Origin: Promicromonospora thailandica
Lineage (GTDB): Bacteria > Actinomycetota > Actinomycetes > Actinomycetales > Cellulomonadaceae
NCBI RefSeq assembly: GCF_024171955.1
Contig: NZ_JAMTCS010000010.1
Coordinates: forward strand, 62,001 to 126,000
Length of the DNA: 64,000 nt
Direction of reading: 5' to 3'
The position numbers and the translations under genes are program-made. Of this stretch, positions 1 to 64,000 are shown piece after piece (position 1 is the stretch's first letter; the number at the start of each line of letters is the position of its first letter). The notes beneath the pieces are model-generated. The model made no database searches, was not told the origin of the DNA, and saw only the letters and a program-made list of their open reading frames with translations.

Positions 1-1115
1 ACGGGATCGATGATGCCCGCCATCACGGCGCCGGTCGCGGCGTCCGTGCCCTCGTCCGCCTCGCGGCGTGCCGTGCGCAGGGCCGTGTCCTCGGTTCCCG
101 GCGCCAGGCTGAGGAGCACCGCGTCCCGGACCGGCGTGTCCGCGAGCGCCGCCCCGATCTTGCCGAGCGTCACGGGCGACAGCTCCACGGACCGGCCGGG
201 CGCGGCGGTGGCGGCGAGCCGGACCGCGGACCGCCACAGACGCAGGCTCTCGGCGCCCCAGCCCGCGAGCGCCTCCCGGTCCCGGACGGCGGACCCGGGC
301 CGGGCGGTACGGGCTGACGACGGGGGCCGGACGTCGTCGAGGAGCCTGCGGTACGTGCCGCTCCAGCGTGCGGCCGCCCGGCGCGCCTGGGTGCGTGCCG
401 TCTCGGACGCCGGGCGCAGGGCGTACCGCTCCTCCCGGGTGCCGGCCACGGTGCGGCCCTCCAGCACCATGTGTGCGGCGACCCGGCTGCTCGTGAGCGC
501 GGACAGGGGCCGTCCCTGCGGCGGGCAGCAGAGCGGGTCGGTGCAGTCGAGCGCCCGGAAGCCGGTGGGTGCCACGAGCCATGCCTCGACGCCGGGGAGG
601 CGTCGTTCGAGCCGGGCCCGCAGGACCTCCACGGCGCGGCGTGCGGGGCCGGTCGGCGCGGACGGGTCGGTCGCGGTGTAGAGCACGACGACGGCCCGGT
701 CGGCGCCGTCGGCCAGCACGTGCTCGGTGAGCCAGCGCGCGGTGGCGGCGCCGTCCGGTCCGTCCGGTCCGTCCGGTCCGCCTGTGCCGCGCAGGCGCAG
801 GTCGTCGATGTCCACGCGGGCCACGAGCCCGACGCGCCGCCGCGGACCGGTCAGGCTCACGGCGACGACGGACTCGGCGGGCTGGAAGCCGAGCCGGTAC
901 GGGATGTAGGCGAGCAGGTCCTCGGGTCCGGCCACCCGGACGACCGTGGCGGCCGGACCCGACAGCCGCGCGGACCGGTCGTGCACGGAGTCGGGCATGC
1001 GGCCCGGCACGGGTGCGGGTCCGGCGCCGCCGTCGGGAGGCGGCTCCGGAGAGGGCTCGCGAAAGGGTTCGGGACGGGGCTCGGGAAAGGGCTCGGCGAA
1101 GGGTTCGAGGTTCAT
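1..1115 (-). CDS. DUF4192 domain-containing protein (3' end beyond window)
   Basis: Translation from the ATG at 1115 runs open to the window edge (about 371 codons visible). After an N-terminal stretch rich in Glu-Pro repeats (residues 3-27), the segment LLAYIPYRLGFQPAESVVAV is characteristic of DUF4192, an actinobacterial family of unknown function. A 9-bp GGTCCGTCC tandem repeat near 757-783 encodes a Gly-Pro-Asp run inside the domain, and 1050-1110 is a set of imperfect 12-bp repeats that encode the Glu-Pro repeats. A GGAGG lies just upstream of the ATG. It is divergent from the lipoprotein gene at 1238. Nothing in the neighbourhood indicates a function; the family assignment is reasonably firm. 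Confidence 0.8.
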   Translation of the reverse strand, partial: MNLEPFAEPFPEPRPEPFREPSPEPPPDGGAGPAPVPGRMPDSVHDRSARLSGPAATVVRVAGPEDLLAYIPYRLGFQPAESVVAVSLTGPRRRVGLVARVDIDDLRLRGTGGPDGPDGPDGAATARWLTEHVLADGADRAVVVLYTATDPSAPTGPARRAVEVLRARLERRLPGVEAWLVAPTGFRALDCTDPLCCPPQGRPLSALTSSRVAAHMVLEGRTVAGTREERYALRPASETARTQARRAAARWSGTYRRLLDDVRPPSSARTARPGSAVRDREALAGWGAESLRLWRSAVRLAATAAPGRSVELSPVTLGKIGAALADTPVRDAVLLSLAPGTEDTALRTARREADEGTDAATGAVMAGIIDP

Positions 1116-1237
1116 GCCTCCGATCCCAGCCGCCGGGCGGGGCACCGGCGCGCCCAGGACGGCACGTGTGGACGACGCCGCGCCTGTGGGGGAGGTCCGC
1201 GCCTTGCGCTGTCGTCGCGAGGGTCTCTCCGGCTACC

Positions 1238-1864
1238 GTGTCCGACGTGCCTCACCTCGTTCCGGTCCGCCGCACCGCTACGCTCGCCGCCGTCGTCGGG
1301 CTGGCGCTGGCGACCGCCGGGTGCGGGACGGAGGCCGGGCAGCCGGCGGGCCAGCCCGCGGCAGGACAGCCGGCGACCGTGGACGCCTCGCCGGAGCCGG
1401 TCGCAGCCGCCTCAGGCGGTCCGGCCGAGCTGCCCACCTTCGACCCGTCGTCCGCGGTCGCCACGTACGCGGAGGGGTTCCCGCCCGACCTCTTCCCGCT
1501 GCCGGAGGGGGCCACGCTGCTCGCGTCCTCGGCGCGTCCGGCGACCAGCGGCACGCCGAGCGGCGGCGCAGGCGACGGCAAGGGCGGCGGCAAGGGTTCG
1601 GGCACCCCCATGACGCAGGTCACGCTCAACCTGTCGTCGCAGCTTCCCGCCAAGAAGGTGATCGGTCAGGCCCGGGAGATCCTGCTCGCGCAGGGCTTCC
1701 GGCAGGTCTCCGCCCCGGAGTCCAGCGGCCTGACGGCCCAGACGGCGTTCCTGCGCATCTCGCGCACCAAGGCGGGCGAGGTGCAGGAGTCGTTGGTGGT
1801 GGGGGTGCTCGACGACGGCGACCGGCGGCTCGCCTCGATCAGCGGCACCGTCCGCACCCCGTAG
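1238..1864 (+). CDS. putative secreted lipoprotein
   Basis: The protein starts best at the GTG at 1238 (a second GTG at 1247 is possible). It gives a short basic N-terminus, a hydrophobic core and a lipobox ending LATAGC, so it should be a lipid-anchored extracytoplasmic protein of about 208 residues. A low-complexity Gly-Lys linker sits in the middle (GDGKGGGKGSG), followed by a small folded-looking C-terminal domain. I do not recognise the C-terminal domain. Homology to a named family is not visible by eye. The open frame upstream of 1238 is antisense to the DUF4192 gene and is not taken as coding. Confidence 0.7.
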   Translation: MSDVPHLVPVRRTATLAAVVGLALATAGCGTEAGQPAGQPAAGQPATVDASPEPVAAASGGPAELPTFDPSSAVATYAEGFPPDLFPLPEGATLLASSARPATSGTPSGGAGDGKGGGKGSGTPMTQVTLNLSSQLPAKKVIGQAREILLAQGFRQVSAPESSGLTAQTAFLRISRTKAGEVQESLVVGVLDDGDRRLASISGTVRTP

Positions 1865-1930
1865 CGGCCGAGGCCCGCGGCCTGGACCCCGCGCGGAACC
1901 TCATCCGCGAAACCCATCCGTGGCACCCCA

Positions 1931-1936
1931 TAGGCT
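1931..1936 (+). promoter_or_regulatory. -10 element, leaderless prenyl synthase mRNA
   Basis: TAGGCT ends 6 nt before the GTG start at 1943, the spacing expected if transcription starts at or next to the start codon. No Shine-Dalgarno sequence is visible. Confidence 0.6.
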
Positions 1937-1942
1937 GGGGGC

Positions 1943-3091
1943 GTGTCCGCCTCATCCGCCCGTACCGGCGCCCTGACCCCTGCCGCGCTGCTCGACGCCG
2001 AGGGCCTGCGTGCCGACGTCGACGCCGCGGTGTCCGCCCACCTGGCCCTGCTGGGCGCGGAGGTCAGCGCGATCAGCCCGAGCGCCCGGGCGATGGTGGA
2101 CGAGGCGACCGGGTTGCTGACGGGCGGCAAGCGCCTGCGCGCGGCGTTCTGCTACTGGTCGTTCCGTGCGCACGGGGGCTCCGCGTCGCCGGACGACCCC
2201 GCCCGCGTGGCGGCGGTCCGTGTCGGCGCGGCGCTGGAGCTCTTCCAGGCGGCTGCGCTCCTGCACGACGACGTGATGGACAACTCCGACACGCGTCGCG
2301 GGCGCCCCACCGCGCACCGCGCGTTCGCCGCGGAGCACGCCGCGTCGGGCTGGGCCGGCGAGCCCGACCGGTTCGGGGACGCCGCCGCCATCCTGCTGGG
2401 CGACCTGGTGCTCCTGGCCGCCCAGCGCGAGCTCTCGGCGGCGCTGGCCCCCCTGCCGGCCGACGTCGCCGAGCCGGTCCGGGCCCGCTTCGACGCGATG
2501 CAGAGCGAGGTCGTCGTGGGCCAGTACCTCGACGTGCTCGTGCAGGCCGAGCCCTGGGGCGACGACCCGGCGGCCGACGAGGAGCGCGCCCGCCGGGTGC
2601 TGCGCGCCAAGACGGCCAGCTACTCCGCGGCGGCGCCGCTCGCGATGGGTGCGCTGCTCGCGGGCCGGGGTGCCGAGGCGGCGGCCGGGATCGAGGCCGC
2701 GGGCCTGCCCCTGGGCGAGGCGTTCCAGCTGCGGGACGACGTGCTCGGCGTGTTCGGCGACCCGGCGGTGACCGGCAAGCCCGCCGGGGACGACCTGCGC
2801 GAGGGCAAGCGCACGGTGATCGTGGCCCGGACCCTCGCGATGCTGCCGGACCCGCACGGGGCCGAGGCGACGGCCCTCGGCGCGGCGCTGGGCGACCAGG
2901 CGCTGACCGACGAGGACGTCGAGCGGGTACGCGGCATCATCGTCGGGTCCGGGGCGCTGGACGCCGTCGAGCACCTCATCGACGACCTGGCCGTGCGCGC
3001 CCACGCCCTGCTGGACCTGGCCGACCTGAGCGAGCCGGGCCGCGGGGTGCTGACGGACCTGGCGCACGCCGCCGTCGACCGCGCGGCCTGA
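1943..3091 (+). CDS. idsA: polyprenyl (geranylgeranyl-type) diphosphate synthase
   Basis: This trans-prenyltransferase should condense isopentenyl diphosphate onto allylic diphosphates to make C20 or longer isoprenoid diphosphates. The first aspartate-rich motif DDVMD is at residues 109-113, after LFQAAALLH, and a second Asp-rich region follows QLRDDVLGVFGD, with the conserved GKPAGDDLREGKRT segment. Length (382 aa) is normal for actinobacterial IdsA-type enzymes. Chain length cannot be read reliably; geranylgeranyl is the usual product. The gene order idsA - PASTA kinase - Rv2175c-type - DAHP synthase resembles the Rv2173-Rv2178c region of Mycobacterium tuberculosis. The start is a GTG with a -10 box directly upstream. 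Confidence 0.88.
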   Translation: MSASSARTGALTPAALLDAEGLRADVDAAVSAHLALLGAEVSAISPSARAMVDEATGLLTGGKRLRAAFCYWSFRAHGGSASPDDPARVAAVRVGAALELFQAAALLHDDVMDNSDTRRGRPTAHRAFAAEHAASGWAGEPDRFGDAAAILLGDLVLLAAQRELSAALAPLPADVAEPVRARFDAMQSEVVVGQYLDVLVQAEPWGDDPAADEERARRVLRAKTASYSAAAPLAMGALLAGRGAEAAAGIEAAGLPLGEAFQLRDDVLGVFGDPAVTGKPAGDDLREGKRTVIVARTLAMLPDPHGAEATALGAALGDQALTDEDVERVRGIIVGSGALDAVEHLIDDLAVRAHALLDLADLSEPGRGVLTDLAHAAVDRAA

Positions 3092-3100
3092 CGCCGGGAC

Positions 3101-3150
3101 GCACGGCTCAGTACGGCTCAGCACCGCTCGGTACCGCCCAGCACCGCTCA
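3101..3150. repeat. tandem array of five degenerate decamers at a convergent gene junction
   Basis: Five 10-bp units in exact register (GCACGGCTCA, GTACGGCTCA, GCACCGCTCG, GTACCGCCCA, GCACCGCTCA) fill the gap between the prenyl synthase stop (3091) and the kinase. The kinase stop codon (3148-3150 on the minus strand) lies inside the last unit. The units contain GTAC and short self-complementary pieces, but I see no single clean hairpin. It probably acts as the junction spacer or terminator; function is unproven. Confidence 0.7.
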
Positions 3151-5121
3151 GTACGTCCAGAGCGTGACCTGACCCCCGCGCTCGAGCCGCTCGCCCGCGG
3201 CCGGGTCGGTCTCCTGCACGCCCTCGCCGAACAGCTCGCCGAAGCCGCGCACCGACACGGTGTACCCGGACTCCTCGAGCACCGCGGTGGCCTCCTCGAC
3301 GGACATCCCCACGACGTCCGGCACCGCACCCTCCGGCCCTCTGCTGACGACGACCGTCACGGTGCTGCCCCGCGCGGCGCCCTTGCCGCCCGCCGGCTGC
3401 GTCGAGACGACCGCCCCGGCCGGGGTCTGCTCGTCGAAGCGCTCCTCGCGGGTGACCTCGAAACCCTCGGCGCGCAGGGCGGCCTCGGCCTCGTCGGCGG
3501 AGGTGCCCGCGACCTCCGGCACCGTGACCGGCGCCGGGCCGTCTGACACCGTGAGCCGCACGTGCTCGTCCGTCGGCACCTCGTCGCCGTCCCGGACCGA
3601 GGCCCAGATGACGGTGCCCTCCGGCCCGTCGTCCGTGTACTCGCGGGACACCTCGACATCCGCCAGACCCGCGTCGTCCAGCGCCGCGACCGCGTCGTCC
3701 TCGGACATGCCGACCAGGCCGGCCGGCACCTGGGCGAGCTGTTCCCCCAGCGAGACCACGAGCCGTACCGGCTGGTCGCGCTCGGCGCGGCTGCCCTCGT
3801 CCGGGCGCACCGAGATCACCTGACCCTCGGGCACGTCGGAGTCGTACTCCTCGGTGCTCGACGGCGTGAAGCCGGCCTCGGTCAGCGCCTCCTCGGCGCG
3901 CTCCGCGGTGGCGCCGACGACGCCGCCGGGCACCACCCCGTACGCCCCCGGACCGCGCTCGGTGTACCACCACGCGCCGAGCAGGACGGCCACGAGCGCC
4001 AGGACGAGGAGGATCTTGCCACCGCGCCGGGACCGCTGTGGCACGGAGGGGGCGGGCGGCTGCGCGGTCGCCGAGGCGGGCATGGTGCCAGCCACAGCGC
4101 CGGGCACAGCGCCGGGCACAGCGCCGGGCACGGTGGCGGGCGGGCGGGTCTGCCGGGCCGCCCACCGGCCGGCCTGCGGCCGCTCCACGACGGCGGTCCG
4201 CGCGGCCTTGACCGCGGACGCCGACGGCGGCGGCGCGGCCTTCGCGGGGATGTCGAGCACCTCGTTCGGGATCTGCCGGAAGGTCGTGCGCAGCACGTCG
4301 AGCGCCACGACCGCGTCGGCCGGGCGCTGGTCCGGGTCGCGCGCGGTGAGGCCACGGACGAGCTGGTCCAGCGGGCGGCCCAGGTGCCCCGCGAAGGCGC
4401 TCACCGGCGGTACGTCGTTGTTCACGTGCGCGAAGGCGACCTGGATGGCTCCCTCCCCCTCGTGGGGCAGGCGGCCCGTGAACATCTCGAAGGCGAGGAT
4501 GCCCACCGCGTACACGTCGGCGCGCGTGTCCACGTGCCCGGTCGAGATGGTCTCGGGCGCGAGGTAGGCGACGGTGCCCAGGACGGTGCCGGTCGTCGTG
4601 TTCGACACCTCGGAGACGGCGCGCGCGAGGCCGAAGTCAGCCACCTTGGGCCGGCCCGTGCCCTCCTCCAGCAGCACGTTCTCGGGCTTGATGTCGCGGT
4701 GCACGATCCCCTTGGCGTGCGCGGCGGCCAGGGCGGACAGGACCACGTCGAGGATCGCGAAGGAGCGGCGCAGCGTGAGCTCGCCCTCGCGGATCAGGTG
4801 CCGCAGGTTCGTGCCCGGCACGTACTCCATGGTCAGGTAACGCATGGTGCCGTCGGTGCCCTGGTCGTACACCGCGACGACGCCGTGGTGCTGGAGCCCG
4901 GCCGCCGAGCGCGCCTCGCGCTCGAACCGCTGCAGGAAGCTCGCCGCCTGGTCGCCCTCGGCGAGGTGCGGGTGCATCACCTTGAGGGCGATCTCGCGGT
5001 TCAGGCGGGTGTCGTGCGCACGGTAGACCGTGGCCATCCCGCCGCGCGCCACGCGCGCCACGATCCGGTACCGGCCGTCGACCAGACGGCCGATGAGCGA
5101 GTCTGCCGTCACCTGAGCCAC
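3148..5121 (-). CDS. pknL: PASTA-domain serine/threonine protein kinase
   Basis: This membrane-anchored eukaryotic-type kinase has a cytosolic catalytic domain with all key motifs: glycine loop GGMATVY, ALKVM lysine, HRDIKPEN catalytic loop, DFG magnesium loop and a Thr-rich activation loop (SNTTTGTVLGT). A basic Pro/Ala linker, including a PGAV repeat encoded by a 12-bp GCACAGCGCCGG triplication at 4098-4133, leads to one transmembrane helix (LLVLALVAVLLGAWW). Outside are four PASTA repeats, which in this class sense muropeptides or lipid II. The GTG at 5121 is chosen because TACACT ends 7 nt upstream; the GTG at 5112 is the alternative. The divergent neighbour is Rv2175c-like, a known substrate of mycobacterial PknL. 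M. tuberculosis PknL lacks PASTA repeats, so PknB-like is an equally fair name. Confidence 0.9.
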   Translation of the reverse strand: MAQVTADSLIGRLVDGRYRIVARVARGGMATVYRAHDTRLNREIALKVMHPHLAEGDQAASFLQRFEREARSAAGLQHHGVVAVYDQGTDGTMRYLTMEYVPGTNLRHLIREGELTLRRSFAILDVVLSALAAAHAKGIVHRDIKPENVLLEEGTGRPKVADFGLARAVSEVSNTTTGTVLGTVAYLAPETISTGHVDTRADVYAVGILAFEMFTGRLPHEGEGAIQVAFAHVNNDVPPVSAFAGHLGRPLDQLVRGLTARDPDQRPADAVVALDVLRTTFRQIPNEVLDIPAKAAPPPSASAVKAARTAVVERPQAGRWAARQTRPPATVPGAVPGAVPGAVAGTMPASATAQPPAPSVPQRSRRGGKILLVLALVAVLLGAWWYTERGPGAYGVVPGGVVGATAERAEEALTEAGFTPSSTEEYDSDVPEGQVISVRPDEGSRAERDQPVRLVVSLGEQLAQVPAGLVGMSEDDAVAALDDAGLADVEVSREYTDDGPEGTVIWASVRDGDEVPTDEHVRLTVSDGPAPVTVPEVAGTSADEAEAALRAEGFEVTREERFDEQTPAGAVVSTQPAGGKGAARGSTVTVVVSRGPEGAVPDVVGMSVEEATAVLEESGYTVSVRGFGELFGEGVQETDPAAGERLERGGQVTLWTY

Positions 5122-5128
5122 GGGTGGG

Positions 5129-5134
5129 AGTGTA
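5129..5134 (-). promoter_or_regulatory. -10 element of the PASTA kinase gene
   Basis: TACACT on the minus strand, with 7 nt to the GTG at 5121. The spacing suggests a leaderless transcript and supports the chosen start. Confidence 0.55.
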
Positions 5135-5226
5135 CGGGGGACCACCCCCAGGCTGAACGAAACGCCCATAGCGGACGGTGCGCCGTTGCCGGATCGTTGC
5201 CGGACGACCACCCGGCCCTCGTCGCC

Positions 5227-5232
5227 TAGGCT
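5227..5232 (+). promoter_or_regulatory. -10 element of the Rv2175c-type gene
   Basis: TAGGCT ends 6 nt before the GTG at 5239; leaderless start predicted. Together with the divergent kinase promoter it leaves about 90 bp for shared control. Confidence 0.6.
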
Positions 5233-5238
5233 TCTCCC

Positions 5239-5604
5239 GTGACCGATCTCGACGCCCTCGTGGGCGAATGGCTGACCCTGCCCGACCTCGCCGAGACCCT
5301 CGACGTCGAGGTGGGCAAGTGCCGTGGCCTCGTCCGCGACCGGTACGTCGTGGGCATCAAGCGCGGCGAGAACAAGACCTTCCAGGTACCGGCCCGGTTC
5401 GTGCTCCCCGAGGTCGACGGGCGCCCGGGCCCCATCCCGACGCTCCGGGGAACGGTCATGGTCCTGGCCGACGCCGGGTTCACCGACGAGGAGATCCTCG
5501 AGTGGCTCTTCACGCCGAACGACGAGCTCGGCGAGCGACCGGTGGACGCCCTCATCAACGGCAAGCGCGCCGCCGTGCGCCGGGTGGCCCAGACCCTGCT
5601 CTGA
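5239..5604 (+). CDS. Rv2175c family DNA-binding protein
   Basis: This 121-residue protein matches the Rv2175c family along its length. It has an N-terminal winged-helix-like part (WLTLPDLAETLDVEVGKCRG), a basic wing (IKRGENKTFQVP) and a C-terminal helical region ending in KRAAVRRVAQTLL. In M. tuberculosis the orthologue binds DNA and is phosphorylated by PknL, which inhibits binding; here the divergent neighbour is a PASTA kinase, so the same kinase-substrate pair is likely (inference). Targets of the DNA binding are not evident. It converges on the DAHP synthase gene with only 18 bp between stops. Confidence 0.85.
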   Translation: MTDLDALVGEWLTLPDLAETLDVEVGKCRGLVRDRYVVGIKRGENKTFQVPARFVLPEVDGRPGPIPTLRGTVMVLADAGFTDEEILEWLFTPNDELGERPVDALINGKRAAVRRVAQTLL

Positions 5605-5622
5605 CCCTGCCCTGACCTGCGC

Positions 5623-6984
5623 TCAGGCCCGCAGCATCTCCGCGACCTGGAACGCGAGCTCCAGCGACTGCTGGTGGTTCAGCCGCGGGTCCACCAGGGT
5701 CTCGTAGCGCAGCGCGAGCCCGGCGTCGGAGATCTCCTCGCTGCCGCCGAGCACCTCGGTGACGTCGTCGCCGGTGAGCTCCATGTGCAGGCCGCCCGGC
5801 ACGGTACCGAGCCGCTTGTGCACCTCGAAGAACCCCGCCACCTCGTCCAGCACGTCCGTGAGGCGGCGCGTCTTGTACCCGCTCTCCGACGTGATCGTGT
5901 TGCCGTGCATCGGGTCGGTGACCCAGGTGACGTTGGCGCCCGCCCACGTGACGGCCTCGACGATCGCCGGCAGCACGTCCCGGACCTGCCCGGCACCCAT
6001 CCGCGTGATGAACGTGAGCCGCCCGGGCACGTTGTCGGGGTTGAGCCGCTCGGTGAGCGCCAGGGCGTCGCGCGGCGTCGTCGTCGGGCCGAGCTTGACG
6101 CCGATCGGGTTGGCGATGCGGGACATGAAGTCCACGTGCGCGCCGTCGAGCTGGCGCGTGCGCTCGCCGATCCACAGGAAGTGCGCGCTGGTGTCGTACG
6201 CCTTGCCGGTGCGCTGGTCGGTCCGGGTCAGCGCCCGCTCGTAGTCGAGCACCAGCGCCTCGTGGCTCAGGAAGAACTCGACGGAGCGCAGCGCGTCGAA
6301 GTCGGCGCCGCAGGCGTGCATGAAGCGGATGGCGCGGTCGATCTCGTCCGCCGTCTTCTCGTACCGCGCGTAGGCGGGGTTGCGCATGAAGCCGCGGTTC
6401 CACTCGTGCACCTGGCGCAGGTCGGCGAACCCGCCCTGGGTGAAGGCTCGCACCACGTTCGCCGTGGCCGACGAGATCCGGTAGGCCTGCTCCAGCCGCT
6501 CGGGGTCCGGCACGCGGGCCTGCTCCGTGAAGGGGAACCCGTTGATCATGTCGCCGCGGTAGGCGGGCAGGGTCACGCCGTCGCGCGTCTCGGTGTCGCT
6601 GGAGCGCGGCTTCGCGTACTGGCCCGCCATCCGGCCCATCTTCACGACGGGCGTGCTCGCGCCGTGCGTGAGCACCACCGCCATCTGCAGGATGGTGCGG
6701 ATCTTGTTGCGGATGCGGTCGGCGTTCGCCTCGGCGAACGTCTCCGCGCAGTCCCCGCCCTGGAGCAGGAACGCCTCGCCCCGGCCGGCGGCGGCGAGCC
6801 GCTCGGTCAGGGTGTCGGCCTGTGCGGGCACCACGATGGGCGCGGCCTGGGACAGGCGGCCGGTGGCCGCCGACAGCGCGGCGGCGTCCGGCCAGGTGGG
6901 CTGCTGGCGCGCCTCGAGCGTGCGGAAGTGGTCCAGGCCCGACGGGCCCGCGGCCCGCTCGGCCGGATCGGTGACGACGCTCAT
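5623..6984 (-). CDS. aroG: class II 3-deoxy-7-phosphoheptulonate (DAHP) synthase
   Basis: It catalyses condensation of phosphoenolpyruvate and erythrose 4-phosphate, the first step of the shikimate pathway. The sequence is a full-length class II (plant/actinobacterial) enzyme of 453 aa: FLLQGGDCAETF, VVKMGRMAGQYAKPRS, the GFPFTEQ segment, LWIGERTRQLDGAHV, GVKLGPTTTP, TWVTDPMHGNT and a C-terminal GGLHMELTGDDVTEVLGG metal-site region are all visible. The ATG at 6984 is preceded by GAGGGG. It lies 31 bp downstream of the phosphofructokinase gene on the same strand and is probably co-transcribed with it. In M. tuberculosis the class II enzyme is feedback-inhibited by aromatic amino acids and activates chorismate mutase; whether that holds here is not visible. 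Confidence 0.95.
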   Translation of the reverse strand: MSVVTDPAERAAGPSGLDHFRTLEARQQPTWPDAAALSAATGRLSQAAPIVVPAQADTLTERLAAAGRGEAFLLQGGDCAETFAEANADRIRNKIRTILQMAVVLTHGASTPVVKMGRMAGQYAKPRSSDTETRDGVTLPAYRGDMINGFPFTEQARVPDPERLEQAYRISSATANVVRAFTQGGFADLRQVHEWNRGFMRNPAYARYEKTADEIDRAIRFMHACGADFDALRSVEFFLSHEALVLDYERALTRTDQRTGKAYDTSAHFLWIGERTRQLDGAHVDFMSRIANPIGVKLGPTTTPRDALALTERLNPDNVPGRLTFITRMGAGQVRDVLPAIVEAVTWAGANVTWVTDPMHGNTITSESGYKTRRLTDVLDEVAGFFEVHKRLGTVPGGLHMELTGDDVTEVLGGSEEISDAGLALRYETLVDPRLNHQQSLELAFQVAEMLRA

Positions 6985-7015
6985 CTGGCTGCCCCTCGTG
7001 GTGCCCGCACGGTGC

Positions 7016-8242
7016 TCAGTGCTCCGCGGGAGCTGCCGGCACCAGCGGCTGGCCGATCTCGGACAGGATCTGCCCGAACCACTCCTGCGAGACGTCGAAC
7101 GCCTTGCCGCCGGCGATGCGCGGGAACGCGATGGCCTTGAGCCGGTCGCCGTCCTCCTCGTCGTGGCCGATGACGCCGGACTCGCCCCGCAGCGCGCACT
7201 CCACCGCGTAGTCGGTCATCGACTTGATGAGGCGCAGGTCGTCGCTGTTGGCCGCGGCCGCGCGCGAGAAGTAGCCCGACTTCTGCACCATCGTCTTCTC
7301 GGCGCCCAGCTTCTCCGCGAACTGCTTCGCGAACCACTGGCCCGGGTTGATCGTGTCGAGCTTGACGTGACCGAACGGGTCCCGCTCGACGGTCTCCCCC
7401 GCGGCCTCGAGCTGCGCCACGATCTCGTGCATGCCCGCGCCCTCGGACAGGAAGATGTTGACGTTGCCCTGCGTGTCCATGATCTCGCGCAGACGCTTGG
7501 CCTCGCCCTCGATGTCGATCTCGAGCTCGGGCAGGAACACCGCGTGCACGTCCCAGCGCTCGCGCGACAGGCCCAGCGCCGGCGCCCACTCCTGCTCGTC
7601 GAGCCAGGTGCGGTACGCCTTGGCGGTCGCGGCGGTCAGCCACCCGCAGTGCCGGCCCATGACCTCGTGCACGATCAGCATGCGCGGGCCGACGCGGTTC
7701 TCGCCGATGACGTTCGCGGCGAACTTGGCGCCCTCCTCGGCGGCGGTCCACGCGCCGAGCGACTGCTTGATGGGCACCACGTCGTTGTCGATCGTCTTCG
7801 GCAGACCGACCACGGTCAGCTCGTAGCCGTTCTCGTGCAGGTAGGCGGCGAGGTCGGCGGCCGTGGTGTTGGTGTCGTCACCGCCGATGGTGTGCAGCAC
7901 GTCCACGCCGTCGGCCTTGAGCTGCTCCGCGGCGACGTGCAGCGGGTCCTGACCCTCCTGGACGAGGCCGCGCTTCACGGCGTCCTTGACGTTGGTCAGC
8001 TTGACGCGCGAGTTGCCGATCGGCGAGCCGCCGAACCGGTGCAGCACGTGCGCCTGCTTGCGGGCCTCCTCGTCGATCTCGATCTTGTTGCCGGTCAGCA
8101 GGCCGTGGTAGCCGTGCAGGTAGGCGATGATCTCGATCTCGGGGTCGAGCTCGGTGTAACGCTCGATCAGACCGCCGACCGAGGACGACAGGCAGGGCGC
8201 GAAGCCGCCGGCGGTCAGCAGGGCCACACGACGAACAGCCAT
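7016..8242 (-). CDS. pfp: 6-phosphofructokinase, probably pyrophosphate-dependent
   Basis: It phosphorylates fructose 6-phosphate in glycolysis. The nucleotide/PPi-site motif reads GGDDT instead of the GGDGS of ATP enzymes, and the substrate loop reads PKTIDND, the combination that marks PPi-dependent phosphofructokinases; the reaction would then be reversible. Other conserved blocks are LLTAGGFAPCLSS, VMGRHCGWL and FLSEGAGMHEI. Length (408 aa) matches the actinobacterial PPi-type. The ATG at 8242 gives the expected MAVRRVALLTAGG start; a GTG four codons upstream is less likely. It is the first gene of a likely two-gene operon with DAHP synthase. Confidence 0.88.
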   Translation of the reverse strand: MAVRRVALLTAGGFAPCLSSSVGGLIERYTELDPEIEIIAYLHGYHGLLTGNKIEIDEEARKQAHVLHRFGGSPIGNSRVKLTNVKDAVKRGLVQEGQDPLHVAAEQLKADGVDVLHTIGGDDTNTTAADLAAYLHENGYELTVVGLPKTIDNDVVPIKQSLGAWTAAEEGAKFAANVIGENRVGPRMLIVHEVMGRHCGWLTAATAKAYRTWLDEQEWAPALGLSRERWDVHAVFLPELEIDIEGEAKRLREIMDTQGNVNIFLSEGAGMHEIVAQLEAAGETVERDPFGHVKLDTINPGQWFAKQFAEKLGAEKTMVQKSGYFSRAAAANSDDLRLIKSMTDYAVECALRGESGVIGHDEEDGDRLKAIAFPRIAGGKAFDVSQEWFGQILSEIGQPLVPAAPAEH

Positions 8243-8320
8243 CTCCAGGAGCACCTCTCATCAGGGAAATTTCTGGGGGTGCCCGCGCCGGTGTTCGCCC
8301 GCGCGGCACCCTTCGTCGTC

Positions 8321-8326
8321 ATCCTA
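8321..8326 (-). promoter_or_regulatory. candidate -10 element upstream of phosphofructokinase
   Basis: TAGGAT on the minus strand would place the transcript start about 70 nt before the ATG at 8242. No strong -35 hexamer is visible. Confidence 0.35.
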
Positions 8327-8391
8327 CTGACGGGCGGTGACAGCGCCCGGCGCGTCCGGTGACTGGGCAGCCCGGGCCAGGGTGTGGGAAG

Positions 8392-8439
8392 ATGACGGTG
8401 AGCCTCCCGACGCGCAGCGTCCGGAGGCTTTTTTCATGA
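8392..8439 (+). CDS. putative 15-codon leader peptide upstream of GNAT gene
   Basis: An ATG at 8392 preceded by GGGAAG opens a 15-codon frame encoding MTVSLPTRSVRRLFS. Its TGA (8437-8439) overlaps the ATG of the acetyltransferase gene (ATGA). The whole second half of the frame is the terminator-like hairpin at 8401-8434. The arrangement is that of a translation-coupled attenuation leader. It could also be coincidence; no regulation is shown. Confidence 0.35.
   Translation: MTVSLPTRSVRRLFS
8401..8434 (+). terminator. intrinsic terminator-like hairpin abutting a start codon
   Basis: AGCCTCCCGACGC pairs with GCGTCCGGAGGCT (13 bp, one C-C mismatch, GCA loop) and is followed by a run of T. This is the only hairpin I found in the window with a classical U-tract. 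It ends 1 nt before the ATG at 8436, so it could stop transcription of the acetyltransferase gene unless the stem is disrupted, for example by ribosomes on the leader frame. Confidence 0.7.
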
Positions 8440-8954
8440 CCGACGACACGACACGCCTCGTCCTGCGCCCCACGACCCCCGCCGACCGCGCGCTCCTGGA
8501 GCGGCTCTGGCTCCTGTTCCGCCACGACATGTCCGAGGTCTCCGGCGCCCTGCCGGACGCGTCCGGGCAGTTCCGCCGCGAGCGCCTGGACGCGGCGTTC
8601 ACCGACCCGGGGTGGGGCGGCGTCGTCGCGCACCTGGAGCACGGCGGCGAGCCCGCGGCGGCGGGGTTCGCCCTGGTGCGCGGGCTGGACGAGCCCACAC
8701 GCGTGCTGACCTCGTTCTTCGTGGTGCGCGGTGCGCGTCGCGCGGGCGTCGGACGGCGGCTCGCGGCCCACGTGCTAACCGCCTACCCGGGGCGCTGGGA
8801 CATCGCGTTCCAGGACGCCAACCCGCCGGCGGTCCGGTTCTGGCGGGCGGTGGCCACGGAGGCCGTCGGACAGGCGTGGACGCAGGAGCACCGCCCCGTC
8901 CCGGGCCGCCCGGACCTGCCCCCGGACACCTGGATCTCGTTCACGACGGCGTGA
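8436..8954 (+). CDS. GNAT family N-acetyltransferase
   Basis: The 172-aa protein has the GNAT fold signature: an N-terminal LVLRPTTPADRALL strand-helix, and motif A FFVVRGARRAGVGRRLAAHV that binds the acetyl-CoA pyrophosphate, followed by FQDANPPAVRFWRAV. The substrate is unknown. The ATG at 8436 is chosen because it begins the domain exactly; the frame is open upstream to 8337, but that stretch spans the terminator hairpin and lacks a domain. Translation may depend on the overlapping leader frame. It converges on the acyl-CoA ligase gene across a long palindrome. Confidence 0.85.
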   Translation: MTDDTTRLVLRPTTPADRALLERLWLLFRHDMSEVSGALPDASGQFRRERLDAAFTDPGWGGVVAHLEHGGEPAAAGFALVRGLDEPTRVLTSFFVVRGARRAGVGRRLAAHVLTAYPGRWDIAFQDANPPAVRFWRAVATEAVGQAWTQEHRPVPGRPDLPPDTWISFTTA

Positions 8955-8960
8955 GTGCCC

Positions 8961-9028
8961 GAGGTCGGTCGGTTGTCCCGAGATCGGTCCATCGATGGAC
9001 CGATCTCGGGGCAACCGACCGACCTCGC
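8961..9028. repeat. 68-bp near-perfect palindrome, family A copy 1
   Basis: Two 34-nt arms pair at 33 positions, the remaining one being a G-T wobble. The centre is CCATCGATGG. It fills the convergent junction between the acetyltransferase and the acyl-CoA ligase, so it is probably a bidirectional terminator, although it has no U-tract. A second copy with compensatory changes lies at 41618-41693. Confidence 0.92.
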
Positions 9029-9033
9029 AGGGC

Positions 9034-10866
9034 TCAGCCGATCAGGTGGAGCGACTCCTTGTTCTTGTCCGCGTACAGGCGCTCGACGTCGGCCTCGAAG
9101 TCCTTGAGGAAGACCGCACGCTTCACGCTCTGCTTCGGTGTGAGGTAGCCGTTCTCGATGGTCAGGTCGCCCGGCAGCACCGTGTACTTGCGGATCGACT
9201 CGGCCTTGGAGACCGCCTTGTTGGCGCGCTGCACGGCCTGGTCGAGCGCGGCGAGCACGTCCGGGTCCTTGCGGGCCTCCTCGACGGTGAGCGCGGGCTT
9301 GCCGTGCATCTTGAGCCAGCCGGGCAGCCCCTCGGCGTCGAGCGTGATGAGCGCGCCGATGAACGGCCTGTTGTCGCCCACCACCACGCACTGGCTCACC
9401 AGCGCGTGGGCCCGGATCCGGTCCTCGAGGTTGGACGGCGCCACGTTCTTGCCGCCGGCCGTGACGATGATCTCCTTCTTGCGACCGGTGATCGTGAGGA
9501 AGCCGTCGTCGTCCAGGACGCCGAGGTCGCCGGTGCGGAACCAGCCGTCCTCGGTGAACGCCTCCGCCGTGGCGGCCTCGTTCTTGTGGTACGCCCGGAA
9601 GATGTGGTGGCCCTTGAGCAGGATCTCGGAGTCCTCGGCGATCTTGACGCTGCAGCCCGGCAGCTGCAGGCCGACGGAGCCGATCCTCGTCGACGCGGGC
9701 CGGTTCACGCTCGTGGGGGCGGTGGACTCGGTGAGACCGTAGCCCTCCAGCACCTTGAGGCCGAGGCCCCGGTAGAAGTGGCCGAGGCGCTCGCCCAGCG
9801 GGCCGCCGCCGGAGACCGCGAAGTCGGCGCGGCCGCCGAGCCGGGCCCGCAGCTTGGAGAACACGAGCGCGCTCGCGACGGCGTGCTGCAGCCGCAGGCC
9901 CAGGCCCGGGCCGGACGGCGTGTCGAGGGCCCGCGACCAGGCGATGCCCGTGGCCGTGGCCCAGTGGAAGATCTTCGCCTTGCCGCCGGCCGCCGCCGTC
10001 TGCTCGGCCGTGTTGTAGACCTTCTCGAAGACGCGCGGCACCGCGAGGATGAAGGTGGGGCGGAACTGGCCCAGCGCGTCGACCAGCGTGGTCGTGTCGC
10101 CCCAGTGGCCCGTGACCACGCCGCCCGCGACCCCGAGCACGTGGATGAACCGCGCGAACACGTGCGCCATCGGGATGAACAGGAGGGTGCGCCCGTCCTG
10201 CTTGGAGAACACCTCCGGCACGGCCTCGACGGCGTTCACGGCGAGCGACGCGAAGTTGCGGTGCGTCAGCTCGGCGCCCTTCGGGCGCCCCGTCGTCCCC
10301 GAGGTGTAGATGATCGTGGCGACGTCGTCGAGGTTCGCCAGGCTCCGTCGCCGGGCGATCTCCTCGTCGGTCACCGCGGTCCCCTCGCCCGCGACCGCGT
10401 CGAGCGCGCCGTCGTCGATGACGAGCACGTCCGTGAGCAACGGCACGGTGTCGCGCACCTCCGCGACGGTGGCGGCGTTGGCGGCCGTCTCCGCGAAGAG
10501 GAGCTTCACCTCGGCGTCCGAGGTGATCCACTCGACCTGCTCGGCCGAGGAGGTCTCGTAGACCGGTACGGGGACCGCCCCGGCGGCCCAGACCGCGAAG
10601 TCCAGCACCGCCCACTCGTACCGCGTGCGCGACATGATGCCGACGCGGTCGCCGGGCTCGATCCCGCGGGCCACCAGGCCCTTCGCCACAGCGACCACCT
10701 GGGCGTCGAACTGGCCGGCCGTGACGACCCGCCAGGGCTCGTCCTTGCCGGCGGGTACCTCCATCATCGGCTTGTCGGCACCCTTGCCGACCCGATCCGC
10801 GAGCACGTCGTTGAGGTTGGAGGTGGGGGGCAGCTCGATGAGGACCGGGCTGTTGATCTCGTCCAT
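9034..10866 (-). CDS. long-chain fatty-acid--CoA ligase (AMP-forming)
   Basis: It activates long-chain fatty acids to acyl-CoA via an acyl-adenylate. The 610-aa protein has the P-loop-like IIYTSGTTGRPKGAE, the GYGLTES adenine-binding motif, WFRTGDLG and the hinge/catalytic ITGRKKEIIVTAGGKN; the closest pattern is the FadD15-type ligase. The ATG at 10866 has GGAG 7 nt upstream; the frame remains open to 10977, but this contains no conserved residues. It is divergent from the glucokinase gene. A TATCTT about 40 nt upstream could be its -10. Confidence 0.92.
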   Translation of the reverse strand: MDEINSPVLIELPPTSNLNDVLADRVGKGADKPMMEVPAGKDEPWRVVTAGQFDAQVVAVAKGLVARGIEPGDRVGIMSRTRYEWAVLDFAVWAAGAVPVPVYETSSAEQVEWITSDAEVKLLFAETAANAATVAEVRDTVPLLTDVLVIDDGALDAVAGEGTAVTDEEIARRRSLANLDDVATIIYTSGTTGRPKGAELTHRNFASLAVNAVEAVPEVFSKQDGRTLLFIPMAHVFARFIHVLGVAGGVVTGHWGDTTTLVDALGQFRPTFILAVPRVFEKVYNTAEQTAAAGGKAKIFHWATATGIAWSRALDTPSGPGLGLRLQHAVASALVFSKLRARLGGRADFAVSGGGPLGERLGHFYRGLGLKVLEGYGLTESTAPTSVNRPASTRIGSVGLQLPGCSVKIAEDSEILLKGHHIFRAYHKNEAATAEAFTEDGWFRTGDLGVLDDDGFLTITGRKKEIIVTAGGKNVAPSNLEDRIRAHALVSQCVVVGDNRPFIGALITLDAEGLPGWLKMHGKPALTVEEARKDPDVLAALDQAVQRANKAVSKAESIRKYTVLPGDLTIENGYLTPKQSVKRAVFLKDFEADVERLYADKNKESLHLIG

Positions 10867-10987
10867 TCTGACTCCAGTGGCAGTACTGACCGTGCCTGCA
10901 AAGATACCGGGAAACGGACGCCGCGTGGAGCACCGCCGGCGGTCGCTACCCTGGGTGTGCGCACCCGACAGGTGCAACCCCCTTTCC

Positions 10988-11005
10988 GACGGCCCGCGGG
11001 CCGTC
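10988..11005 (+). promoter_or_regulatory. 18-bp perfect palindrome in the glucokinase 5' region
   Basis: GACGGCCCGCGGGCCGTC lies between a TACCCT (10950-10955, possible -10) and the ribosome-binding site of the ROK gene. It could form a 5'-UTR hairpin or be an operator; neither is demonstrated. Confidence 0.4.
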
Positions 11006-11030
11006 GTGCAACGAGAGAACGTGAGGACGC

Positions 11031-11975
11031 ATGCACGCCATCGGGGTCGACATCGGCGGCACGAAGATCGCTGTGGGAGTCGTCGACGAGGAGGGCAACA
11101 TCCTCGCCCAGGTACGCCGGGAGACCGACGCCGACGACGTCGCGAACATCGACGAGGCGATCGCGGACGCCTGCAACGAGCTCGTCAAGGAGCACGAGGT
11201 GAGCGCCATCGGGCTCGCCGCGGCCGGCTTCGTCAGCCCGGACCGCACCTCCGTGAACTTCGCCCCCAACATCGCCTGGCGTGAGTACCCGCTGGCCGCG
11301 AAGGTCGGCGCGCTGGTCGACGCCGACGTCCCGATCGTCGTGGAGAACGACGCCAACGCCGCCGGCTGGGCCGAGTTCCGGTTCGGCGCGGGCCGGGACG
11401 CCACCGACATGCTGATGCTGACGGTCGGCACGGGCCTGGGCGGCGCGGTGATCTCCGAGCGCGACCTCGTGCGCGGCAAGTGGGGCATGGCCGCCGAGGT
11501 CGGGCACATGCGGGTGGTGCCGGAGGGGCACTACTGCGGGTGCGGCCACGAGGGCTGCTGGGAGCAGTACGCCTCGGGCAGCGCCCTGGAGCGCGACGCC
11601 CAGCACGCCGCCGTCGCGCGCGTGGACCAGGCCGCGCGGCTGCTGGAGCTGGCGGGCGGCGACGCGGCCGAGATCCGCGGCCGCATGGTGACCGAGGCGG
11701 CGCAGGAGGGCGACCCGCTCGCCGTCGAGCTGCTCGCCACGCTCGGCCGCTGGATCGGCGAGGGCTCCGCGTCGGTCGCGGCCCTGCTGGACCCCGAGCT
11801 CATCGTGATCGGCGGCGGGGTGGGGGCGGCGGGCGACCTGCTGCTCGGCCCCGTGCGCCGCGGCTTCGAGGCGCAGCTCTCCGCGATGGGCCACCGGCCC
11901 GTCGCCCAGATCGAGCTCGCCGAGCACGGCAACGAGGCGGGCATCGTGGGCGCGGCGGACCTGGCCCGGCGCTGA
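11031..11975 (+). CDS. glk: ROK family glucokinase
   Basis: It is expected to phosphorylate glucose with ATP or polyphosphate. The N-terminal phosphate-binding motif GVDIGGTKIAVGVV, the catalytic ENDANAAGW and TVGTGLGGAVI, the glucose-binding EVGHMRV and the ROK zinc motif CGCGHEGCWE are all present; the length is 314 aa. There is no N-terminal helix-turn-helix, so it is a kinase and not a ROK repressor. GAGG precedes the ATG at 11031. In actinobacteria such enzymes often mediate carbon-catabolite signalling, which is not visible here. It ends at a family B palindrome. Confidence 0.9.
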   Translation: MHAIGVDIGGTKIAVGVVDEEGNILAQVRRETDADDVANIDEAIADACNELVKEHEVSAIGLAAAGFVSPDRTSVNFAPNIAWREYPLAAKVGALVDADVPIVVENDANAAGWAEFRFGAGRDATDMLMLTVGTGLGGAVISERDLVRGKWGMAAEVGHMRVVPEGHYCGCGHEGCWEQYASGSALERDAQHAAVARVDQAARLLELAGGDAAEIRGRMVTEAAQEGDPLAVELLATLGRWIGEGSASVAALLDPELIVIGGGVGAAGDLLLGPVRRGFEAQLSAMGHRPVAQIELAEHGNEAGIVGAADLARR

Positions 11976-11992
11976 CCCGCTCGCCCCGGACG

Positions 11993-12034
11993 TGTCAGAC
12001 GCTCGGCCCACCCGGGTGAGCCGAGCGTCTGACA
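11993..12034. repeat. 42-bp palindrome, family B copy 1
   Basis: Two 21-nt arms pair at 20 of 21 positions around CACCCGGGTG, with a single unpaired C/A just outside the central decamer. It sits between the convergent glucokinase and membrane-protein genes. The sequence family (GTC-N-GACGCTC) recurs at 20830-20875, with the same unpaired C/A. Confidence 0.88.
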
Positions 12035-12057
12035 GGTGCGGCAGCGGACGCAGGAGG

Positions 12058-12774
12058 TCAGACGACCGCGCCCGGACCGTCGTCGTCGGGGTCGCGCTGG
12101 TGCGGCATGCGCCAGATCAGCACGCCCAGGCCGGCCACGAACAGACCGATGCCGATCTGACCGACCAGCGGCGGGATCTCCAGCGCGGGGATCGCCGCCG
12201 CCAGGATCATCCCGATCACCGCGAGCACGGGCACGCCCACGACGAAGCTCCACGCCATCGTCAGCAGCGGGTCGCGGGACAGCAGCGGGGGCGGCTCCGG
12301 CGGGGTGAAGTGGCTCTCGGCCTCCTCGAGCGCCTCGGCCTCGGGCGACAGCGGCCAGTCGCGCGGACCGCTGCCCGACGGTCGCGGGCGCGCCGCGGCG
12401 TCCGGCTCGGACGTGGCACCCGCGACCGTCCAGTCGCCGGCCGCCCAGCCGCCCTCGGACCAGCCGCCCACCCGGCGGCCGCCCGCGCCGCCGCCCGCAC
12501 CGCCGGTCTCGTCATCCGGCCGCGAAGTCTGAGAGGATTCGGCGGTCTTGCCCGGGCCGTCGGCATCGCCGTCGCCCTCGTCCGCGCCGTCGGCACCCTC
12601 GGGGCCGCCGGTGCGGGAGGCGTCGCGTCCGGCGTCGTCGGCCCGGGATCCGTCGAGGTCGCCGAGCGTGGCGACGATGTCTGCCCAGCGCGAGGCCACG
12701 TCGTCGTCGCCCAGTTCCCGGGGGGTGTCGCCGGGTACGTCGTCGTCGCGGTCGTCGGTGTTCGATGCGGCCAT
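12058..12774 (-). CDS. membrane protein with long acidic N-terminus
   Basis: About 238 residues. Residues 1-150 are low-complexity, acidic and Gly/Ala/Pro-rich; the C-terminus carries two hydrophobic helices (WSFVVGVPVLAVIGMILAAA and VGQIGIGLFVAGLGVLIW) joined by a short turn, ending in an acidic tail. It is an inner-membrane hairpin protein of unknown function. The ATG at 12774 is chosen because TAGAGT ends 6 nt upstream. It is divergent from plsC. Confidence 0.75.
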   Translation of the reverse strand: MAASNTDDRDDDVPGDTPRELGDDDVASRWADIVATLGDLDGSRADDAGRDASRTGGPEGADGADEGDGDADGPGKTAESSQTSRPDDETGGAGGGAGGRRVGGWSEGGWAAGDWTVAGATSEPDAAARPRPSGSGPRDWPLSPEAEALEEAESHFTPPEPPPLLSRDPLLTMAWSFVVGVPVLAVIGMILAAAIPALEIPPLVGQIGIGLFVAGLGVLIWRMPHQRDPDDDGPGAVV

Positions 12775-12780
12775 GCGCAC

Positions 12781-12786
12781 ACTCTA
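12781..12786 (-). promoter_or_regulatory. -10 element of the membrane-protein gene
   Basis: TAGAGT on the minus strand with 6 nt to the ATG at 12774; leaderless start predicted. Confidence 0.55.
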
Positions 12787-12829
12787 TTGTCGGACGCGGG
12801 CCCGCGGGGCCGGGTCGTGAGGAGGAATC

Positions 12830-13597
12830 TTGTTCTACTGGGTGATGAGGAACCTGCTGGTCGGCCCGTGGCTGCGCCTCGCCTACCAGCCGTGGGTCGT
12901 GGGGGCCCGGAACGTGCCGCGCACAGGCCCCGCGATCATGGCCAGCAACCACCTCGCGGTGATCGACTCGTTCATCCTGCCGCTCGTGGTCCCGCGCCGC
13001 GTGACGTTCCTCGGCAAGTCCGACTACTTCACGGGCAAGGGCCTCAAGGGCCGGGTCGTCGCCTGGTTCATGACCGGGATCGGCGTCATCCCCGTGGACC
13101 GCTCCGGCGGCGCCGCGAGCGAGGCCGCGCTGCGCACCGGTCTGCGGGTGCTGAGCGAGGGCAAGCTGTTCGGCATCTACCCGGAGGGCACCCGCAGCCC
13201 CGACGGCCGCCTCTACAAGGCCAAGACCGGCGTGGCCCGGATGGCGCTGGAGTCCGGCGCGCCGGTGATCCCCGTCGCCATGGTCGACACGGACGTCGCG
13301 CAGCCGCCCGGCCGCGGCCTGCCCGCCTTCATGCCGCTCGGCGCCGTGATCGGCGAACCGCTCGACTTCAGCCGGTACAAGGGCATGGAGACCGACAAGT
13401 TCGTGCTGCGCGCCGTCGCCGACGAGATCGAGTACGCGATCCTCGCGCTCTCCGGCCAGGAGTACGTCGACGCCTACGCGGCCAGCGCCAAGGAGCGGAT
13501 GGCGCGCGGCGAGGCCCCGCCCCCCACCGCCGAGGAGGGCCCGGGCGGCCTCCCCCTCCCGGAGGTCGACAAGCCGCGCCGCCCGACCCGCCGCTGA
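12830..13597 (+). CDS. plsC: 1-acyl-sn-glycerol-3-phosphate acyltransferase (PlsC family)
   Basis: It transfers an acyl chain to lysophosphatidate in phospholipid synthesis at the membrane. The acyltransferase motif I is NHLAVID (H-x4-D) and motif III is YPEGTRSPDG; the length is 255 aa. The start is a TTG at 12830, which gives the family-typical FYWVMRNLLVGPWLR N-terminus and has GGAGG 4 nt upstream; this rare codon is the only one that fits. It converges on the LacI-type gene across a perfect 23-bp-arm hairpin. Confidence 0.9.
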   Translation: MFYWVMRNLLVGPWLRLAYQPWVVGARNVPRTGPAIMASNHLAVIDSFILPLVVPRRVTFLGKSDYFTGKGLKGRVVAWFMTGIGVIPVDRSGGAASEAALRTGLRVLSEGKLFGIYPEGTRSPDGRLYKAKTGVARMALESGAPVIPVAMVDTDVAQPPGRGLPAFMPLGAVIGEPLDFSRYKGMETDKFVLRAVADEIEYAILALSGQEYVDAYAASAKERMARGEAPPPTAEEGPGGLPLPEVDKPRRPTRR

Positions 13598-13613
13598 GGC
13601 CACCGAGTCCGCG

Positions 13614-13671
13614 TCGAGAACGACCTGCGGGACGCTCCCGAGGCCGAAAGCGTCCCGCAGGTCGTTCTCGA
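13614..13671. repeat. perfect 23-bp inverted repeat at a convergent junction (type D)
   Basis: TCGAGAACGACCTGCGGGACGCT pairs perfectly with its complement across a 12-nt loop (13637-13648). It is probably a bidirectional terminator for plsC and the lacI-type gene. There is no U-tract. I found no second copy in the window. Confidence 0.9.
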
Positions 13672-13682
13672 AGGGGTTTACC

Positions 13683-14705
13683 TCATCGAGGTACCGACGT
13701 CGCCCGCGGCGGCGCCGTCGAAGCCCGCTGCACCAGGCTCGTCGCGAGCTCCGTGCGCAGGGTGTGGCCGCTCGCGGTGCGGGCGCGGTGCACCAGGTCG
13801 ACGGCGGTGGCGCCCATCTCCGCCAGCGGCTGGCGCACCGTGGTGAGCGCGGGGTCGATCCAGGGCGCGATCGGCAGGTCGTCGAAGCCGACCAGCGAGA
13901 CGTCGCGCGGCACGGACAGGCCCGCCTCGCGCAGCGCGCGCAGCGCCCCGAGCGCGGTGTCGTCGCTGCTCGCGAAGATCGCCGTGGGCGGGTCGTCGAG
14001 GGCCATGAGCCGCTGCGCCCCCTCGTACCCCGACGTGACACCGTACGAACCCACGTAGACGAGGTCGTCGTCGGTGGTCAGGCCCGCCCGGATCATGGCC
14101 GCGCGGTAGCCCGCGAGGCGGGCGATGGCGTTGTCCTGCTCCAGCGCACCCGTGATCGTCGCGATGCGGGTGTGGCCGAGGGACAGCAGGTGCCCCGTGG
14201 CCTCCAGCCCACCCTGGAAGTTGGTGGCACCCACACTGAGCATGCCCTCGGGCGGCCGCTGCCGCGGGTCGACGACGACGAGCGGCGTGCCGGTGGTCGC
14301 CAGCGCGCGCCTGGCCTCGGCGTCGGGCACCGCGACGATGCTGACCAGGCCGTCGGTGCCGCGCTCGAGCGCGTGCCGCACCCAGGCGCTGCAGTCGTCG
14401 GGGTCGGGCTCGACGGCCAGCACGACGTCGAGGCCGAGCCGCCGCGCGCCCGCGACGGCGCCACGGACCACCGCCTCCGACCAGGTGCCCTCGAAGTCGA
14501 CGATCCGCACGTCGATCATCCCGGTGGGCTTGGCGGCCGGCGGCCGCACCTCGTAGCCATGCCGCTCCAGCACCTCGGTCACGCGGGTGCGGGTCCGTTC
14601 CGACACGTCGGGGCGGGTGTTGAGGACCTTCGAGACCGTCGGCACCGAGACGCCGGCCTCTGCCGCCACCACGGCGAGCGGTGTGCGGGGCTGGTCGGCT
14701 GCCAT
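13683..14705 (-). CDS. LacI family transcriptional regulator
   Basis: The N-terminal helix-turn-helix reads PLAVVAAEAGVSVPTVSKVLNTRPDVSERTR (about residues 9-40), with a hinge helix after it and a periplasmic-binding-protein-like sensor domain up to residue 340. It is divergent from a sugar ABC transport operon and most likely represses it, with an oligosaccharide as inducer (inference). Three TTTC-S-GAAA-like sites lie in the 222-bp intergenic region, one of them close to its own start, which suggests autoregulation. Confidence 0.92.
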   Translation of the reverse strand: MAADQPRTPLAVVAAEAGVSVPTVSKVLNTRPDVSERTRTRVTEVLERHGYEVRPPAAKPTGMIDVRIVDFEGTWSEAVVRGAVAGARRLGLDVVLAVEPDPDDCSAWVRHALERGTDGLVSIVAVPDAEARRALATTGTPLVVVDPRQRPPEGMLSVGATNFQGGLEATGHLLSLGHTRIATITGALEQDNAIARLAGYRAAMIRAGLTTDDDLVYVGSYGVTSGYEGAQRLMALDDPPTAIFASSDDTALGALRALREAGLSVPRDVSLVGFDDLPIAPWIDPALTTVRQPLAEMGATAVDLVHRARTASGHTLRTELATSLVQRASTAPPRATSVPR

Positions 14706-14732
14706 GGGTCCTCCGGCGTCGTCGGCGATGCG

Positions 14733-14741
14733 TTTCCGAAA
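14733..14741. promoter_or_regulatory. candidate LacI operator 1
   Basis: TTTCCGAAA, a palindrome about one central base, 28 nt upstream of the lacI-type start. It resembles the two sites downstream of the transporter promoter. Confidence 0.45.
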
Positions 14742-14816
14742 TCCGGATCGTAGCCGACGAACGGACCGACCCCGTAATTGCCTGAGGCGACCGGCCGTAG
14801 CCGAGCGCCGGGCCCG

Positions 14817-14845
14817 TTGACAACGCCGCAGAGCCCGCCTAACCT
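14817..14845 (+). promoter_or_regulatory. sigma70-type promoter of the ABC/glycosidase operon
   Basis: TTGACA (14817-14822) and TAACCT (14840-14845) are separated by 17 nt, a near-consensus housekeeping promoter and the clearest -35/-10 pair in the window. Predicted transcription start is near 14852, about 75 nt before the start codon. Confidence 0.75.
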
Positions 14846-14854
14846 CCCGGGGTC

Positions 14855-14885
14855 TTTCCGAGATTCACCTTCGAAATTTCGGGAA
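14855..14885. promoter_or_regulatory. candidate LacI operators 2 and 3
   Basis: TTTCCGAGA (14855-14863) and TTTCGGGAA (14877-14885) each approximate TTTC-S-GAAA and overlap the predicted transcription start region; the palindrome CGAAATTTCG at 14872-14881 overlaps the second. Position suits repression by the divergent LacI protein. Confidence 0.5.
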
Positions 14886-14927
14886 CTGATCCTCGCGGAT
14901 CACCAGCGGATCAACAAAGGAGTGATC

Positions 14928-16205
14928 GTGAACAGGACACCTCGCCTCGTCGCGGCGGCGACGGCGTCGACCCTCACGCTGGCCCTCGCCCTCACCGGGT
15001 GCGGCCGCAGCGACGAGGCCGGCACCACGGACGAAGGATCCACCGGCATCACCGACGGGCCCGCGACGGGCACCATCGAGGTCTGGGCCATGGGCACCGA
15101 GGGCGAGCTGCTGCCCGAGCTCGCCGAGCAGTTCGAGGCCGACAACCCCGAGGCGACCGTGAACGTCACCCCCGTGCCGTGGGAGTCGTCCACCGAGAAG
15201 ATCAACACCGCCATCGCCACCGGCGAGGTGCCCGACGTCATGCAGGTCGGCACCACCCTGATGAGCGGCTTCGTCGGGCTGGATGGGCTCGCTCCCACCC
15301 CCGAGGCCATCGACCCCGACGCGTTCTTCCCGGGCGCGTGGGACACCACCGTCGTCGACGGCACCTCCTACGGCGTGCCCTGGTACGTCGAGTCGCGCGT
15401 GCTGTACTACCGCACCGACCTCGCGCAGGAGGCGGGCGTCGAGGCGCCGCAGACCTGGGCCGACCTCACCGAGTTCGCCGCCGGCCTGCAGGACGCCGGG
15501 GCCGACGAGGGCATCGCGCTGCAGACCCGCGGCAACTCCACCGCCCTCATGTACCTGCCGTTCTACTGGCAGGCGGGCGGCGAGATCATGGACGACGCCG
15601 GGGAGTTCACCCTCGACAACGACGCCCAGGTCAAGGCCCTGGAGTACTACTCGTCGTTCATGCGCGACGGCCTCGCGCCCCCTGTCCTGGTCGAGGACGA
15701 GAAGGTGCAGAACTTCGTCGACGGCAGGCTCGGCTCGTTCGTCTCGGGCCCCTGGGAGCGTGCGAACCTGCTGACCACGGCGGGTGACGACTTCGCCGGT
15801 AAGTTCGGCGTCGTGCCGCTGCCGTCGGACGAGACCACCGCGTCGTTCATCGGCGGCTCGAACCTCGCCGTGCTCGCGGACGCCGCGAACCCGGACGCCG
15901 CGTGGAAGTTCGTCCAGTTCGCCACCGACCCCGCCACGCAGGTGGACTGGTTCGGGATCTCCAGCGACCTGCCCGCCGTCGAGGCCTCGTGGGAGGACCC
16001 CGCCCTGGCCGACGACGACGCCGTCGCCGTCTACGAGGACGTGCTGACCACCGCACGCTCCACCCCGGCGATCCCGACCTGGGCCGAGATCGAGCACGAG
16101 CTCGACCTGATCATCGAGCAGGTCATCGCCGGCGACCTGACCCCGCAGGACGCGGCCACGCAGATGCAGGACGCCGCGACCTCGATCGGGACGGGTCTGG
16201 ACTGA
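14928..16205 (+). CDS. sugar ABC transporter substrate-binding lipoprotein (family 1)
   Basis: It should capture an extracellular oligosaccharide for the two downstream permeases. The GTG at 14928 has AAAGGAG 6 nt upstream and gives a lipoprotein signal ending ALTGC (Cys25). The mature part has the family 1 binding-protein pattern (TIEVWAMGTEGELLPELAEQF, the VPDVMQVGTT segment, Trp-rich hinge regions, GGSNLAVLADAANPDAAWKF), and is 425 aa in total. It is first in the operon under the LacI-controlled promoter. The ligand is not readable; the downstream glycosidases suggest a gluco-oligosaccharide. Confidence 0.92.
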   Translation: MNRTPRLVAAATASTLTLALALTGCGRSDEAGTTDEGSTGITDGPATGTIEVWAMGTEGELLPELAEQFEADNPEATVNVTPVPWESSTEKINTAIATGEVPDVMQVGTTLMSGFVGLDGLAPTPEAIDPDAFFPGAWDTTVVDGTSYGVPWYVESRVLYYRTDLAQEAGVEAPQTWADLTEFAAGLQDAGADEGIALQTRGNSTALMYLPFYWQAGGEIMDDAGEFTLDNDAQVKALEYYSSFMRDGLAPPVLVEDEKVQNFVDGRLGSFVSGPWERANLLTTAGDDFAGKFGVVPLPSDETTASFIGGSNLAVLADAANPDAAWKFVQFATDPATQVDWFGISSDLPAVEASWEDPALADDDAVAVYEDVLTTARSTPAIPTWAEIEHELDLIIEQVIAGDLTPQDAATQMQDAATSIGTGLD

Positions 16206-16207
16206 CC

Positions 16208-17098
16208 GTGGCCGTCTCCGCACGCCGCCGCCGCACCGGCATCGCCGCCTGGGGCTTCGCGCTGCCGTTCACCGTGCTGTTCGCGGTCTTCATGCTGGTC
16301 CCCGTCGCGTCCTCCCTGTACATGGCGTTCACCGACATGCGCGGGCGGGACCTGCGGAGCCCGTGGGCCGTCAACTTCGTGGGGTTCGACAACTTCGCCG
16401 AGGCCCTCGCGGACCCGAAGTTCCAGCAGGCCGCCGGCAACACGCTCTACTTCGTCGGGGTGGCCATGCCGCTCACCCTCGCGATCGCGCTGCTGCTGGC
16501 GGTGCTGCTGAACTCGGGGCTGGCGTGGTTCCGGTCGGTCTTCCGCGTGGGGTTCTACGCCCCCGTGGTGACGTCGATCGTCGCGGTGGCGGTCGTGTGG
16601 CGGTTCCTGCTGCAGCCCGACTTCGGTCTGGTGAACTCCGCGCTCGGCGTGGTCGGGATCGACGGGCCGCGGTGGCTCACCGACGAGGTGTGGGCCATGC
16701 CGTCCCTCATCGTCATGGCGACGTGGCGCAACGTCGGCTACTCGATGGTGATCCTGCTGGCGGGCCTCCAGGGCATCCCGCGCGACGTGTACGAGGCGTC
16801 CGCCATCGACGGCGCTGGTCCCGTGCGTCAGTTCTGGTCCGTCACGGTCCCGCTGCTGCGGCCGACGCTGCTGTTCTGCGCCGTCATCACCGGCATCGGG
16901 TACCTGCAGTTCTTCGAGGAGCCGTTCGTGATGACGCAGGGCGGGCCCCTGGGCGCCACCAACTCGGTGGCGTACGAGATCTTCAACCAGTTCGGCTTCG
17001 GCAACTACGGCCTGTCGGCGGCGATGAGCTACATCCTGTTCGTCGCGATCGTGATCCTGTCGTACCTGCAGTTCCGCCTGCTCCGGACGGAGAAGTGA
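16208..17098 (+). CDS. sugar ABC transporter permease 1
   Basis: This inner-membrane permease has about six transmembrane helices and the EAA loop YEASAIDGAGPVRQFWSVTVP that contacts the ATPase, typical of MalF-like CUT1 permeases (296 aa). The GTG at 16208 lies 2 nt after the binding-protein stop. The stop overlaps the next permease's ATG (TGATG). No ATP-binding subunit is encoded here; actinobacterial CUT1 systems commonly share a remote MsiK-type ATPase. Confidence 0.93.
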   Translation: MAVSARRRRTGIAAWGFALPFTVLFAVFMLVPVASSLYMAFTDMRGRDLRSPWAVNFVGFDNFAEALADPKFQQAAGNTLYFVGVAMPLTLAIALLLAVLLNSGLAWFRSVFRVGFYAPVVTSIVAVAVVWRFLLQPDFGLVNSALGVVGIDGPRWLTDEVWAMPSLIVMATWRNVGYSMVILLAGLQGIPRDVYEASAIDGAGPVRQFWSVTVPLLRPTLLFCAVITGIGYLQFFEEPFVMTQGGPLGATNSVAYEIFNQFGFGNYGLSAAMSYILFVAIVILSYLQFRLLRTEK

Positions 17099-17940
17099 TG
17101 GCCACCGCTACCCGGTCCCGGCCGCTGGCGCCCCGCGCCCTGCTGCTCAACGTCGCCCTGCTGGTCGGCCTCGTCGCCTCCGTCGGGCCGCTGGTCTGGA
17201 TGGTCGTGTCCTCGGTCAAGCCCGAGGGCGAGATCCGGCAGTTCCCGCCCACGCTGATCCCCGACGAGGTCACGTGGTCCAACTACACCGAGCTGTTCGC
17301 GCAGCTGAGCTTCCCGCGGTACTTCCTCAACTCCGTGGTCGTGGCGCTGGCCGTCACCGTCGGGTCGGTCCTGTTCAGCGCGATGGTCGGCTACGCGCTG
17401 GCCAAGCTGGACTTCCCTGGCAAGCGCACGCTGTTCGCGCTCGTGATGGGCACGCTCATGGTGCCCGGCATGGTCACGTTCGTGCCGCTGTTCGTGCTGG
17501 TGGCCAACCTGGACCTCATCAACACGTACGCGGCGCTGATCCTGCCGTTCCTCGCGGCCCCGTTCGGGGTGTTCCTCATGCGGCAGTTCATGCTCGACGT
17601 GCCGGACGAGCTGCTCGACGCCGCCCGCGTCGACGGTGCCGGTGAGTTCCGCACCTTCTTCCGCATCGTGCTGCCGCAGGCCCGGCCCGCCCTGGCGACG
17701 CTCGGCATCCTGACCTTCCTCGGGTCCTGGAACAACTTCCTGTGGCCGCTGGTCGCCGTGCAGTCCGCCGACAAGTACACCCTGCCCGTGGCCCTGGCCC
17801 TGTACTCGACCGGCCAGAACACCGTGCAGTACGGCCTGCTGGTGGCGGGCGCCACCGTCATCGTGCTGCCCATCCTCGTCGTCTTCCTCGTCCTGCAGCG
17901 CCACATCGTGCAGGGCATCTCGACCACCGGCCTCAAGTAG
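17098..17940 (+). CDS. sugar ABC transporter permease 2
   Basis: A MalG-like permease of 280 aa with six hydrophobic helices and the EAA loop LDAARVDGAGEFRTFFRIVLP. It overlaps the upstream permease stop by one base, implying translational coupling, and pairs with it to form the membrane channel. GH1 beta-glucosidase follows 26 bp downstream. Confidence 0.93.
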   Translation: MATATRSRPLAPRALLLNVALLVGLVASVGPLVWMVVSSVKPEGEIRQFPPTLIPDEVTWSNYTELFAQLSFPRYFLNSVVVALAVTVGSVLFSAMVGYALAKLDFPGKRTLFALVMGTLMVPGMVTFVPLFVLVANLDLINTYAALILPFLAAPFGVFLMRQFMLDVPDELLDAARVDGAGEFRTFFRIVLPQARPALATLGILTFLGSWNNFLWPLVAVQSADKYTLPVALALYSTGQNTVQYGLLVAGATVIVLPILVVFLVLQRHIVQGISTTGLK

Positions 17941-17966
17941 CCGTCCCCGTTCCAAGGAGCTCGTCC

Positions 17967-19154
17967 GTGACCGAAGAGACCACGCTGCCCACCGCCCCCG
18001 GCTTCCTCTGGGGCGCCTCGACCGCCGCGCACCAGATCGAGGGCGGCAACGTCAACAGCGACTGGTGGGCCAAGGAGCACGTGGCGGGGTCGCTGTGCGC
18101 GGAGAGCTCGGGCGACGCCGTCGACAGCTACCACCGCTACCCCGAGGACATCCGCCTGCTCGCGGACGCGGGCCTGAACGCCTACCGCTTCTCGGTCGAG
18201 TGGGCACGCATCGAGCCCGCCGAGGGCGAGATCTCGCGGGCCCAGCTCGCGCACTACCGGCGCATGATCGACGCCTGCCTCGCGGCGGGCGTGACCCCCG
18301 TGGTGACGCTGCTGCACTTCACGCTGCCGCGGTGGTTCGCGGAGCGCGGCGGCTGGTTCGCGCCCGACGCGATCGACGCGTACGCGCGCTACGTCGAGGC
18401 GGTCACGCCGATCCTGGCCGACGTGCGGCACGTGGTCACCATCAACGAGCCCAACATCACCTCGATGATGCTCGGCGCCAGCCGGCGCACCAACCTCGAC
18501 GCCGCGGGGCTCGCCGCCCCGGACGAGGCGGCGTCCGAGATCCAGGCGACGGCGCACCGGCGTGCCGTCGAGATCCTGCACGGGCTGGGGCACGTGCGCG
18601 CCGGCTGGACCATCGCCAACCAGGTGTTCCAGGCGGCGCACGGCGCGCAGGAGGCCCGCGACGCCTACGCCTACCCGCGGGAGGACTTCTTCCTCGAGGT
18701 GGCCCGCGGCGACGACTTCGTCGGCGTCCAGAGCTACCTGCGCACGATCATCGGGGCGGACGGCGAGCCCGTGCCCTTCGGCGACGACGTCGAGAAGACG
18801 CTGACCGGGTGGGAGTACTACCCGCAGGCGCTCGGCGAGGCGCTGGAGTACACCCACCGCATCACCGGCGGCGTGCCCATGATCGTCACCGAGAACGGCA
18901 TCGCCACCGCCGACGACAGCCGGCGCATCGACTACACGCGTGGCGCCCTGGAGGGCATGGCGCGGGCGATGGCCGCCGGCTCCCGCGTCGAGGGCTACCT
19001 GCACTGGTCGCTGCTCGACAACTACGAGTGGATGAGCGGTTTCGCCCCGACGTTCGGGCTGGTCGCCGTCGACCGCACCACGTTCGAGCGCACCCCCAAG
19101 CCGAGTCTCGGGTGGCTCGGCACGGTCGCCCGCACGGGCGAGCTGCCCGGCTGA
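17967..19154 (+). CDS. GH1 family beta-glucosidase
   Basis: A cytoplasmic retaining beta-glycosidase: the acid/base Glu is in TINEPN (about residue 161) and the nucleophile Glu in IVTENG (about residue 309). FLWGASTAAHQIEG at the N-terminus and YLHWSLLDNYEW near the C-terminus are GH1 signatures. At 395 aa it is shorter than the usual 440-460, without loss of a catalytic motif. No signal peptide. AAGGAG precedes the GTG at 17967. It should hydrolyse imported beta-linked oligosaccharides. Confidence 0.93.
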   Translation: MTEETTLPTAPGFLWGASTAAHQIEGGNVNSDWWAKEHVAGSLCAESSGDAVDSYHRYPEDIRLLADAGLNAYRFSVEWARIEPAEGEISRAQLAHYRRMIDACLAAGVTPVVTLLHFTLPRWFAERGGWFAPDAIDAYARYVEAVTPILADVRHVVTINEPNITSMMLGASRRTNLDAAGLAAPDEAASEIQATAHRRAVEILHGLGHVRAGWTIANQVFQAAHGAQEARDAYAYPREDFFLEVARGDDFVGVQSYLRTIIGADGEPVPFGDDVEKTLTGWEYYPQALGEALEYTHRITGGVPMIVTENGIATADDSRRIDYTRGALEGMARAMAAGSRVEGYLHWSLLDNYEWMSGFAPTFGLVAVDRTTFERTPKPSLGWLGTVARTGELPG

Positions 19155-19168
19155 GGCCGCACGAGCCC

Positions 19169-19210
19169 CTGTACGAACCGACCTGCACGAACCGACCTGT
19201 ACGAAACCGG
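19169..19210 (+). repeat. three tandem 14-bp repeats upstream of the secreted glycoamylase-like gene
   Basis: CTGTACGAACCGAC, CTGCACGAACCGAC and CTGTACGAAACCGG run head to tail between the GH1 stop and the next ribosome-binding site. They may be slippage products or a regulator array. Confidence 0.6.
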
Positions 19211-19236
19211 CTACGACGACGTAGAGGAGACGCACG

Positions 19237-20814
19237 ATGGGACACCTGGGAAGACATCCGAGAGCGCGCCGGAGCGCCGTGGCGGCCGCCGCCGTCGCCG
19301 CGCTGGCGCTGACGCCGCTGCCCGCGAGCGCCACCGGACAGGAGGCAGCCGGGCAGGAGGCCCCGGGAGCGGCCTCCGCGGGCCAGGACCGGCGGCAGCT
19401 GCGCACCTGGGCCGCGGACACGTGGCGGTCGTTCGACGCCCTGGTGGTCGAGGAGACGGGTCTGCCCGACGACAACATCGGGGGCGACCTCGACCCGGGC
19501 AGCCGCGGCGGGTACACGTCGCCGACCAACATCGGCGCGTACCTGTGGAGCACCGTGGTGGCGCGTGACCTGGGCCTGATCGGGGCGCGCGAGGCGCACC
19601 GCCGTCTGGCGACGACCCTGGGCACGGTGGCGGGGCTGGAGCACCACGAGCCCAGCGGCATGTTCTACAACTGGTACGACCCGGCCACGGGCGACAAGCT
19701 CCTGGAGTTCCCCACGAGCGGCGACCCGGTCAAGCCGTTCCTGTCGAGCGTGGACAACGGGTGGCTGGCCACGGGCCTGCTGCTGGCGAGCCGCGCGGAC
19801 CCGGCGCTGGCCGACGAGGCGGACGCCGTCCGCGAGCGGATGGACTTCGGCTGCTTCTACGACCCGGCGCAGAACCAGATCCGGGGCGGCTTCTGGGACG
19901 AGGACCCGCAGGAGACGGCGCCCGTGCCGGGCGACTACTGCGCGATGGGTGCCGACGTCTGGTACACGGGTCACCACTACGGGGCGTTCAACACCGAGCC
20001 GCGCATCGCGTCCTACCTGGGCATCGCGGCGGGGCAGATCCCGGCGGAGCACTACTTCGGCACGTACCGCACGTTCCCGGACTCGTGCGACTGGGACTGG
20101 ACCGAGACACGCCCCACGGGGCACTGGGCCGAGTACCTGGGCGTGCCGGTGTTCGAGGGCGCCCTGCCCTACCGCGGCACGCGCGTGGTGCCGACGTGGG
20201 GCGGCAGCATGTTCGAGGCGCTCATGGTGCCGCTGTTCGTGCCCGAGGAACGGTGGGGCCCGCGGTCCTGGGGCCGCAACCACCCGCTGTACGTGCGCGG
20301 GCAGATCGAGCACGGCCTGCACGAGGCGGGCTACGGGTACTGGGGCTTCTCGCCGTCGAACGACCCGGCGGGCGGGTACCGCGAGTACGGCGTGGACCAG
20401 CTGGGGCTGGACGGGCCGGGCTACACCTCGGACCAGGAGCGCACGACGGTGGACCAGCCGTACGAGGGCTGCCGCGAGGGCTCGCCCGCGCCCACGGAGT
20501 ACGGCGACGGCGTCGTGACGCCGCACGCCTCGTTCCTCGCGCTGCGCTACGCGCACGGTGACGCCATGGCGAACCTGCGGAACATCGCCGCGGACTTCGA
20601 CGCCTACGGCCCGGGCGGCTTCTACGACGCCGTCGCGGTGCGCAGCGGCCAGGTGTCGCAGCGCTACCTGGCCCTGGACCAGGGCATGATCATGGCCGCG
20701 CTGGGCAACGAGCTGGCCGGGGACGCCGTCCGCCGCTACGTCTCGCGCGGTGCCCTGGAGCGCGAGGTGCGCCCGCTGATGCGCATGGAGGAGTTCGCGG
20801 TGGGCCGCGACTGA
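19237..20814 (+). CDS. secreted glycoamylase-like ((alpha/alpha)6) glycosidase, possibly GH144-related
   Basis: A 525-aa protein with a signal peptide (twin Arg, hydrophobic Ala-rich core, cleavage after PASA at residue 32). The mature part contains FLSSVDNGWLATGLL and a WGGSMFEALMVPL-type block with GYGYWGFSPS and YGVDQLGL, features I associate with the glycoamylase/DUF3131 (alpha/alpha)6 fold, a group that includes GH144 endo-beta-1,2-glucanases. Four Cys residues could form two disulfides. Context (GH1, ABC importer, LacI) suggests it releases oligosaccharides outside the cell. The family call is moderate; the substrate is speculative. GAGGAG precedes the ATG. Confidence 0.65.
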   Translation: MGHLGRHPRARRSAVAAAAVAALALTPLPASATGQEAAGQEAPGAASAGQDRRQLRTWAADTWRSFDALVVEETGLPDDNIGGDLDPGSRGGYTSPTNIGAYLWSTVVARDLGLIGAREAHRRLATTLGTVAGLEHHEPSGMFYNWYDPATGDKLLEFPTSGDPVKPFLSSVDNGWLATGLLLASRADPALADEADAVRERMDFGCFYDPAQNQIRGGFWDEDPQETAPVPGDYCAMGADVWYTGHHYGAFNTEPRIASYLGIAAGQIPAEHYFGTYRTFPDSCDWDWTETRPTGHWAEYLGVPVFEGALPYRGTRVVPTWGGSMFEALMVPLFVPEERWGPRSWGRNHPLYVRGQIEHGLHEAGYGYWGFSPSNDPAGGYREYGVDQLGLDGPGYTSDQERTTVDQPYEGCREGSPAPTEYGDGVVTPHASFLALRYAHGDAMANLRNIAADFDAYGPGGFYDAVAVRSGQVSQRYLALDQGMIMAALGNELAGDAVRRYVSRGALEREVRPLMRMEEFAVGRD

Positions 20815-20829
20815 CCCCCACCCCCCGCG

Positions 20830-20875
20830 CGTGTCGGACGCTCAGGCCACCATGGTGACCTGAGCGTCCGACACG
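20830..20875. repeat. 46-bp palindrome, family B copy 2
   Basis: Two 23-nt arms pair at 22 of 23 positions around CACCATGGTG, with an unpaired C/A at the same place as in the copy at 11993-12034. Unlike the other elements it lies between two genes in the same direction, so it could terminate or attenuate transcription before the GH13 gene. Confidence 0.88.
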
Positions 20876-20901
20876 TCCGTACCTGACGAAGGAGCAGTCC
20901 G

Positions 20902-22530
20902 TTGACCGTCGATCTCGCCTCCCGCCTGGGACGCACCGTGCTCTACCAGATCTACCCGCAGTCGTTCGCGGACGCGAACGGCGACGGGATCGGCGACCTC
21001 GCGGGGATCGCCGGGCGCCTCGACTACCTCGCGTGGCTCGGGGTGGACGCGATCTGGCTCAGCCCGTGCTTCGTCTCACCCTTCGCCGACGCCGGGTACG
21101 ACGTCGCGGACTTCCTCACCGTGGCCCCGCGCTACGGCACCAACGAGGACATGGCACGGCTGACGGAGGAGGCCGGCCGGCGCGGCATCAGCGTGCTGCT
21201 CGACCTCGTGGCCGGGCACACCTCCGACCAGCACCCGTGGTTCCGCGCGTCCGCCGACGACCCGGAGGACCACCGGTTCGTGTGGAGCGACGTGCCCGCC
21301 GAGGGGTTCCAGCCCGGTCCCGGCACGCGGGGCGGGTACTACAGGCCCAACTTCTTCCCCGTGCAGCCCGCGCTGAACTACGGGTACGCCCGCCTGGACC
21401 CCGCCGAGCCGTGGCGCCAGCCGGTGGACGCCCCCGGGCCGCTCGCCAACCGCGCCGCGCTGCGGGAGATCATGGCGCACTGGTTCGGCCTCGGCGTGGC
21501 CGGGTTCCGGGTGGACATGGCGTCGTCGCTCGTCAAGGACGACCCCGGCCACGTGGAGACCGGGAAGCTGTGGCGCGAGATGCGCGCCTGGCTGGACCGC
21601 GAGTGGCCCGGCCGCGTGATCGTCAGCGAGTGGGGCGACCCGAGGGTCTCGGTGCCGGCGGGGTTCCACGCGGACTTCTTCCTCCAGTTCGGCGGGGACG
21701 ACAACGGCCTGCCGCTGCGCTCGCTGTGGAACAACGGCGCGGGCGTCGTGGACCCGGCCTGGGGCGACGTGCCCGCGTGGGCGGCCGCGGAGGCGCGCGG
21801 CGACGCCCTGACGTTCGTGCGGGCCTGGCAGGCGGCCGCGGACGCCATCGCCGCCGACGGGCGGGGCGGCGTGGTGGGCCTGCCGACCTCGAACCACGAC
21901 TTCACGCGCCTCGTGGCCGGCCCGCGCGACGCCGAGCAGGCGCGCGTGGCCCACGTGCTGACCATGACGTGGCCCGCCATGCCGTCGGTGTACTACGGCG
22001 ACGAGATCGGGATGCGCTACGTGCCGGGCACGCCCACGCTGGAGGGATCGCGGCTCGGCCCGGCGTACGACCGCTCCGGGTCGCGCACCCCGATGCAGTG
22101 GGGCGACCTGCCCGCCGGCCCGTACGGCCCCGGGACGCCCGCGACGTCGACCTACCTGCCGCAGGACCCCGACCCGGACCGGCCGACCGTCGCGGCCCAG
22201 GTGGACGACGAGGGATCGCTGCTGCACCTGGTCCGGGACCTGATCGCGCTGCGGCACGGCGACTCCCGCCTCGACGTCGGCGCCCCCGTCGAGGTGCTCG
22301 CCACCGGGTACCCGCTGGCATACCTGCGGGGCGGCACGCTCGCCGTCGTGCTCAACCCGGGCGGCGTGGAGGTGCGGCTCCCCCTGGCGGGCGCCGCCGC
22401 GGCGCGGACGGTGCTCGCGCGCGGTCTGGACGTGGAGCCGGGCGACGGCGGGACGGGCGACGGCACGAGCGACGTCGTCCGCCTGGCCGGGCACGGGTAC
22501 GCGGTGCTCGACCTGGCCGCCGCCGGCTGA
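20902..22530 (+). CDS. GH13 family alpha-glucosidase / oligo-1,6-glucosidase
   Basis: An intracellular alpha-glycosidase of 542 aa. The GH13 regions are clear: QIYPQSFADANGDGIGDL at the N-terminus, nucleophile Asp205 in GFRVDMAS, acid/base Glu243 in VSEWGD and the third Asp333 in TSNHDFTR; YYGDEIGM follows. This pattern fits the alpha-glucosidase/trehalose-related subfamilies without discriminating them. The start is a TTG at 20902 with AAGGAG upstream. It is the last gene of the glycan cluster but sits behind a palindrome that may uncouple it. Confidence 0.9.
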   Translation: MTVDLASRLGRTVLYQIYPQSFADANGDGIGDLAGIAGRLDYLAWLGVDAIWLSPCFVSPFADAGYDVADFLTVAPRYGTNEDMARLTEEAGRRGISVLLDLVAGHTSDQHPWFRASADDPEDHRFVWSDVPAEGFQPGPGTRGGYYRPNFFPVQPALNYGYARLDPAEPWRQPVDAPGPLANRAALREIMAHWFGLGVAGFRVDMASSLVKDDPGHVETGKLWREMRAWLDREWPGRVIVSEWGDPRVSVPAGFHADFFLQFGGDDNGLPLRSLWNNGAGVVDPAWGDVPAWAAAEARGDALTFVRAWQAAADAIAADGRGGVVGLPTSNHDFTRLVAGPRDAEQARVAHVLTMTWPAMPSVYYGDEIGMRYVPGTPTLEGSRLGPAYDRSGSRTPMQWGDLPAGPYGPGTPATSTYLPQDPDPDRPTVAAQVDDEGSLLHLVRDLIALRHGDSRLDVGAPVEVLATGYPLAYLRGGTLAVVLNPGGVEVRLPLAGAAAARTVLARGLDVEPGDGGTGDGTSDVVRLAGHGYAVLDLAAAG

Positions 22531-22551
22531 CCTGCAGACGGCGTGGGCCGG

Positions 22552-23487
22552 TCAGCCCTCCGCGCGGACGCCGCCGGCGCTGCCCGCCGAGACACCCATC
22601 GCCGGTCGCGGCATCCGGCGGAAGCTGCCCGGCGGCATGCCGTGCGCACGCCGGAAGGCGGCCGAGAAGGCGAACTCGGTCGAGTAGCCGACCTGGCGGG
22701 CGATCGTCGCGAGCGGCGCGTCGGTCTCGCGCAGCAGCCCGGCCGCCCGCTCCAGGCGCCACTGGGTGACGTAGCGCATGGGCGGCCGGCCGACGAGCGC
22801 GGCGAAGCGCCGCGCGAACGACGTGCGCGGCAGTCCCGCGACCCGGCTGAGGCGCTCCACGGTCCACGGCTCCGCGGGGTTCTCGTGGATCTGCCGCAGG
22901 GCGGTCGCGATGGCCGGGTCGTCGGTCAGCGCGCCGGCGCCCGGCTCGTGCTCGTCGCGCCACTGCCGCAGCACGTGGACGAGCACCAGGTCCAGGAGGG
23001 CCGGCACCGTCGCGTCGTCGCCCTCCGGGCTCGCCGACACCTCGGCGCGCAGCAGGTCGGTCAGCGCCCGCAGCCGCGGGCCGCGCTCGGGGTCGGGAGA
23101 CACGACGACGAGGTCGGGCAGCGTCCGCAGGTAGTGCGGGGCACGGCCGGGGCCGAGGTGGTAGGACCCGCACAGGAACTCGAAGCTCGCGGGACCCGGC
23201 TCCGGCCGGTGCGGGCCGAGCTCCACCATCGGCAGGTCGCGCAGCCTGGCCGGGACGGACGAGAGCCCGTGCGGGGCACCCGCCGACGTGAGCACCACGT
23301 CGCCCGGCCGGAGCTCGACCGGGTCGCCCTGCTCGGTGACCAGCCAGCACGTGCCCGCCAGGACGACGTGGAAGCCGCTGCCCTCGAAGGCGGGGAACCG
23401 TACGCCGCGCGAGCCGGTCTGCCGCACCAGCCGCGCCCCCGGCCGGCCCACTCGGACGGAACGGATCACCTCACCCACCAGGTCCAT
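22552..23487 (-). CDS. AraC family transcriptional regulator (cupin-type sensor)
   Basis: About 311 aa: an N-terminal cupin-like sensor (ELRPGDVVLTSAGAPHGLS) and a C-terminal AraC DNA-binding domain (WTVERLSRVAGLPRTSFARRF ending with IARQVGYSTEFAFSAAFRRAHG). The ATG at 23487 has TAGCAT 7 nt upstream. It is divergent from the acyl-CoA dehydrogenase-fold gene and probably controls it; the effector is unknown. Confidence 0.9.
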   Translation of the reverse strand: MDLVGEVIRSVRVGRPGARLVRQTGSRGVRFPAFEGSGFHVVLAGTCWLVTEQGDPVELRPGDVVLTSAGAPHGLSSVPARLRDLPMVELGPHRPEPGPASFEFLCGSYHLGPGRAPHYLRTLPDLVVVSPDPERGPRLRALTDLLRAEVSASPEGDDATVPALLDLVLVHVLRQWRDEHEPGAGALTDDPAIATALRQIHENPAEPWTVERLSRVAGLPRTSFARRFAALVGRPPMRYVTQWRLERAAGLLRETDAPLATIARQVGYSTEFAFSAAFRRAHGMPPGSFRRMPRPAMGVSAGSAGGVRAEG

Positions 23488-23494
23488 ACCGTGG

Positions 23495-23500
23495 ATGCTA
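23495..23500 (-). promoter_or_regulatory. -10 element of the AraC-type gene
   Basis: TAGCAT on the minus strand, 7 nt before the ATG at 23487; leaderless start predicted. Confidence 0.5.
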
Positions 23501-23585
23501 ACCCCGGGGTCTCGGGGCACGGTCGCGTATGGACCCGCGCGGCTCGCGCATGGTCCGTGGGTCCGCCGGTTGCTGGACTCGTGCG

Positions 23586-24698
23586 GTGAGCAACGACATC
23601 GCCGACCGCACCACCCCGACCGACCAGGCCGCGCTCCTCGACATCCTGCGGGCGCAGGCCGGGACGACCGAGCACGACGAACGACCGACCCCCGACACGC
23701 TGGCGGCCCTGCGCGCGCTCGGCACCCTCGCGCTGCGCACGCCACGAGCCCACGGCGGCGCGGAGGCGGACGCGACCACGGTGGCGCGCCGGCTGACCGA
23801 GGTGGGGCGGGCGTGCCCGACGTCGTCCTGGGTGGCCGGCACCTGCCTGACCGCCAAGAACATCGCCGCGTACTCCTTCCCGCAGGCCACGGTCGCGGAG
23901 GTGTTCGCCGACCCGGACGCGCTGTTCTGCGGGTCCGGGTTCCCGGGCGGCCACGGCGAGCGGGTGCCCGGGGGCGTGCGCGTCACCGGGAGCTGGCCGA
24001 GCGTCTCGGGGTGCGAGGACGCCGTCTGGGCCACCCTGGGCGTGCTGGTCGACGGCGTGCTGACCTTCGTCGTCGTACCGCTCGACGACCTGACGGTGGA
24101 GCGGACCTGGCACATGGCGGGCATGCGCGGCACCGGCAGCCACACCGTCGTCGCGCAGGACCTCTTCGTGCGCGACGACCACACCGCCGGAAAGGCGCCG
24201 TTCGGCCCCGCCGACCGGCTCCTGTACGCGATCGCGGTGCTCGCCCCGGTGGTGGGTGCGGCGCAGGGCGCGCTCGACGCGACGACCGAGATGTTCGCCT
24301 CGGGCCGCAAGCCGTACATGTCCGCGTACACGCGGATGGGCGACTCCCCCGAGGCGCGGCACTGGCTCGCCGAGGCGGCGAACCTGGTGCACCGCGCCGA
24401 GACCACGATGCTCGCCGTCGCCGCCCGGGCGGACGCCGCGGCGGCTCCTGCCGGGCCGGACCCCCTGGACGGCCCCGACGGGCACCACCAGCGCCTGGCC
24501 CTCGCGGACGCCGCCCGCGACTGCCGGGCGGCCCTGGAGCTCGTGCTCGACCTGAACGGGACGAGCGGGTTCCGCACCTCGAACCGGCTCCAGCGCCTCT
24601 GGCGGGACGTCGCCGTGGGCAGCCGGCACCCGCTGCTCAACCCCTACCTCGCCACGGAGAACCTGGGCGGGTCGCTGGTGCCGCCGCCCGCGCCGTAG
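23586..24698 (+). CDS. acyl-CoA dehydrogenase-fold flavoprotein
   Basis: About 370 aa with an acyl-CoA dehydrogenase-like layout: helical N-terminus, a beta domain (VRVTGSWPSVSGCEDAVWAT, then WHMAGMRGTGSHTV) and a C-terminal four-helix part. The pattern is closer to the flavin-dependent monooxygenase/DszC-HpaH-type branch than to fatty acyl-CoA dehydrogenases, so a hydroxylase or oxidase role is possible. The GTG at 23586 begins the domain cleanly; upstream in-frame starts at 23529 would add 19 residues. It is divergently paired with an AraC regulator. Confidence 0.75.
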   Translation: MSNDIADRTTPTDQAALLDILRAQAGTTEHDERPTPDTLAALRALGTLALRTPRAHGGAEADATTVARRLTEVGRACPTSSWVAGTCLTAKNIAAYSFPQATVAEVFADPDALFCGSGFPGGHGERVPGGVRVTGSWPSVSGCEDAVWATLGVLVDGVLTFVVVPLDDLTVERTWHMAGMRGTGSHTVVAQDLFVRDDHTAGKAPFGPADRLLYAIAVLAPVVGAAQGALDATTEMFASGRKPYMSAYTRMGDSPEARHWLAEAANLVHRAETTMLAVAARADAAAAPAGPDPLDGPDGHHQRLALADAARDCRAALELVLDLNGTSGFRTSNRLQRLWRDVAVGSRHPLLNPYLATENLGGSLVPPPAP

Positions 24699-24728
24699 AC
24701 GGGTCGGCCCGGAGCGCCGGCCGGAGGT

Positions 24729-24734
24729 TAGCCT
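24729..24734 (+). promoter_or_regulatory. -10 element of purC
   Basis: TAGCCT ends 7 nt before the GTG at 24742; leaderless start predicted. Confidence 0.55.
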
Positions 24735-24741
24735 TGGCCCC

Positions 24742-25572
24742 GTGGAACTGATCCGGAAGGGCAAGGTTCGCGAGGTCTACGCGGACGGCGACGATGTGAT
24801 CCTGGTGGCCTCCGACCGCGTGTCGGTCTACGACGTCGTGCTGCCGACGGCGGTACCCGACAAGGGTGCGATCCTGACCCAGCTCTCGTTGTGGTGGTTC
24901 CGGCAGTTCGCCGACCTGGTGCCCAACCACGTGATCAGCGAGGACGTGCCGGCCGAGTGGGCGGGCCGCGCCATCCGCTGCAAGCGGCTGGAGATCGTGC
25001 CGGTCGAGTGCATCGCGCGCGGCTACCTCACGGGCGGCGGGCTGGAGAGCTACCGGGCCACGGGCACGGTCTCGGGCGTGGCCTTCCCGCCCGGGCTCGT
25101 GGAGGCCTCCCGCCTGCCCGAGCCCGTCTTCACGCCGTCGACCAAGGCGGAGGAGGGGCACGACGAGTACATCTCCGTCGAGGAGATCGCGCGCGACCTC
25201 GGCGAGGAGACGACGAACCGCCTGCGGGACCTCACGCTGGCGATCTACGGGCGCGGCGCCGAGATCGCCCGCGAGCGCGGCGTGATCATCGCGGACACCA
25301 AGGTCGAGTTCGGGCTCGACGCCGACGGCGTGCTGACGCTCGCCGACGAGGTGCTCACGCCCGACTCCTCGCGGTTCTGGAAGGCGAGCGAGTACGAGCC
25401 GGGCCGCGCGCAGTGGTCGTACGACAAGCAGTTCGTGCGGGACTGGTCGGCGACGCTGACGGACTGGGACCGCACCTACCCCGGCCCGGAGGTCCCGGCC
25501 GACGTCGTGGCCGAGACCCGCGCCCGCTACGTGGAGATCTACGAGCAGCTCACGGGCGAGCGCTGGGTCTGA
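24742..25572 (+). CDS. purC: phosphoribosylaminoimidazole-succinocarboxamide synthase
   Basis: This purine-pathway enzyme joins CAIR and aspartate using ATP. The sequence begins directly in the family core (LIRKGKVREVY), and has VASDRVSVYDVVLP, IPVECIARGYLTG-like and TPSTKAEEGHDEYI, plus IIADTKVEFG and TPDSSRFW. 276 aa is complete though slightly short at the N-terminus compared with many homologues. It is not adjacent to other pur genes here. It is followed by a GC-rich hairpin. Confidence 0.96.
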   Translation: MELIRKGKVREVYADGDDVILVASDRVSVYDVVLPTAVPDKGAILTQLSLWWFRQFADLVPNHVISEDVPAEWAGRAIRCKRLEIVPVECIARGYLTGGGLESYRATGTVSGVAFPPGLVEASRLPEPVFTPSTKAEEGHDEYISVEEIARDLGEETTNRLRDLTLAIYGRGAEIARERGVIIADTKVEFGLDADGVLTLADEVLTPDSSRFWKASEYEPGRAQWSYDKQFVRDWSATLTDWDRTYPGPEVPADVVAETRARYVEIYEQLTGERWV

Positions 25573-25583
25573 CCGTCCCGGGT

Positions 25584-25612
25584 GGCCCGCCCGTCCCCGG
25601 GGCGGGCGGGCC
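25584..25612 (+). terminator. GC-rich terminator hairpin after purC
   Basis: GGCCCGCCCG pairs with CGGGCGGGCC across a 9-nt loop, 12 nt after the purC stop. There is no U-tract. Confidence 0.65.
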
Positions 25613-25649
25613 GCGGCGCGGCTCGAACAAGCGTGTCAGTGTCTCCGGA

Positions 25650-25655
25650 TAGCCT
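25650..25655 (+). promoter_or_regulatory. -10 element of the exonuclease/GIY-YIG gene
   Basis: TAGCCT ends 6 nt before the GTG at 25662; leaderless start predicted. Confidence 0.55.
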
Positions 25656-25661
25656 CTGCCC

Positions 25662-27500
25662 GTGAGCACCACCACATCCGCGTACCAGGCCACCTTCGAG
25701 GAGCTCGGCACGCCGCTGCGGGACGTCACCTTCGTCGTGGTCGACCTGGAGACGACGGGCACGAGCGCCAAGGAGGGCGGCATCACCGAGATCGGCGCCG
25801 TCAAGGTGCGCGGCGGTGAGGTGCTGGGCGAGTTCCAGTCGCTGGTGAACCCGGGGCAGCCGGTCCCGGCGTTCGTGGCGCGCCTGACGGGCATCACCAA
25901 CGCGATGGTAGCCACCGCCCCCGACATCGCCCTGGTGCTGCCGAGCTTCCTGGAGTTCGCGCGCAACACGGTGCTGGTGGCGCACAACGCGCCGTTCGAC
26001 GTCGGCTTCCTCAAGGAGATGTGCTCCCGGCTGGACTACCCGTGGCCGGGTTTCACCGTCGTGGACACCGTGCCGCTGGCGCGGCGCCTGGTCACGCGGG
26101 ACGAGGCGCCGAACCACAAGCTGTCGACGCTCGCCAACCTGTTCCACGCCACCGTCTCCCCCGACCACCGCGCCCTCGCGGACGCCCGCGCGACGGTCGA
26201 CGTGCTGCACGCCCTCTTCGACCGCCTCGCGCCGATGGGCGTGACGCACCTGGAGGACCTGGCCACGGCGGCGGACCCGGTGCCGCCGGAGGTGCGCCGC
26301 AAGCGGCACCTCGCCGACGACCTGCCGGACGCACCCGGCGTCTACCTGTTCCGCGGTCCGGGCGACGAGGTGCTGTACGTGGGTACGTCGGTCAACATCC
26401 GCAAGCGCGTGCGCTCGTACTTCACCGCGGCCGAGAAGCGGAAGCGGATCACCGAGATGGTGCGCATCGCCGAGCGGGTCACGCCGGTCGCGTGCGCCAC
26501 CCCGCTCGAGGCGCAGGTGCGCGAGCTGCGCCTCATCACCGAGCACGCGCCGCGCTACAACCGGCGCTCCAAGTTCCCCGAGCGGCACTCGTGGGTGCGC
26601 CTCACCGACGAGGCGTACCCGCGGCTGTCGGTCGTCGGCGCGGTCGTGGCCGGTGCGGCCCACATCGGCCCCTTCGGGTCCCGCAGGACCGCGCAGGAGG
26701 CGGTGCACGCCCTCCACGACGCCCTGAACCTGCGCCAGTGCACCGCCCGCATCCCGCTCGTCTCCAGGACGCCGGGCAGCCCGTGCGCCCTGGCCGGCAT
26801 GGGCCGCTGCTCGGCGCCGTGCGTGGCCACCGAGGCGCCCGACACCGCCTACGCCGAGGTGGCCGACGCCGCCCGCCGTGCGCTCACGGGCGACCCCGAG
26901 CCGGTGGTGCGTGCGCTGTCCGACCGGATCGCGGCGCTCGCCCACCAGGAGCGGTACGAGGAGGCGGGCGAGGTGACGAGGCGGCTGCGCGCCTTCGTCT
27001 CGGGCGCGCACCGCGCGCAGCGGCTGGACCCGCTCGCCCGCTGCGCCGAGCTCGTGGCGGCGCGGCCGTCCGGCATCGGCGACGCCCCGGGCAGGCCGGG
27101 CGGCTGGGAGATCGTGGTCGTCCGGCACGGCCGGCTCGCGGCCACCGACGTCTCCGCGCCGGGTGCCGACCCGCTCCCCCTGGTGTCGGCGCTGCGGACG
27201 ACGGCAGAGCACGTGGAGCCGCCCGTCGCGCCCGCGCCGGCCGCGCACCCCGAGGAGACGGACCTGCTGCTGGCGTGGCTCGACTCCCCCGGCGTGCGGC
27301 TCGTGCACGTCAGCGACGAGTGGGCGTGCCCGGTGCGCGCGGCGGGCGCGCACGCCGACCTCGCGTGGGCCTCGGACCGTGTGCGCACCGAGATCGGGAC
27401 GGAGGCCGGGCAGGACGTCGCGCTTCCGTACACCGCGACCCCGGCTCCCCTCCCGGGTGCCGGGAACGCGCGGCGCGTGGATACGATGACGGCATGCTGA
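25662..27500 (+). CDS. DEDDh exonuclease / GIY-YIG (UvrC-like) nuclease fusion protein
   Basis: Two nucleases are fused in 612 aa. Residues about 20-190 form a DnaQ-type 3'-5' exonuclease with motifs VVVDLETTG, HNAPFDVGFL and HRALADARATVDVL (DEDDh set complete). Residues about 220-310 form a GIY-YIG domain (PGVYLFRGPGDEVLYVGTS, conserved Arg, then LEAQVRELRLITEHAPRYN with the metal-binding Glu). The C-terminal part resembles the UvrC linker without UvrC's RNase H-like or HhH domains. M. tuberculosis Rv2191 has the same architecture. A DNA-repair role is likely. Its stop overlaps the next gene by 7 nt. Confidence 0.92.
   Translation: MSTTTSAYQATFEELGTPLRDVTFVVVDLETTGTSAKEGGITEIGAVKVRGGEVLGEFQSLVNPGQPVPAFVARLTGITNAMVATAPDIALVLPSFLEFARNTVLVAHNAPFDVGFLKEMCSRLDYPWPGFTVVDTVPLARRLVTRDEAPNHKLSTLANLFHATVSPDHRALADARATVDVLHALFDRLAPMGVTHLEDLATAADPVPPEVRRKRHLADDLPDAPGVYLFRGPGDEVLYVGTSVNIRKRVRSYFTAAEKRKRITEMVRIAERVTPVACATPLEAQVRELRLITEHAPRYNRRSKFPERHSWVRLTDEAYPRLSVVGAVVAGAAHIGPFGSRRTAQEAVHALHDALNLRQCTARIPLVSRTPGSPCALAGMGRCSAPCVATEAPDTAYAEVADAARRALTGDPEPVVRALSDRIAALAHQERYEEAGEVTRRLRAFVSGAHRAQRLDPLARCAELVAARPSGIGDAPGRPGGWEIVVVRHGRLAATDVSAPGADPLPLVSALRTTAEHVEPPVAPAPAAHPEETDLLLAWLDSPGVRLVHVSDEWACPVRAAGAHADLAWASDRVRTEIGTEAGQDVALPYTATPAPLPGAGNARRVDTMTAC
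27482..27487 (+). promoter_or_regulatory. -10 element of the RAM-domain gene, inside the upstream coding region
   Basis: TACGAT ends 6 nt before the ATG at 27494 and could give the small gene its own leaderless transcript. Confidence 0.45.
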
Positions 27501-27775
27501 CCGCGATCGTCCTCATCGACGCCGAGACGTCCCGCATCCCCGAGGTCGCGCAGGAGGTCGCGAACATCGACGGTGTGAGCGAGGTCTTCTCCGTGACGGG
27601 CAAGACCGACCTCGTCGCGATCGTCCGCGTGCCCGAGCACGAGCAGCTCTCGGGCGTCGTCTCCGACCGCGTGAACAAGGTCGCCGGGGTGCAGAACACC
27701 GAGACGCTCATCGCGTTCCGCGCGTACTCCAAGGCGGACCTGGAGCAGGCGTTCGCCCTGGGGCTCGACGACTGA
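27494..27775 (+). CDS. stand-alone Lrp/AsnC ligand-binding (RAM) domain protein
   Basis: A 93-aa protein that is only the effector/oligomerisation domain of Lrp/AsnC regulators (AIVLIDAETSRIPEVAQEVA, GVSEVFSVTGKTDLVAIVRV, NTETLIAFRAYS); the helix-turn-helix is absent. Such proteins may form mixed oligomers with full-length Lrp regulators or bind amino acids. It overlaps the exonuclease stop (ATGCTGA) and converges on the second qcrB gene across a 16-bp palindrome (27780-27795). Confidence 0.85.
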   Translation: MLTAIVLIDAETSRIPEVAQEVANIDGVSEVFSVTGKTDLVAIVRVPEHEQLSGVVSDRVNKVAGVQNTETLIAFRAYSKADLEQAFALGLDD

Positions 27776-27779
27776 GCTC

Positions 27780-27795
27780 CGCGACGGCCGTCGCG
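27780..27795. terminator. short palindrome at a convergent junction
   Basis: CGCGACGGCCGTCGCG is a perfect 16-bp palindrome between the RAM-domain stop and the second qcrB stop. It is a weak candidate for a shared terminator. Confidence 0.4.
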
Positions 27796-27803
27796 CCCGA
27801 GGC

Positions 27804-29498
27804 CTACGCCCGCTCCTGCGGCGGGCGCTCCGTCCCAGCGCCGACGGCCGCCGCGGGGCGCTCGACCTGGGCGTGCCGGCCGTGCGCGTGCGCGGCGTGC
27901 GCGGCCTCGAGCTCGGCGGGCGTGACGGGCTCCACGCGGTCCTCGTAGAAGAACCGCGACAGACGCTGCCACCGCCGCTCGGACCGGTAGCCCGCACGCC
28001 GCACGCCCCGCGAGTCCGTGAGCGGTGCGATCTCCAGCGGGGCGGGCGACTCGTAGCTGACCCGCAGCCACCGCTCCTGCTCGTCCAACGGCGTGTGCAC
28101 CTCGACGTACTCCCCGTTGGCGAACCGCACGATGCGCCCCGACTCGTGGCCGTGCAGCACCAGCTCGCGGTCCTTGCGCTGGAGCCCGAGGCACACGCGT
28201 TTGGTCACCCAGAACGCGAGCACCGGGCCGACGATCAGGAGCACGCGCAGCACCCAGGTGATCGCGAAGATCGACAGCGAGAAGTGGGTGGCGATCAGGT
28301 CGTTGGTCGCGGCGAGGGCGCAGACCATGAACGCGACGAACAGCGCGACGCCCATGGCGGTCCGCACGGGACGGTTGCGCGGGCGGTCCAGCACGTGGTG
28401 CTCGCCCCGGTCTCCCGTCACGCGGGCCTCGACGAACGGCCACGCGAACAGCAGGGTGAAGAGGATGCCCGGCACCACGACGGCCGGGATCAGCAGGTTC
28501 ATGCTCAGCGTGTACCCGCCGATCACCCACTCCCAGCCCGGCCCCGGCATGAGCCGCAGCGCGCCGTCGACGAACAGGATGTACCAGTCCGGCTGGGTGC
28601 CCGCGGAGACCGGGGACGGGTCGTACGGGCCGTAGTTCCAGACGTTGTTGATCGCCATGGTGGCGCCCATCAGCGTCAGCACGCCCGCGATGATGAAGAA
28701 GTTGCCCGTCATCTTGGCCACGTAGACCGGCAGCGCCGGGTACCCGACGACGTTCCTGTCGGTGCGGCCGCCGCCCGGGTACTGGGTGTGCTTCTGCAGC
28801 ACCATGAGGAACAGGTGCAGCGCGATGAGCGCGATCAGCAGACCTGGGATGACGAAGATGTGCAGCGTGAACAGGCGCGGGATGATGTGCTCGCCCGGGA
28901 ACTCGCCGCCGAACACGAGGAACGACAGGTACGAGCCGATCAGCGGGATCGACTTCACGACGCCGTCGATGATGCGCAGGCCGTTGCCCGACAGCACGTC
29001 GTCCGGGAGCGAGTAGCCCGAGAAGCCCGCGGCCAGGGCCAGCACCAGCATGAGGGCGCCGACCAGCCAGTTCACCTCGCGCGGCTTGCGGAACGCGCCC
29101 GTGAAGAAGATCCGGAACATGTGCAGCACGATCGAGCCCACGAAGATCAGCGCCGCCCAGTGGTGGATCTGGCGCATGAGCAGACCGCCGCGCACCTCGA
29201 AGGACATCTCGACGGTGGACCGGAACGCCGCCGACATGAGCTGCCCCTGCATGGCGGCAGGGTGCTCGCCCTCGAACCGGACCAGCGCCATCGACGGCTC
29301 GAAGAACATCGTCAGGAAGAAGCCCGAGGCGATCAGGACGACGAACGAGAACAGCGCGATCTCGCCGAGCATGAACGACCAGTGGTCCGGGAAGACCTTG
29401 CGCGCGAGCTGGTTGACCAGCGCTCCGATGCTGGTGCGCTGGTCCAGGTAGTCGGCCGCCTTGCCGACCCGCGTCGTCGGACGCTGCTGCTGTGCCAC
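27804..29498 (-). CDS. qcrB: cytochrome bc1 complex cytochrome b subunit, second copy
   Basis: A full-length QcrB paralogue (564 aa), closely similar to the one at 30471-32189 over almost its whole length. The transmembrane haem-ligand regions (RQIHHWAALIF, LHIFVIPGLLIALIALH), QPDWY and the actinobacterial C-terminal extension (LVLHGHESGRIVRFANGEYVEVHT) are intact, so it is not a pseudogene. The GTG at 29498 has AGGGG upstream; it gives the same N-terminal KAADYLDQRTSIG context as the other copy. It has no qcrC or qcrA of its own and lies beyond sodA, so it may supply an alternative b subunit to the same complex. Confidence 0.93.
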   Translation of the reverse strand: MAQQQRPTTRVGKAADYLDQRTSIGALVNQLARKVFPDHWSFMLGEIALFSFVVLIASGFFLTMFFEPSMALVRFEGEHPAAMQGQLMSAAFRSTVEMSFEVRGGLLMRQIHHWAALIFVGSIVLHMFRIFFTGAFRKPREVNWLVGALMLVLALAAGFSGYSLPDDVLSGNGLRIIDGVVKSIPLIGSYLSFLVFGGEFPGEHIIPRLFTLHIFVIPGLLIALIALHLFLMVLQKHTQYPGGGRTDRNVVGYPALPVYVAKMTGNFFIIAGVLTLMGATMAINNVWNYGPYDPSPVSAGTQPDWYILFVDGALRLMPGPGWEWVIGGYTLSMNLLIPAVVVPGILFTLLFAWPFVEARVTGDRGEHHVLDRPRNRPVRTAMGVALFVAFMVCALAATNDLIATHFSLSIFAITWVLRVLLIVGPVLAFWVTKRVCLGLQRKDRELVLHGHESGRIVRFANGEYVEVHTPLDEQERWLRVSYESPAPLEIAPLTDSRGVRRAGYRSERRWQRLSRFFYEDRVEPVTPAELEAAHAAHAHGRHAQVERPAAAVGAGTERPPQERA

Positions 29499-29618
29499 GT
29501 CATCACCCCTGGGGTAGGAGACACGTGCCTGCCCATCGATGTCTCCAGTAGACACCCGGGCGGCCGCGCCTTCCACCCCGACGACGAAACCCGACGCCCG
29601 GCGCGTGACACGACAGTT

Positions 29619-29661
29619 CCGGCGGGCCGCCCGGGGACGAGGTCCCCGGGCGGCCCGCCGG
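29619..29661 (-). terminator. 20-bp-stem terminator after sodA
   Basis: Two perfectly complementary 20-nt arms (CCGGCGGGCC...GGCCCGCCGG) with a GAG loop lie 15 nt beyond the sodA stop on the minus strand. This should separate sodA from the second qcrB. Confidence 0.8.
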
Positions 29662-29675
29662 ATCAGGTCAGGAGG

Positions 29676-30305
29676 TCACGCCGAGGCGACGACCAGGCCC
29701 GCCGTCTGGGTCTTGGCCCGCGCCAGGCGCTCGGACACGTTCTCCCACGACACCAGGTTCCACCAGGCCTTGATGTAGTCCGGGCGGACGTTCAGGTAGT
29801 CGATGTAGTAGGCGTGCTCCCAGCAGTCCAGCATGAGGACCGGCGTGAGCGCGAAGGGGATGTTGCCCTGCTGGTCGAAGAGCTGCACCACGACCAGCTT
29901 CTGACCGACCGAGTCCCAGGCCAGGACGGCCCAGCCGGAACCCTGCACACCGGCGGCCACGGCGGTGAAGTGCGCCTTGAACTTCTCGAACGAGCCGAAG
30001 TGCTCGTCGATCGCCGCGGCGATGTCACCGGTGGGCTCGCCGCCGGCCTCGGGAGCCATGTTCGTCCAGAAGATCGAGTGGTTGATGTGCCCACCCAGGT
30101 TGAAGGCCAGGTCCTTCTCGATCTTGTTGACGCCTGCCAGGTTGCCCGTCTCGCGGGCCTCCTCGAGCTGCTCCAGGGCAGTGTTCGCGCCCTTGACGTA
30201 CGTCGCGTGGTGCTTGGAGTGGTGCAGCTCCATGATCTTGCCCGAGATGTGGGGCTCGAGCGCGGCGTAGTCGTAGGTCAGGTCAGGGAGCGTGTAGACA
30301 GCCAT
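29676..30305 (-). CDS. sodA: superoxide dismutase (Fe/Mn family)
   Basis: It dismutates superoxide in the cytoplasm. The four metal ligands are in the expected places: His in ELHHSKHHATYV, His in GGHINHSIFW, and Asp and His in LDCWEHAYYIDY. 209 aa is normal. The ATG at 30305 has GGAGG about 10 nt upstream. Sandwiched between two qcrB genes; a link to superoxide made by the respiratory chain is plausible but only contextual. Metal preference (Mn or Fe) cannot be fixed by eye. Confidence 0.96.
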   Translation of the reverse strand: MAVYTLPDLTYDYAALEPHISGKIMELHHSKHHATYVKGANTALEQLEEARETGNLAGVNKIEKDLAFNLGGHINHSIFWTNMAPEAGGEPTGDIAAAIDEHFGSFEKFKAHFTAVAAGVQGSGWAVLAWDSVGQKLVVVQLFDQQGNIPFALTPVLMLDCWEHAYYIDYLNVRPDYIKAWWNLVSWENVSERLARAKTQTAGLVVASA

Positions 30306-30398
30306 TGCTGAGGTACCTCCAGGATCGGTCCGCGCGCCGGACGGCACGCGGGTCATGCCGCCGTCCTGGCCGTGCGCCGCTGTGGTGCCCGGCGGGAC

Positions 30399-30453
30399 GG
30401 CAATGGCCCGTGTCCCCGGCCGCAGACGCGGACCGGGAGACACAGGCCATCGC
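30399..30453 (-). terminator. imperfect hairpin after the bcc operon
   Basis: ATGGCCCGTGTCCCCGG at 30402-30418 pairs, with a few mismatches, with CCGGGAGACACAGGCCAT at 30433-30450. It lies just past the qcrB stop at 30471 on the minus strand. The rest of 30306-30470 holds the sodA promoter region, where I see no strong -10. Confidence 0.5.
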
Positions 30454-30470
30454 TTGGTGTCGCAGGTCGC

Positions 30471-32189
30471 TCAGTGCTCCCGCGAGGTGGCGCCCGCACC
30501 GGCCTCGACGGCCTGGTGCCCGGACTCGCCGTCCTCGAGCTGGTCGTGCTCGCCGTGCGAGTGCGCGGCCTCCAGCTCGGCGGGCGTGACGGGCTCCACC
30601 CGGTCCTCGTAGAAGAACCGGGACAGGCGCTGCCAGCGCTTGTCGGACGAGTAGCCCTTGCGCTTCACACCACGGGCGTCCGTCTTCGGGGCGATCTCCA
30701 GCGGTGCCGGCGCCTCGTAGTTCACCCGCAGCCAGCGCTCCTGCTCGTCCAGCGGGGTGTGGACCTCGATGTACTCGCCGTTGGCGAACCGGACGATGCG
30801 GCCCGACTCGTGGCCGTGCAGCACCAGCTCGCGGTCCTTGCGCTGCAGCCCCAGGCAGATGCGCCGGGTGATGGCGTAGGCGAACACCGGCCCCACGAAG
30901 AACAGGATGCGGAACACCCACGTGATCGCGTTGATGGACAGGTGGAAGTGCGTCGCGATGAGGTCGTTCGACCCGGCCAGCGCCAGGATGATGAACGCCG
31001 TCAGGAACGCCACGCCCAGGCCGGTCCGGGCCGGCTTGTTGCGCGGGCGGTCCAGCACGTGGTGCTCGCGGTCGTCGCCGGTCACCTTGGCCTCGACGAA
31101 CGGGTACACGAACAGGAACGTGAACAGGATGCCCGGCACGACCACGGCCGGGATCAGGATGTTCAGCGGCAGCGTGTACCCGAAGATGACCCACTCGGTG
31201 CCCTGGCCCGGCATGAGGCGCAGCGACCCCTCCAGGAACAGCATGTACCAGTCCGGCTGGGCGCCGGCGGACACCGGCGACGGGTCGAACGGCCCGTAGT
31301 TCCAGACGTTGTTGATCGACATCGTGGCACCCATGAGCGCCAGCACGCCGAACACCAGGAAGAAGTTGCCGGTCATCTTGGCCACGTACACCGGCAGCGC
31401 CGGGTAACCGACCACGTTCTTGTCGGTGCGGCCGCCGCCCGGGTACTGGGTGTGCTTCTGCAGCACCATGAGGAACAGGTGCAGCGCGATCAGGGCCAGC
31501 AGGATGCCCGGCACCACGAAGATGTGCAGCGTGAACAGGCGCGGCACGATGTGGTGGCCCGGGAACTCGCCGCCGAAGATCATGTACGACATGAACGAGC
31601 CGACCAGCGGGATCGACTTCACGACGCCGTCGGTGATGCGCAGGCCGTTGCCGGAGAGCACGTCGTCGGGCAGCGAGTAGCCGGTGAAGCCGGCGGCCAG
31701 GCCGAGGATCATCAGGAGCAGGCCGACGATCCAGTTGATCTCGCGCGGCTTGCGGAACGCGCCCGTGAAGAACACACGCATCATGTGCACCACGATCGAG
31801 GCCATGAAGATCAGGGCCGACCAGTGGTGGATCTGCCGCATGAGCAGGCCGCCGCGCACCTCGAACGACATGTCGAGGGTCGAGGCGAAGGCCACCGACA
31901 TGAGCTCGCCGTGCATGCTCGCGGGGTGCTCGCCCTCGTAGCGCGTGAGCGCCATCGACGGCTCGAAGAACATCGTCAGGAAGAAGCCCGAGATGATGAG
32001 CACGACGAAGGAGAACAGGGCGATCTCGCCGAGCATGAAGGACCAGTGGTCCGGGAAGACCTTGCGCGCGAACTCCTTGACGGCCACGCCGATGGACGTG
32101 CGCTGGTCCAGGTAGTCGGCCGCCTTGCCGACCGTCGTCGTCGGCTTGGCCGGTGCCTCGCGCTGGGTGTCGTGGGTCGCGGTGCTCAC
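30471..32189 (-). CDS. qcrB: cytochrome bc1 complex cytochrome b subunit
   Basis: The menaquinol-oxidising b subunit of the bcc-aa3 supercomplex (572 aa). About eight to nine transmembrane helices with the haem-ligand histidines (RQIHHWSALIF, LHIFVVPGILLALIALH), the Qo-site QPDWY and the long cytosolic actinobacterial tail are present. The GTG at 32189 overlaps the qcrA stop (GTGA), implying translational coupling in the ctaE-qcrC-qcrA-qcrB cluster. A near-duplicate lies 1 kb downstream beyond sodA. Confidence 0.97.
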   Translation of the reverse strand: MSTATHDTQREAPAKPTTTVGKAADYLDQRTSIGVAVKEFARKVFPDHWSFMLGEIALFSFVVLIISGFFLTMFFEPSMALTRYEGEHPASMHGELMSVAFASTLDMSFEVRGGLLMRQIHHWSALIFMASIVVHMMRVFFTGAFRKPREINWIVGLLLMILGLAAGFTGYSLPDDVLSGNGLRITDGVVKSIPLVGSFMSYMIFGGEFPGHHIVPRLFTLHIFVVPGILLALIALHLFLMVLQKHTQYPGGGRTDKNVVGYPALPVYVAKMTGNFFLVFGVLALMGATMSINNVWNYGPFDPSPVSAGAQPDWYMLFLEGSLRLMPGQGTEWVIFGYTLPLNILIPAVVVPGILFTFLFVYPFVEAKVTGDDREHHVLDRPRNKPARTGLGVAFLTAFIILALAGSNDLIATHFHLSINAITWVFRILFFVGPVFAYAITRRICLGLQRKDRELVLHGHESGRIVRFANGEYIEVHTPLDEQERWLRVNYEAPAPLEIAPKTDARGVKRKGYSSDKRWQRLSRFFYEDRVEPVTPAELEAAHSHGEHDQLEDGESGHQAVEAGAGATSREH

Positions 32190-33256
32190 TTCAGGCGCTC
32201 CCAGAAGCTCGGGCCGATGGGCTCGGCGAAGTCGTCCTGCGCCACGAGGTAGCCCTCGTCGTCGACCGTGATCGGCAGCTGCGGCAGCCGGCGGTTGGCC
32301 GGGCCGAAGACGACCTTCGCGCTGTCGGCGATGTCGAACGTCGACTGGTGGCACGGGCACAGGAGGTGGTGGGTCTGCTGCTCGTAGAGCGCCACCGGGC
32401 AGCCCACGTGCGTGCAGATCTTGGAGTAGGCGACGATGCCCTCGTGGGACCAGGTCTCACCCTCGGGCGACTGGTCGGTCCGGAGGTCCTCCGGGTTGAG
32501 GCGCACCATCAGCACGACGGCCTTGGACTTCTCCGTGATCCACTCGTGCGTCTCACGGAACTCCTCGGTGGTCTCGGGGACCACGTGGAACACCGAGCCG
32601 ACGGTGACGTCGGCGGCCTTGATGGGGCGACCCGACGGGTCGATCGCGAGGCGCGTGCCCCGCTGCCACATCGTGTGCTTGAACTTGGAGATGTTCCAGT
32701 CGCCGCCCACGGAGCCGATCAGCGGCACCGCGATGGCGAGCGGGAACAGGGCGAGCGCGCCGAAGAACGCGCCCTTGAGCACGCCGCGGCGGCCGATGAC
32801 ACCCGAGTCCTCGAGGCCCTCGTTCATGTCGCGGATGGCGGTCTCGCGAGCCTCGCCCTGCGTCGCGAGCGTGTGCCGCTCCTGGACGAATTCGCGGTCG
32901 CCCATGAGCGTCTTGGCCCAGTGGATCCCGGCGACGCCGATGCCCAGCAGCGACAGCGCCAGGCCGAGGCCGATCAGCAGGGTCGACAGGCGCACGCCCG
33001 CCGTCGTGCCGTCCGGCGGCACCAGCACGTACGCGACGATCGAGCCGACGGTGCCCAGGATCGACAGGACGAACAGGAGGGTGACCGTCCGCTCGGCGCG
33101 CTTGGCGGCCTTCGGGTCGGTGTCGGTGAGCCGGTGCTTGTGCTCCGGCACGCCCGGGTCGGGGAACCGGTCGGCGTGCACCACGGCGTTGCCGGCCTCG
33201 GGGGCGACCGTCACCTCGTTCGAGGCGTCGGTCCGGGGGTTCTGGTTCTCGCTCAC
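32186..33256 (-). CDS. qcrA: cytochrome bc1 complex Rieske iron-sulfur subunit
   Basis: The 2Fe-2S subunit of the bcc complex (356 aa). Rieske ligands are in CTHVGC and CPCHQS. Unlike short mitochondrial-type Rieske proteins it has three predicted transmembrane helices in its N-terminal half, as is normal in actinobacteria, plus an arginine pair (GRRGVLKG) before the last one that resembles a Tat motif. The GTG start overlaps the qcrC stop and its own stop overlaps the qcrB start, both as GTGA. Confidence 0.96.
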   Translation of the reverse strand: MSENQNPRTDASNEVTVAPEAGNAVVHADRFPDPGVPEHKHRLTDTDPKAAKRAERTVTLLFVLSILGTVGSIVAYVLVPPDGTTAGVRLSTLLIGLGLALSLLGIGVAGIHWAKTLMGDREFVQERHTLATQGEARETAIRDMNEGLEDSGVIGRRGVLKGAFFGALALFPLAIAVPLIGSVGGDWNISKFKHTMWQRGTRLAIDPSGRPIKAADVTVGSVFHVVPETTEEFRETHEWITEKSKAVVLMVRLNPEDLRTDQSPEGETWSHEGIVAYSKICTHVGCPVALYEQQTHHLLCPCHQSTFDIADSAKVVFGPANRRLPQLPITVDDEGYLVAQDDFAEPIGPSFWERLK

Positions 33257-34032
33257 GAGGACTTCGCTCCGATCCACACTGCGGCGCCGATGAGCAGGCC
33301 GAGACCGATCGCGAAGGCCCACAGGCCCTCGGACACCGGGCCGAGGGAGCCCAGGGCGTTACCGCCCGCCGAGCCCTCGCGCTGCTCGACGAGGAAGGCG
33401 ACGATGTCGCGCTTCTCGTCCGGCGTGATGTTGGCGTCGTTGAACACCGGCATCGACTGCGGGCCGGTGAGCATCGCCTGGTAGATGTTGCGCTCCGAGG
33501 TCTCCCACAGCGAGGGGGCGAACTTGCCCTCCGAGAGCGCGCCGCCGGCACCGACCGCGTTGTGGCACATGGCGCAGTTCGTGCGGAACAGTGCCATGCC
33601 GTTGGCGGCGTCGCCCTGGGCGGCGTCCACCTGGTCGTCCGTCGGGATGGCCGGCCCGGCGCCCAGCGAGGCGACGTACGCGGCCAGCGCTGCCGTGTCC
33701 TCGTCGCCGAACTGGCGCGGCTTGGCCTGTGCCTGGGGGCCGCTCATCTGCATCGGCATGCGGCCGGTCGACACCTGGAAGTCGACGGCTGCGGCGCCGA
33801 CGCCCACCAGGGACGGCACGCCGTCGGTGCCCTCCGCGTTCGCGCCGTGGCACGTCGCGCAGTTGGCCTGGAACAGCTTCTTACCGGTCTCGATGTCCGC
33901 GGTGCTGACGGTCTCGGCATTGGCCGTGCTCGGAGCCAGGGCGGCATAGATGCCGCCCGTGGTCAGCAGCGCCAGCAGCAGGAGCACGACCGGCGCCAGC
34001 CGGTGGTGCCTGCGGGCGGCGAGTGCCTTCAC
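33253..34032 (-). CDS. qcrC: dihaem cytochrome c subunit of the bc1 complex
   Basis: Two haem-binding motifs, CATCH and CAMCH, mark the dihaem cytochrome c1 (CC) typical of actinobacteria, where it passes electrons directly to the aa3 oxidase. It has an N-terminal signal anchor (APVVLLLLALLTTGGIYAAL) and a C-terminal transmembrane helix, 259 aa. The GTG at 34032 has GAGG 9 nt upstream. It is 57 bp downstream of ctaE. Confidence 0.96.
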   Translation of the reverse strand: MKALAARRHHRLAPVVLLLLALLTTGGIYAALAPSTANAETVSTADIETGKKLFQANCATCHGANAEGTDGVPSLVGVGAAAVDFQVSTGRMPMQMSGPQAQAKPRQFGDEDTAALAAYVASLGAGPAIPTDDQVDAAQGDAANGMALFRTNCAMCHNAVGAGGALSEGKFAPSLWETSERNIYQAMLTGPQSMPVFNDANITPDEKRDIVAFLVEQREGSAGGNALGSLGPVSEGLWAFAIGLGLLIGAAVWIGAKSS

Positions 34033-34089
34033 GAAAATATCCTCGTCTCGCTGTGGTGATGGAGCTTCTCTGTCATGAACCTGTGTGGG

Positions 34090-34734
34090 TCAGCGCAGCA
34101 GGTAGATCACCGCGAACAGCGCGATCCACACCACGTCGACGAAGTGCCAGTAGTAGGACGTGACGATCGTCGTGGTGGCCTCGTGGTGACCGAAGCGCTT
34201 GGCGGCGAAGGAGCGGCCGAGCACGAAGAGGAAGGCGATCAGGCCGCCGGTGACGTGCAGACCGTGGAAGCCGGTGGTCATGTAGAAGACCGAGCCGTAC
34301 GGGCTGGACGCGATGGTCAGCCCCTCGTGGACCAGCTCGGTGTACTCGAAGATCTGGCCACCGATGAAGAACGCCCCCATGAGGTACGTCAGCGTCAGCC
34401 ACTCGTGCATGCCCCACTTCCAGAACTGGAAGATGTTGCCCGACCGCGACGGCTTGAACTCCTCGGCCTTGAAGACCGCCCACTGGCAGGTGAAGGACGA
34501 GAGCACCAGGACGATCGTGTTGATCGTCGAGAACGTGATGTTCAGCTTGTCCGCCTGGAGTGCCCACTCCTCGGCCGGCATGGTCTGCCGGACGGTGAAG
34601 TACATCGCGAAGAGCGCTGCGAAGAACATGAGCTCGCTCGCGAGCCAGACGATCGTCCCGACCGAGACCGGGTTCGGACGATTGACTGTCACGTGCTGGT
34701 GCGTGGGGGTGGCTGCAGCCGTTGCGGTCGACAC
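34090..34734 (-). CDS. ctaE: cytochrome c oxidase subunit III
   Basis: The five-helix haem-copper oxidase subunit III (about 214 aa): [39 protein letters not shown] and [15 protein letters not shown] are diagnostic. The GTG at 34734 is preferred because CATAAT ends 7 nt upstream and because the -10 itself overlaps the other candidate, the ATG at 34743 that would add three residues. It heads the qcrCAB cluster, the usual actinobacterial arrangement. Confidence 0.95.
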
Positions 34735-34741
34735 GACAGCC

Positions 34742-34747
34742 ATTATG
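34742..34747 (-). promoter_or_regulatory. -10 element of the ctaE-qcrCAB operon
   Basis: CATAAT on the minus strand, 7 nt before the GTG at 34734; leaderless start predicted. Confidence 0.55.
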
Positions 34748-34909
34748 GCCGACGTTCGGGTGTCCCGAACGCCGAACCGTCACAGACGCTCGCGTCGAAT
34801 CTCACAAAGTCCTTTCAACGCCCTACCTGCGGCGTCTCTTGCTGACGCGAACTGGCAGAGTGCCATGAAAAGGGCGCGGACAGAACTGCCGTCCGGGCGG
34901 GGACTGTGC

Positions 34910-34915
34910 CACGAT
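34910..34915 (+). promoter_or_regulatory. candidate -10 element of the receiver gene
   Basis: CACGAT ends 6 nt before the ATG at 34922; the same hexamer at similar spacing precedes yczE. The 34744-34909 stretch between the divergent genes shows no further strong signal. Confidence 0.4.
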
Positions 34916-34921
34916 CGACGC

Positions 34922-35383
34922 ATGACTGGCATGACGACGGATGTGACCAGCGCGGCGACGAACGCCGCGGAGCCCGGCGGCTCGGTGTCGAGCCCGCGCG
35001 TCCTCCTGTACAGCGACGACCGCACGGTGCGCGAGCAGGTGCGCCTCGCGGTGGGCCCGCGCCTGCGCGCGGGCGCGCCCGCCATCGAGTGGAGCGAGGC
35101 AGCGACGCCCGCCGCCGTGGTGGACCGCGCGGACAACGAGACGTGGGACCTGCTCGTCCTCGACGGCGAGGCCGACCAGACCGGCGGCATGGGGCTGTGC
35201 CGCCAGCTCAAGAACGAGATCTACGAGTGCCCCCCGGTGCTCGTGCTGACCGGCCGCCCGCAGGACGCGTGGCTCGCCACGTGGTCGCTGGCCGACGGCG
35301 TGGTGTCCCGCCCGCTGGACGCCATCGAGGTCCAGGAGGCCGTCGCGCGCCTGCTCTCCGGCCCGCGAGCGGGTACCGCGTGA
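34922..35383 (+). CDS. receiver-domain-only response regulator-like protein
   Basis: A 153-aa protein that is only a CheY-like receiver: [14 protein letters not shown] carries the acidic pair, [13 protein letters not shown] the phospho-acceptor Asp and [13 protein letters not shown] the switch Thr. The invariant Lys of the KP motif is replaced by Arg ([10 protein letters not shown]), which in receivers usually alters phosphorylation chemistry. There is no output domain and no histidine kinase nearby. Its stop overlaps the trpD start (GTGA), so the two are translationally coupled. The role is unknown. Confidence 0.75.
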
Positions 35384-36429
35384 ACCTCGAGGCACCCACC
35401 TGGTCCGGCCTGCTCGCCGGGCTGATGACGGGGACCGACCTGAGCCAGGCCGAGGCGTCCTGGGCGATGGACCGGGTCATGACCGGAGAGGTCTCCCCCG
35501 TGCAGCTCGCCGGCTTCCTGGTGGCGCTGCGGGCCAAGGGCGAGACGGTCGAGGAGCTCGCGGGGCTGACCGACTCCATGGTGCGGCACGCGACCCGGAT
35601 CGACGTGCCGGGACCGTCGGTGGACATCGTCGGCACCGGGGGCGACCGCGCCCACACGGTGAACATCTCCACGATGGCCTCGGTGGTCATCGCGGGCGCC
35701 GGCCTGCGCGTCGTGAAGCACGGCAACCGGGCGGCGTCGTCGTCGTCGGGCAGCGCGGACGTGCTGGAGGAGCTCGGCATCCGGCTCGACCACCCGCCGG
35801 AGCGCGTGGCGCGGATCGCGCTCGAGGCGGGCATCACGTTCTGCTTCGCCGCGGCGTTCCACCCGTCGATGCGCCACGCGGGCGTGACCCGCCGCGAGCT
35901 CGGCGTGCCGACGGCGTTCAACTTCCTGGGCCCGCTCACCAACCCCGCCCAGCCGCGCGCGGCCGCCGTCGGGTGCGCCGACGCGCGGATGGCGCCGCTC
36001 ATGGCCGGTGTGTTCGCCGAGCGCGGCAAGTCGGCGCTGGTGTTCCGCGGTGACGAGGGGCTCGACGAGCTCGCCGCCACGGCGGGCGCCACGGTGTGGG
36101 AGGTGTCCGGCGGCACGGTCACCGAGCACCGGATCGACCCCGCCGCCGACCTGGGCCTCACGCGCATCAAGGTCGAGGACCTGCGTGGGCAGGACGCGGC
36201 CTACAACGCGGGCGTCGCCCGCGCCGTCCTCGCCGGCGAGAGCGGCCCCGTCCGCGAGACCGTGGTGCTCAACGCCGCCGCGGGCCTGGTGGCCGACGGC
36301 ACCCTGCCGGGCACGGCCGACGGCTCGCTCGTGGAGCGCCTCACGGCCGGTCTGGACCTGGCCGCCCAGGCGATCGACTCGGGCGCGGCCCAGAGCACGC
36401 TGGACGCCTGGATCGCGGCCAGCCGCTAG
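35380..36429 (+). CDS. trpD: anthranilate phosphoribosyltransferase
   Basis: It transfers phosphoribose from PRPP to anthranilate in tryptophan synthesis. The PRPP/anthranilate site motifs [40 protein letters not shown] and [22 protein letters not shown] are complete; 349 aa. It starts with GTG overlapping the receiver gene stop, not in a trp operon; actinobacteria often carry trpD apart from the other trp genes, next to the cta/qcr region as here. Confidence 0.96.
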
Positions 36430-36437
36430 CCCCCTGC

Positions 36438-36541
36438 CGAGATAGAACCTTGGCGAGATAGAACGCTGGCGAGATAGAACTGGGGCCGGACCGCTGATCA
36501 GCGGTCCGGCCCCAGTTCTATCTCGCCAAGGTTCTATCTCG
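36438..36541. repeat. palindrome made of 16-bp units, family C copy 1
   Basis: The left arm has three 16-bp units CGAGATAGAAC-NNN-GG (NNN and last bases varying: CTTGG, GCTGG, TGGGG), then a perfect 24-bp palindrome (CCGGACCGCTGA and complement, 36486-36509), then two units in reverse orientation. The right arm is the exact complement of left units 1 and 3, so unit 2 is an unpaired insertion. It fills the convergent trpD/ctaF junction. Confidence 0.92.
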
Positions 36542-36550
36542 GCGGAACCG

Positions 36551-36952
36551 TCAGTGCGAGTGGATGCCTCGCGAGAACTCGAACACCCAGCCCACCAGCG
36601 CGATGACAGCCACGCAGAAGCCGATGTAGAGCACCCACCAGCCCACGGCCAGGCCGAGGAAGCAGACCGCGGCGGAACCCGCGATCGCCAGCGGCCACCA
36701 GCTCCAGGGCGCGTACACGCCCTGGTCGCCCGCGGCATCCTCGATGTTGCCGTTCGGGTCGTCCTCCGGGCGGGCATCGATCCGGCGGGCCGTGAGGGCC
36801 AGGTACGCGCCGATCATGGCCACCAGGCCGCCGACCAGCGGCATGCCCAGGAAGCCGACGGGCTCGCTCCAGTCCGTCATGAAGCCGTAGACGATCCCCG
36901 CGCCGACGAACAGCGGAGTACCCCAGAGGAAGAGGCGGCTCTCGATCTTCAC
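36551..36952 (-). CDS. ctaF: cytochrome c oxidase subunit IV (actinobacterial CtaF)
   Basis: A 133-aa protein with four transmembrane helices ([77 protein letters not shown]), matching the actinobacterial-specific subunit IV of aa3 oxidase. Its GTG overlaps the ctaD stop (GTGA). It is the last gene of ctaC-ctaD-ctaF. Confidence 0.93.
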
Positions 36953-38766
36953 TTGCTGGTCCCCTCGTCCGGGTTGTCGACGATCGTGGTCGTGCTCTCG
37001 CCGGGCTGCCCGCCGCCGTCCGCGGCGCGCTGCTGACCCTGCTTCTCCTGACCGCGACGGTCGGCCTCGCCGTAGATGTTCTCGAGCACACCACGGTCGG
37101 CGTCGTAGTCCGGGCGCTCCATCGCGACGACCTCGGGGTGGTGCAGGTCGAAGGCGGGCGACTCGGAACGGATGCGCGGCAGCGAGGCGAAGTTGTGCCG
37201 CGGCGGCGGGCAGGACGTGGCCCACTCCAGGGAGCGGCCGTAACCCCAGGGGTCGTCCACCGTGACCTTGGGCGCCTTGCGGGCCGTGACGAAGACGTTC
37301 CAGAGGAACGGCAGGGTCGAGGCGGCGAGGATGAACGCACCGATGGTGGACACCTGGTTCTCCCAGGTGAAGCCCTCCTGGGGCATGTAGTCCGCGTAGC
37401 GGCGCGGCATGCCCTCGACGCCCAGCCAGTGCTGGATCAGGAACGTCGTGTGGAAGCCCACGAAGAGCAGCCAGAAGTGCCACTTGCCGAGGCGCTCGCT
37501 CAGCATCCGGCCCGTGAACTTGGGCCACCAGAAGTAGAAGCCCGCGAACATCGCGAACACCACGGTGCCGAAGACGACGTAGTGGAAGTGCGCGACCACG
37601 AAGTACGAGTCGGAGAGCTGGAAGTCCAGGGCCGGGCTCGACAGGATGATGCCGGTCAGACCGCCGAACAGGAACGTGACCAGGAAGCCGATGGACCAGA
37701 GCATCGGCGTCTCGAAGGTGAGCTTCCCGCGCCACATCGTGCCGATCCAGTTGAAGAACTTCACACCGGTCGGCACCGCGATGAGCATCGTCATGAACGC
37801 GAAGAACGGCAGCATGACCGCGCCGGTCACGTACATGTGGTGCGCCCACACCGTCACCGACAGGGCGGCGATGGCGATGGTCGCGTACACGAGGCCCGTG
37901 TAGCCGAAGATCGGCTTGCGGCTGAAGACCGGCAGGATCTCGGACACGATGCCGAAGAACGGCAGCGCGATGATGTACACCTCGGGGTGGCCGAAGAACC
38001 AGAACAGGTGCTGCCAGAGGATGGCGCCACCGTTCTCCGGGTTGAAGATCTGCGCGTCGAGGCGGCGGTCGGCGCCGAGCGCGAACAGCGCGGCGGCCAG
38101 CGGCGGGAACGCCATGAGCACCAGGAGGCTGGTGATCAGCGTGTTCCAGGTGAAGATCGGCATCCGGAACATCGTCATGCCCGGCGCACGCATCGTGATG
38201 ATCGTGGTGATGAAGTTGACCGCACCGAGGATCGTGCCGAAACCGGCCAGCGCCAGGCCGAAGACCCACAGGTCTCCGCCCAACCCCGGACTGTAGGTGG
38301 TGGTCGACAGCGGCGCGTACGCGAACCAGCCGAACGAGGCGGCACCCTGGGGGGTGAGGAAGCCGGCCGTCGTGATGAGGCCGCCGAACAGGAACAGCCA
38401 GTAGGCGAACATGTTCAGGCGCGGGAACGCGACGTCGGGCGCACCGATCTGCAGCGGCATGATCACGTTCGCGAAGCCCGCGAAGAGCGGGGTGGCGAAG
38501 AGCAGCAGCATCACGGTGCCGTGCATCGTGAAGAGCTGGTTGTACTGCTCCTTGCTCTGCACGAGCTGGATGCCGGGCTCGAAGAGCTCGGCCCGGATCA
38601 GCAGGGCCATGAGGCCGCCGATGCAGAAGAAGATGAACGACGTGATCAGGTACAGGTACCCGATGGTCTTGTGGTCAGTGGTGGTGATCCACTTGACGAC
38701 GGTCCGGCCGAGCGTCTGACGCCTGGGCGCCAGGCCCGGGACCAGCTCGGTGGTTGCTGCGGCCAT
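36949..38766 (-). CDS. ctaD: cytochrome c oxidase subunit I
   Basis: The catalytic haem-copper subunit of aa3 oxidase (605 aa, twelve transmembrane helices). [26 protein letters not shown] (haem a ligand), the Cu-B/Tyr loop [11 protein letters not shown] and [12 protein letters not shown] (haem ligands) are present. The ATG at 38766 overlaps the ctaC stop by one base (TGATG). It has an acidic/polar C-terminal tail beyond the membrane domain. It pumps protons and takes electrons from the QcrC haems within the supercomplex. Confidence 0.97.
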
Positions 38767-39692
38767 CAGTGCCCAGCCTCCTCTTCTTCTGTCTCTCCCG
38801 GGCGGCTGTCGACCGGGCCGGCCGTGCGGGCGAGGTCCATGCCCAGCGAGCCGGTCTGGCCCTTGGCCCGGAGCTCGTCCATGTGGGCCTCGTACTCCTC
38901 GGCCGAGACGACCTTCACGTTGAAGAGCATGCCGGAGTGGAACTCGCCGCAGAGCTCGGCGCACTTGCCCGCGTACGTGCCCACACGGGTCGGCGTCACC
39001 TGGAACGTGTTCGTCCGGTTGGGGATCATGTCCTGCTTGTACAGGAACGCGGGGATCCAGAACGAGTGGATGACGTCACGCGAGTCGAGCGTGAACTCCA
39101 CGGTCTCGTTCACCGGCAGGTACAGGGTCGGGAAGGACTTCGAGGTGCCGACGGCACCGTCGAGCTCGTCCTCCGCCGTGACGCTGCCCGGGTCCGCCTC
39201 GTGCTCGCCGAAGTCGTAGACGTCGGCGTCGAGGTAGTTGAAGTCCCAGCTCCACTGCTTGCCGATCACCTGGATGTGCTCGGTGGCGGTGCCGTCGACC
39301 CGGTTGATCTCGGTCATGTCCCGGTCGGTGTACCAGAACAGCACGAGCACCATGATCAGCGGCACGGCCGTGTACATGAGCTCGAGCGGCAGGTGGTAGC
39401 GCGTCTGCACCGGGAGCTGGTGGTCGTCCTTGCGCTTGCGGTAGGCCGCGATGCACCACAGCATCAGGCCCCACGTCACGATGCCCACCAGGAGGGCAGC
39501 GATCCACGAGCCCACCCAGAGGTCGGTGATGCGCGCGGTCTGGTTTGTCACCTCCCCGTCGCTGTAGCCGGGCAGGTATCCGCGCTGTACGGAGTCGCTG
39601 GCGCAGCCCGTGGCCAGCACCGCGACGGCGACGGCGAGAGCCGACGCGCGCAGGATGGCCCGCGGGGTGCGGGTAGGTGGCTTCGAGTGCAA
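38766..39692 (-). CDS. ctaC: cytochrome c oxidase subunit II
   Basis: The Cu-A subunit: [12 protein letters not shown] carries the copper ligands. It is a lipoprotein: the TTG at 39692 gives a basic signal, hydrophobic core and lipobox LATGC, then two transmembrane helices. The TTG is favoured by GAAAGG 6 nt upstream; the frame is open further, but no start upstream gives a signal peptide. 308 aa. First gene of ctaC-ctaD-ctaF, with a possible -10 TAGGCT at 39776-39781 about 80 nt upstream. Confidence 0.92.
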
Positions 39693-40097
39693 GGGAGGCC
39701 TTTCACGTCTCGTCCGGCGCGTCGCACCGGTTTCCTCCCGAGCTCCACGCAGAACCTTCGTCCTCGATGAGATGCAGCCTAGCGCGCCCGGAGGCCTGAT
39801 GATGCCCGGAAGGGGCCCGCGGAGACGTGACGCACTCCGCATCCGGGGCAGGTGTCGGTGCTGTTCAGGACACGCGCCCGGGTCGTGTCAGAACGATCGC
39901 TGCGCGGGGCCTCGCGCGCGGGTGCGAGGATCGGGGGGACGACGACGGCGGCGCACCCGCTCCCGCGCCGGAACCGCACCGGAACCGCACGGGAACGGCA
40001 CCCGTCCCGCCGTCGTCCCGACGCCGCCCCGGCGCCGGAGCCGCCCGCCCGGCCACGGGCGCGACGCTCCCGCCGGACCCCACGAGCAGGAGGACGT
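39693..40097. other. 405-bp divergent intergenic region
   Basis: No convincing gene. It contains TAGGCT (minus strand, 39776-39781) as a likely ctaC -10, and a GC-rich part with imperfect repeats of CCGGAACCGCA around 39968-40000. Open frames over it lack any domain. A GGAGGA ribosome-binding site for the downstream gene ends it. Confidence 0.5.
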
Positions 40098-41306
40098 GTG
40101 AGCCACGCCACCCCGGGCACTCCAGGCCGGGCCGACCCCGAGCAGCCGGACCCTGCCCGCCGGACGCAACCGCAGCGGGTGCACCTCGACAACGGTGGCC
40201 GCGCCCCGTGGCACCCGCTCGCGCGGCAGGCGTTCGAGCAGGCCCTCGCCGACGGCTGGGCCGACCCACGCCGCCTGCACGCCGAGGGACGCCGGGCCGC
40301 CCGGCTGCTCGACGCCTCCCGGGAGGCGGTCGCGGCCGTGCTCGGCGCGCGCACGCAGGAGGTCTGGTTCACACCCAGCCACACGGCGTCGCTGCACACC
40401 GCGGTCGCGTCCGCCGCCGCGGCCCGGCGGCGGGCGGGCACGACCGTCGTCGCGAGCGCCGTCGAGCGTGCGGCGGTGCTGCACGCGGCGGAGCACGTCG
40501 CGGGCCCGGAGGCCGGACCGCACCTGGTGCCGGTGGACCGGCTGGGGCGGGTCGACGCGGCGGCGATGGCGGACGCCGTCCGCGGGCCGGGCGTCGCGCT
40601 GGCCGCCCTGCAGCACGCCAACGGCGAGGTCGGCACGCACCAGCCGGTCGGGGCGGTGCACGAGGCGGCGCGGGCGGCCGGCGTCCCGCTGCTGGTCGAC
40701 GCCGGGGCGAGCCTCGGCCACGTGGCGGTGGCCGACGCCTGGGACCTGCTCGCCGCCGACCCCGCCGACTGGGGCGGACCGGCGGGTCTCGGCGTCCTCG
40801 CGGTGCGCCAGCGCGTGCGGACGACGCCCGTGGGGCCGGAGGACGAGGAGCCGTGGGCGCCAGGCGGCGTGAGCGTGCCGCTCGCGTTCGCGGCGGCGGT
40901 GGCGCTGCAGGCGGTCGAGTCCGACCGTGTGGCGCAGGAGGCCCGGCGGCGTGAGCTCGTCGACCGGCTGCGCGCCGAGGTGGCCCGGATCCCCGACGTC
41001 GAGGTGGTGGGCGACCCGGACGACCGGCTCCCCCACGTGGCGACGTTCTCGTTCCTCTACGTGGACGGCGAGGCGCTCGTGACGGAGCTCGACCGCCAGG
41101 GGTTCGCCGTCGGCTCCGGGTCCGCGTGCACGGCGAGCACCCTGGAGCCCTCGCACGTGCTCGCGGCGATGGGCGTGCTCACGCACGGCAACGTGCGCGT
41201 CGCCCTGGACCGCTCGACGACGGCGGACGACGTCGACCGGTTCTGCGCCGTGCTGCCCGGCGCGGTCGCCCGGGTGCGGGACATGCTCGGCGTCGGCGGC
41301 CTGTGA
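40098..41306 (+). CDS. cysteine desulfurase-like protein lacking the PLP lysine
   Basis: A class V aminotransferase-fold protein of 402 aa that aligns with NifS/IscS-type desulfurases: VHLDNGGRAPWHPLARQ start, QHANGEVGTHQPV, VPLLVDAGASLGH, and the active-site Cys loop GSGSACTASTLEPSHVL. At the Schiff-base site, where related actinobacterial proteins read SAHKWGGP, this one reads DPADWGGP, so the PLP lysine is Asp; the PLP-stacking His of the VEHSAV-type motif is also changed (VERAAV). As read it should not perform normal PLP chemistry. It precedes tusA by 41 bp, so a sulfur-relay or partner role is possible. GGAGGA precedes the GTG. Confidence 0.85.
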   Translation: MSHATPGTPGRADPEQPDPARRTQPQRVHLDNGGRAPWHPLARQAFEQALADGWADPRRLHAEGRRAARLLDASREAVAAVLGARTQEVWFTPSHTASLHTAVASAAAARRRAGTTVVASAVERAAVLHAAEHVAGPEAGPHLVPVDRLGRVDAAAMADAVRGPGVALAALQHANGEVGTHQPVGAVHEAARAAGVPLLVDAGASLGHVAVADAWDLLAADPADWGGPAGLGVLAVRQRVRTTPVGPEDEEPWAPGGVSVPLAFAAAVALQAVESDRVAQEARRRELVDRLRAEVARIPDVEVVGDPDDRLPHVATFSFLYVDGEALVTELDRQGFAVGSGSACTASTLEPSHVLAAMGVLTHGNVRVALDRSTTADDVDRFCAVLPGAVARVRDMLGVGGL

Positions 41307-41334
41307 CGCCGCCCGTGTCCGACGCACAGGTCAC

Positions 41335-41340
41335 TAGAGT
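41335..41340 (+). promoter_or_regulatory. -10 element of tusA
   Basis: TAGAGT ends 7 nt before the GTG at 41348; leaderless start predicted, so tusA need not depend on the upstream gene. Confidence 0.55.
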
Positions 41341-41347
41341 GGCGTGC

Positions 41348-41596
41348 GTGTCTGACACGTTGGTGGACGCGCGCGGGTTGCGGTGCCCGCTGCCGGTGAT
41401 CCGTCTGGCCGCCGCCGCGAAGGACCTGCCGGCGGGGACGGAGCTCACGGTGCTGTCGACCGACCCGGCGGCCCGGCTCGACGTCCCGGCCTGGTGCCGC
41501 ATGCGCGGTCACGTGCACGTGGCGACGCGGGAGCACCGGGCGGAGGATGACGACGACCCCTGGACGGGCTGGGCGGTCACGGTCCGCCTGGCCTGA
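41348..41596 (+). CDS. tusA: TusA/SirA family sulfurtransferase
   Basis: A small (82 aa) persulfide carrier: LVDARGLRCPLPVIRLAAA holds the family Cys-Pro-x-Pro motif that accepts sulfur from cysteine desulfurases for tRNA thiolation or cofactor sulfuration. It lies directly after the desulfurase-like gene; in several actinobacteria the two are fused into one protein. It ends at a long family A palindrome. Confidence 0.88.
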   Translation: MSDTLVDARGLRCPLPVIRLAAAAKDLPAGTELTVLSTDPAARLDVPAWCRMRGHVHVATREHRAEDDDDPWTGWAVTVRLA

Positions 41597-41617
41597 CCCC
41601 GGTCACGTCCGCTCGTA

Positions 41618-41693
41618 TCGCTGAGGTCGGTCGCTTGCCTCGAGATCGGTCCATCGATGGACCGATCTCGAGGCAAGCGACCGACCTCGGCGA
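41618..41693. repeat. 76-bp near-perfect palindrome, family A copy 2
   Basis: Two 38-nt arms pair at 37 positions, the other being a T-G wobble, around CCATCGATGG. It is homologous to 8961-9028: same core GGTCCATCGATGGACC and same GAGGTCGGTCG ends. It lies at the convergent tusA/erpA junction. Confidence 0.92.
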
Positions 41694-41720
41694 GTTCCTG
41701 CATCCACCCGGGCGGACGAC

Positions 41721-41753
41721 GGCGGGCCGGTCACCCGTGGTGACCGGCCCGCC
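41721..41753 (-). terminator. terminator hairpin after erpA
   Basis: GGCGGGCCGGTCACC and its complement enclose a CGT loop; perfect 15-bp stem, 20 nt beyond the erpA stop on the minus strand. So this junction holds both a conventional GC hairpin and the family A palindrome. Confidence 0.75.
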
Positions 41754-41772
41754 TCGGGCGCTGCGGCTCAGA

Positions 41773-42126
41773 TCAGGAGAACGACCCGCCGCAGGCGCAT
41801 GCGCTGCCCGCGTTCGGGTTGTCGATCGTGAAGCCCTGCTGCTCGATCGTGTCCTTGAAGTCGATCGTGGCGCCCTCGAGGTACGGCACGCTCATCTTGT
41901 CCACGACGACCTCGACGCCGTCGTAGTCCCGCAGCGCGTCCCCGTCGAGCAGCCGCTCGTCGAAGTAGAGCTGGTAGATCAGCCCGGAGCAGCCACCCGG
42001 CTGCACCGCGACGCGCAGGCGCAGGTCGTCGCGGCCCTCCTGCTCGAGCAGGCTACGGACCTTGCCCGCGGCGACGTCGGTGACGTTGACGCCGTGGGTT
42101 GCGATGTCCGTGGTGGTGTCGGTCAT
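41773..42126 (-). CDS. erpA: iron-sulfur cluster insertion protein (HesB/IscA family)
   Basis: An A-type Fe-S carrier (117 aa) with the three conserved cysteines: one in QPGGCSGLIYQLYFD and two in the C-terminal ACACGGSF. It delivers clusters to apo-enzymes such as nearby quinolinate synthase NadA or the Rieske protein (inference). The ATG at 42126 has GGGAG 5 nt upstream. Its gene is followed by a 15-bp-stem terminator. Confidence 0.93.
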   Translation of the reverse strand: MTDTTTDIATHGVNVTDVAAGKVRSLLEQEGRDDLRLRVAVQPGGCSGLIYQLYFDERLLDGDALRDYDGVEVVVDKMSVPYLEGATIDFKDTIEQQGFTIDNPNAGSACACGGSFS

Positions 42127-42270
42127 GTCATCTCCCGATCGTGTTCGACATACCCGTAGTCGTACTTTCAGCCGTTCCAACCCGTTGGATCGTCCGTCTG
42201 TTCCCGCTACCGGTTGTTCTCCGACGATCGTACGCCTCAGGACCCCGGGGGCAACCATGCGTCCACAGCG

Positions 42271-42289
42271 CGGCGCCCACCGGGCGCCG
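42271..42289 (-). terminator. hairpin after the glycerate-kinase-like gene
   Basis: CGGCGCCC and GGGCGCCG flank an ACC loop, 3 nt beyond the stop at 42292 on the minus strand. Confidence 0.6.
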
Positions 42290-42291
42290 GC

Positions 42292-42867
42292 TCAGGAGGC
42301 CCAGCCGGGGGTCCAGGTCCGAGCCACGCGGGCGACGTCGCCGTCGGTCACCTCGTGCACCCCGCTGAGGCCCGCGGTGGACCACTCGCGCCTGGTCACC
42401 TCGCTGCGGTCGGTGACGACCACGACCGGGACGGCGTGCGGCGCGGCCGCGGCGGCCGCCTCCACGACGACGCCGCGGCGCAGCTCCTCGCCGTCCAGCC
42501 GCGTGACGTACGCCACGACGACGTCGGCCCCCGCGGCGGCTCTCCCGAGCGCCGCCCCGTCGGCGGGCGGCAGCACGGACGGCGCCGGGCCGGGTGCGCT
42601 CGGGCCGGGCTGCGCGGGTCCCGCGTCCGTGGCGCCGACGGCGGCCGGCCGGCCCACGGGGATCGCCGCCCCCGCCAGCAGCACGCTGCCGCTCGCGGGC
42701 TCGTGCCCCAGGGCGGGAGGCACGGACGGCGCCGTGCCACGCGCCCCGGGCACCACGACCTCACGGGCCTCGGCGACGGCGTGCGGCGCGGCGGCGTGCC
42801 ACGCGGAGGCGAGTCGCTCGGCGTCGGGCAGGGTCTCGGCAAGCAGCAGCACGTGCACGACAGGCAT
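42292..42867 (-). CDS. short glycerate-kinase-superfamily-like protein
   Basis: About 191 aa. The C-terminal half (AAAGADVVVAYVTRLDGEEL, then AVPVVVVTDRSEVTRREWSTAGLSGVHEVTDG) resembles the C-terminal end of class II glycerate kinases (GADLVVTGEGSLD...VPVVAVAGR), but the Glu-Gly-Ser catalytic stretch is altered to YVTRLDG and half the enzyme is absent. It is probably not an active kinase. The ATG at 42867 is chosen; longer in-frame starts exist. It is divergent from nadA. The family call is tentative. Confidence 0.55.
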   Translation of the reverse strand: MPVVHVLLLAETLPDAERLASAWHAAAPHAVAEAREVVVPGARGTAPSVPPALGHEPASGSVLLAGAAIPVGRPAAVGATDAGPAQPGPSAPGPAPSVLPPADGAALGRAAAGADVVVAYVTRLDGEELRRGVVVEAAAAAAPHAVPVVVVTDRSEVTRREWSTAGLSGVHEVTDGDVARVARTWTPGWAS

Positions 42868-42994
42868 CGTGGCACGCGCCCGGCGCGCGCCACCACCCCA
42901 CCTGGACACCGCGCCCGGATCCCGCGCCCGACGACCGTCCGGAAGCCCGCCCCGGCCCTGTGGACGACGCTGTCTGAGCGTCACCGCCGCGTGT

Positions 42995-43000
42995 CATGAT
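42995..43000 (+). promoter_or_regulatory. -10 element of nadA
   Basis: CATGAT ends 7 nt before the GTG at 43008; leaderless start predicted. Confidence 0.5.
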
Positions 43001-43007
43001 GGTCACT

Positions 43008-44213
43008 GTGAGCACCCTGCTGGCTGATCCCACCGGCTTCTCCGAGCCCGCCCCGTCCCCGCTGCTGCTGCTCGGCCAGGGCCGTGACCTGGCCTCCGAG
43101 CGCGGCGTGGAGTGTCCGGGCGACCTGCCCGCCGCGAGCGACCCCGACCTCGTCGAACGGGCCCGCGCCGCGCGTGCCGCGCTCGGTGACCGGGCGTTCG
43201 TGCTGGGGCACCACTACCAGCGCGACGAGGTCATCGACTTCGCCGACGTCACCGGCGACTCCTTCAAGCTCGCGCGCGAGGCGGCCGCCCGCCCCGAGGC
43301 CGAGTTCATCCTGTTCTGCGGCGTGCACTTCATGGCCGAGAGCGCGGACATCCTGACGTCCGACCAGCAGCAGGTCGTGCTGCCGGACCTCGCCGCGGGC
43401 TGCTCCATGGCCGACATGGCGGCGATCGGCCAGGTCGAGGAGGCCTGGGCGGTGCTGCAGGACGCCGGCATCGCGGACTCCACGATCCCCGTGACCTACA
43501 TGAACTCGTCGGCCGCGATCAAGGCGTTCACCGGGCGCCACGCGGGCACCGTGTGCACGTCCTCGAACGCGGAGGTCGCGCTGCGCTGGGCGTTCGACCA
43601 GGTGGGCGGTGTGGACGGCACCGGCAAGGTGCTGTTCCTCCCCGACCAGCACCTGGGCCGCAACACCGCCGTCCTGGAGCTCGGGATGTCGCTGGACGAC
43701 TGCGTGGTGTTCGACCCCCGCAAGCCGAACGGCGGGCTCACCGACCAGGAGCTGCGCGACGCCCGGATGATCCTGTGGCGCGGCCACTGCTCCGTGCACG
43801 GCCGCTTCTCCGAGAAGAACGTCACCGACATCCGCGCGGCGGTCCCCGGCATCAACGTCATGGTGCACCCCGAGTGCCGGCACGAGGTCGTCACCGCGGC
43901 CGACCACGTCGGCTCGACGGAGTACATCATCAAGCAGCTCGAGGCCGCGGAGCCCGGCTCCTCGTGGGCCATCGGCACGGAGCTCAACCTGGTCCGCCGG
44001 GTGGCCCGGGCCCACCCGGACAAGCAGGTGCACTACCTCGACTCGACGGTGTGCTTCTGCTCGACCATGAACCGCATCGACCTGCCCCACCTGGTGTGGG
44101 CCATGGAGTCGCTCGTGGAGGGCCGCATGGTGAACCGGATCGTCGTGGACGCCGACGACGCGCACTGGGCGCGCGTGGCGCTCGACCAGATGCTGGCCCT
44201 CCCCGGGATCTGA
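43008..44213 (+). CDS. nadA: quinolinate synthase
   Basis: It condenses iminoaspartate and dihydroxyacetone phosphate to quinolinate in NAD synthesis. The three 4Fe-4S cysteines are in LAAGCSMADM, MVHPECRHEVV and STVCFCSTMNR; FVLGHHYQRDEVIDFAD is the family N-terminal motif. 401 aa. The GTG at 43008 follows a -10-like CATGAT. nadB and nadC are not next to it; a DJ-1 family gene follows after 13 bp. It depends on Fe-S supply, fitting the nearby erpA. Confidence 0.95.
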   Translation: MSTLLADPTGFSEPAPSPLLLLGQGRDLASERGVECPGDLPAASDPDLVERARAARAALGDRAFVLGHHYQRDEVIDFADVTGDSFKLAREAAARPEAEFILFCGVHFMAESADILTSDQQQVVLPDLAAGCSMADMAAIGQVEEAWAVLQDAGIADSTIPVTYMNSSAAIKAFTGRHAGTVCTSSNAEVALRWAFDQVGGVDGTGKVLFLPDQHLGRNTAVLELGMSLDDCVVFDPRKPNGGLTDQELRDARMILWRGHCSVHGRFSEKNVTDIRAAVPGINVMVHPECRHEVVTAADHVGSTEYIIKQLEAAEPGSSWAIGTELNLVRRVARAHPDKQVHYLDSTVCFCSTMNRIDLPHLVWAMESLVEGRMVNRIVVDADDAHWARVALDQMLALPGI

Positions 44214-44226
44214 CCCGCACGGGCCA

Positions 44227-44811
44227 ATGAGCGGCAACGGCGGGCTGCGCATCGGGATCTTCGTCTTCGACGGGGCGGAGGAGCTCGACGTGGTCGGGCC
44301 CTTCGAGGTCTTCGCCGAGTGGGGCTCGCACTCGCAGCTCCGTCCCACGGTGAGCACGTTCTCGTGGGACGGAGCCGGGGTGCGGCTCGCGAAGGGGCTG
44401 CGGATCCTGCCGGCGCACGGCGCGGACGACGTCGGCCCGCTGCACGTGCTGGTCTACCCCGGCGGGCTGGGCACACGCCCGCTGCTGGCCGAGCCGGGCC
44501 ACCTCGAGTGGCTGCGGCAGATCCGCAAGCAGACCCCCGTCATCGCGAGCGTCTGCACGGGCGCCCTGCCCCTGGCGGCCGCAGGCCTGCTCGCGGGCCG
44601 GCCCGCGACCACGCACCACAACCACTACGACGAGCTCGCCGACATCGACCCGAGCATCCTCGTGGACACCGAGGCGCGGTACGTGGACGACGGCGACGTG
44701 GTCACCTCCGCGGGCGTGTCCGCGGGGATCGACATGGCGCTCCACCTGGTCGAGCGCCTCGAGACGCCCGGCGTGGCACGGGCCGTGCGGTTCGAGATCC
44801 AGGCGACCTGA
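44227..44811 (+). CDS. DJ-1/PfpI family protein
   Basis: A 194-aa class I glutamine-amidotransferase-like protein. The nucleophile elbow is ASVCTGALPLAAAGLL, with YPGGLGTRPLL before it and TTHHNHYDELADI after it. The layout matches the AraC-type GATase domain or isonitrile-hydratase branch, but without a DNA-binding domain. No strong ribosome-binding site; it is 13 bp after nadA and may be coupled to it. The substrate is unknown. Confidence 0.85.
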   Translation: MSGNGGLRIGIFVFDGAEELDVVGPFEVFAEWGSHSQLRPTVSTFSWDGAGVRLAKGLRILPAHGADDVGPLHVLVYPGGLGTRPLLAEPGHLEWLRQIRKQTPVIASVCTGALPLAAAGLLAGRPATTHHNHYDELADIDPSILVDTEARYVDDGDVVTSAGVSAGIDMALHLVERLETPGVARAVRFEIQAT

Positions 44812-44884
44812 CCACCGCGCGGCGGGGCGGTGAGCATGAACCGGGCGCTCCGGTGAGCAGGTATCTGATACTTCCGGTTCCCGG

Positions 44885-44890
44885 TATAAC
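44885..44890 (+). promoter_or_regulatory. -10 element of the thioesterase gene
   Basis: TATAAC ends 8 nt before the ATG at 44899. Upstream, GGTATCTGATAC (44860-44871) is partly palindromic and could be an operator. Confidence 0.5.
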
Positions 44891-44898
44891 CTCGGCAC

Positions 44899-45435
44899 AT
44901 GGCTCGCATGCTCCAGCTCACCTTGTCCGGACTGCTCCCGCGCAAGGCCCGCCCCGGCCAGACGCTGCTCGACCCCTCGGTCACCCGGATGCGCGTCGGC
45001 CCCCTGGACCTGGACTCCTACCTGCACGTCAACAACGGCACGTACCTGCAGATGATGGACGTGGCCCGGAACAACCAGATCGCCGACCTCGGCCTGTTCC
45101 CGGTCGCCCGGCGGAAGGGCTGGGCTCCGGTGGTCGCGGCGTCGACCATGAAGTACCGGCGCTCGCTGCAGCCGTTCGACCGGTTCGAGATCACCACCCG
45201 GATCCTCGGCTGGGACGAGCGCGTCTTCTACCTGGAGCAGGTCTTCACGCGCGGTGACACGCTGTACGCGCGGGGCTGGGTGGCCAGCCGCTTCCTCGAC
45301 CGCAAGGGCAACCGGATCGCTCCGGCCGACGTGATCCGCGACGCGACCGGCGAGGTGCCGGCCTCCCCCGAGCTGCCCGCGGACGTCGCCGCCTGGGCGC
45401 GCGCCGTGGACGTGTCGCCCCGCCCGGTCGCCTGA
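44899..45435 (+). CDS. hotdog-fold thioesterase family protein
   Basis: A 178-aa 4HBT-type hotdog protein: RVGPLDLDSYLHVNNGTYLQMMDVARN is the typical active-site helix region (the Asn-rich HVNN turn), followed by strands MKYRRSLQPFDRFEITTRI and FYLEQVFTRGDTLYARGW. The pattern resembles the THEM6/acyl-ACP thioesterase-like group. It probably hydrolyses an acyl-CoA; the substrate is unknown. Confidence 0.85.
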   Translation: MARMLQLTLSGLLPRKARPGQTLLDPSVTRMRVGPLDLDSYLHVNNGTYLQMMDVARNNQIADLGLFPVARRKGWAPVVAASTMKYRRSLQPFDRFEITTRILGWDERVFYLEQVFTRGDTLYARGWVASRFLDRKGNRIAPADVIRDATGEVPASPELPADVAAWARAVDVSPRPVA

Positions 45436-45442
45436 GCGACGG

Positions 45443-45472
45443 CCCGCGGGGCGCGCGACCACGCCCCGCGGG
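45443..45472. terminator. bidirectional terminator hairpin
   Basis: CCCGCGGGGCG and CGCCCCGCGGG pair across an 8-nt loop, between the convergent thioesterase and M20 peptidase genes. Confidence 0.7.
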
Positions 45473-45481
45473 CGGCTCGTG

Positions 45482-46861
45482 TCAGAGCCCCTCGCCGACC
45501 TTCGTCAGCAGCAGTGCCTCCGCCAGGACGACCTTCTGCAGCTCGCCCAGGTGCACCGACTCGTTCGCGCCGTGGGCGCGCGAGTCCGGGTCCTCGACGC
45601 CGGTCACCAGGATCGCGGCGTCGGGGAAGACCTCCAGCAGGTCCGCGATGAACGGGATGGACCCGCCCACGCCGACGTCGACCGGCGCGGTGTCCCACGC
45701 CTCGGTGAACGCGGCGCGCGCCGCGCGCATCGCCGCGGTGTCGCCCGGCGCGAGGAACGGCTTGCCCTGCTCGCCCGAGCGCCACGTGACGTGGGCGCCC
45801 AGCGGCGCGTGCCGCTCCACGTGGGCCGCGAGCGCCGCGTCGGCGGCCACCGGGTCCTGACCCGGCGCGAGCCGCAGCGAGATCTTCGCGGTGCAGCGGG
45901 GCGCGATCGTGTTGGACGCCGCGGCCACCGAGGTCACGTCCATCCCGATCACGGAGAGGGCCGGCTTGGACCACAGCCGACCCGACAGCGTCCCGGTCCC
46001 GGCCAGCCGAGCGCCCTCGAGCAGCGACGAGTCGGCGCGGAACTCGGCCTCGGCGTAGTCGACCTCGGGCTCGGGCGCGGTGACCAGACCCTCGACGGCG
46101 ACGTCGCCGGCCTCGTCGTGGAACGTCGCCACGAGCCGGGACATCAGGGTGACGGCGTCGAGCACGGCGCCGCCGAACATGCCCGAGTGCACCGCGTGGT
46201 CCAGGACGCGCAGCTCGATCTCGCCGTCGACCAGGCCGCGCAGCGACGTCGTGAGCGCGGGCACGCCGACCTTCCAGTTGGTGGAGTCGGCCACGACGAT
46301 CACGTCGGCCGCGAGCAGGTCGCGGTAGGTCTCCAGGAAGGCCCGGAACGACGGTGAGCCCGACTCCTCCTCGCCCTCGAGGAAGACGGTGACGCCGACG
46401 GGCAGGTCCGCGCCCTCGGGCAGGCCGAGCGCGCGCAGGGCACCCAGGTGGGCGGCGATGCCCGCCTTGTCGTCGGCGGCGCCGCGACCGTACAGCCGGT
46501 CGCCGACCTGGGTGGGCTCGAACGGGTCGGTGTCCCAGGTGGCCGAGTCGCCCGGGGGCTGCACGTCGTGGTGGGCGTACAGGAGCACGGTCGGCGCGCC
46601 CTCGGGGGCGGGCCGGCGCGCGACGACGGCGGGCGCACCGGCCGTGCCGTCGGGGCGCGGCGCGGACAGGATCTGGACGTCGGGCAGGCCGGCGTCGCGC
46701 AGGAGCTGCGCCGTGGCCGTGGCGCTGGCGGCGACGTGCGCCTGGTCGAACGCGGCGGCCGAGACGCTCGGGATGCGCACGAGCGCCTCGAGGTCGGCCT
46801 GCAGGGCGGGGAACAGCTCGGCGACGCGGGCCCGGAGGGCCGCGGTGGTCTCTGTGGTCAC
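45482..46861 (-). CDS. M20 family dipeptidase
   Basis: A zinc metallopeptidase of 459 aa: metal ligands are in LLYAHHDVQP and GRGAADDKAGI, the catalytic Glu pair in FLEGEEESGSP, and a further His in SNTIAPRCTAKISLRLAPG-flanking dimerisation region and NESVHLGEL near the C-terminus. The pattern matches dipeptidases of the CNDP/PepV-like branch. The GTG at 46861 has TAACGT 6 nt upstream. Cytoplasmic peptide turnover is the likely role. Confidence 0.92.
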   Translation of the reverse strand: MTTETTAALRARVAELFPALQADLEALVRIPSVSAAAFDQAHVAASATATAQLLRDAGLPDVQILSAPRPDGTAGAPAVVARRPAPEGAPTVLLYAHHDVQPPGDSATWDTDPFEPTQVGDRLYGRGAADDKAGIAAHLGALRALGLPEGADLPVGVTVFLEGEEESGSPSFRAFLETYRDLLAADVIVVADSTNWKVGVPALTTSLRGLVDGEIELRVLDHAVHSGMFGGAVLDAVTLMSRLVATFHDEAGDVAVEGLVTAPEPEVDYAEAEFRADSSLLEGARLAGTGTLSGRLWSKPALSVIGMDVTSVAAASNTIAPRCTAKISLRLAPGQDPVAADAALAAHVERHAPLGAHVTWRSGEQGKPFLAPGDTAAMRAARAAFTEAWDTAPVDVGVGGSIPFIADLLEVFPDAAILVTGVEDPDSRAHGANESVHLGELQKVVLAEALLLTKVGEGL

Positions 46862-46867
46862 CGGACC

Positions 46868-46873
46868 ACGTTA
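46868..46873 (-). promoter_or_regulatory. -10 element of the M20 dipeptidase gene
   Basis: TAACGT on the minus strand, 6 nt before the GTG at 46861; leaderless start predicted. Confidence 0.5.
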
Positions 46874-46936
46874 ACGGCTGGGCGGTCACCGGCCGGGCGG
46901 TCGGAGGGCTCGCAGCGGGGCACCGGCGCGAGCGGA

Positions 46937-46942
46937 TAGGCT
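46937..46942 (+). promoter_or_regulatory. -10 element of the DUF3043 gene
   Basis: TAGGCT ends 6 nt before the GTG at 46949; leaderless start predicted. Confidence 0.6.
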
Positions 46943-46948
46943 AGGACC

Positions 46949-47554
46949 GTGTTCTCCCGCAGCAAGACCTCGACACCCGACGGCGTGACCCCCGTGGGCG
47001 AGTCCCCGGACGAGGTGACGCAGGCGCCGTCCGCCGCCGGCAAGGGCCGTCCGACGCCCAAGCGCAACGTCGCGCAGGCGGCGAACAAGCGCCCGCTGGT
47101 CCCGGACGACCGCAGGGCGGCCCGCAAGGCGCAGCGCGAGAAGTCGCGCGTCGACCGGGAGCGCACCTACCAGGCGATGCAGACCGGCGACGAGCGGTAC
47201 ATGCCCCCGAGGGACAAGGGACCGGTCCGCCGCTACGTGCGCGACTTCGTGGACGCGCGGTGGAACCTCGGCGAGTTCTTCCTGCCCGTCGCGTTCGTCT
47301 TCCTGTTCGCCACGTTCTTCACGCAGCGGTACCCGGAGCTCAGCATCGTCGTGATGCTCGGCCTGTACGGCTTCCTGCTCCTGACGATCGTCGACGTCTG
47401 GCTGCTGTGGCGGTCGCTGAAGAAGCGCCTGACCGCGAAGTTCGGCGAGGTGCCGCGCGGCCTGCTCATGTACACGGTCACGCGCGCCTACCAGCTGCGC
47501 CGCTCGCGCCTGCCCAAGCCGATGAGCAAGAAGCGCGGCAACTACCCGGAGTAA
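46949..47554 (+). CDS. DUF3043 domain-containing membrane protein
   Basis: A 201-aa actinobacterial protein: a basic, Arg/Lys-rich cytosolic N-terminus (PKRNVAQAANKRPLVPDDRRAARKAQR), the conserved YVRDFVDARWNLGEFFLPV segment, two transmembrane helices (FFLPVAFVFLFATFF and ELSIVVMLGLYGFLLLTIVDVWLL) and a basic tail. The family function is unknown. It is often found near dipeptidase genes in actinobacteria, as here. Confidence 0.88.
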   Translation: MFSRSKTSTPDGVTPVGESPDEVTQAPSAAGKGRPTPKRNVAQAANKRPLVPDDRRAARKAQREKSRVDRERTYQAMQTGDERYMPPRDKGPVRRYVRDFVDARWNLGEFFLPVAFVFLFATFFTQRYPELSIVVMLGLYGFLLLTIVDVWLLWRSLKKRLTAKFGEVPRGLLMYTVTRAYQLRRSRLPKPMSKKRGNYPE

Positions 47555-47564
47555 CCCGTCTCGC

Positions 47565-47698
47565 CGAGATAGAACTGCAGCGAGATAGAACCGTGGCGAA
47601 GTAGAACCGTGGCGAAGTAGAACCCTGGCGGTTGCCAGAGTTCTACCTCGCCACAGTTCTATCTCGCTGCAGTTCTACTTCGCTGCAGTTCTACTTCG
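47565..47698. repeat. 134-bp palindrome made of four 16-bp units per arm, family C copy 2
   Basis: Left units at 47565, 47581, 47597 and 47613 follow CGA-[GA/AG]-TAGAAC-NNN-[GG/AG]; four reverse units occupy 47635-47698; the 6-nt loop is CGGTTG. Fifty-two of 64 positions pair. The unit is the same as at 36438-36541. It fills the junction of the convergent DUF3043 and aldo/keto reductase genes. Confidence 0.92.
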
Positions 47699-47710
47699 GC
47701 GGGATGGGGG

Positions 47711-48724
47711 TCAGGCCGGGCGCTGCTTCGGCATGCCCTCGAGGGTCTTGGCCGGGTCGCGCTGGACGACGCCCGCGAGCGCCTCGTCGATCTGCTTCAG
47801 CAGCTCGTCCGGGATGGTCACGCCCGACGCCTTCACGTTCTCCGCGACCTGCTCGGGACGCGAGGCGCCCACGAGCGCGGCGGCCACGTTGTCGTTCTGC
47901 AGCACCCACGCGACGGCGAGCTGCGCCATCGACAGGCCGAGCTCGTCGGCGACGGGCCGCAGGTTCTGCACGGCGGCGAGGGTCTCGTCGGTCATGAAGC
48001 GGCTGATGGTCTGCGCGCCGCCCTTCTCGTCGGTCGCACGCGACCCGGCGGGCGCCGGCTGCCCCGGCAGGTACTTGCCCGACAGGACACCCTGCGCCAT
48101 GGGCGAGAACACGATCTGCGAGACGCCCACCTCCTTGGACGCCGGCACGACCTCGTCCTCGATGACGCGCCACAGCATCGAGTACTGCGGCTGCGAGGAG
48201 ATGAGCTGGAAGCCGAGCTCCTTGGCCAGGGCGGCGCCGGCGCGGATCTGGTCGGCGGTCCACTCCGAGACGCCGATGTAGAGGGCCTTGCCCTGGCGGA
48301 CGATGTCGGCGAAGGCCTGCATCGTCTCCTCGAGCGGCGTCTCCACGTCGTAGCGGTGCGCCTGGTAGAGGTCGACGTAGTCCGTGCCGAGCCGCTTCAG
48401 GGACCCGTTGATCGACTCCATGACGTGCTTGCGCGACAGGCCCACGTCGTTGGGGCCCTTGGGGCCGGTGGGCCAGTACACCTTGGTGAAGATCTCGAGC
48501 GACTCGCGGCGCTCGCCCTTGAGGGCGTCGCCGAGAACCTGCTCCGCCGCGGTGTTCGCGTAGGCGTCCGCCGTGTCGAAGGTGCTGATGCCGGCGTCGA
48601 GCGCGGCGCGCACGCAGGCCGCGGCGACGTCGTTCTCCACCTGGGACGCGTGGGTGAGCCAGTTGCCGTACGTGATCTCCGAGATCTTGAGACCACTGTT
48701 GCCGAGGTACCGGTAGTTGACCAT
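47711..48724 (-). CDS. aldo/keto reductase (KCNAB/YghZ-like)
   Basis: An NADPH-dependent oxidoreductase of 337 aa. The catalytic tetrad is present: Asp and Tyr in FDTADAYANT, Lys in IFTKVYWP and His in LYQAHRYD; SQPQYSMLWR and VAAALVGASRPEQV complete the cofactor site. It belongs to the AKR branch related to potassium-channel beta subunits. The physiological substrate is unknown. Confidence 0.93.
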   Translation of the reverse strand: MVNYRYLGNSGLKISEITYGNWLTHASQVENDVAAACVRAALDAGISTFDTADAYANTAAEQVLGDALKGERRESLEIFTKVYWPTGPKGPNDVGLSRKHVMESINGSLKRLGTDYVDLYQAHRYDVETPLEETMQAFADIVRQGKALYIGVSEWTADQIRAGAALAKELGFQLISSQPQYSMLWRVIEDEVVPASKEVGVSQIVFSPMAQGVLSGKYLPGQPAPAGSRATDEKGGAQTISRFMTDETLAAVQNLRPVADELGLSMAQLAVAWVLQNDNVAAALVGASRPEQVAENVKASGVTIPDELLKQIDEALAGVVQRDPAKTLEGMPKQRPA

Positions 48725-48730
48725 GTCAGC

Positions 48731-48736
48731 ACCCTA
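48731..48736 (-). promoter_or_regulatory. -10 element of the aldo/keto reductase gene
   Basis: TAGGGT on the minus strand, 6 nt before the ATG at 48724; leaderless start predicted. Confidence 0.5.
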
Positions 48737-48796
48737 TGACAAGAGTTCGAATCGAATCGACCCTGCCGACGGACCGGTTCCGGACAAGAGCATCCC

Positions 48797-49474
48797 TCAG
48801 CGGTGCCCGGTCAGCCCCGCCGGTGCGAGCCAGCGGGCGGACACCTGCACCACGGGTCCCACACCGAACGCGAACACCACGGTGGCCCAGCCGAACGTGC
48901 CGCCCAGCAGCACGCCGAGCACCACCACGGAGACCTCGATCGCCGTCTTGATCGCCCAGACCGGCCGGCCCGTGAGCTGCACCAGGCCCGTCATGAGCCC
49001 GTCGCGGGGGCCCGGCCCGAGCCGCGCGCCCACGTAGGCCGCCGTGCTCACCCCGAGCAGCACGATCCCGGCCAGCGCCAGCGCGACCCCCGCCACGAGC
49101 GCCGGCTCGGGGAGCACCAGCTCCAGGAGCCACAGCGCCGGGTCGATGACCATGCTGATCACGATGATGTTCGCGACGGTGCCGACCCCGGGCCGCTGCC
49201 GCAGGGGGATCCACGCGAGCATGACCAGCAGGCCCACGCCGAGCACCACCCAGCCGTAGGCCAGGCCGGTGCGGTCCACGATGCCCTGGTCGAGCACCGC
49301 CCACGGCATGGCGCCCTGCCCCGAGTGCAGCATGAGCGCCGTCGCGACGCCGAAGCCGACGAGGCCCAGGACGAGCTGGACGACGCGGCGCGCGGGGTGC
49401 ATCCGCACGGGAGGGGGCGCATCGGGCGAAACCTGACGGCCGGTGGTCGTGGTCGGTGTCGTGGGAACGGTCAT
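48797..49474 (-). CDS. yczE: YczE-type integral membrane protein
   Basis: A 225-aa membrane protein with about five to six hydrophobic helices (VVQLVLGLVGFGVATALML, AYGWVVLGVGLLVMLAWIPL, GPGPRDGLMTGLVQLTGRPVW loop, VSVVVLGVLLGGTFGWATVVFA), matching the YczE/YitT-like group. The ATG at 49474 has CACGAT 7 nt upstream. It is divergent from a MocR-type regulator, the known YczR-YczE arrangement. The transported substrate is unknown. Confidence 0.85.
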   Translation of the reverse strand: MTVPTTPTTTTGRQVSPDAPPPVRMHPARRVVQLVLGLVGFGVATALMLHSGQGAMPWAVLDQGIVDRTGLAYGWVVLGVGLLVMLAWIPLRQRPGVGTVANIIVISMVIDPALWLLELVLPEPALVAGVALALAGIVLLGVSTAAYVGARLGPGPRDGLMTGLVQLTGRPVWAIKTAIEVSVVVLGVLLGGTFGWATVVFAFGVGPVVQVSARWLAPAGLTGHR

Positions 49475-49481
49475 GGACCCC

Positions 49482-49518
49482 ATCGTGCGACTCATTGGCC
49501 TTGTCTTCCAGGTCCAAT
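49482..49518. promoter_or_regulatory. shared yczE/mocR control region with inverted ATTGG motif
   Basis: The yczE -10 candidate CACGAT (minus, 49482-49487) is next to ATTGG (49494-49498) and its inverted copy CCAAT (49514-49518), embedded in TTGGCCTT and AGGTCCAA. This could be the MocR regulator's site, overlapping both promoters. Confidence 0.4.
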
Positions 49519-49523
49519 CGCGC

Positions 49524-49529
49524 AAGAGT
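49524..49529 (+). promoter_or_regulatory. candidate -10 of the MocR-type gene
   Basis: AAGAGT (close to TAGAGT used elsewhere) ends 6 nt before the ATG at 49536. Confidence 0.35.
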
Positions 49530-49535
49530 GGCCTC

Positions 49536-51035
49536 ATGCCCGCCGCGACGCCGACCGTGCTGCGCCAGCTCTCCCCCGCGTCCACCGCACGCCTGCTCGG
49601 CGCCTGGCACGCCGGCGGCCCGGCCTACGTGGCGCTCGCCGACGCGCTGCGGGTGGCCGTGCTGTCCGGCACGCTCGCCCCGCACACCCGGCTGCCGAGC
49701 GAGCGAGAGCTCGCCGCGGCGCTGCACGTCTCCCGGACCACGACGTCGGGCGCGTACGCGCGGCTGCGCGAGCTCGGGTTCGCGGTGAGCCGGGTCGGCT
49801 CGGGCACCGTCACGACCCTGCCGCAGCGGTCGGCCGGCCGCGGGCCGTCCCCGACGGCGGGCGGCGACGCCCCCGTGGCCGACGACGCGCTGCGCGGCGG
49901 CGGCATCACCGGCGTCGACGCCGGAGGCGGGTACCTGGACCTCTGGCAGGCGACCCCGCCCGCGCCGCCCGAGCTGCACGACGCCTTCGCCCGCGCGCTG
50001 GAGGGCCTGCCCGCCTACCTCGACTCGGGCGGGTACGAGCCCTACGGCCTGACGCCCCTGCGCGAGGCCGTCGCGGCGCGCTACCGCGAGCGCGGCGTGC
50101 CCACCACGGCCGACGAGATCCTGGTCACCACGGGCGCCCAGCAGGCGATCGCGCTGCTCGCCCGCACCCATCTGCGCCCCGGCGACCGGGCGGTGGTGGA
50201 GACGCCCACGTACTTCCACGCCATGGAGGCCATGCGGGAGGCCGGCGGGCGGCTCCTGGGCGTGCCGACGGGGCCGCTCGACGTCGACCAGCTCGCCTCG
50301 GCCGTGCACCGCGCCCGGCCGCGGCTCGTCTACCTCGTGCCGGACTACCAGAACCCGACCGGCTCCGTGCTCGCCGGCGACGAGCGGGCCGCGGTCCGCG
50401 AGATCGCGGACCGGTACGGCGTCACGGTGGTGGGTGACGAGACCCTCGTGGAGCTCGGCCTGTCGGACGACGGCACGCCGCCCCCCTTCGCCGGGGACGG
50501 CACCTCGCCGCACGTGGTGTCGGTCGGCTCCGCCTCGAAGGTGTTCTGGGGCGGCCTGCGCGTGGGCTGGATCCGGGCCCACGCGCAGGTCATCGCCCAC
50601 CTCGCCCGGGCCCGGCAGTCGGCCGACATCGCCACGGCCGTGCTCGACCAGCTCGCCGTCACCGAGCTGCTGGCCCGCCGCGCCGAGGTGCTCCCGGCCC
50701 GGCGGCGACTGCTGCGTGAACGCCGGGACCTGCTCGTCGACGGACTGCGTGCCGCGCTCCCCTGGGAGGTCCCCGTGCCGGCGGGCGGACTGTTCTGCTG
50801 GGTCGACCTGGGCCGGCCGGTCGCCCAGGCCTTCGCCGCCGCGGCCGCCGCCGAGGGCGCACGGGTTGCCGCCGGCCCCCTGTTCACGCCGGACGGCGCC
50901 GGGGCCGGCTCGCACGTGCGGCTCACCTTCACGCGCTCCCCCGCCGAGCTGGCCGACGCCGTGCCCCGGCTCGTGCGCGCCTGGCACCGCGTGTCGTCGG
51001 GCCGCCCGGGGGCGTCTGGCAGGCTCGGAGCATGA
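49536..51035 (+). CDS. MocR-type (GntR/aminotransferase) regulator, YczR-like
   Basis: A 499-aa fusion of an N-terminal GntR winged helix (RLPSERELAAALHVSRTTTSGAYARL, about residues 45-75) and a class I aminotransferase domain with YQNPTG and the PLP lysine in SVGSASKVFWGG. MocR regulators sense PLP or aminotransferase substrates. Its divergent neighbour is YczE, the classical target of the YczR subgroup. The ATG at 49536 is chosen as upstream in-frame codons overlap the control region. Its stop overlaps the VOC gene start (ATGA). Confidence 0.92.
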   Translation: MPAATPTVLRQLSPASTARLLGAWHAGGPAYVALADALRVAVLSGTLAPHTRLPSERELAAALHVSRTTTSGAYARLRELGFAVSRVGSGTVTTLPQRSAGRGPSPTAGGDAPVADDALRGGGITGVDAGGGYLDLWQATPPAPPELHDAFARALEGLPAYLDSGGYEPYGLTPLREAVAARYRERGVPTTADEILVTTGAQQAIALLARTHLRPGDRAVVETPTYFHAMEAMREAGGRLLGVPTGPLDVDQLASAVHRARPRLVYLVPDYQNPTGSVLAGDERAAVREIADRYGVTVVGDETLVELGLSDDGTPPPFAGDGTSPHVVSVGSASKVFWGGLRVGWIRAHAQVIAHLARARQSADIATAVLDQLAVTELLARRAEVLPARRRLLRERRDLLVDGLRAALPWEVPVPAGGLFCWVDLGRPVAQAFAAAAAAEGARVAAGPLFTPDGAGAGSHVRLTFTRSPAELADAVPRLVRAWHRVSSGRPGASGRLGA

Positions 51036-51895
51036 CCGACACCCCTCCTCCCGCGGACGACGCCCTGCGCGCCACAGCGGCGGCCGCCGTCATGGTGCCG
51101 TTCCTGCCCTGCGGGAACATCGACGTGATCGCGGACTTCTGGACCGGGCTCGGCCTGACGGTCACCTACCGGCAGCGTCGCCCCAACCCCTACGTGGCCC
51201 TCGAGCTCGGCCGGATCGCGCTCCACTACTACGGCATGCCCCGGTGGGACCCGGAGGCGTCGCACTCGACCTGCGTCGTCGGCGTGCCCGACACCACCCC
51301 GCTCTACGAGCGGTTCGCCGCCGGGCTGCGCGAACGCTTCGGGCGCCTGCCCGTCGACGGCGTACCGCGCATCACGCGCCCGCGCCGACGCGCCAACAAC
51401 GCGGGCCTGACCGGCTTCAGCCTGATCGACCCGGCCGGCAACTGGGTGCGGTTCAGCCGCCTCCCGCCGCCGGACGCCGGACCCGTCGCACCCGACGGCG
51501 ACGTCACCGTGTGGGTCACCGAGGAGGGCGCCGGCCCCCTGGCCCGGGCGCTCGACGCCGCCGTCGTGCAGGCGGACTCCCACGGCGAACCGGCCCAGGC
51601 CCGCAAGGCCCTCACCGGCGCCCTGCGCCGTGCCACCGACCAGGACCGCCGCGCCGCCGAGGACGGCGCGACGGTCGCGCCGACACCCGTCGCGGAGCTC
51701 GCCCGCGCCCTGGCCTACCTCGTCGAGCTGTGCGTGCGCACGGGCGACGAGCAGGCCGCCCGGGACGCCTTCGCCCGGCTCGCGGCGCTCGCCGGGACCG
51801 GGGGCCCGGCAGTCGACCCGGCGGTCGACCCGGCAGTGGCCGCGGCGGTCGACGACGCAGTGGCCGAGGCGCGCGCGGTCCTGCCGCCCGGCTGA
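51032..51895 (+). CDS. VOC (glyoxalase/bleomycin resistance) superfamily protein
   Basis: A 287-aa protein. The N-terminal half is a VOC domain (MVPFLPCGNIDVIADFWTGLGLTVTYRQRR and FSLIDPAGNWVRF). The C-terminal half is an Ala-rich helical extension of unknown function, with a short DPAV repeat coded by a tandem repeat at 51810-51840. It overlaps the MocR gene by 4 nt and is co-transcribed with it. The substrate is unknown; VOC proteins include dioxygenases, isomerases and resistance proteins. Confidence 0.8.
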   Translation: MTDTPPPADDALRATAAAAVMVPFLPCGNIDVIADFWTGLGLTVTYRQRRPNPYVALELGRIALHYYGMPRWDPEASHSTCVVGVPDTTPLYERFAAGLRERFGRLPVDGVPRITRPRRRANNAGLTGFSLIDPAGNWVRFSRLPPPDAGPVAPDGDVTVWVTEEGAGPLARALDAAVVQADSHGEPAQARKALTGALRRATDQDRRAAEDGATVAPTPVAELARALAYLVELCVRTGDEQAARDAFARLAALAGTGGPAVDPAVDPAVAAAVDDAVAEARAVLPPG

Positions 51896-51929
51896 CGGCC
51901 CGACGGCGGCGGCGCGCGACCTGGCGACC

Positions 51930-52721
51930 TCAGGGCACCACGTACTGCGCGTCCCGCGCGTCCGTGATCGCCATGTGCCCCGGCGCGTGGCTGATCGCGA
52001 ACGCGGGCCGGGACCGCATCACCGCCGCCTGCGGCGTCACGCCGCAGGCCCAGAACACCGGCACCTCGCCCGGGCGGATCTCCACCGCGTCGCCGAAGTC
52101 CGGCGTGCCGAGGTCGGTGATCCCCAGCGCGCCCGGGTCGCCCACGTGGACCGGCGCGCCGTGCACGGCGGGGTACCGCGCGGTGATGCGGACGGCGTCG
52201 GCCACCTTGTCGGCCGGGACCGGGCGCATGGAGACCACGAGCGGGCCGGACAGGGCGCCCGCCGGGCGGCACTCCCGGTCGGTGCGGTACATGGGCGCGT
52301 TCGACCCCGCCTCGAGGTGCCGCACCGGCACGCCGCCGTCCAGCAGCGCCGACTCGAAGGTGAAGCTGCAGCCGACGAGGAAGGCGACCAGGTCGTCCCG
52401 CCACACCTCCGACACGTCGGTGAGCTCCTCGACCAGCTCGCCGTCGCGGTACACGCGGTAGGCGGGCACGTCCGTACGCAGGTCGCCCGCGAAGACGGAC
52501 GCCGACGTCGCCCCCGGCTCGGTCACGTCCAGCACCGGGCACGGCTTGGGGTTGCGCTGCGCGAACAGCAGGAAGTCGTACGCGTCGGCGCGCGGCAGGG
52601 CGAGCAGGTTCGCCTGCGCCCAGCCGGTGGCCCAGCCCGCCGTCGGCACGCTCAGGCCACCGCGGAACAGGGCCCTGGCCTCGTCGGGGGTGTACCGGCC
52701 GGGTGCGGCGTCGTGGTCCAT
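51930..52721 (-). CDS. putative hydro-lyase (D-glutamate cyclase family)
   Basis: A 263-aa protein matching the former DUF1445 family: [48 protein letters not shown] and a C-terminal [29 protein letters not shown]. Mammalian D-glutamate cyclase belongs to the group; bacterial members are annotated as hydro-lyases and may act on 5-oxoproline-type substrates. The ATG at 52721 begins the domain. It stands alone, convergent with the VOC gene. Confidence 0.88.
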
Positions 52722-52750
52722 CCGCCCATGATGCCCGAGGCCACCTCGGA

Positions 52751-52960
52751 TCAGGCGACCCGCAGCTCCACGGCCGGCGCGGCCTGCGTGCCGTCGTGCA
52801 GCAGGCGCGCCCGCACCGCCCCGGCGGCGGCCAGCTCGCGCCAGTGCTCACCGAGCCACTGCTCGGCGTCGTACTGGGCGGTGAAGACGGGCGTGACGGG
52901 CTCGCTCAGGCGACGCCCCTCGGCGTCGTCCAGGGCCCACTCCCACTGCGGACGGATCAC
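52751..52960 (-). CDS. small protein overlapping pyrD
   Basis: A 69-aa protein from the GTG at 52960, whose first bases overlap the pyrD stop (GTGA), so translation is coupled. The sequence ([18 protein letters not shown]..., [23 protein letters not shown]) is soluble, Trp-rich and acidic. I do not recognise a family. It is separated from the hydro-lyase gene by 29 bp. Confidence 0.65.
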
Positions 52961-54054
52961 TCGTACCTCCCACTTGCCGTCGAACCCGCCGACCGGGTCA
53001 GCGCACGGTTGATCTCCGACGCCCAGAGGGGTCCCTCGTAGACGAACGACGTGTAGCCCTGCGTCAGGTCGGCGCCCGCGCGCAGGTAGGCGCGCACGTC
53101 GTCGGCCCGGGTGATGCCGCCCACGCCGATGATGACCGGACCCTCGCCCAGTCGCTCCCGCAGCCGGGCGACGACCTCGAGGCCACGGCCCAGCAGCGGC
53201 GGGCCCGACAGCCCACCCGGTCCGCGGTCGTGCCCGATGGTCGTGTTGACGGCGACCACGCCGTCCAGGCCCAGCTCGAGCACCAGGTCGGCGACGGCGT
53301 CGACGTCCTGGTCGGCGAGGTCGGGGGCGATCTTGACCAGGAGGGGTACGCGGCGCTCGCCGGTCCCCTCGTCCGGACCCGAGCCCGTCGCCTCGTCGGC
53401 CGCGGCCCGTACGGCCTGCAGGATGGGCCGCAGCGACTCGGTCGCCTGCAGGTCGCGCAGGCCGGGCGTGTTCGGGGAGGACACGTTCACCACGAGGTAG
53501 TCCGCCCAGGGCGCCAGGAGGCGGGCCGACGTCGCGTAGTCGGCCGCGGCGTCCTGCGCCGGGGTGACCTTGGTCTTGCCGATGTTCGCGCCCACCACGA
53601 TCGCGCGTCCCGCCGCCGTGCTCCGCAGGGCCCGCAGGCGCTCCGCGGCGGCCGCCGCGCCCTCGTTGTTGAAGCCCATCCGGTTGCGCACGCCGCGCAC
53701 GTCGAGCTCGCGCCACATGCGCGGCTTCTCGTTGCCGGGCTGCGGGTGCGCGGTCACGGTGCCGATCTCGACGAACCCGAAGCCGAGCATCGTCAGGCCG
53801 CGCACCGCGCGGGCGTTCTTGTCGAACCCGCCGGCCAGGCCGAACGGCGCGGGCACCACCCGGCCGAAGACCCGGACGCTGCCCGGGCCACCGGCACGCT
53901 GCCCCAGGTAGGGGGCGACGGCGCCCTGCACCACGTCGCGCAGCACCGGCACCTTCCCGACCCGCTCGATGAGCGAGAAGGCGAGCTCGTGCGCCCGCTC
54001 CGGGTCCATGTGGCGGAAGACGCCGTTGAACAACAGCGAGTACGGCCGGTTCAT
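52957..54054 (-). CDS. pyrD: dihydroorotate dehydrogenase (quinone), class 2
   Basis: A membrane-associated flavoenzyme that oxidises dihydroorotate with menaquinone in pyrimidine synthesis. The class 2 pattern is clear: an N-terminal helical extension ([24 protein letters not shown]), [33 protein letters not shown], the catalytic Ser in [13 protein letters not shown], and IIGVGGI. 365 aa. The ATG at 54054 overlaps the upstream membrane gene's stop (ATGA); AGAGG precedes it. Confidence 0.95.
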
Positions 54055-54506
54055 GCGGTCCTCTCCTCGGACGTCCTCGCGGACGTGCTGTGCTTCGTAC
54101 GCCACAGCCACCACAGCCCGACGAAGGGCAGCACGAGCGGCACGTAACCGTAGCCCTGGCCGAACCCGGACCACACGGTCGACTCGCCGAACACCCCGGG
54201 GTCGGCGAGCGACAGCGCCCCCACGGTCACCACGCCGACCGCCTCGATCCCGACCGTCACCCAGGCGACGGTGCGCCACACCGGGGTGCCGATCGCGAGG
54301 GCGAACGTCGCCACGACGTAGACGACGGCGGCGAGCGTCGACAGCGAGTACGCGACCGGCGCCTCGTGGAACTTCACGACGAGCTCGTAGGACGAGCGGC
54401 CGATCGCGGCGAACGCCAGGACGCCGTAGACGGTCACCAGGACGCGGCCGAAGCCCCGCCCCGTCCGGCGGCCGGTCGCCCGGTCCGGTCCGGTGGTCTG
54501 ATTCAT
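54051..54506 (-). CDS. four-helix membrane protein of unknown function
   Basis: A 151-aa protein with four hydrophobic helices (VLVTVYGVLAFAAIG, LSTLAAVVYVVATFALAIG, VAWVTVGIEAVGVVTVGAL, GYGYVPLVLPFVGLWWLW) and a basic C-terminus. It is coupled by 4-nt overlap to pyrD and starts in a 1-nt overlap with the gene before it (TGATG). I do not recognise it; position suggests a conserved gene pair with pyrD. Confidence 0.75.
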   Translation of the reverse strand: MNQTTGPDRATGRRTGRGFGRVLVTVYGVLAFAAIGRSSYELVVKFHEAPVAYSLSTLAAVVYVVATFALAIGTPVWRTVAWVTVGIEAVGVVTVGALSLADPGVFGESTVWSGFGQGYGYVPLVLPFVGLWWLWRTKHSTSARTSEERTA

Positions 54507-54865
54507 CACGCTCCAGTCCAGATCTGCCACATGCGCCACTCCAGGAAGGCCACCGTCAGCGACGCCACCAGCAGCACCACCGAGCTCCACCGGGTCCGTT
54601 CGGCGAAGGCCCACGCGGCCGCGACCGGGAGGATCACCAGGGTGGTGGCGTAGTAGCCCCAGAACAGCAGGGGGTCGCCCGCGCCGGCGCCGGTGGCGCC
54701 CTGCACGACCGCCACGACGCCCTGCACCAGGACGAGGCCCTCGATGACGGCGCCGCCCCAGAGCTGGTTCAGGATCACCGCGCGGTCGCGGGCCACGAAC
54801 CAGCCGGCCCACCCGGCCAGGACCACGCACAGCGCGATCACGAGGAGCAGGAGGGCAAGGATCAC
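54506..54865 (-). CDS. small membrane protein of unknown function
   Basis: A 119-aa protein with three or four hydrophobic helices (ILALLLLVIALCVVLAGWAGWFVA, GLVLVQGVVAVVQG, FWGYYATTLVILPVAAAWAF, VVLLVASLTVAFLEW). It is first of a four-gene overlapping cluster with the next membrane protein, pyrD and the 69-aa protein. No family recognised. Confidence 0.7.
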   Translation of the reverse strand: MILALLLLVIALCVVLAGWAGWFVARDRAVILNQLWGGAVIEGLVLVQGVVAVVQGATGAGAGDPLLFWGYYATTLVILPVAAAWAFAERTRWSSVVLLVASLTVAFLEWRMWQIWTGA

Positions 54866-54962
54866 GACCCGCAGACTACCGGGCGGTCCCGGCGGACCGG
54901 CAATCGGACGGGACGTGACCTGCGCCTCCGTGGCCGCCCGAGGGCGTGTCGGTGCCGAGGGA

Positions 54963-54968
54963 TACCAT
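54963..54968 (+). promoter_or_regulatory. -10 element of pepA
   Basis: TACCAT ends 7 nt before the GTG at 54976; leaderless start predicted. Confidence 0.5.
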
Positions 54969-54975
54969 CGGCCTC

Positions 54976-56511
54976 GTGACCGACGTGACCCTCTCCAGCA
55001 AGAATCCCACCGCCGTGAAGGCCGAAGCGCTCGTGGTTGCGACCGCCCAGACGTCGGACGGCGTAGCCGTCGTGTCCGACCAGCTCCCCACCGACCTGCT
55101 CACGCAGCTCGAGACGCTCGCGCCCCAGCTCGGCGTGACCGGGGCGCGCGACGAGGTGCGCAAGATCCCCGCGGGTCCGCAGCTCGCCGCCGAGGTGCTG
55201 GTGCTCACCGGCCTGGGCGAGCGTGCCGAGGACGGCACCTTCGCCACGGAGACGCTGCGCCGCGCCGCCGGCGCCGCGACCCGTGAGCTGGCGGGCCTCT
55301 CGTCCGCGGCGATCGCGCTGCCCGCCTCGGACGACGACGAGATCATCGCCGTCACGGAGGGCGCGCTGCTCGGCGCGTACGCGTTCAACCGGTACCGCAG
55401 CGCGGCCACGGGGACCAAGGACACCAAGGACGCCGCGAAGGGCGCGAGGAACGGGAAGAACGGCAAGGACCCCGTCGCCGCGCTCGAGATCCTCACGCCG
55501 CTGCACAAGAACGCCAAGGCGAAGCTCGCCGCCGAGCGCGCCGAGATCCTCGCGGCCGCCGTGCACGCGGCCCGCGACCTGGTCAACACCGCGCCCAACG
55601 AGCTGTACCCCGCCACGTTCGCGGACGCCGCCAAGGCCGCGGCCAAGGACGTCAAGCAGGTCAAGGTGACCGTGCTGGACGACAAGCAGCTCGCCTCGGG
55701 CGGCTACGGCGGCCTCACCGCCGTGGGCCAGGGGTCGTCGCGCGGGCCGCGCCTCGTCAAGGTCGCCTACACGCCGGCAAGGCCGAACGCGAAGGTCGCG
55801 CTCGTCGGCAAGGGCATCACGTTCGACTCGGGCGGCATCTCGATCAAGCCCGCCGCCGGCATGGACGCGATGAAGTCCGACATGGCCGGTGCCGCCGCGG
55901 TGCTGTCCACCGTGGTCGCCGCCGCGAAGCTGGGCCTGCCGGTCGCCGTCACGGGCTACCTCTGCCTCGCCGAGAACATGCCGGGCGGCAACGCGCAGCG
56001 CCCCGCGGACGTCATCACGATCTACGGCGGCAAGACCGTCGAGGTGCTGAACACCGACGCCGAGGGCCGCATCGTCATGGCCGACGGGCTCGTGTCCGCC
56101 GTCGAGGACGGCCACGACGTGGTGCTGGACATCGCGACCCTCACCGGCGCGCAGATGGTCGCGCTCGGCAGCCGCACGTCCGCCGTCATGGGCACCGACG
56201 AGGTGCGCGACGAGGTCAAGGCCGCGGCCGACGCCGCCGGCGAGCTGTTCTGGCCCATGCCGCTGCCGGAGGAGCTGAAGTCCAACATCAAGTCCAAGGT
56301 GGCCGACGTCGCCAACTCCGGCCCGCGCTGGGGCGGCATGCTCAACGCCGGGCTGTTCCTGCAGACCTTCGTGGGCGACCACCCGTGGGCCCACCTGGAC
56401 ATCGCGGGCCCGGCGTTCAACGAGGGCGGCGCGCACGACTACACGCCGGGCGGCGGTACGGGCGTGGGCGTCCGCACCCTGCTGACGTTCCTCGAGGGTC
56501 GCGCGAAGTAG
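54976..56511 (+). CDS. pepA: leucyl aminopeptidase (M17)
   Basis: A dinuclear-metal aminopeptidase of 511 aa. M17 motifs are intact: VGKGITFDSGGISIKPAAGMDAMKSDMAGAA (metal ligands and Lys), NMPGGNAQRPADV and the signature NTDAEGRI. A Lys/Gly-rich low-complexity insert (TKDTKDAAKGARNGKNGK) sits between the N-terminal domain and the catalytic domain. Its stop codon is in a perfect palindrome that also holds the stop of the opposite gene. Confidence 0.95.
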   Translation: MTDVTLSSKNPTAVKAEALVVATAQTSDGVAVVSDQLPTDLLTQLETLAPQLGVTGARDEVRKIPAGPQLAAEVLVLTGLGERAEDGTFATETLRRAAGAATRELAGLSSAAIALPASDDDEIIAVTEGALLGAYAFNRYRSAATGTKDTKDAAKGARNGKNGKDPVAALEILTPLHKNAKAKLAAERAEILAAAVHAARDLVNTAPNELYPATFADAAKAAAKDVKQVKVTVLDDKQLASGGYGGLTAVGQGSSRGPRLVKVAYTPARPNAKVALVGKGITFDSGGISIKPAAGMDAMKSDMAGAAAVLSTVVAAAKLGLPVAVTGYLCLAENMPGGNAQRPADVITIYGGKTVEVLNTDAEGRIVMADGLVSAVEDGHDVVLDIATLTGAQMVALGSRTSAVMGTDEVRDEVKAAADAAGELFWPMPLPEELKSNIKSKVADVANSGPRWGGMLNAGLFLQTFVGDHPWAHLDIAGPAFNEGGAHDYTPGGGTGVGVRTLLTFLEGRAK

Positions 56512-56523
56512 CTACTTCGCGCG
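56500..56523. terminator. 24-bp perfect palindrome carrying both stop codons of a convergent pair
   Basis: CGCGCGAAGTAG and its complement CTACTTCGCGCG meet with no loop; the two TAG stops are adjacent at the centre (56509-56511 plus strand, 56512-56514 minus strand). Both proteins therefore end in Arg-Ala-Lys. Confidence 0.85.
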
Positions 56524-56868
56524 CCGCTGCGCGCTGTTCCAGTCGCGCATCCGCTGGGGGTAGCCGGTGAACCGGACGTTGTACACCGGCACCCCCAGCT
56601 GGTTCGCCAGGTCGAACGCGGTGCGCTCGTCGGGCACCCGGCGGCGCGTCCACTCCCCCGTGCTCGCCACGAGCAGGATCGTGCTGGGGATGTCGGTGGT
56701 CGGCGGCTCCACGTAGGCCTCGACGCCCACGCGCGACCCGATGAACTCACCGAGGTGCGCCATCGTCTGACGGCGCGCGTCGCCGCCGCCACCGGGACGC
56801 GATCCGCTGCCGGACGACGTGCGCCGCTGGAAGAATCGCGCGAGCGAGCTGCGGGACTGGCGAGGCAT
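56512..56868 (-). CDS. conserved hypothetical protein
   Basis: A 118-aa soluble protein: basic N-terminus with a Gly/Ser-rich stretch, then AHLGEFIGSRVGVEAYVEPPTTDIPSTILLVAST, and LANQLGVPVYNVRFTGYPQRM. I do not recognise a named family; the folded part looks like a small alpha/beta domain. Tail-to-tail with pepA, with no spacer between stops. Confidence 0.7.
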   Translation of the reverse strand: MPRQSRSSLARFFQRRTSSGSGSRPGGGGDARRQTMAHLGEFIGSRVGVEAYVEPPTTDIPSTILLVASTGEWTRRRVPDERTAFDLANQLGVPVYNVRFTGYPQRMRDWNSAQRRAK

Positions 56869-57096
56869 GGAACGAGAGTACTAGCGAGATCAGCACCGGC
56901 CCAGGCAAGTCCACGCAGATCCACACGCAGATCCAGGGAAAGCCCGCATCCCTTCACAGAATGTCGCCACGGTCACACCCGCAGGGCCTCGTCCACGATT
57001 GGGGCCACGCCCGCCGAGGTGTCAAGATGGCATGCGGTGCTCACGATCCTGCACATGGTCAGCGCACCGCCACCGTCGTCAACGAGGAGCCACCCA

Positions 57097-58515
57097 GTGC
57101 CTACGCCTGACAACCCGGGAACGTTCGACGTCGTCGTGCTCGGAGGGGGCAGCGGTGGCTACGCCACCGCGCTGCGCGCCGCTCAGCTGGGGCTGAGCGT
57201 CGCCCTGGTCGAGAAGGACAAGCTCGGCGGCACGTGCCTGCACGTCGGCTGCGTGCCTACCAAGGCTCTGCTGCACGCGGCCGAGGTCGCCGACGCCGCC
57301 GCGCACGGCTCCCAGTTCGGGGTGCGCACCTCGCTGGACGGCATCGACATGCCCGGCGTGCTCGCGTACAAGGACTCGGTCGTGGCCGGCCTCTACAAGG
57401 GCCTGCAGGGGCTGATCTCCTCCCGGAAGATCACCGTGGCGCACGGGCACGGCACGCTCGTGGAGCCGGGCACCGTCGAGGTCACCGGCGACGACGGCGC
57501 GACGACGCGCCTCACCGGCACCCACGTGGTGCTCGCCACCGGCTCCTACGCCCGCTCGCTGCCCGGCCTCGAGCTCGGCGGCCGCGTCATCACGTCCGAC
57601 GACGCGCTCACGCTCGACACCGTGCCGACGTCGGTGGTGGTCCTGGGCGGCGGCGTGATCGGCGTGGAGTTCGCGAGCGTCTGGAAGTCCTTCGGCGCCG
57701 ACGTGCAGATCGTCGAGGCGCTGCCCCACCTCGTGCCGAACGAGGACGTCGCCCTGTCGAAGGCGCTGGAGCGCGCGTTCCGCAAGCGCGGCGTCAAGTT
57801 CTCTCTGGGCGACCGGTTCGCCCAGGTCAAGCAGTCCGACGACGGCGTGAAGGTCGAGCTGGAGTCGGGCACCACGTTCGACGCCGAGCTCCTGCTCGTC
57901 GCCGTCGGACGCGGCCCGCGCACCGCCGACCTCGGGTACGAGGCGGCCGGCGTGCGCCTGGACCGCGGCTTCGTGCTGACCGACGAGCTGCTGCGCACGG
58001 GCGTCACGACGCCCGCCGGCGGGCAGGTCTGGGCCGTCGGCGACATCGTGCCGGGCCTGCAGCTGGCCCACCGCGGGTTCGCGCAGGGCATCTTCGTCGC
58101 CGAGCAGATCGCGGGCCTGGCCCCCGCGCCGATCGACGAGGCCGCCATCCCGCGCGTCACGTACTGCGAGCCGGAGGTCGCGTCCGTGGGCGTCACCGAG
58201 GCCCGGGCCGCCGAGCTGTACGGCCCCGACCAGGTGGAGACCGTCGAGTACAACCTCGCGGGCAACGGCAAGAGCAAGATCCTGGGCACCCAGGGCTTCG
58301 CCAAGCTGGTGCGCCGCAAGGACGGTCCCGTGGTCGGCATGCACCTGATCGGCTCGCGCGTGGGCGAGCTGATCGGCGAGGGCCAGCTCATCGTGGGCTG
58401 GGAGGCGTTCCCCGAGGACGTCGCCTCGCTCGTCCACGCACACCCCACCCAGAACGAGGCACTCGGAGAGGCACACATGGCACTGGCCGGCAAGCCTCTG
58501 CACGCCCACAACTGA
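57097..58515 (+). CDS. lpdA: dihydrolipoyl dehydrogenase (E3)
   Basis: The FAD-dependent E3 of 2-oxoacid dehydrogenase complexes (472 aa). The redox disulfide is in GGTCLHVGCVPTK, the FAD site in VVVLGGGSGGYATALRAAQLG, the NAD site in VVVLGGGVIGVEFASVW, and the active-site His-Glu in HAHPTQNEALGEA. The GTG at 57097 has GAGGAG 8 nt upstream; earlier in-frame starts are not conserved. It is followed by the E2 gene after 29 bp. Confidence 0.96.
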   Translation: MPTPDNPGTFDVVVLGGGSGGYATALRAAQLGLSVALVEKDKLGGTCLHVGCVPTKALLHAAEVADAAAHGSQFGVRTSLDGIDMPGVLAYKDSVVAGLYKGLQGLISSRKITVAHGHGTLVEPGTVEVTGDDGATTRLTGTHVVLATGSYARSLPGLELGGRVITSDDALTLDTVPTSVVVLGGGVIGVEFASVWKSFGADVQIVEALPHLVPNEDVALSKALERAFRKRGVKFSLGDRFAQVKQSDDGVKVELESGTTFDAELLLVAVGRGPRTADLGYEAAGVRLDRGFVLTDELLRTGVTTPAGGQVWAVGDIVPGLQLAHRGFAQGIFVAEQIAGLAPAPIDEAAIPRVTYCEPEVASVGVTEARAAELYGPDQVETVEYNLAGNGKSKILGTQGFAKLVRRKDGPVVGMHLIGSRVGELIGEGQLIVGWEAFPEDVASLVHAHPTQNEALGEAHMALAGKPLHAHN

Positions 58516-58544
58516 CCATAACGACAAAGGAGACCCTGTAGGTC

Positions 58545-60395
58545 ATGTCTGAGAACGTGCAGCTGCCGGCCCTCGGCGAATCCGTCACCGAGGGCACTGT
58601 CACCCGCTGGCTCAAGGCTGTCGGCGACGAGGTCGCCGTCGACGAGCCGCTGCTCGAGGTGTCGACCGACAAGGTCGACACCGAGATCCCCTCGCCGGTC
58701 GCCGGCGTGCTCGAGCAGATCCTCGTCCAGGAGGACGACACCGTGGAGGTCGGCGCCACCCTCGCCGTCATCGGCGACGGCTCCGGCTCGGGCGACGCCC
58801 CGGCGGCGCCCGCCCAGGAGTCCGGCCAGGAGCCCGCCGAGGCCCCGGCCGAGCAGAAGCCCGCCGAGGAGCCTGCCGCCGAGGAGGCACCCGCCGCCCC
58901 GGCCGAGGCGCCCGCGCCCGCCGAGGAGCCCGCCGCGCCCGCCGCAGGGGGCGACGCCGGTGGTGACGCCACCGAGGTGCCGCTGCCCGCGCTGGGCGAG
59001 TCGGTCACCGAGGGCACCGTGACCCGCTGGCTCAAGGAGGTCGGTGACGAGGTCGCCGTCGACGAGCCGCTGCTCGAGGTCTCGACCGACAAGGTCGACA
59101 CCGAGATCCCGTCGCCCGTCGCGGGCACGCTCCAGAAGATCCTGGTGCAGGAGGACGAGACGGTCGAGGTCGGCGCGGTGCTGGCGCTCGTCGGCTCCGG
59201 TGCTGCGGCCCCTGCCGCGGAGCCGGCCGCCGCGGCCCCCGCCACGCCTGCTGCCGCCGAGCCGGCCGCCGCCGCTCCGGACCCTGCCGCGGACTCCCCC
59301 GAGCCCGCGGAGGCCGCCGCTCCCGCACCGGAGGCTCCGGCCGCCGAGACGCCGGCTCCCGCGCCCGCCGCCCCGGCACCGGCCCCCGCCGCGCCCGCTG
59401 CCCCGGCCCCTGCCCCCGCCCCCGCCGCGGAGGCGCCCGCCTCGACCGGCGGCCGCACCATCGGCTCGTACCTCACCCCGCTCGTGCGCAAGCTCGCCGC
59501 GGAGAAGGGTGTCGACGTCGCCGAGGTCAAGGGCACCGGCGTCGGTGGCCGCATCCGCAAGGAGGACGTGCTCGCCGCCGCCGAGGCCAAGGCCGCCCCG
59601 GCCCCGGCAGCCGCCGCCGCACCCGCTGCGTCGTCGGCCCCCGCCGCCCCGACCAAGCTCGAGGTGTCGCCGCTGCGCGGCACCACCGAGAAGATGTCGC
59701 GCCTGCGCAAGATCGTGGCCGAGCGCATGCTCGAGGCGGTGCAGTCGCAGGCCCAGCTGACCACGGTCATGGAGGTCGACGTCACCCGTGTCGCGAAGCT
59801 CCGGGCCAAGGCCAAGGAGTCGTTCGCCGCGCGCGAGGGCGCCAAGCTGACGTTCCTGCCGTTCTTCACGCAGGCCGCCGTCGAGGCGCTCAAGGCGTAC
59901 CCGAAGATCAACGCCACGATCGACACCGAGAAGGGCGAGATCACCTACCACGGCTCGGAGAACGTCGGTATCGCCGTCGACACCGAGCGCGGCCTGGTGG
60001 TCCCGGTCATCAAGAACGCCGGCGACCTCAACCTGGCGGGCATCGCCCGCCAGATCCAGGACCTCGGCGCCCGCACGCGGGCCAACAAGGTCACGCCGGA
60101 CGAGCTGTCGGGCGGCACGTTCAACATCACGAACACGGGCTCGGGCGGGTCGCTCATCGACACCCCGATCGTGCCGCTGGGCCACGCCGCGATCCTCGGC
60201 ACCGGCACCATCACCAAGCGACCGGTCGTCGTGACGGACCAGGACGGCAACGAGAGCATCGCGGTGCGCTCGATGGCGTACATCTTCCTGTCCTACGACC
60301 ACCGCCTGGTCGACGGCGCGGACGCCGCGCGCTTCCTCACCGCGATCAAGAACCGCATCGAGGAGGGCGCGTTCGAGGCCGAGGTCGGTCTCTGA
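58545..60395 (+). CDS. sucB: 2-oxoacid dehydrogenase E2 (dihydrolipoamide acyltransferase), two lipoyl domains
   Basis: A 616-aa E2: lipoyl domain 1 (Lys43 in [10 protein letters not shown]), an Ala/Pro/Glu-rich linker, lipoyl domain 2 (Lys183, same motif), a second linker of about 85 residues, an E3-binding domain ([20 protein letters not shown]) and a catalytic acyltransferase domain ending in the DHRLVDGAD motif. In actinobacteria this SucB-type E2 serves the pyruvate dehydrogenase complex and can serve the 2-oxoglutarate complex. The two lipoyl segments are nearly identical at DNA level, a sign of recent duplication or gene conversion. AAGGAG is about 12 nt upstream. Confidence 0.94.
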
Positions 60396-60412
60396 CCAGC
60401 AGGTAGCACGCC

Positions 60413-60448
60413 ACCACGGCCGGTCCCGGGTTCGGGGCCGGCCGTGGT
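60413..60448 (+). terminator. terminator hairpin after sucB
   Basis: ACCACGGCCGG pairs with CCGGCCGTGGT around an inner CCCG/CGGG stem, 17 nt after the stop. There is no U-tract. Confidence 0.7.
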
Positions 60449-60483
60449 CGTTCTCGCCGACGCCGCACCCGCGCCCGCCGCGC

Positions 60484-60489
60484 TAGATT
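60484..60489 (+). promoter_or_regulatory. -10 element of the TIGR01777 gene
   Basis: TAGATT ends 6 nt before the ATG at 60496; leaderless start predicted. Confidence 0.55.
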
Positions 60490-60495
60490 CGCCGC

Positions 60496-61422
60496 ATGGA
60501 TGTCGTGGTCGCCGGATCGCACGGTCTCATCGGCTCCGCGCTCGTCGCGGACCTCGTCGCCCGCGGGGACACCGTGCGCCGGCTGGTGCGCCGCGGCGCG
60601 GAACGGCCCGCGGGCGACGACGACGCCCGCGTCCGGGACCTGGCGTGGGACCCGCGGACGGGCGAGCTCGACCCCGCCGCGCTGGAGGGTGCCGACGCCG
60701 TCGTGAACCTGGCCGGCGCCGGGATCGGCGACCACCGGTGGACCCGCGCCTACAAGCAGACGCTCGTCGGCTCCCGCACCACGACGACGAGCCTCCTGGC
60801 CCGCACCGTCGCCCGGCTGGACGCCCGGCCCGTGCTGGTCAACGGCTCCGCGATCGGGGCGTACGGCGACCGCGGCGACGAGGTGCTCACCGAGGCCTCC
60901 GGCCGGGGCGACGACTTCCTCGCCGGGCTCGTCGAGGCGTGGGAGAACGCCACGTCACCGGCGGCGGAGGCCGGGGCGCGCGTGGTCTGGCTGCGCACCG
61001 GCCTCGTGCTCGCGCCGTCGGGCGGAGCCCTCGGAAGGCTGCTGCCCCTCCTGCGCCTGGGCCTCGGCGGGCCGCTCGGCAGCGGCCGCCAGTGGTGGAG
61101 CTGGATCACGCTCGCCGACGAGGTCGCGGCGATCCGTCACGTCATCGGGACGGACCTGCGCGGGCCGGTGAACGCCGTCGGCCCGGAGCCCACCACCAAC
61201 CGGGCCGTCACGCGCGCGCTCGCCCAGGCGCTGCACCGGCCCGCGGGGCTCGCCGTGCCCCGGGTCGCGCTGCGGGTCGCCGTCGGCGAGCTCGCCGGCG
61301 ACCTCGTCGCCTCCCAGCGGGTGCTGCCCGCCGCGCTCACCCGCACGGGCTTCGTCTGGACGCACCGGACGCCCCAGGACGCGGCTCGCTGGGTCGTGGA
61401 GGGTGTCAGCGCACCTCGCTGA
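60496..61422 (+). CDS. TIGR01777 family NAD(P)-binding oxidoreductase
   Basis: A 308-aa extended SDR protein: the nucleotide motif VVAGSHGLIGSALVADL, NLAGAGIGDHRWTRAYKQ, NGSAIGAYGDRGDEVLTE and a C-terminal DUF1731-like region (VPRVALRVAVGELAGDLVASQRVLP). The cell-division-linked relative YfcH belongs here; the function is unknown. It overlaps the convergent pseudokinase gene by 17 bp at the 3' end. Confidence 0.9.
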   Translation: MDVVVAGSHGLIGSALVADLVARGDTVRRLVRRGAERPAGDDDARVRDLAWDPRTGELDPAALEGADAVVNLAGAGIGDHRWTRAYKQTLVGSRTTTTSLLARTVARLDARPVLVNGSAIGAYGDRGDEVLTEASGRGDDFLAGLVEAWENATSPAAEAGARVVWLRTGLVLAPSGGALGRLLPLLRLGLGGPLGSGRQWWSWITLADEVAAIRHVIGTDLRGPVNAVGPEPTTNRAVTRALAQALHRPAGLAVPRVALRVAVGELAGDLVASQRVLPAALTRTGFVWTHRTPQDAARWVVEGVSAPR

Positions 61423-62872
61423 CGCGCCAGCCGCCCGTGGTCCAGACGAGGACGAGGTCGGCGACCTCGTCGGACGCCGGGACCGTGGTCTCGCCGTCGC
61501 TCGAGATCTGCAGGTGCGAGGTGATCGTGTACTCGATGCGGACGACCGCCTGCACGGGCTGCTTCTTCCCGTCCGACGCCTCCGGGGTCGCGGAGTCCTC
61601 CGACGTGCGGGTCAGCGACGCGGGCTCGACGTCCTGGAGCGCCGACGCGGCACCAGGTCCCACGGTCACGACCTCGGTCGACACGACCTCGGCCGAGGCA
61701 CCGACCACCTGCGCGCCGGAGTGCTTCAGCTCGTCGATGATCTTCTGGTCGGCCGCGTAGGCCGGCGAACCCTCCAGGTTGACGGTCCTGATGTCCGACA
61801 CCGCGCCCGCCAGCAGCGCCAGGCGCCGCTCGGTGAGCGCGACCGCGGCACCCGCCGGGTCCTTGGCGTTGGCCACCGGGCTGATGCCGCTGCCCCAGCG
61901 GGGCGACGCGACGGCCTCGGGCGACGCGGCCGCGACGGCCGGCTCGTCCGCACCGAACATGTGGGGCAGGGCCATGACCCCCGCGGTGATGCCCGCGACG
62001 ACACCCGCCGCGATCATGCCCGTGGCGACGAGGGTGACCGGTGTCGTCCGCGCCTGCGCCCGGTTGCCCACGGCCTGCGCGCCCGCCGGGCCCGTCAGCG
62101 GCATCGTCGCCCGGCGGCGTGCCTTGGCCGCCCACGCCCGGCCGTCGACGGCCGCGAACGACCCCGTCAGCGTGCGGGCCGCGGAGCGCCAGGCCGACGG
62201 CGTGTGCGCGCCGAGCGGCACGTGGCCCGCGAGCGGCACCGGCCCGCTGATCGCGGCCGACACCAGGGCGGAACCGTCCGGCAGCCGGACGGGCTCCGGT
62301 GTCACCGCGTCGTGCGCGAGCGTCGCGAGCGTGCCCGGCTCGGGCCGGTCGCGCGGGTCCTCGGCCCGGGCGCGGGCCAGCACGGCCCGCAGCGCCTCGT
62401 CGGCCTTCGAGTGCAGGCTCGGACCGGGGAAGCCGAGCACCGACTCGATGAGCGTCGCGAGCGAGGTCACGTCGACGGGGTCGTCGCTGTGCTCCGGGAG
62501 CGTGACGCGGGGACGCAGCATCGCCGTGCCGTCCGAGCGCAGCAGCACGTCGGTGGGCCGCACGCCACCGTGGACGAGGCCCACGCCGTGCAGGGCGGCC
62601 AGCGCCTGGGCGATCGCGACGGTGACACCGGCGCCCTCGGCGGGCGTCAGGGGACCCCGCGAGCCGACCGCGGTGGGCAGGTCGACGGCACCCGTGCGCG
62701 AGAGGCGTACGTCCAGGTTGTCCGGACCGTTCGGCGAGATGGCGATGAGCGGCACCAGGTGGGGGTGGTCCAGTGTCGCGAGGGTGTCGAGGCGGCGCAC
62801 CAGGTGGGCGCGCGCCGCGGCGTCCGTGGGGACGGCTACGCGGACCAGTTCCGCTGATTCGATGTAGTGCAC
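61406..62872 (-). CDS. membrane-anchored protein kinase-like pseudokinase
   Basis: A 488-aa protein with a kinase-like N-terminus: LDHPHLVPLIAI, VAIAQALAALHGVGLVHGGVRPTDVLL and a DPRDRPEPGTL C-lobe end are recognisable. The glycine loop and VAIK lysine are missing, HRD is HGG, and DFG is not found (LRPRV follows), so it should not phosphorylate. A transmembrane helix (LVATGMIAAGVVAGITAGVM) leads to an extracytoplasmic domain that resembles a SnoaL/NTF2-type or mce-associated fold by layout only. The start is a GTG at 62872. The layout recalls MviN/FhaA-type actinobacterial pseudokinases. Confidence 0.82.
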   Translation of the reverse strand: MHYIESAELVRVAVPTDAAARAHLVRRLDTLATLDHPHLVPLIAISPNGPDNLDVRLSRTGAVDLPTAVGSRGPLTPAEGAGVTVAIAQALAALHGVGLVHGGVRPTDVLLRSDGTAMLRPRVTLPEHSDDPVDVTSLATLIESVLGFPGPSLHSKADEALRAVLARARAEDPRDRPEPGTLATLAHDAVTPEPVRLPDGSALVSAAISGPVPLAGHVPLGAHTPSAWRSAARTLTGSFAAVDGRAWAAKARRRATMPLTGPAGAQAVGNRAQARTTPVTLVATGMIAAGVVAGITAGVMALPHMFGADEPAVAAASPEAVASPRWGSGISPVANAKDPAGAAVALTERRLALLAGAVSDIRTVNLEGSPAYAADQKIIDELKHSGAQVVGASAEVVSTEVVTVGPGAASALQDVEPASLTRTSEDSATPEASDGKKQPVQAVVRIEYTITSHLQISSDGETTVPASDEVADLVLVWTTGGWRVSEVR

Positions 62873-63010
62873 CGGATCATGAGAACTCCGTGACCCGGGC
62901 CGCGCCCTTTATCCCCAGGATTTGCCGAATCGGCTCCCGTGTGAGTGAACTGACCGGATGCCTTGACCTGGCACGGGGCCGTGCGGTATGCGAACGGCTC
63001 ACAGGCCGGC
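62873..63010. other. short intergenic region
   Basis: 138 bp between the pseudokinase start and the next gene's stop. CATGAT (minus strand, 62876-62881) is too close to the GTG to be its -10. GCCGGCTC and GAGCCGGC around 63005-63030 could form a weak hairpin over the oxidoreductase stop. Confidence 0.4.
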
Positions 63011-64000
63011 TCACACGTCGATGAGCCGGCCCTCCCGGGCGGACAGCCGCGCCGCGTCCAGGACCTCCGCGGTGCGGACGGCGTCCGCCGGGTCGACGGG
63101 CACCTCGGCCTCGTCCGCCAGCCACTGCGCGACCGCGGTGTAGAAGTCCTCGTGGCCGCCGCGCGGGCGGGGCACCGGTGTGCGCTCCCGCCCGCGGACG
63201 AGCCAGCCGTGGGTCCCGTCGGGCTGGTCGGCGTCGAGCACGTCGAAGGGTGAGGCGTCGCCCTCGAACGAGTTCACGAGGTAGGCGCCGCCGTCGCCGA
63301 GCACCCGGGTGCGCGGGCCGGGGGCACCCACGAGGGAGCCAGCCCAGAGCCGCGACACCACTCCCTTGGCGGGCGGCTCGGCGCCGAACAGGACGTCGGC
63401 GCCGGTGGCCCGCCCCGGGACGGCCCCGAGGCGGTTGCCCTGCTCGGTTCCGGGGGCCGCGTGGTGCAGCACGAGGAAGACGTCGTCCTCGGTGGGCGTG
63501 GACAGGGCGCGGGTCTCGGCGTAGACCGCCACGACCGGGCCGAAGAGCTGCGTCGCCGAGTCGACCAGGTGCGGGCCGAGGTCGAGCAGGAGGCCGCCGC
63601 CCACGACGTCGTTCTCCTTCCAGCGCTGCTGCGGCTTGGGCCGCCACCGCTCCCAGTGCCGCTCGAAGGTGTGGACGGTGCCGAGGTCGCCGCGGCGCAG
63701 CAGCGCGGAGAGGGTGAGCTGCTCCGGGTCCCAGCGCCGGTTGTGGAACACCGTGAACGGCGTGCCCGCGGCCGACGCGGCCTCGACCACCCGCCGCGCC
63801 TCGGCCGCCGTGGTCCCGATCGGCTTGTCCAGCACGAAGGGCTTGCCCGCCAGGGAGACCGCGGCGGCGTGCTCGGCGTGCAGGGCGGACGGGCTGGCGA
63901 CGACCACCAGGTCGTAGAGCCCGGGCTCGCCGAGCATGCCCGGCAGGTCGTTGAACAGGCGGGCACCGGGCCAGTCGCCGGCGGCCTGGACCCGTCGCCC
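63011..64000 (-). CDS. Gfo/Idh/MocA family oxidoreductase (5' end beyond window)
   Basis: About 330 residues are visible, running to the window edge. They show the C-terminal part of the Rossmann domain (LYDLVVVASPSALHAEHAAAVSLAGKPFVLDKPIGTTAAEA with the conserved EKP-like DKP) and the substrate domain (GGLLLDLGPHLVDSA). These enzymes oxidise or reduce sugars and polyols with NAD(P). The substrate is unknown. The start is beyond 64000. Confidence 0.88.
   Translation of the reverse strand, partial: GRRVQAAGDWPGARLFNDLPGMLGEPGLYDLVVVASPSALHAEHAAAVSLAGKPFVLDKPIGTTAAEARRVVEAASAAGTPFTVFHNRRWDPEQLTLSALLRRGDLGTVHTFERHWERWRPKPQQRWKENDVVGGGLLLDLGPHLVDSATQLFGPVVAVYAETRALSTPTEDDVFLVLHHAAPGTEQGNRLGAVPGRATGADVLFGAEPPAKGVVSRLWAGSLVGAPGPRTRVLGDGGAYLVNSFEGDASPFDVLDADQPDGTHGWLVRGRERTPVPRPRGGHEDFYTAVAQWLADEAEVPVDPADAVRTAEVLDAARLSAREGRLIDV

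Follow-up and report, generated by a model that had tools for sequence, protein, structure and literature searches.

The soil bacterium Promicromonospora thailandica carries eight multi-copy families of long, near-perfect palindromes that lie preferentially behind stop codons, chiefly where two genes converge; their arms form hairpins, one family (family A) has a 16-nt period, and the palindromes at given gene ends turn over between related species. Being copied widely, mostly after genes, and replaced by different families at the same ends in relatives, they look like spreading small repeats. We give an even chance to the reading that they are REP-like repeated palindromes of gene 3′ ends without a RAYT, spreading by copying and changing their arms via unit slippage, and they may help mark transcript ends.

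Long palindromes in the 64-kb window

The window is a stretch of 64,000 nucleotides (P. thailandica, GCF_024171955.1, NZ_JAMTCS010000010.1, 62,001-126,000, forward strand). Inverted repeats are present at all seven positions named in the first-pass annotation, and independent gene calls agree that six of them lie where genes converge and that one (20830-20875) has co-directional neighbours. The stems of 21-64 bp, perfect or nearly so, that the annotation had described hold for six elements and fail for 47565-47698, whose 75-nt arms reach 81% complementarity, with about one mismatch per eight pairs in the RNA fold. The three families (A, B and C) said to occur twice each within the window do so.

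The family B palindrome at 8960-9027 has 34-bp arms with CGAG(G/A)TCGGTC motifs and no loop, and separates the convergent genes for a GNAT acetyltransferase (end 8954) and, from reading the translation, a putative acyl-CoA ligase (end 9034). The second family B copy (41618-41693, 38-bp arms, convergent) adjoins an ordinary 15-bp hairpin at 41721-41753 (GGGCCGGTCACC..GGTGACCGGCCC), which is outside the families and serves as a fixed comparison point; Tandem Repeats Finder gave nothing useful on one family B region. Family C is represented at 11993-12034 (21-nt arms of the GTGTCAGACGCTC type), between a ROK-family gene and a convergent gene without Pfam match, and at 20830-20875 (23-nt arms), which starts 15 nt past a stop codon and lies between co-directional genes. 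The family D palindrome at 13614-13671 has 23-bp arms around a 12-nt loop and a LacI-family gene on the right of its convergent junction. Both family A arrays are convergent: at 36438-36541, between genes for a family 3 glycosyl transferase (end 36429) and cytochrome c oxidase subunit IV (end 36551), three left and two right 16-nt units flank a GC-rich apical palindrome, giving an inverted repeat with 44-nt arms plus an outer register, and at 47565-47698 four left and four right units form the imperfect stem. Finally, a 24-bp palindrome at 56500-56523 is made of two adjacent stop codons (GAAGTAG/CTACTTC), one ending pepA (peptidase M17) and the other an 83-aa gene that converges on it.

Folded as RNA, the seven elements have energies between -34 and -92 kcal/mol, with z between -8 and -15, and none of 200 shuffles was equally stable. 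Rfam covariance models at gathering thresholds gave no match in the 64-kb window, and a known RNA family was rejected there.

Eight families repeated across the genome

Repetition beyond the window, which the first-pass annotation had only inferred, holds genome-wide: GTTCTATCTCG occurs in 118 exact copies (reversed control 0), GGACCGATCTCG in 55 (control 0), GAGCGTCNGACA in 30 (control 2) and a fourth motif in 105. In 864 kb of the genome chosen irrespective of motif we found 91 palindromes, with arms up to 52 bp; 36 lay in 400 kb of contig 1, of which a Markov-3 copy contained none. The sampled part of this one genome yields eight recurring sequence families rather than the three first noticed, and family A is built from arrayed 16-nt units. 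Among outer 5-mers, counting those that are paired, AGAAC, TAGAA, CTTCG and CGAGA are the most frequent.

The two arms of one copy match each other at 94-99% and those of different copies at 86-96%, a difference that holds in each of the six families tested. Both arms occur together in families E (48 paired, 1 lone), C (20, 2), G (10, 1) and F (8, 0 for each of two motifs), and the looser motifs gave B 35 paired and 20 lone, B2 43 and 197, D 10 and 14, and H 6 and 3, the lone matches listed being often intragenic.

In family A, the units form head-to-head arrays in which same-orientation spacing is exactly 16 nt in 159/160 cases and unit number may differ between left and right arm. The 5-nt spacer is identical between adjacent units of an arm in 43/160 cases and between mirror units in 28/63, compared with a baseline of 8.2% for units from different elements. 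Exact units in the 1.06 Mb examined were paired in 92 cases and lone in 8, and all eight lone ones belonged to arrays: one to a half-array, the other seven to arrays containing variant units. Since the units contain TAG they are able to supply a stop codon, and 14 of 64 gene ends adjoining a unit use it as such. One gene lies between two lone half-arrays, one left and one right; it has no Pfam match and therefore no known transposase domain.

Placement at gene ends

The 91 palindromes comprise 52 at convergent junctions, 27 between co-directional genes, 6 at divergent junctions and 6 inside called genes, so that convergent junctions hold 52/85 intergenic palindromes while making up 140/743 junctions of the 864 kb (p about 1e-17). 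With arms of at least 18, a palindrome was found at 44/140 convergent, 20/466 co-directional and 4/137 divergent junctions. In 20 of 30 co-directional family copies, the upstream stop codon is at most 30 nt from the start of the element. The elements are thus high-copy extragenic palindromic repeats located near gene 3′ ends, as REPs and REPINs are.

Of the hallmarks of intrinsic terminators, the stable hairpin is present and the U-tract directly after it is absent. As the first-pass annotation had said, U-tracts are lacking: 8-nt tails after family palindromes contain a mean of 1.39 T, and only 2/150 have at least four. To judge from their sequence, such hairpins would match canonical intrinsic termination poorly. 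Mismatches within the arms, counted on the transcribed strand, were G-U in 11 and A-C in 12 cases (other 17) for 53 pooled co-directional elements and 8 and 8 (other 9) for 30 co-directional family copies, small numbers in both sets; no G-U bias was found in either, and this lack of excess over A-C gives no support for selection on RNA pairing.

Turnover among Promicromonospora species

At orthologous junctions of Promicromonospora relatives (which carry G numbers; 13 genus genomes in all including P. thailandica, tree of 11), the palindrome is retained, absent, or from another family. Family B occupies the junction of 8960-9027 also in G399, G414, G478 and G459; that of 11993-12034 has family C in G399, G467 and G440 and family A in G451 and G414; that of 20830-20875 has a family C-like palindrome in G426, G467, G440 and G473. 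At the junction of 13614-13671, family D was found in none of the seven relatives compared, the spacers of G426, G399 and G414 being 15-24 nt. The fixed hairpin at 41721-41753 is present by eye in 9/9 relatives having the junction (imperfect in G451). The closest pair, G399 and G459, kept the palindrome at 7 junctions and differed at 3, and at some junctions the palindrome is retained with changes in both arms.

Family A unit pairs number 189 in P. thailandica and 240, 99, 74, 39, 15, 6 and 1 in further genomes, with 0 in 5/13; the closest relative compared with P. thailandica has 0, and neighbouring lineages of the tree show both high and zero counts. An order-wide search with the family A pattern hit 1/396 genomes, P. 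thailandica itself, in a sample holding no other Promicromonospora. The family E motif was found in 5/150 genomes of a family-wide search, all Promicromonospora. A separate set of at least 81 listed stretches is likewise entirely from this genus, with the genome's own possibly missing among them, and does not argue for absence elsewhere. In 80-kb samples of other genera, G074 has recurring long palindromes of different sequence, G273 several long palindromes, G283 one with 25-bp arms, G197 palindromes with arms of 15-21 and G060 two of 15. Among the literature records listed, in searches by subject rather than by motif letters, none reports repeats of this kind for Promicromonospora.

Proposed mode of spread and possible role

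The first-pass annotation had weighed bidirectional terminators spreading by copying against miniature palindromes of REP type, and had suggested looking for a RAYT-like or other recognition protein whose presence follows the elements. Placement, repetition and turnover fit both options, which do not exclude each other; for the RAYT the outcome was negative, as Y1_Tnp (PF01797) was detected neither in P. thailandica nor elsewhere among the 13 genus genomes (0/13; positive in 5/14 known control genomes), and RAYT was rejected as mobiliser.

Under the explanation we prefer, new gene ends would be colonised by copying existing copies through ectopic recombination or template switching rather than RAYT transposition, and template switching would use short homology such as CGAAGTAG. 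Unit slippage would lengthen or shorten the arms, which would stay complementary by copying each other; the spacers shared by adjacent and mirror units and the better arm match within copies argue for slippage and arm copying. An element read from one or both sides would give a long RNA hairpin, and copies would survive mainly at gene ends because this hairpin ends or protects transcripts. Tails without U-tract, the missing G-U excess, the lack of clean target duplication and frequent retention count against this explanation.

Alternatively, the elements could be miniature non-autonomous transposons of MITE or REP type that a transposase other than Y1/RAYT mobilises in trans, with gene ends as tolerated sites. 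Presence and absence at syntenic junctions, the joint occurrence of both arms in families E, F, C and G and the very different copy numbers of neighbouring species are consistent with this possible but on balance unlikely reading. However, insertion boundaries are not clean: where only one of two species has a palindrome, none of the junction alignments listed shows a clean insertion with target duplication, most intergenic flanks being too diverged for alignment, and several one-sided junctions are threshold effects in which the other species has the same hairpin with mismatches. Unequal unit numbers per arm are unexpected for transposon ends, the gene between lone family A half-arrays has no Pfam match, and pairing is less clear for the looser motifs of B, B2, D and H.

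A further reading is a transposase-free, self-extending gene-end repeat, in which a stop-to-stop palindrome would be seeded by template switching from copies already present and its arms would lengthen as units duplicate and are copied to the mirror side. At the pepA junction, P. thailandica and G473 have the stop-to-stop palindrome, G459 and G414 one left and two right family A units, and G467 and G440 family A arrays with several units per arm, which would represent successive growth stages. We consider this rather unlikely, since the GAAGTAG/CTACTTC palindrome is not enriched: it occurs in 2/13 genomes, both times at one shared junction, and the reversed control matches equally often (2 per strand in P. 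thailandica, 1 in G426), so that it was rejected as scar or seed.

Gene-end placement, stable folds and some junctions where the palindrome is kept with both arms changed would also be expected of purely functional bidirectional terminators under selection, the families reflecting gene conversion among terminators and not mobility. The absent U-tract, the many same junctions without palindrome in relatives, the lack of G-U bias and the 189 against 0 family A pairs of P. thailandica and its closest relative make this improbable. More doubtful still are DNA-level sites at which supercoils from convergent transcription would accumulate and the units would bind a protein (gyrase, a nucleoid factor or a replication factor): the constant 16-nt period, DNA complementarity without G-U preference and the convergent preference suit such sites, but eight families would call for more than one binding protein, or for one that recognises structure.

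DNA uptake sequences double as terminators in Neisseria. Uptake signals forming terminator hairpins are mentioned in PMC2267715, and a short motif in many copies, inverted in pairs at gene ends, would fit; this is barely credible here and was rejected for family A, whose exact units in 1.06 Mb are not singly scattered but paired or within arrays.

Comparison with known systems

By description, the TRIT terminators of Mycobacterium tuberculosis (RNIE) resemble our elements as sequence-conserved gene-end hairpins of an actinobacterium. Bidirectional intrinsic terminators, the subject of Ju et al. 2019, are hairpins between convergent genes that are read from both sides; they differ from the Promicromonospora elements, which nearly all lack a U-tract and have long arms. 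The elements bear on how transcripts end in GC-rich actinomycetes; canonical intrinsic terminators are scarce in M. tuberculosis, according to PMC10937400. PMC2267715 describes stem-loop sequence families, repeated families folding into stem-loops that were found via clustering, and names Corynebacterium and Mycobacterium among high-GC Gram-positives; the likeness to our repeated hairpin-forming families is again one of description alone.

For REP-like repeats, a RAYT transposase is the usual explanation. Because Promicromonospora has several gene-end palindrome families that replace one another, with no such enzyme found, the mode of repeat spread becomes directly testable there, the more so as its species include some that carry the elements and some that do not. 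In PMC3733652, REPs are short palindromic repeats of 20-40 bp with an unpaired tag, high-copy, intergenic and near 3′ ends, often between convergent genes, and PMC3116915 adds that REP inverted doublets form hairpins, at times tandemly clustered. To that extent our high-copy palindromes, near 3′ ends and often convergent, resemble REP, BIME and REPIN elements with their hairpin-forming inverted doublets. CGTC-tagged REPs, placed in Proteobacteria, Chlorobi, Bacteroidetes, Spirochaetes and Thermotogae by PMC3733652, are likewise palindromic repeats apparently without a dedicated transposase. Whereas REP, BIME and REPIN elements go with RAYT (TnpA-REP), 13/13 Promicromonospora genomes are without a Y1 transposase, and the Promicromonospora elements are set apart by arms of up to 52 bp, by fixed-period arrays of 16-nt units in the family A arms and by eight recurring families.

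Results

An inverted-repeat search recovered all seven palindromes that the first-pass annotation had claimed in the window, at 36438-36541 and 47565-47698 (family A, built as arrays of a 16-nt unit), 8960-9027 and 41618-41693 (family B), 11993-12034 and 20830-20875 (family C) and 13614-13671 (family D), together with two additional, shorter hairpins at 29618-29662 and 41721-41753. Independent gene calls, made with a codon-usage script that placed 58 genes in the window and scored 90% of it as coding, gave the same six convergent and one co-directional junctions. The description of the stems as perfect or nearly so was overstated for one element only, 47565-47698, where arm complementarity is 81% over 75 nt.

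Placement was analyzed in 864 kb of the P. thailandica genome chosen irrespective of motif (the window and the first 400 kb of each of contigs 1 and 2), which held 91 palindromes (9, 36 and 46, respectively); the Markov-3 control of contig 1's 400 kb gave 0 versus the 36 real ones. Six lay within called genes and 85 were intergenic (convergent 52, co-directional 27, divergent 6), against background junctions of 140, 466 and 137. With arms of at least 20 nt, 41 of 59 were convergent, and palindromes with arms of at least 18 nt occupied 44/140 convergent, 20/466 co-directional and 4/137 divergent junctions. Convergent family copies had a median distance of 19 nt to the stop codon, 35 of 60 lying within 30 nt of both stops.

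Clustering of 131 palindromes resulted in eight recurring clusters (33, 24, 11, 11, 6, 4, 3 and 2 members), the largest of which is chained and contains a few elements sharing only related motifs, and 37 singletons with a mean arm of 18.5. Because 40 short stretches in this set were fetched for known motif matches (A 25, E 13, B 1, C 1), its family shares are biased, while the 864-kb placement counts are unaffected. Genome-wide, P. thailandica carries 118 copies of the family A motif GTTCTATCTCG (reversed control 0), 55 of the family B motif GGACCGATCTCG (reversed control 0), 30 of the family C motif GAGCGTCNGACA (reversed control 2) and 105 of the family E 20-mer at up to two mismatches (control 0). 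Two near-identical family B elements with similar flanks lie 184 bp apart at contig 1:33020-33300, apparently a tandem duplication of element and flank.

Family A forms 37 clusters (convergent 30, co-directional 6, edge 1). In 35 the array is complete, with units of CGA(A/G)(A/G)TAGAAC plus 5 nt set head to head, 2 to 6 in each arm and often unequal in number left and right; a similarly unequal array was seen by eye in a family B element of the relative G467. Same-orientation spacing was 16 nt in 159 of 160 cases and 17 nt in one. Exact units were paired in 92 cases and lone in 8, all of which sit in arrays; a degenerate one-mismatch pattern gave 102 isolated matches, which may include chance ones. 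The 5-nt spacer was identical between neighboring units of an arm in 43/160 cases and between mirror units in 28/63 counted from the centre and 26/63 from the outer end, as against 8.2% of cases between units of different elements, a sharing that we read as probable unit slippage plus copying between arms. The TAG within the unit is the stop codon at 14 of 64 adjoining gene 3' ends in a 1.06-Mb sample, where TAG makes up 111 of 919 stops. At contig 1:167059-168408, in the interval from an M13 peptidase gene to a convergent gene, one 348-aa gene with no Pfam match is enclosed by two lone half-arrays 1.25 kb apart, a left one of three units and a right one of four. The arrangement resembles a gene insertion within a family A palindrome that split the array.

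Among Promicromonospora genomes, tandem A unit pairs numbered 189 in P. thailandica, 240 in G451, 99 in G414, 74 in G467, 39 in G440, 15 in G483, 6 in G459, 1 in G399 and 0 in G426, G492, G473, G478 and G488, by an exact pattern that undercounts decayed or variant arrays (G492 and G459 have such arrays by eye). Counts of the family B pattern were 40 in both P. thailandica and G478, between 3 and 31 in the remaining nine genomes with matches, and 0 in G426 and G473. In a tree built on 20 syntenic proteins (11 genomes), P. thailandica paired with G426, and G473 grouped with G467 plus G440. An 80-kb sample of G074, from another genus in the family, held recurring long palindromes of different sequence, each in two or three copies and most of them close to gene ends.

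The orthologous junctions of the seven elements were examined in ten relatives, with palindromes called above a score cut-off and some by eye. At 8960-9027, where four relatives were compared and six lacked synteny in the first stretches, family B occurs in G399, G414, G478 and, in a further comparison, G459; G451 has B-like pieces by eye and no palindrome above score. At 11993-12034 (seven compared), family C occurs in G399, G467, G440 and, from the same further comparison, G459, family A in G451 and G414, a weak palindrome in G478 and none in G426. Family D at 13614-13671 was found in 0/7 relatives compared, which have two weak other palindromes. At 20830-20875 (nine compared), C-like elements occur in G426, G467, G440 and G473 and none in G459, G399 and G414; G451 and G478 gave no call, their gene calls overlapping there. 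At 36438-36541, family A is present in G399 (partial) and G467 and a different palindrome in G440, comparisons being weaker in seven relatives, where an extra gene intervenes and ~1.1 kb is spanned. The additional gene call, which separates the glycosyl transferase family 3 and cytochrome oxidase subunit IV genes (36430-36551), occurs in seven of ten relatives and is absent in P. thailandica, G399, G467 and G440. At 41618-41693 (nine compared), P. thailandica has B, G467 and G440 have E (G467 also a B array by eye), and the other seven have no such element above score; an adjoining ordinary hairpin is present in 9/9. At 47565-47698 (seven compared), G459 and G451 carry A or A-like elements, as does G467 by eye; G440, G473 and G488 have other palindromes, and so by eye does G478.

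For close pairs, adjacent syntenic junctions were scored for palindromes of any kind, including ordinary hairpins, and counted as palindrome in both versus one only: 7 and 3 of 143 (G399/G459), 13 and 4 of 103 (G467/G440), 4 and 7 of 57 (G467/G473) and 5 and 3 of 54 (G440/G473). Some one-sided cases are threshold effects. Close species thus commonly keep their palindromes, and genuine change is seen too.

At the junction of pepA (peptidase M17) with a convergent 83-aa gene (56511/56512), adjacent stop codons form GAAGTAG/CTACTTC in P. thailandica and G473. Arrays with several units per arm stand here in G467 and G440, a decayed array in G492 and one left plus two right units in G459 and G414; none was seen by eye in the other six genomes, the G483 stretch left of the short gene not being pepA-like. 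The tree favors a putative gain of the array in the G467/G440 line, but G459 and G414 also hold arrays, if small ones, so that loss may be the cause instead. The mini-palindrome, found in 2/13 genomes and no commoner than its reversed control, may be the mere result of two genes ending AAG TAG.

Discussion

The palindromes are real, widespread and dynamic. Folded as RNA, they are predicted to be very stable. U-tracts, said to be mostly absent, were found in only 2 of 150 tails, which, in view of a study by Czyz et al. cited in PMC10937400, counts against simple intrinsic termination. We favor a looser role, in which the elements would end or protect transcripts and copies would survive chiefly where insertion harms little. 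Arm mismatches had no G-U bias (11 G-U versus 12 A-C among 40 mismatches across 1,500 pairs), a pattern better matched by arm-to-arm copying, or by copies being young, than by selection for RNA pairing alone. The first-pass annotation had proposed either terminators spread by copying or REP-type palindromes. No RAYT-like protein (the Y1 transposase of classical REPs) was found in P. thailandica or in any of 13 genus genomes, so REP membership fails on this point. We infer both the way of spread and any role in termination.

Among the terminators of B. cereus, the commonest intermediate is G-U (PMC5381666), unlike in the palindromes described here. REPs are invaded by IS elements (PMC1525189); here one family A array is seemingly split by a gene without Pfam match. 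REPs near both 3' ends of convergent genes (PMC3733652) and REP inverted doublets and tandem clusters (PMC3116915) are already described, so the ecology of the palindromes is not new. Our preferred interpretation is a REP-like class that lacks a RAYT and has unit arrays.
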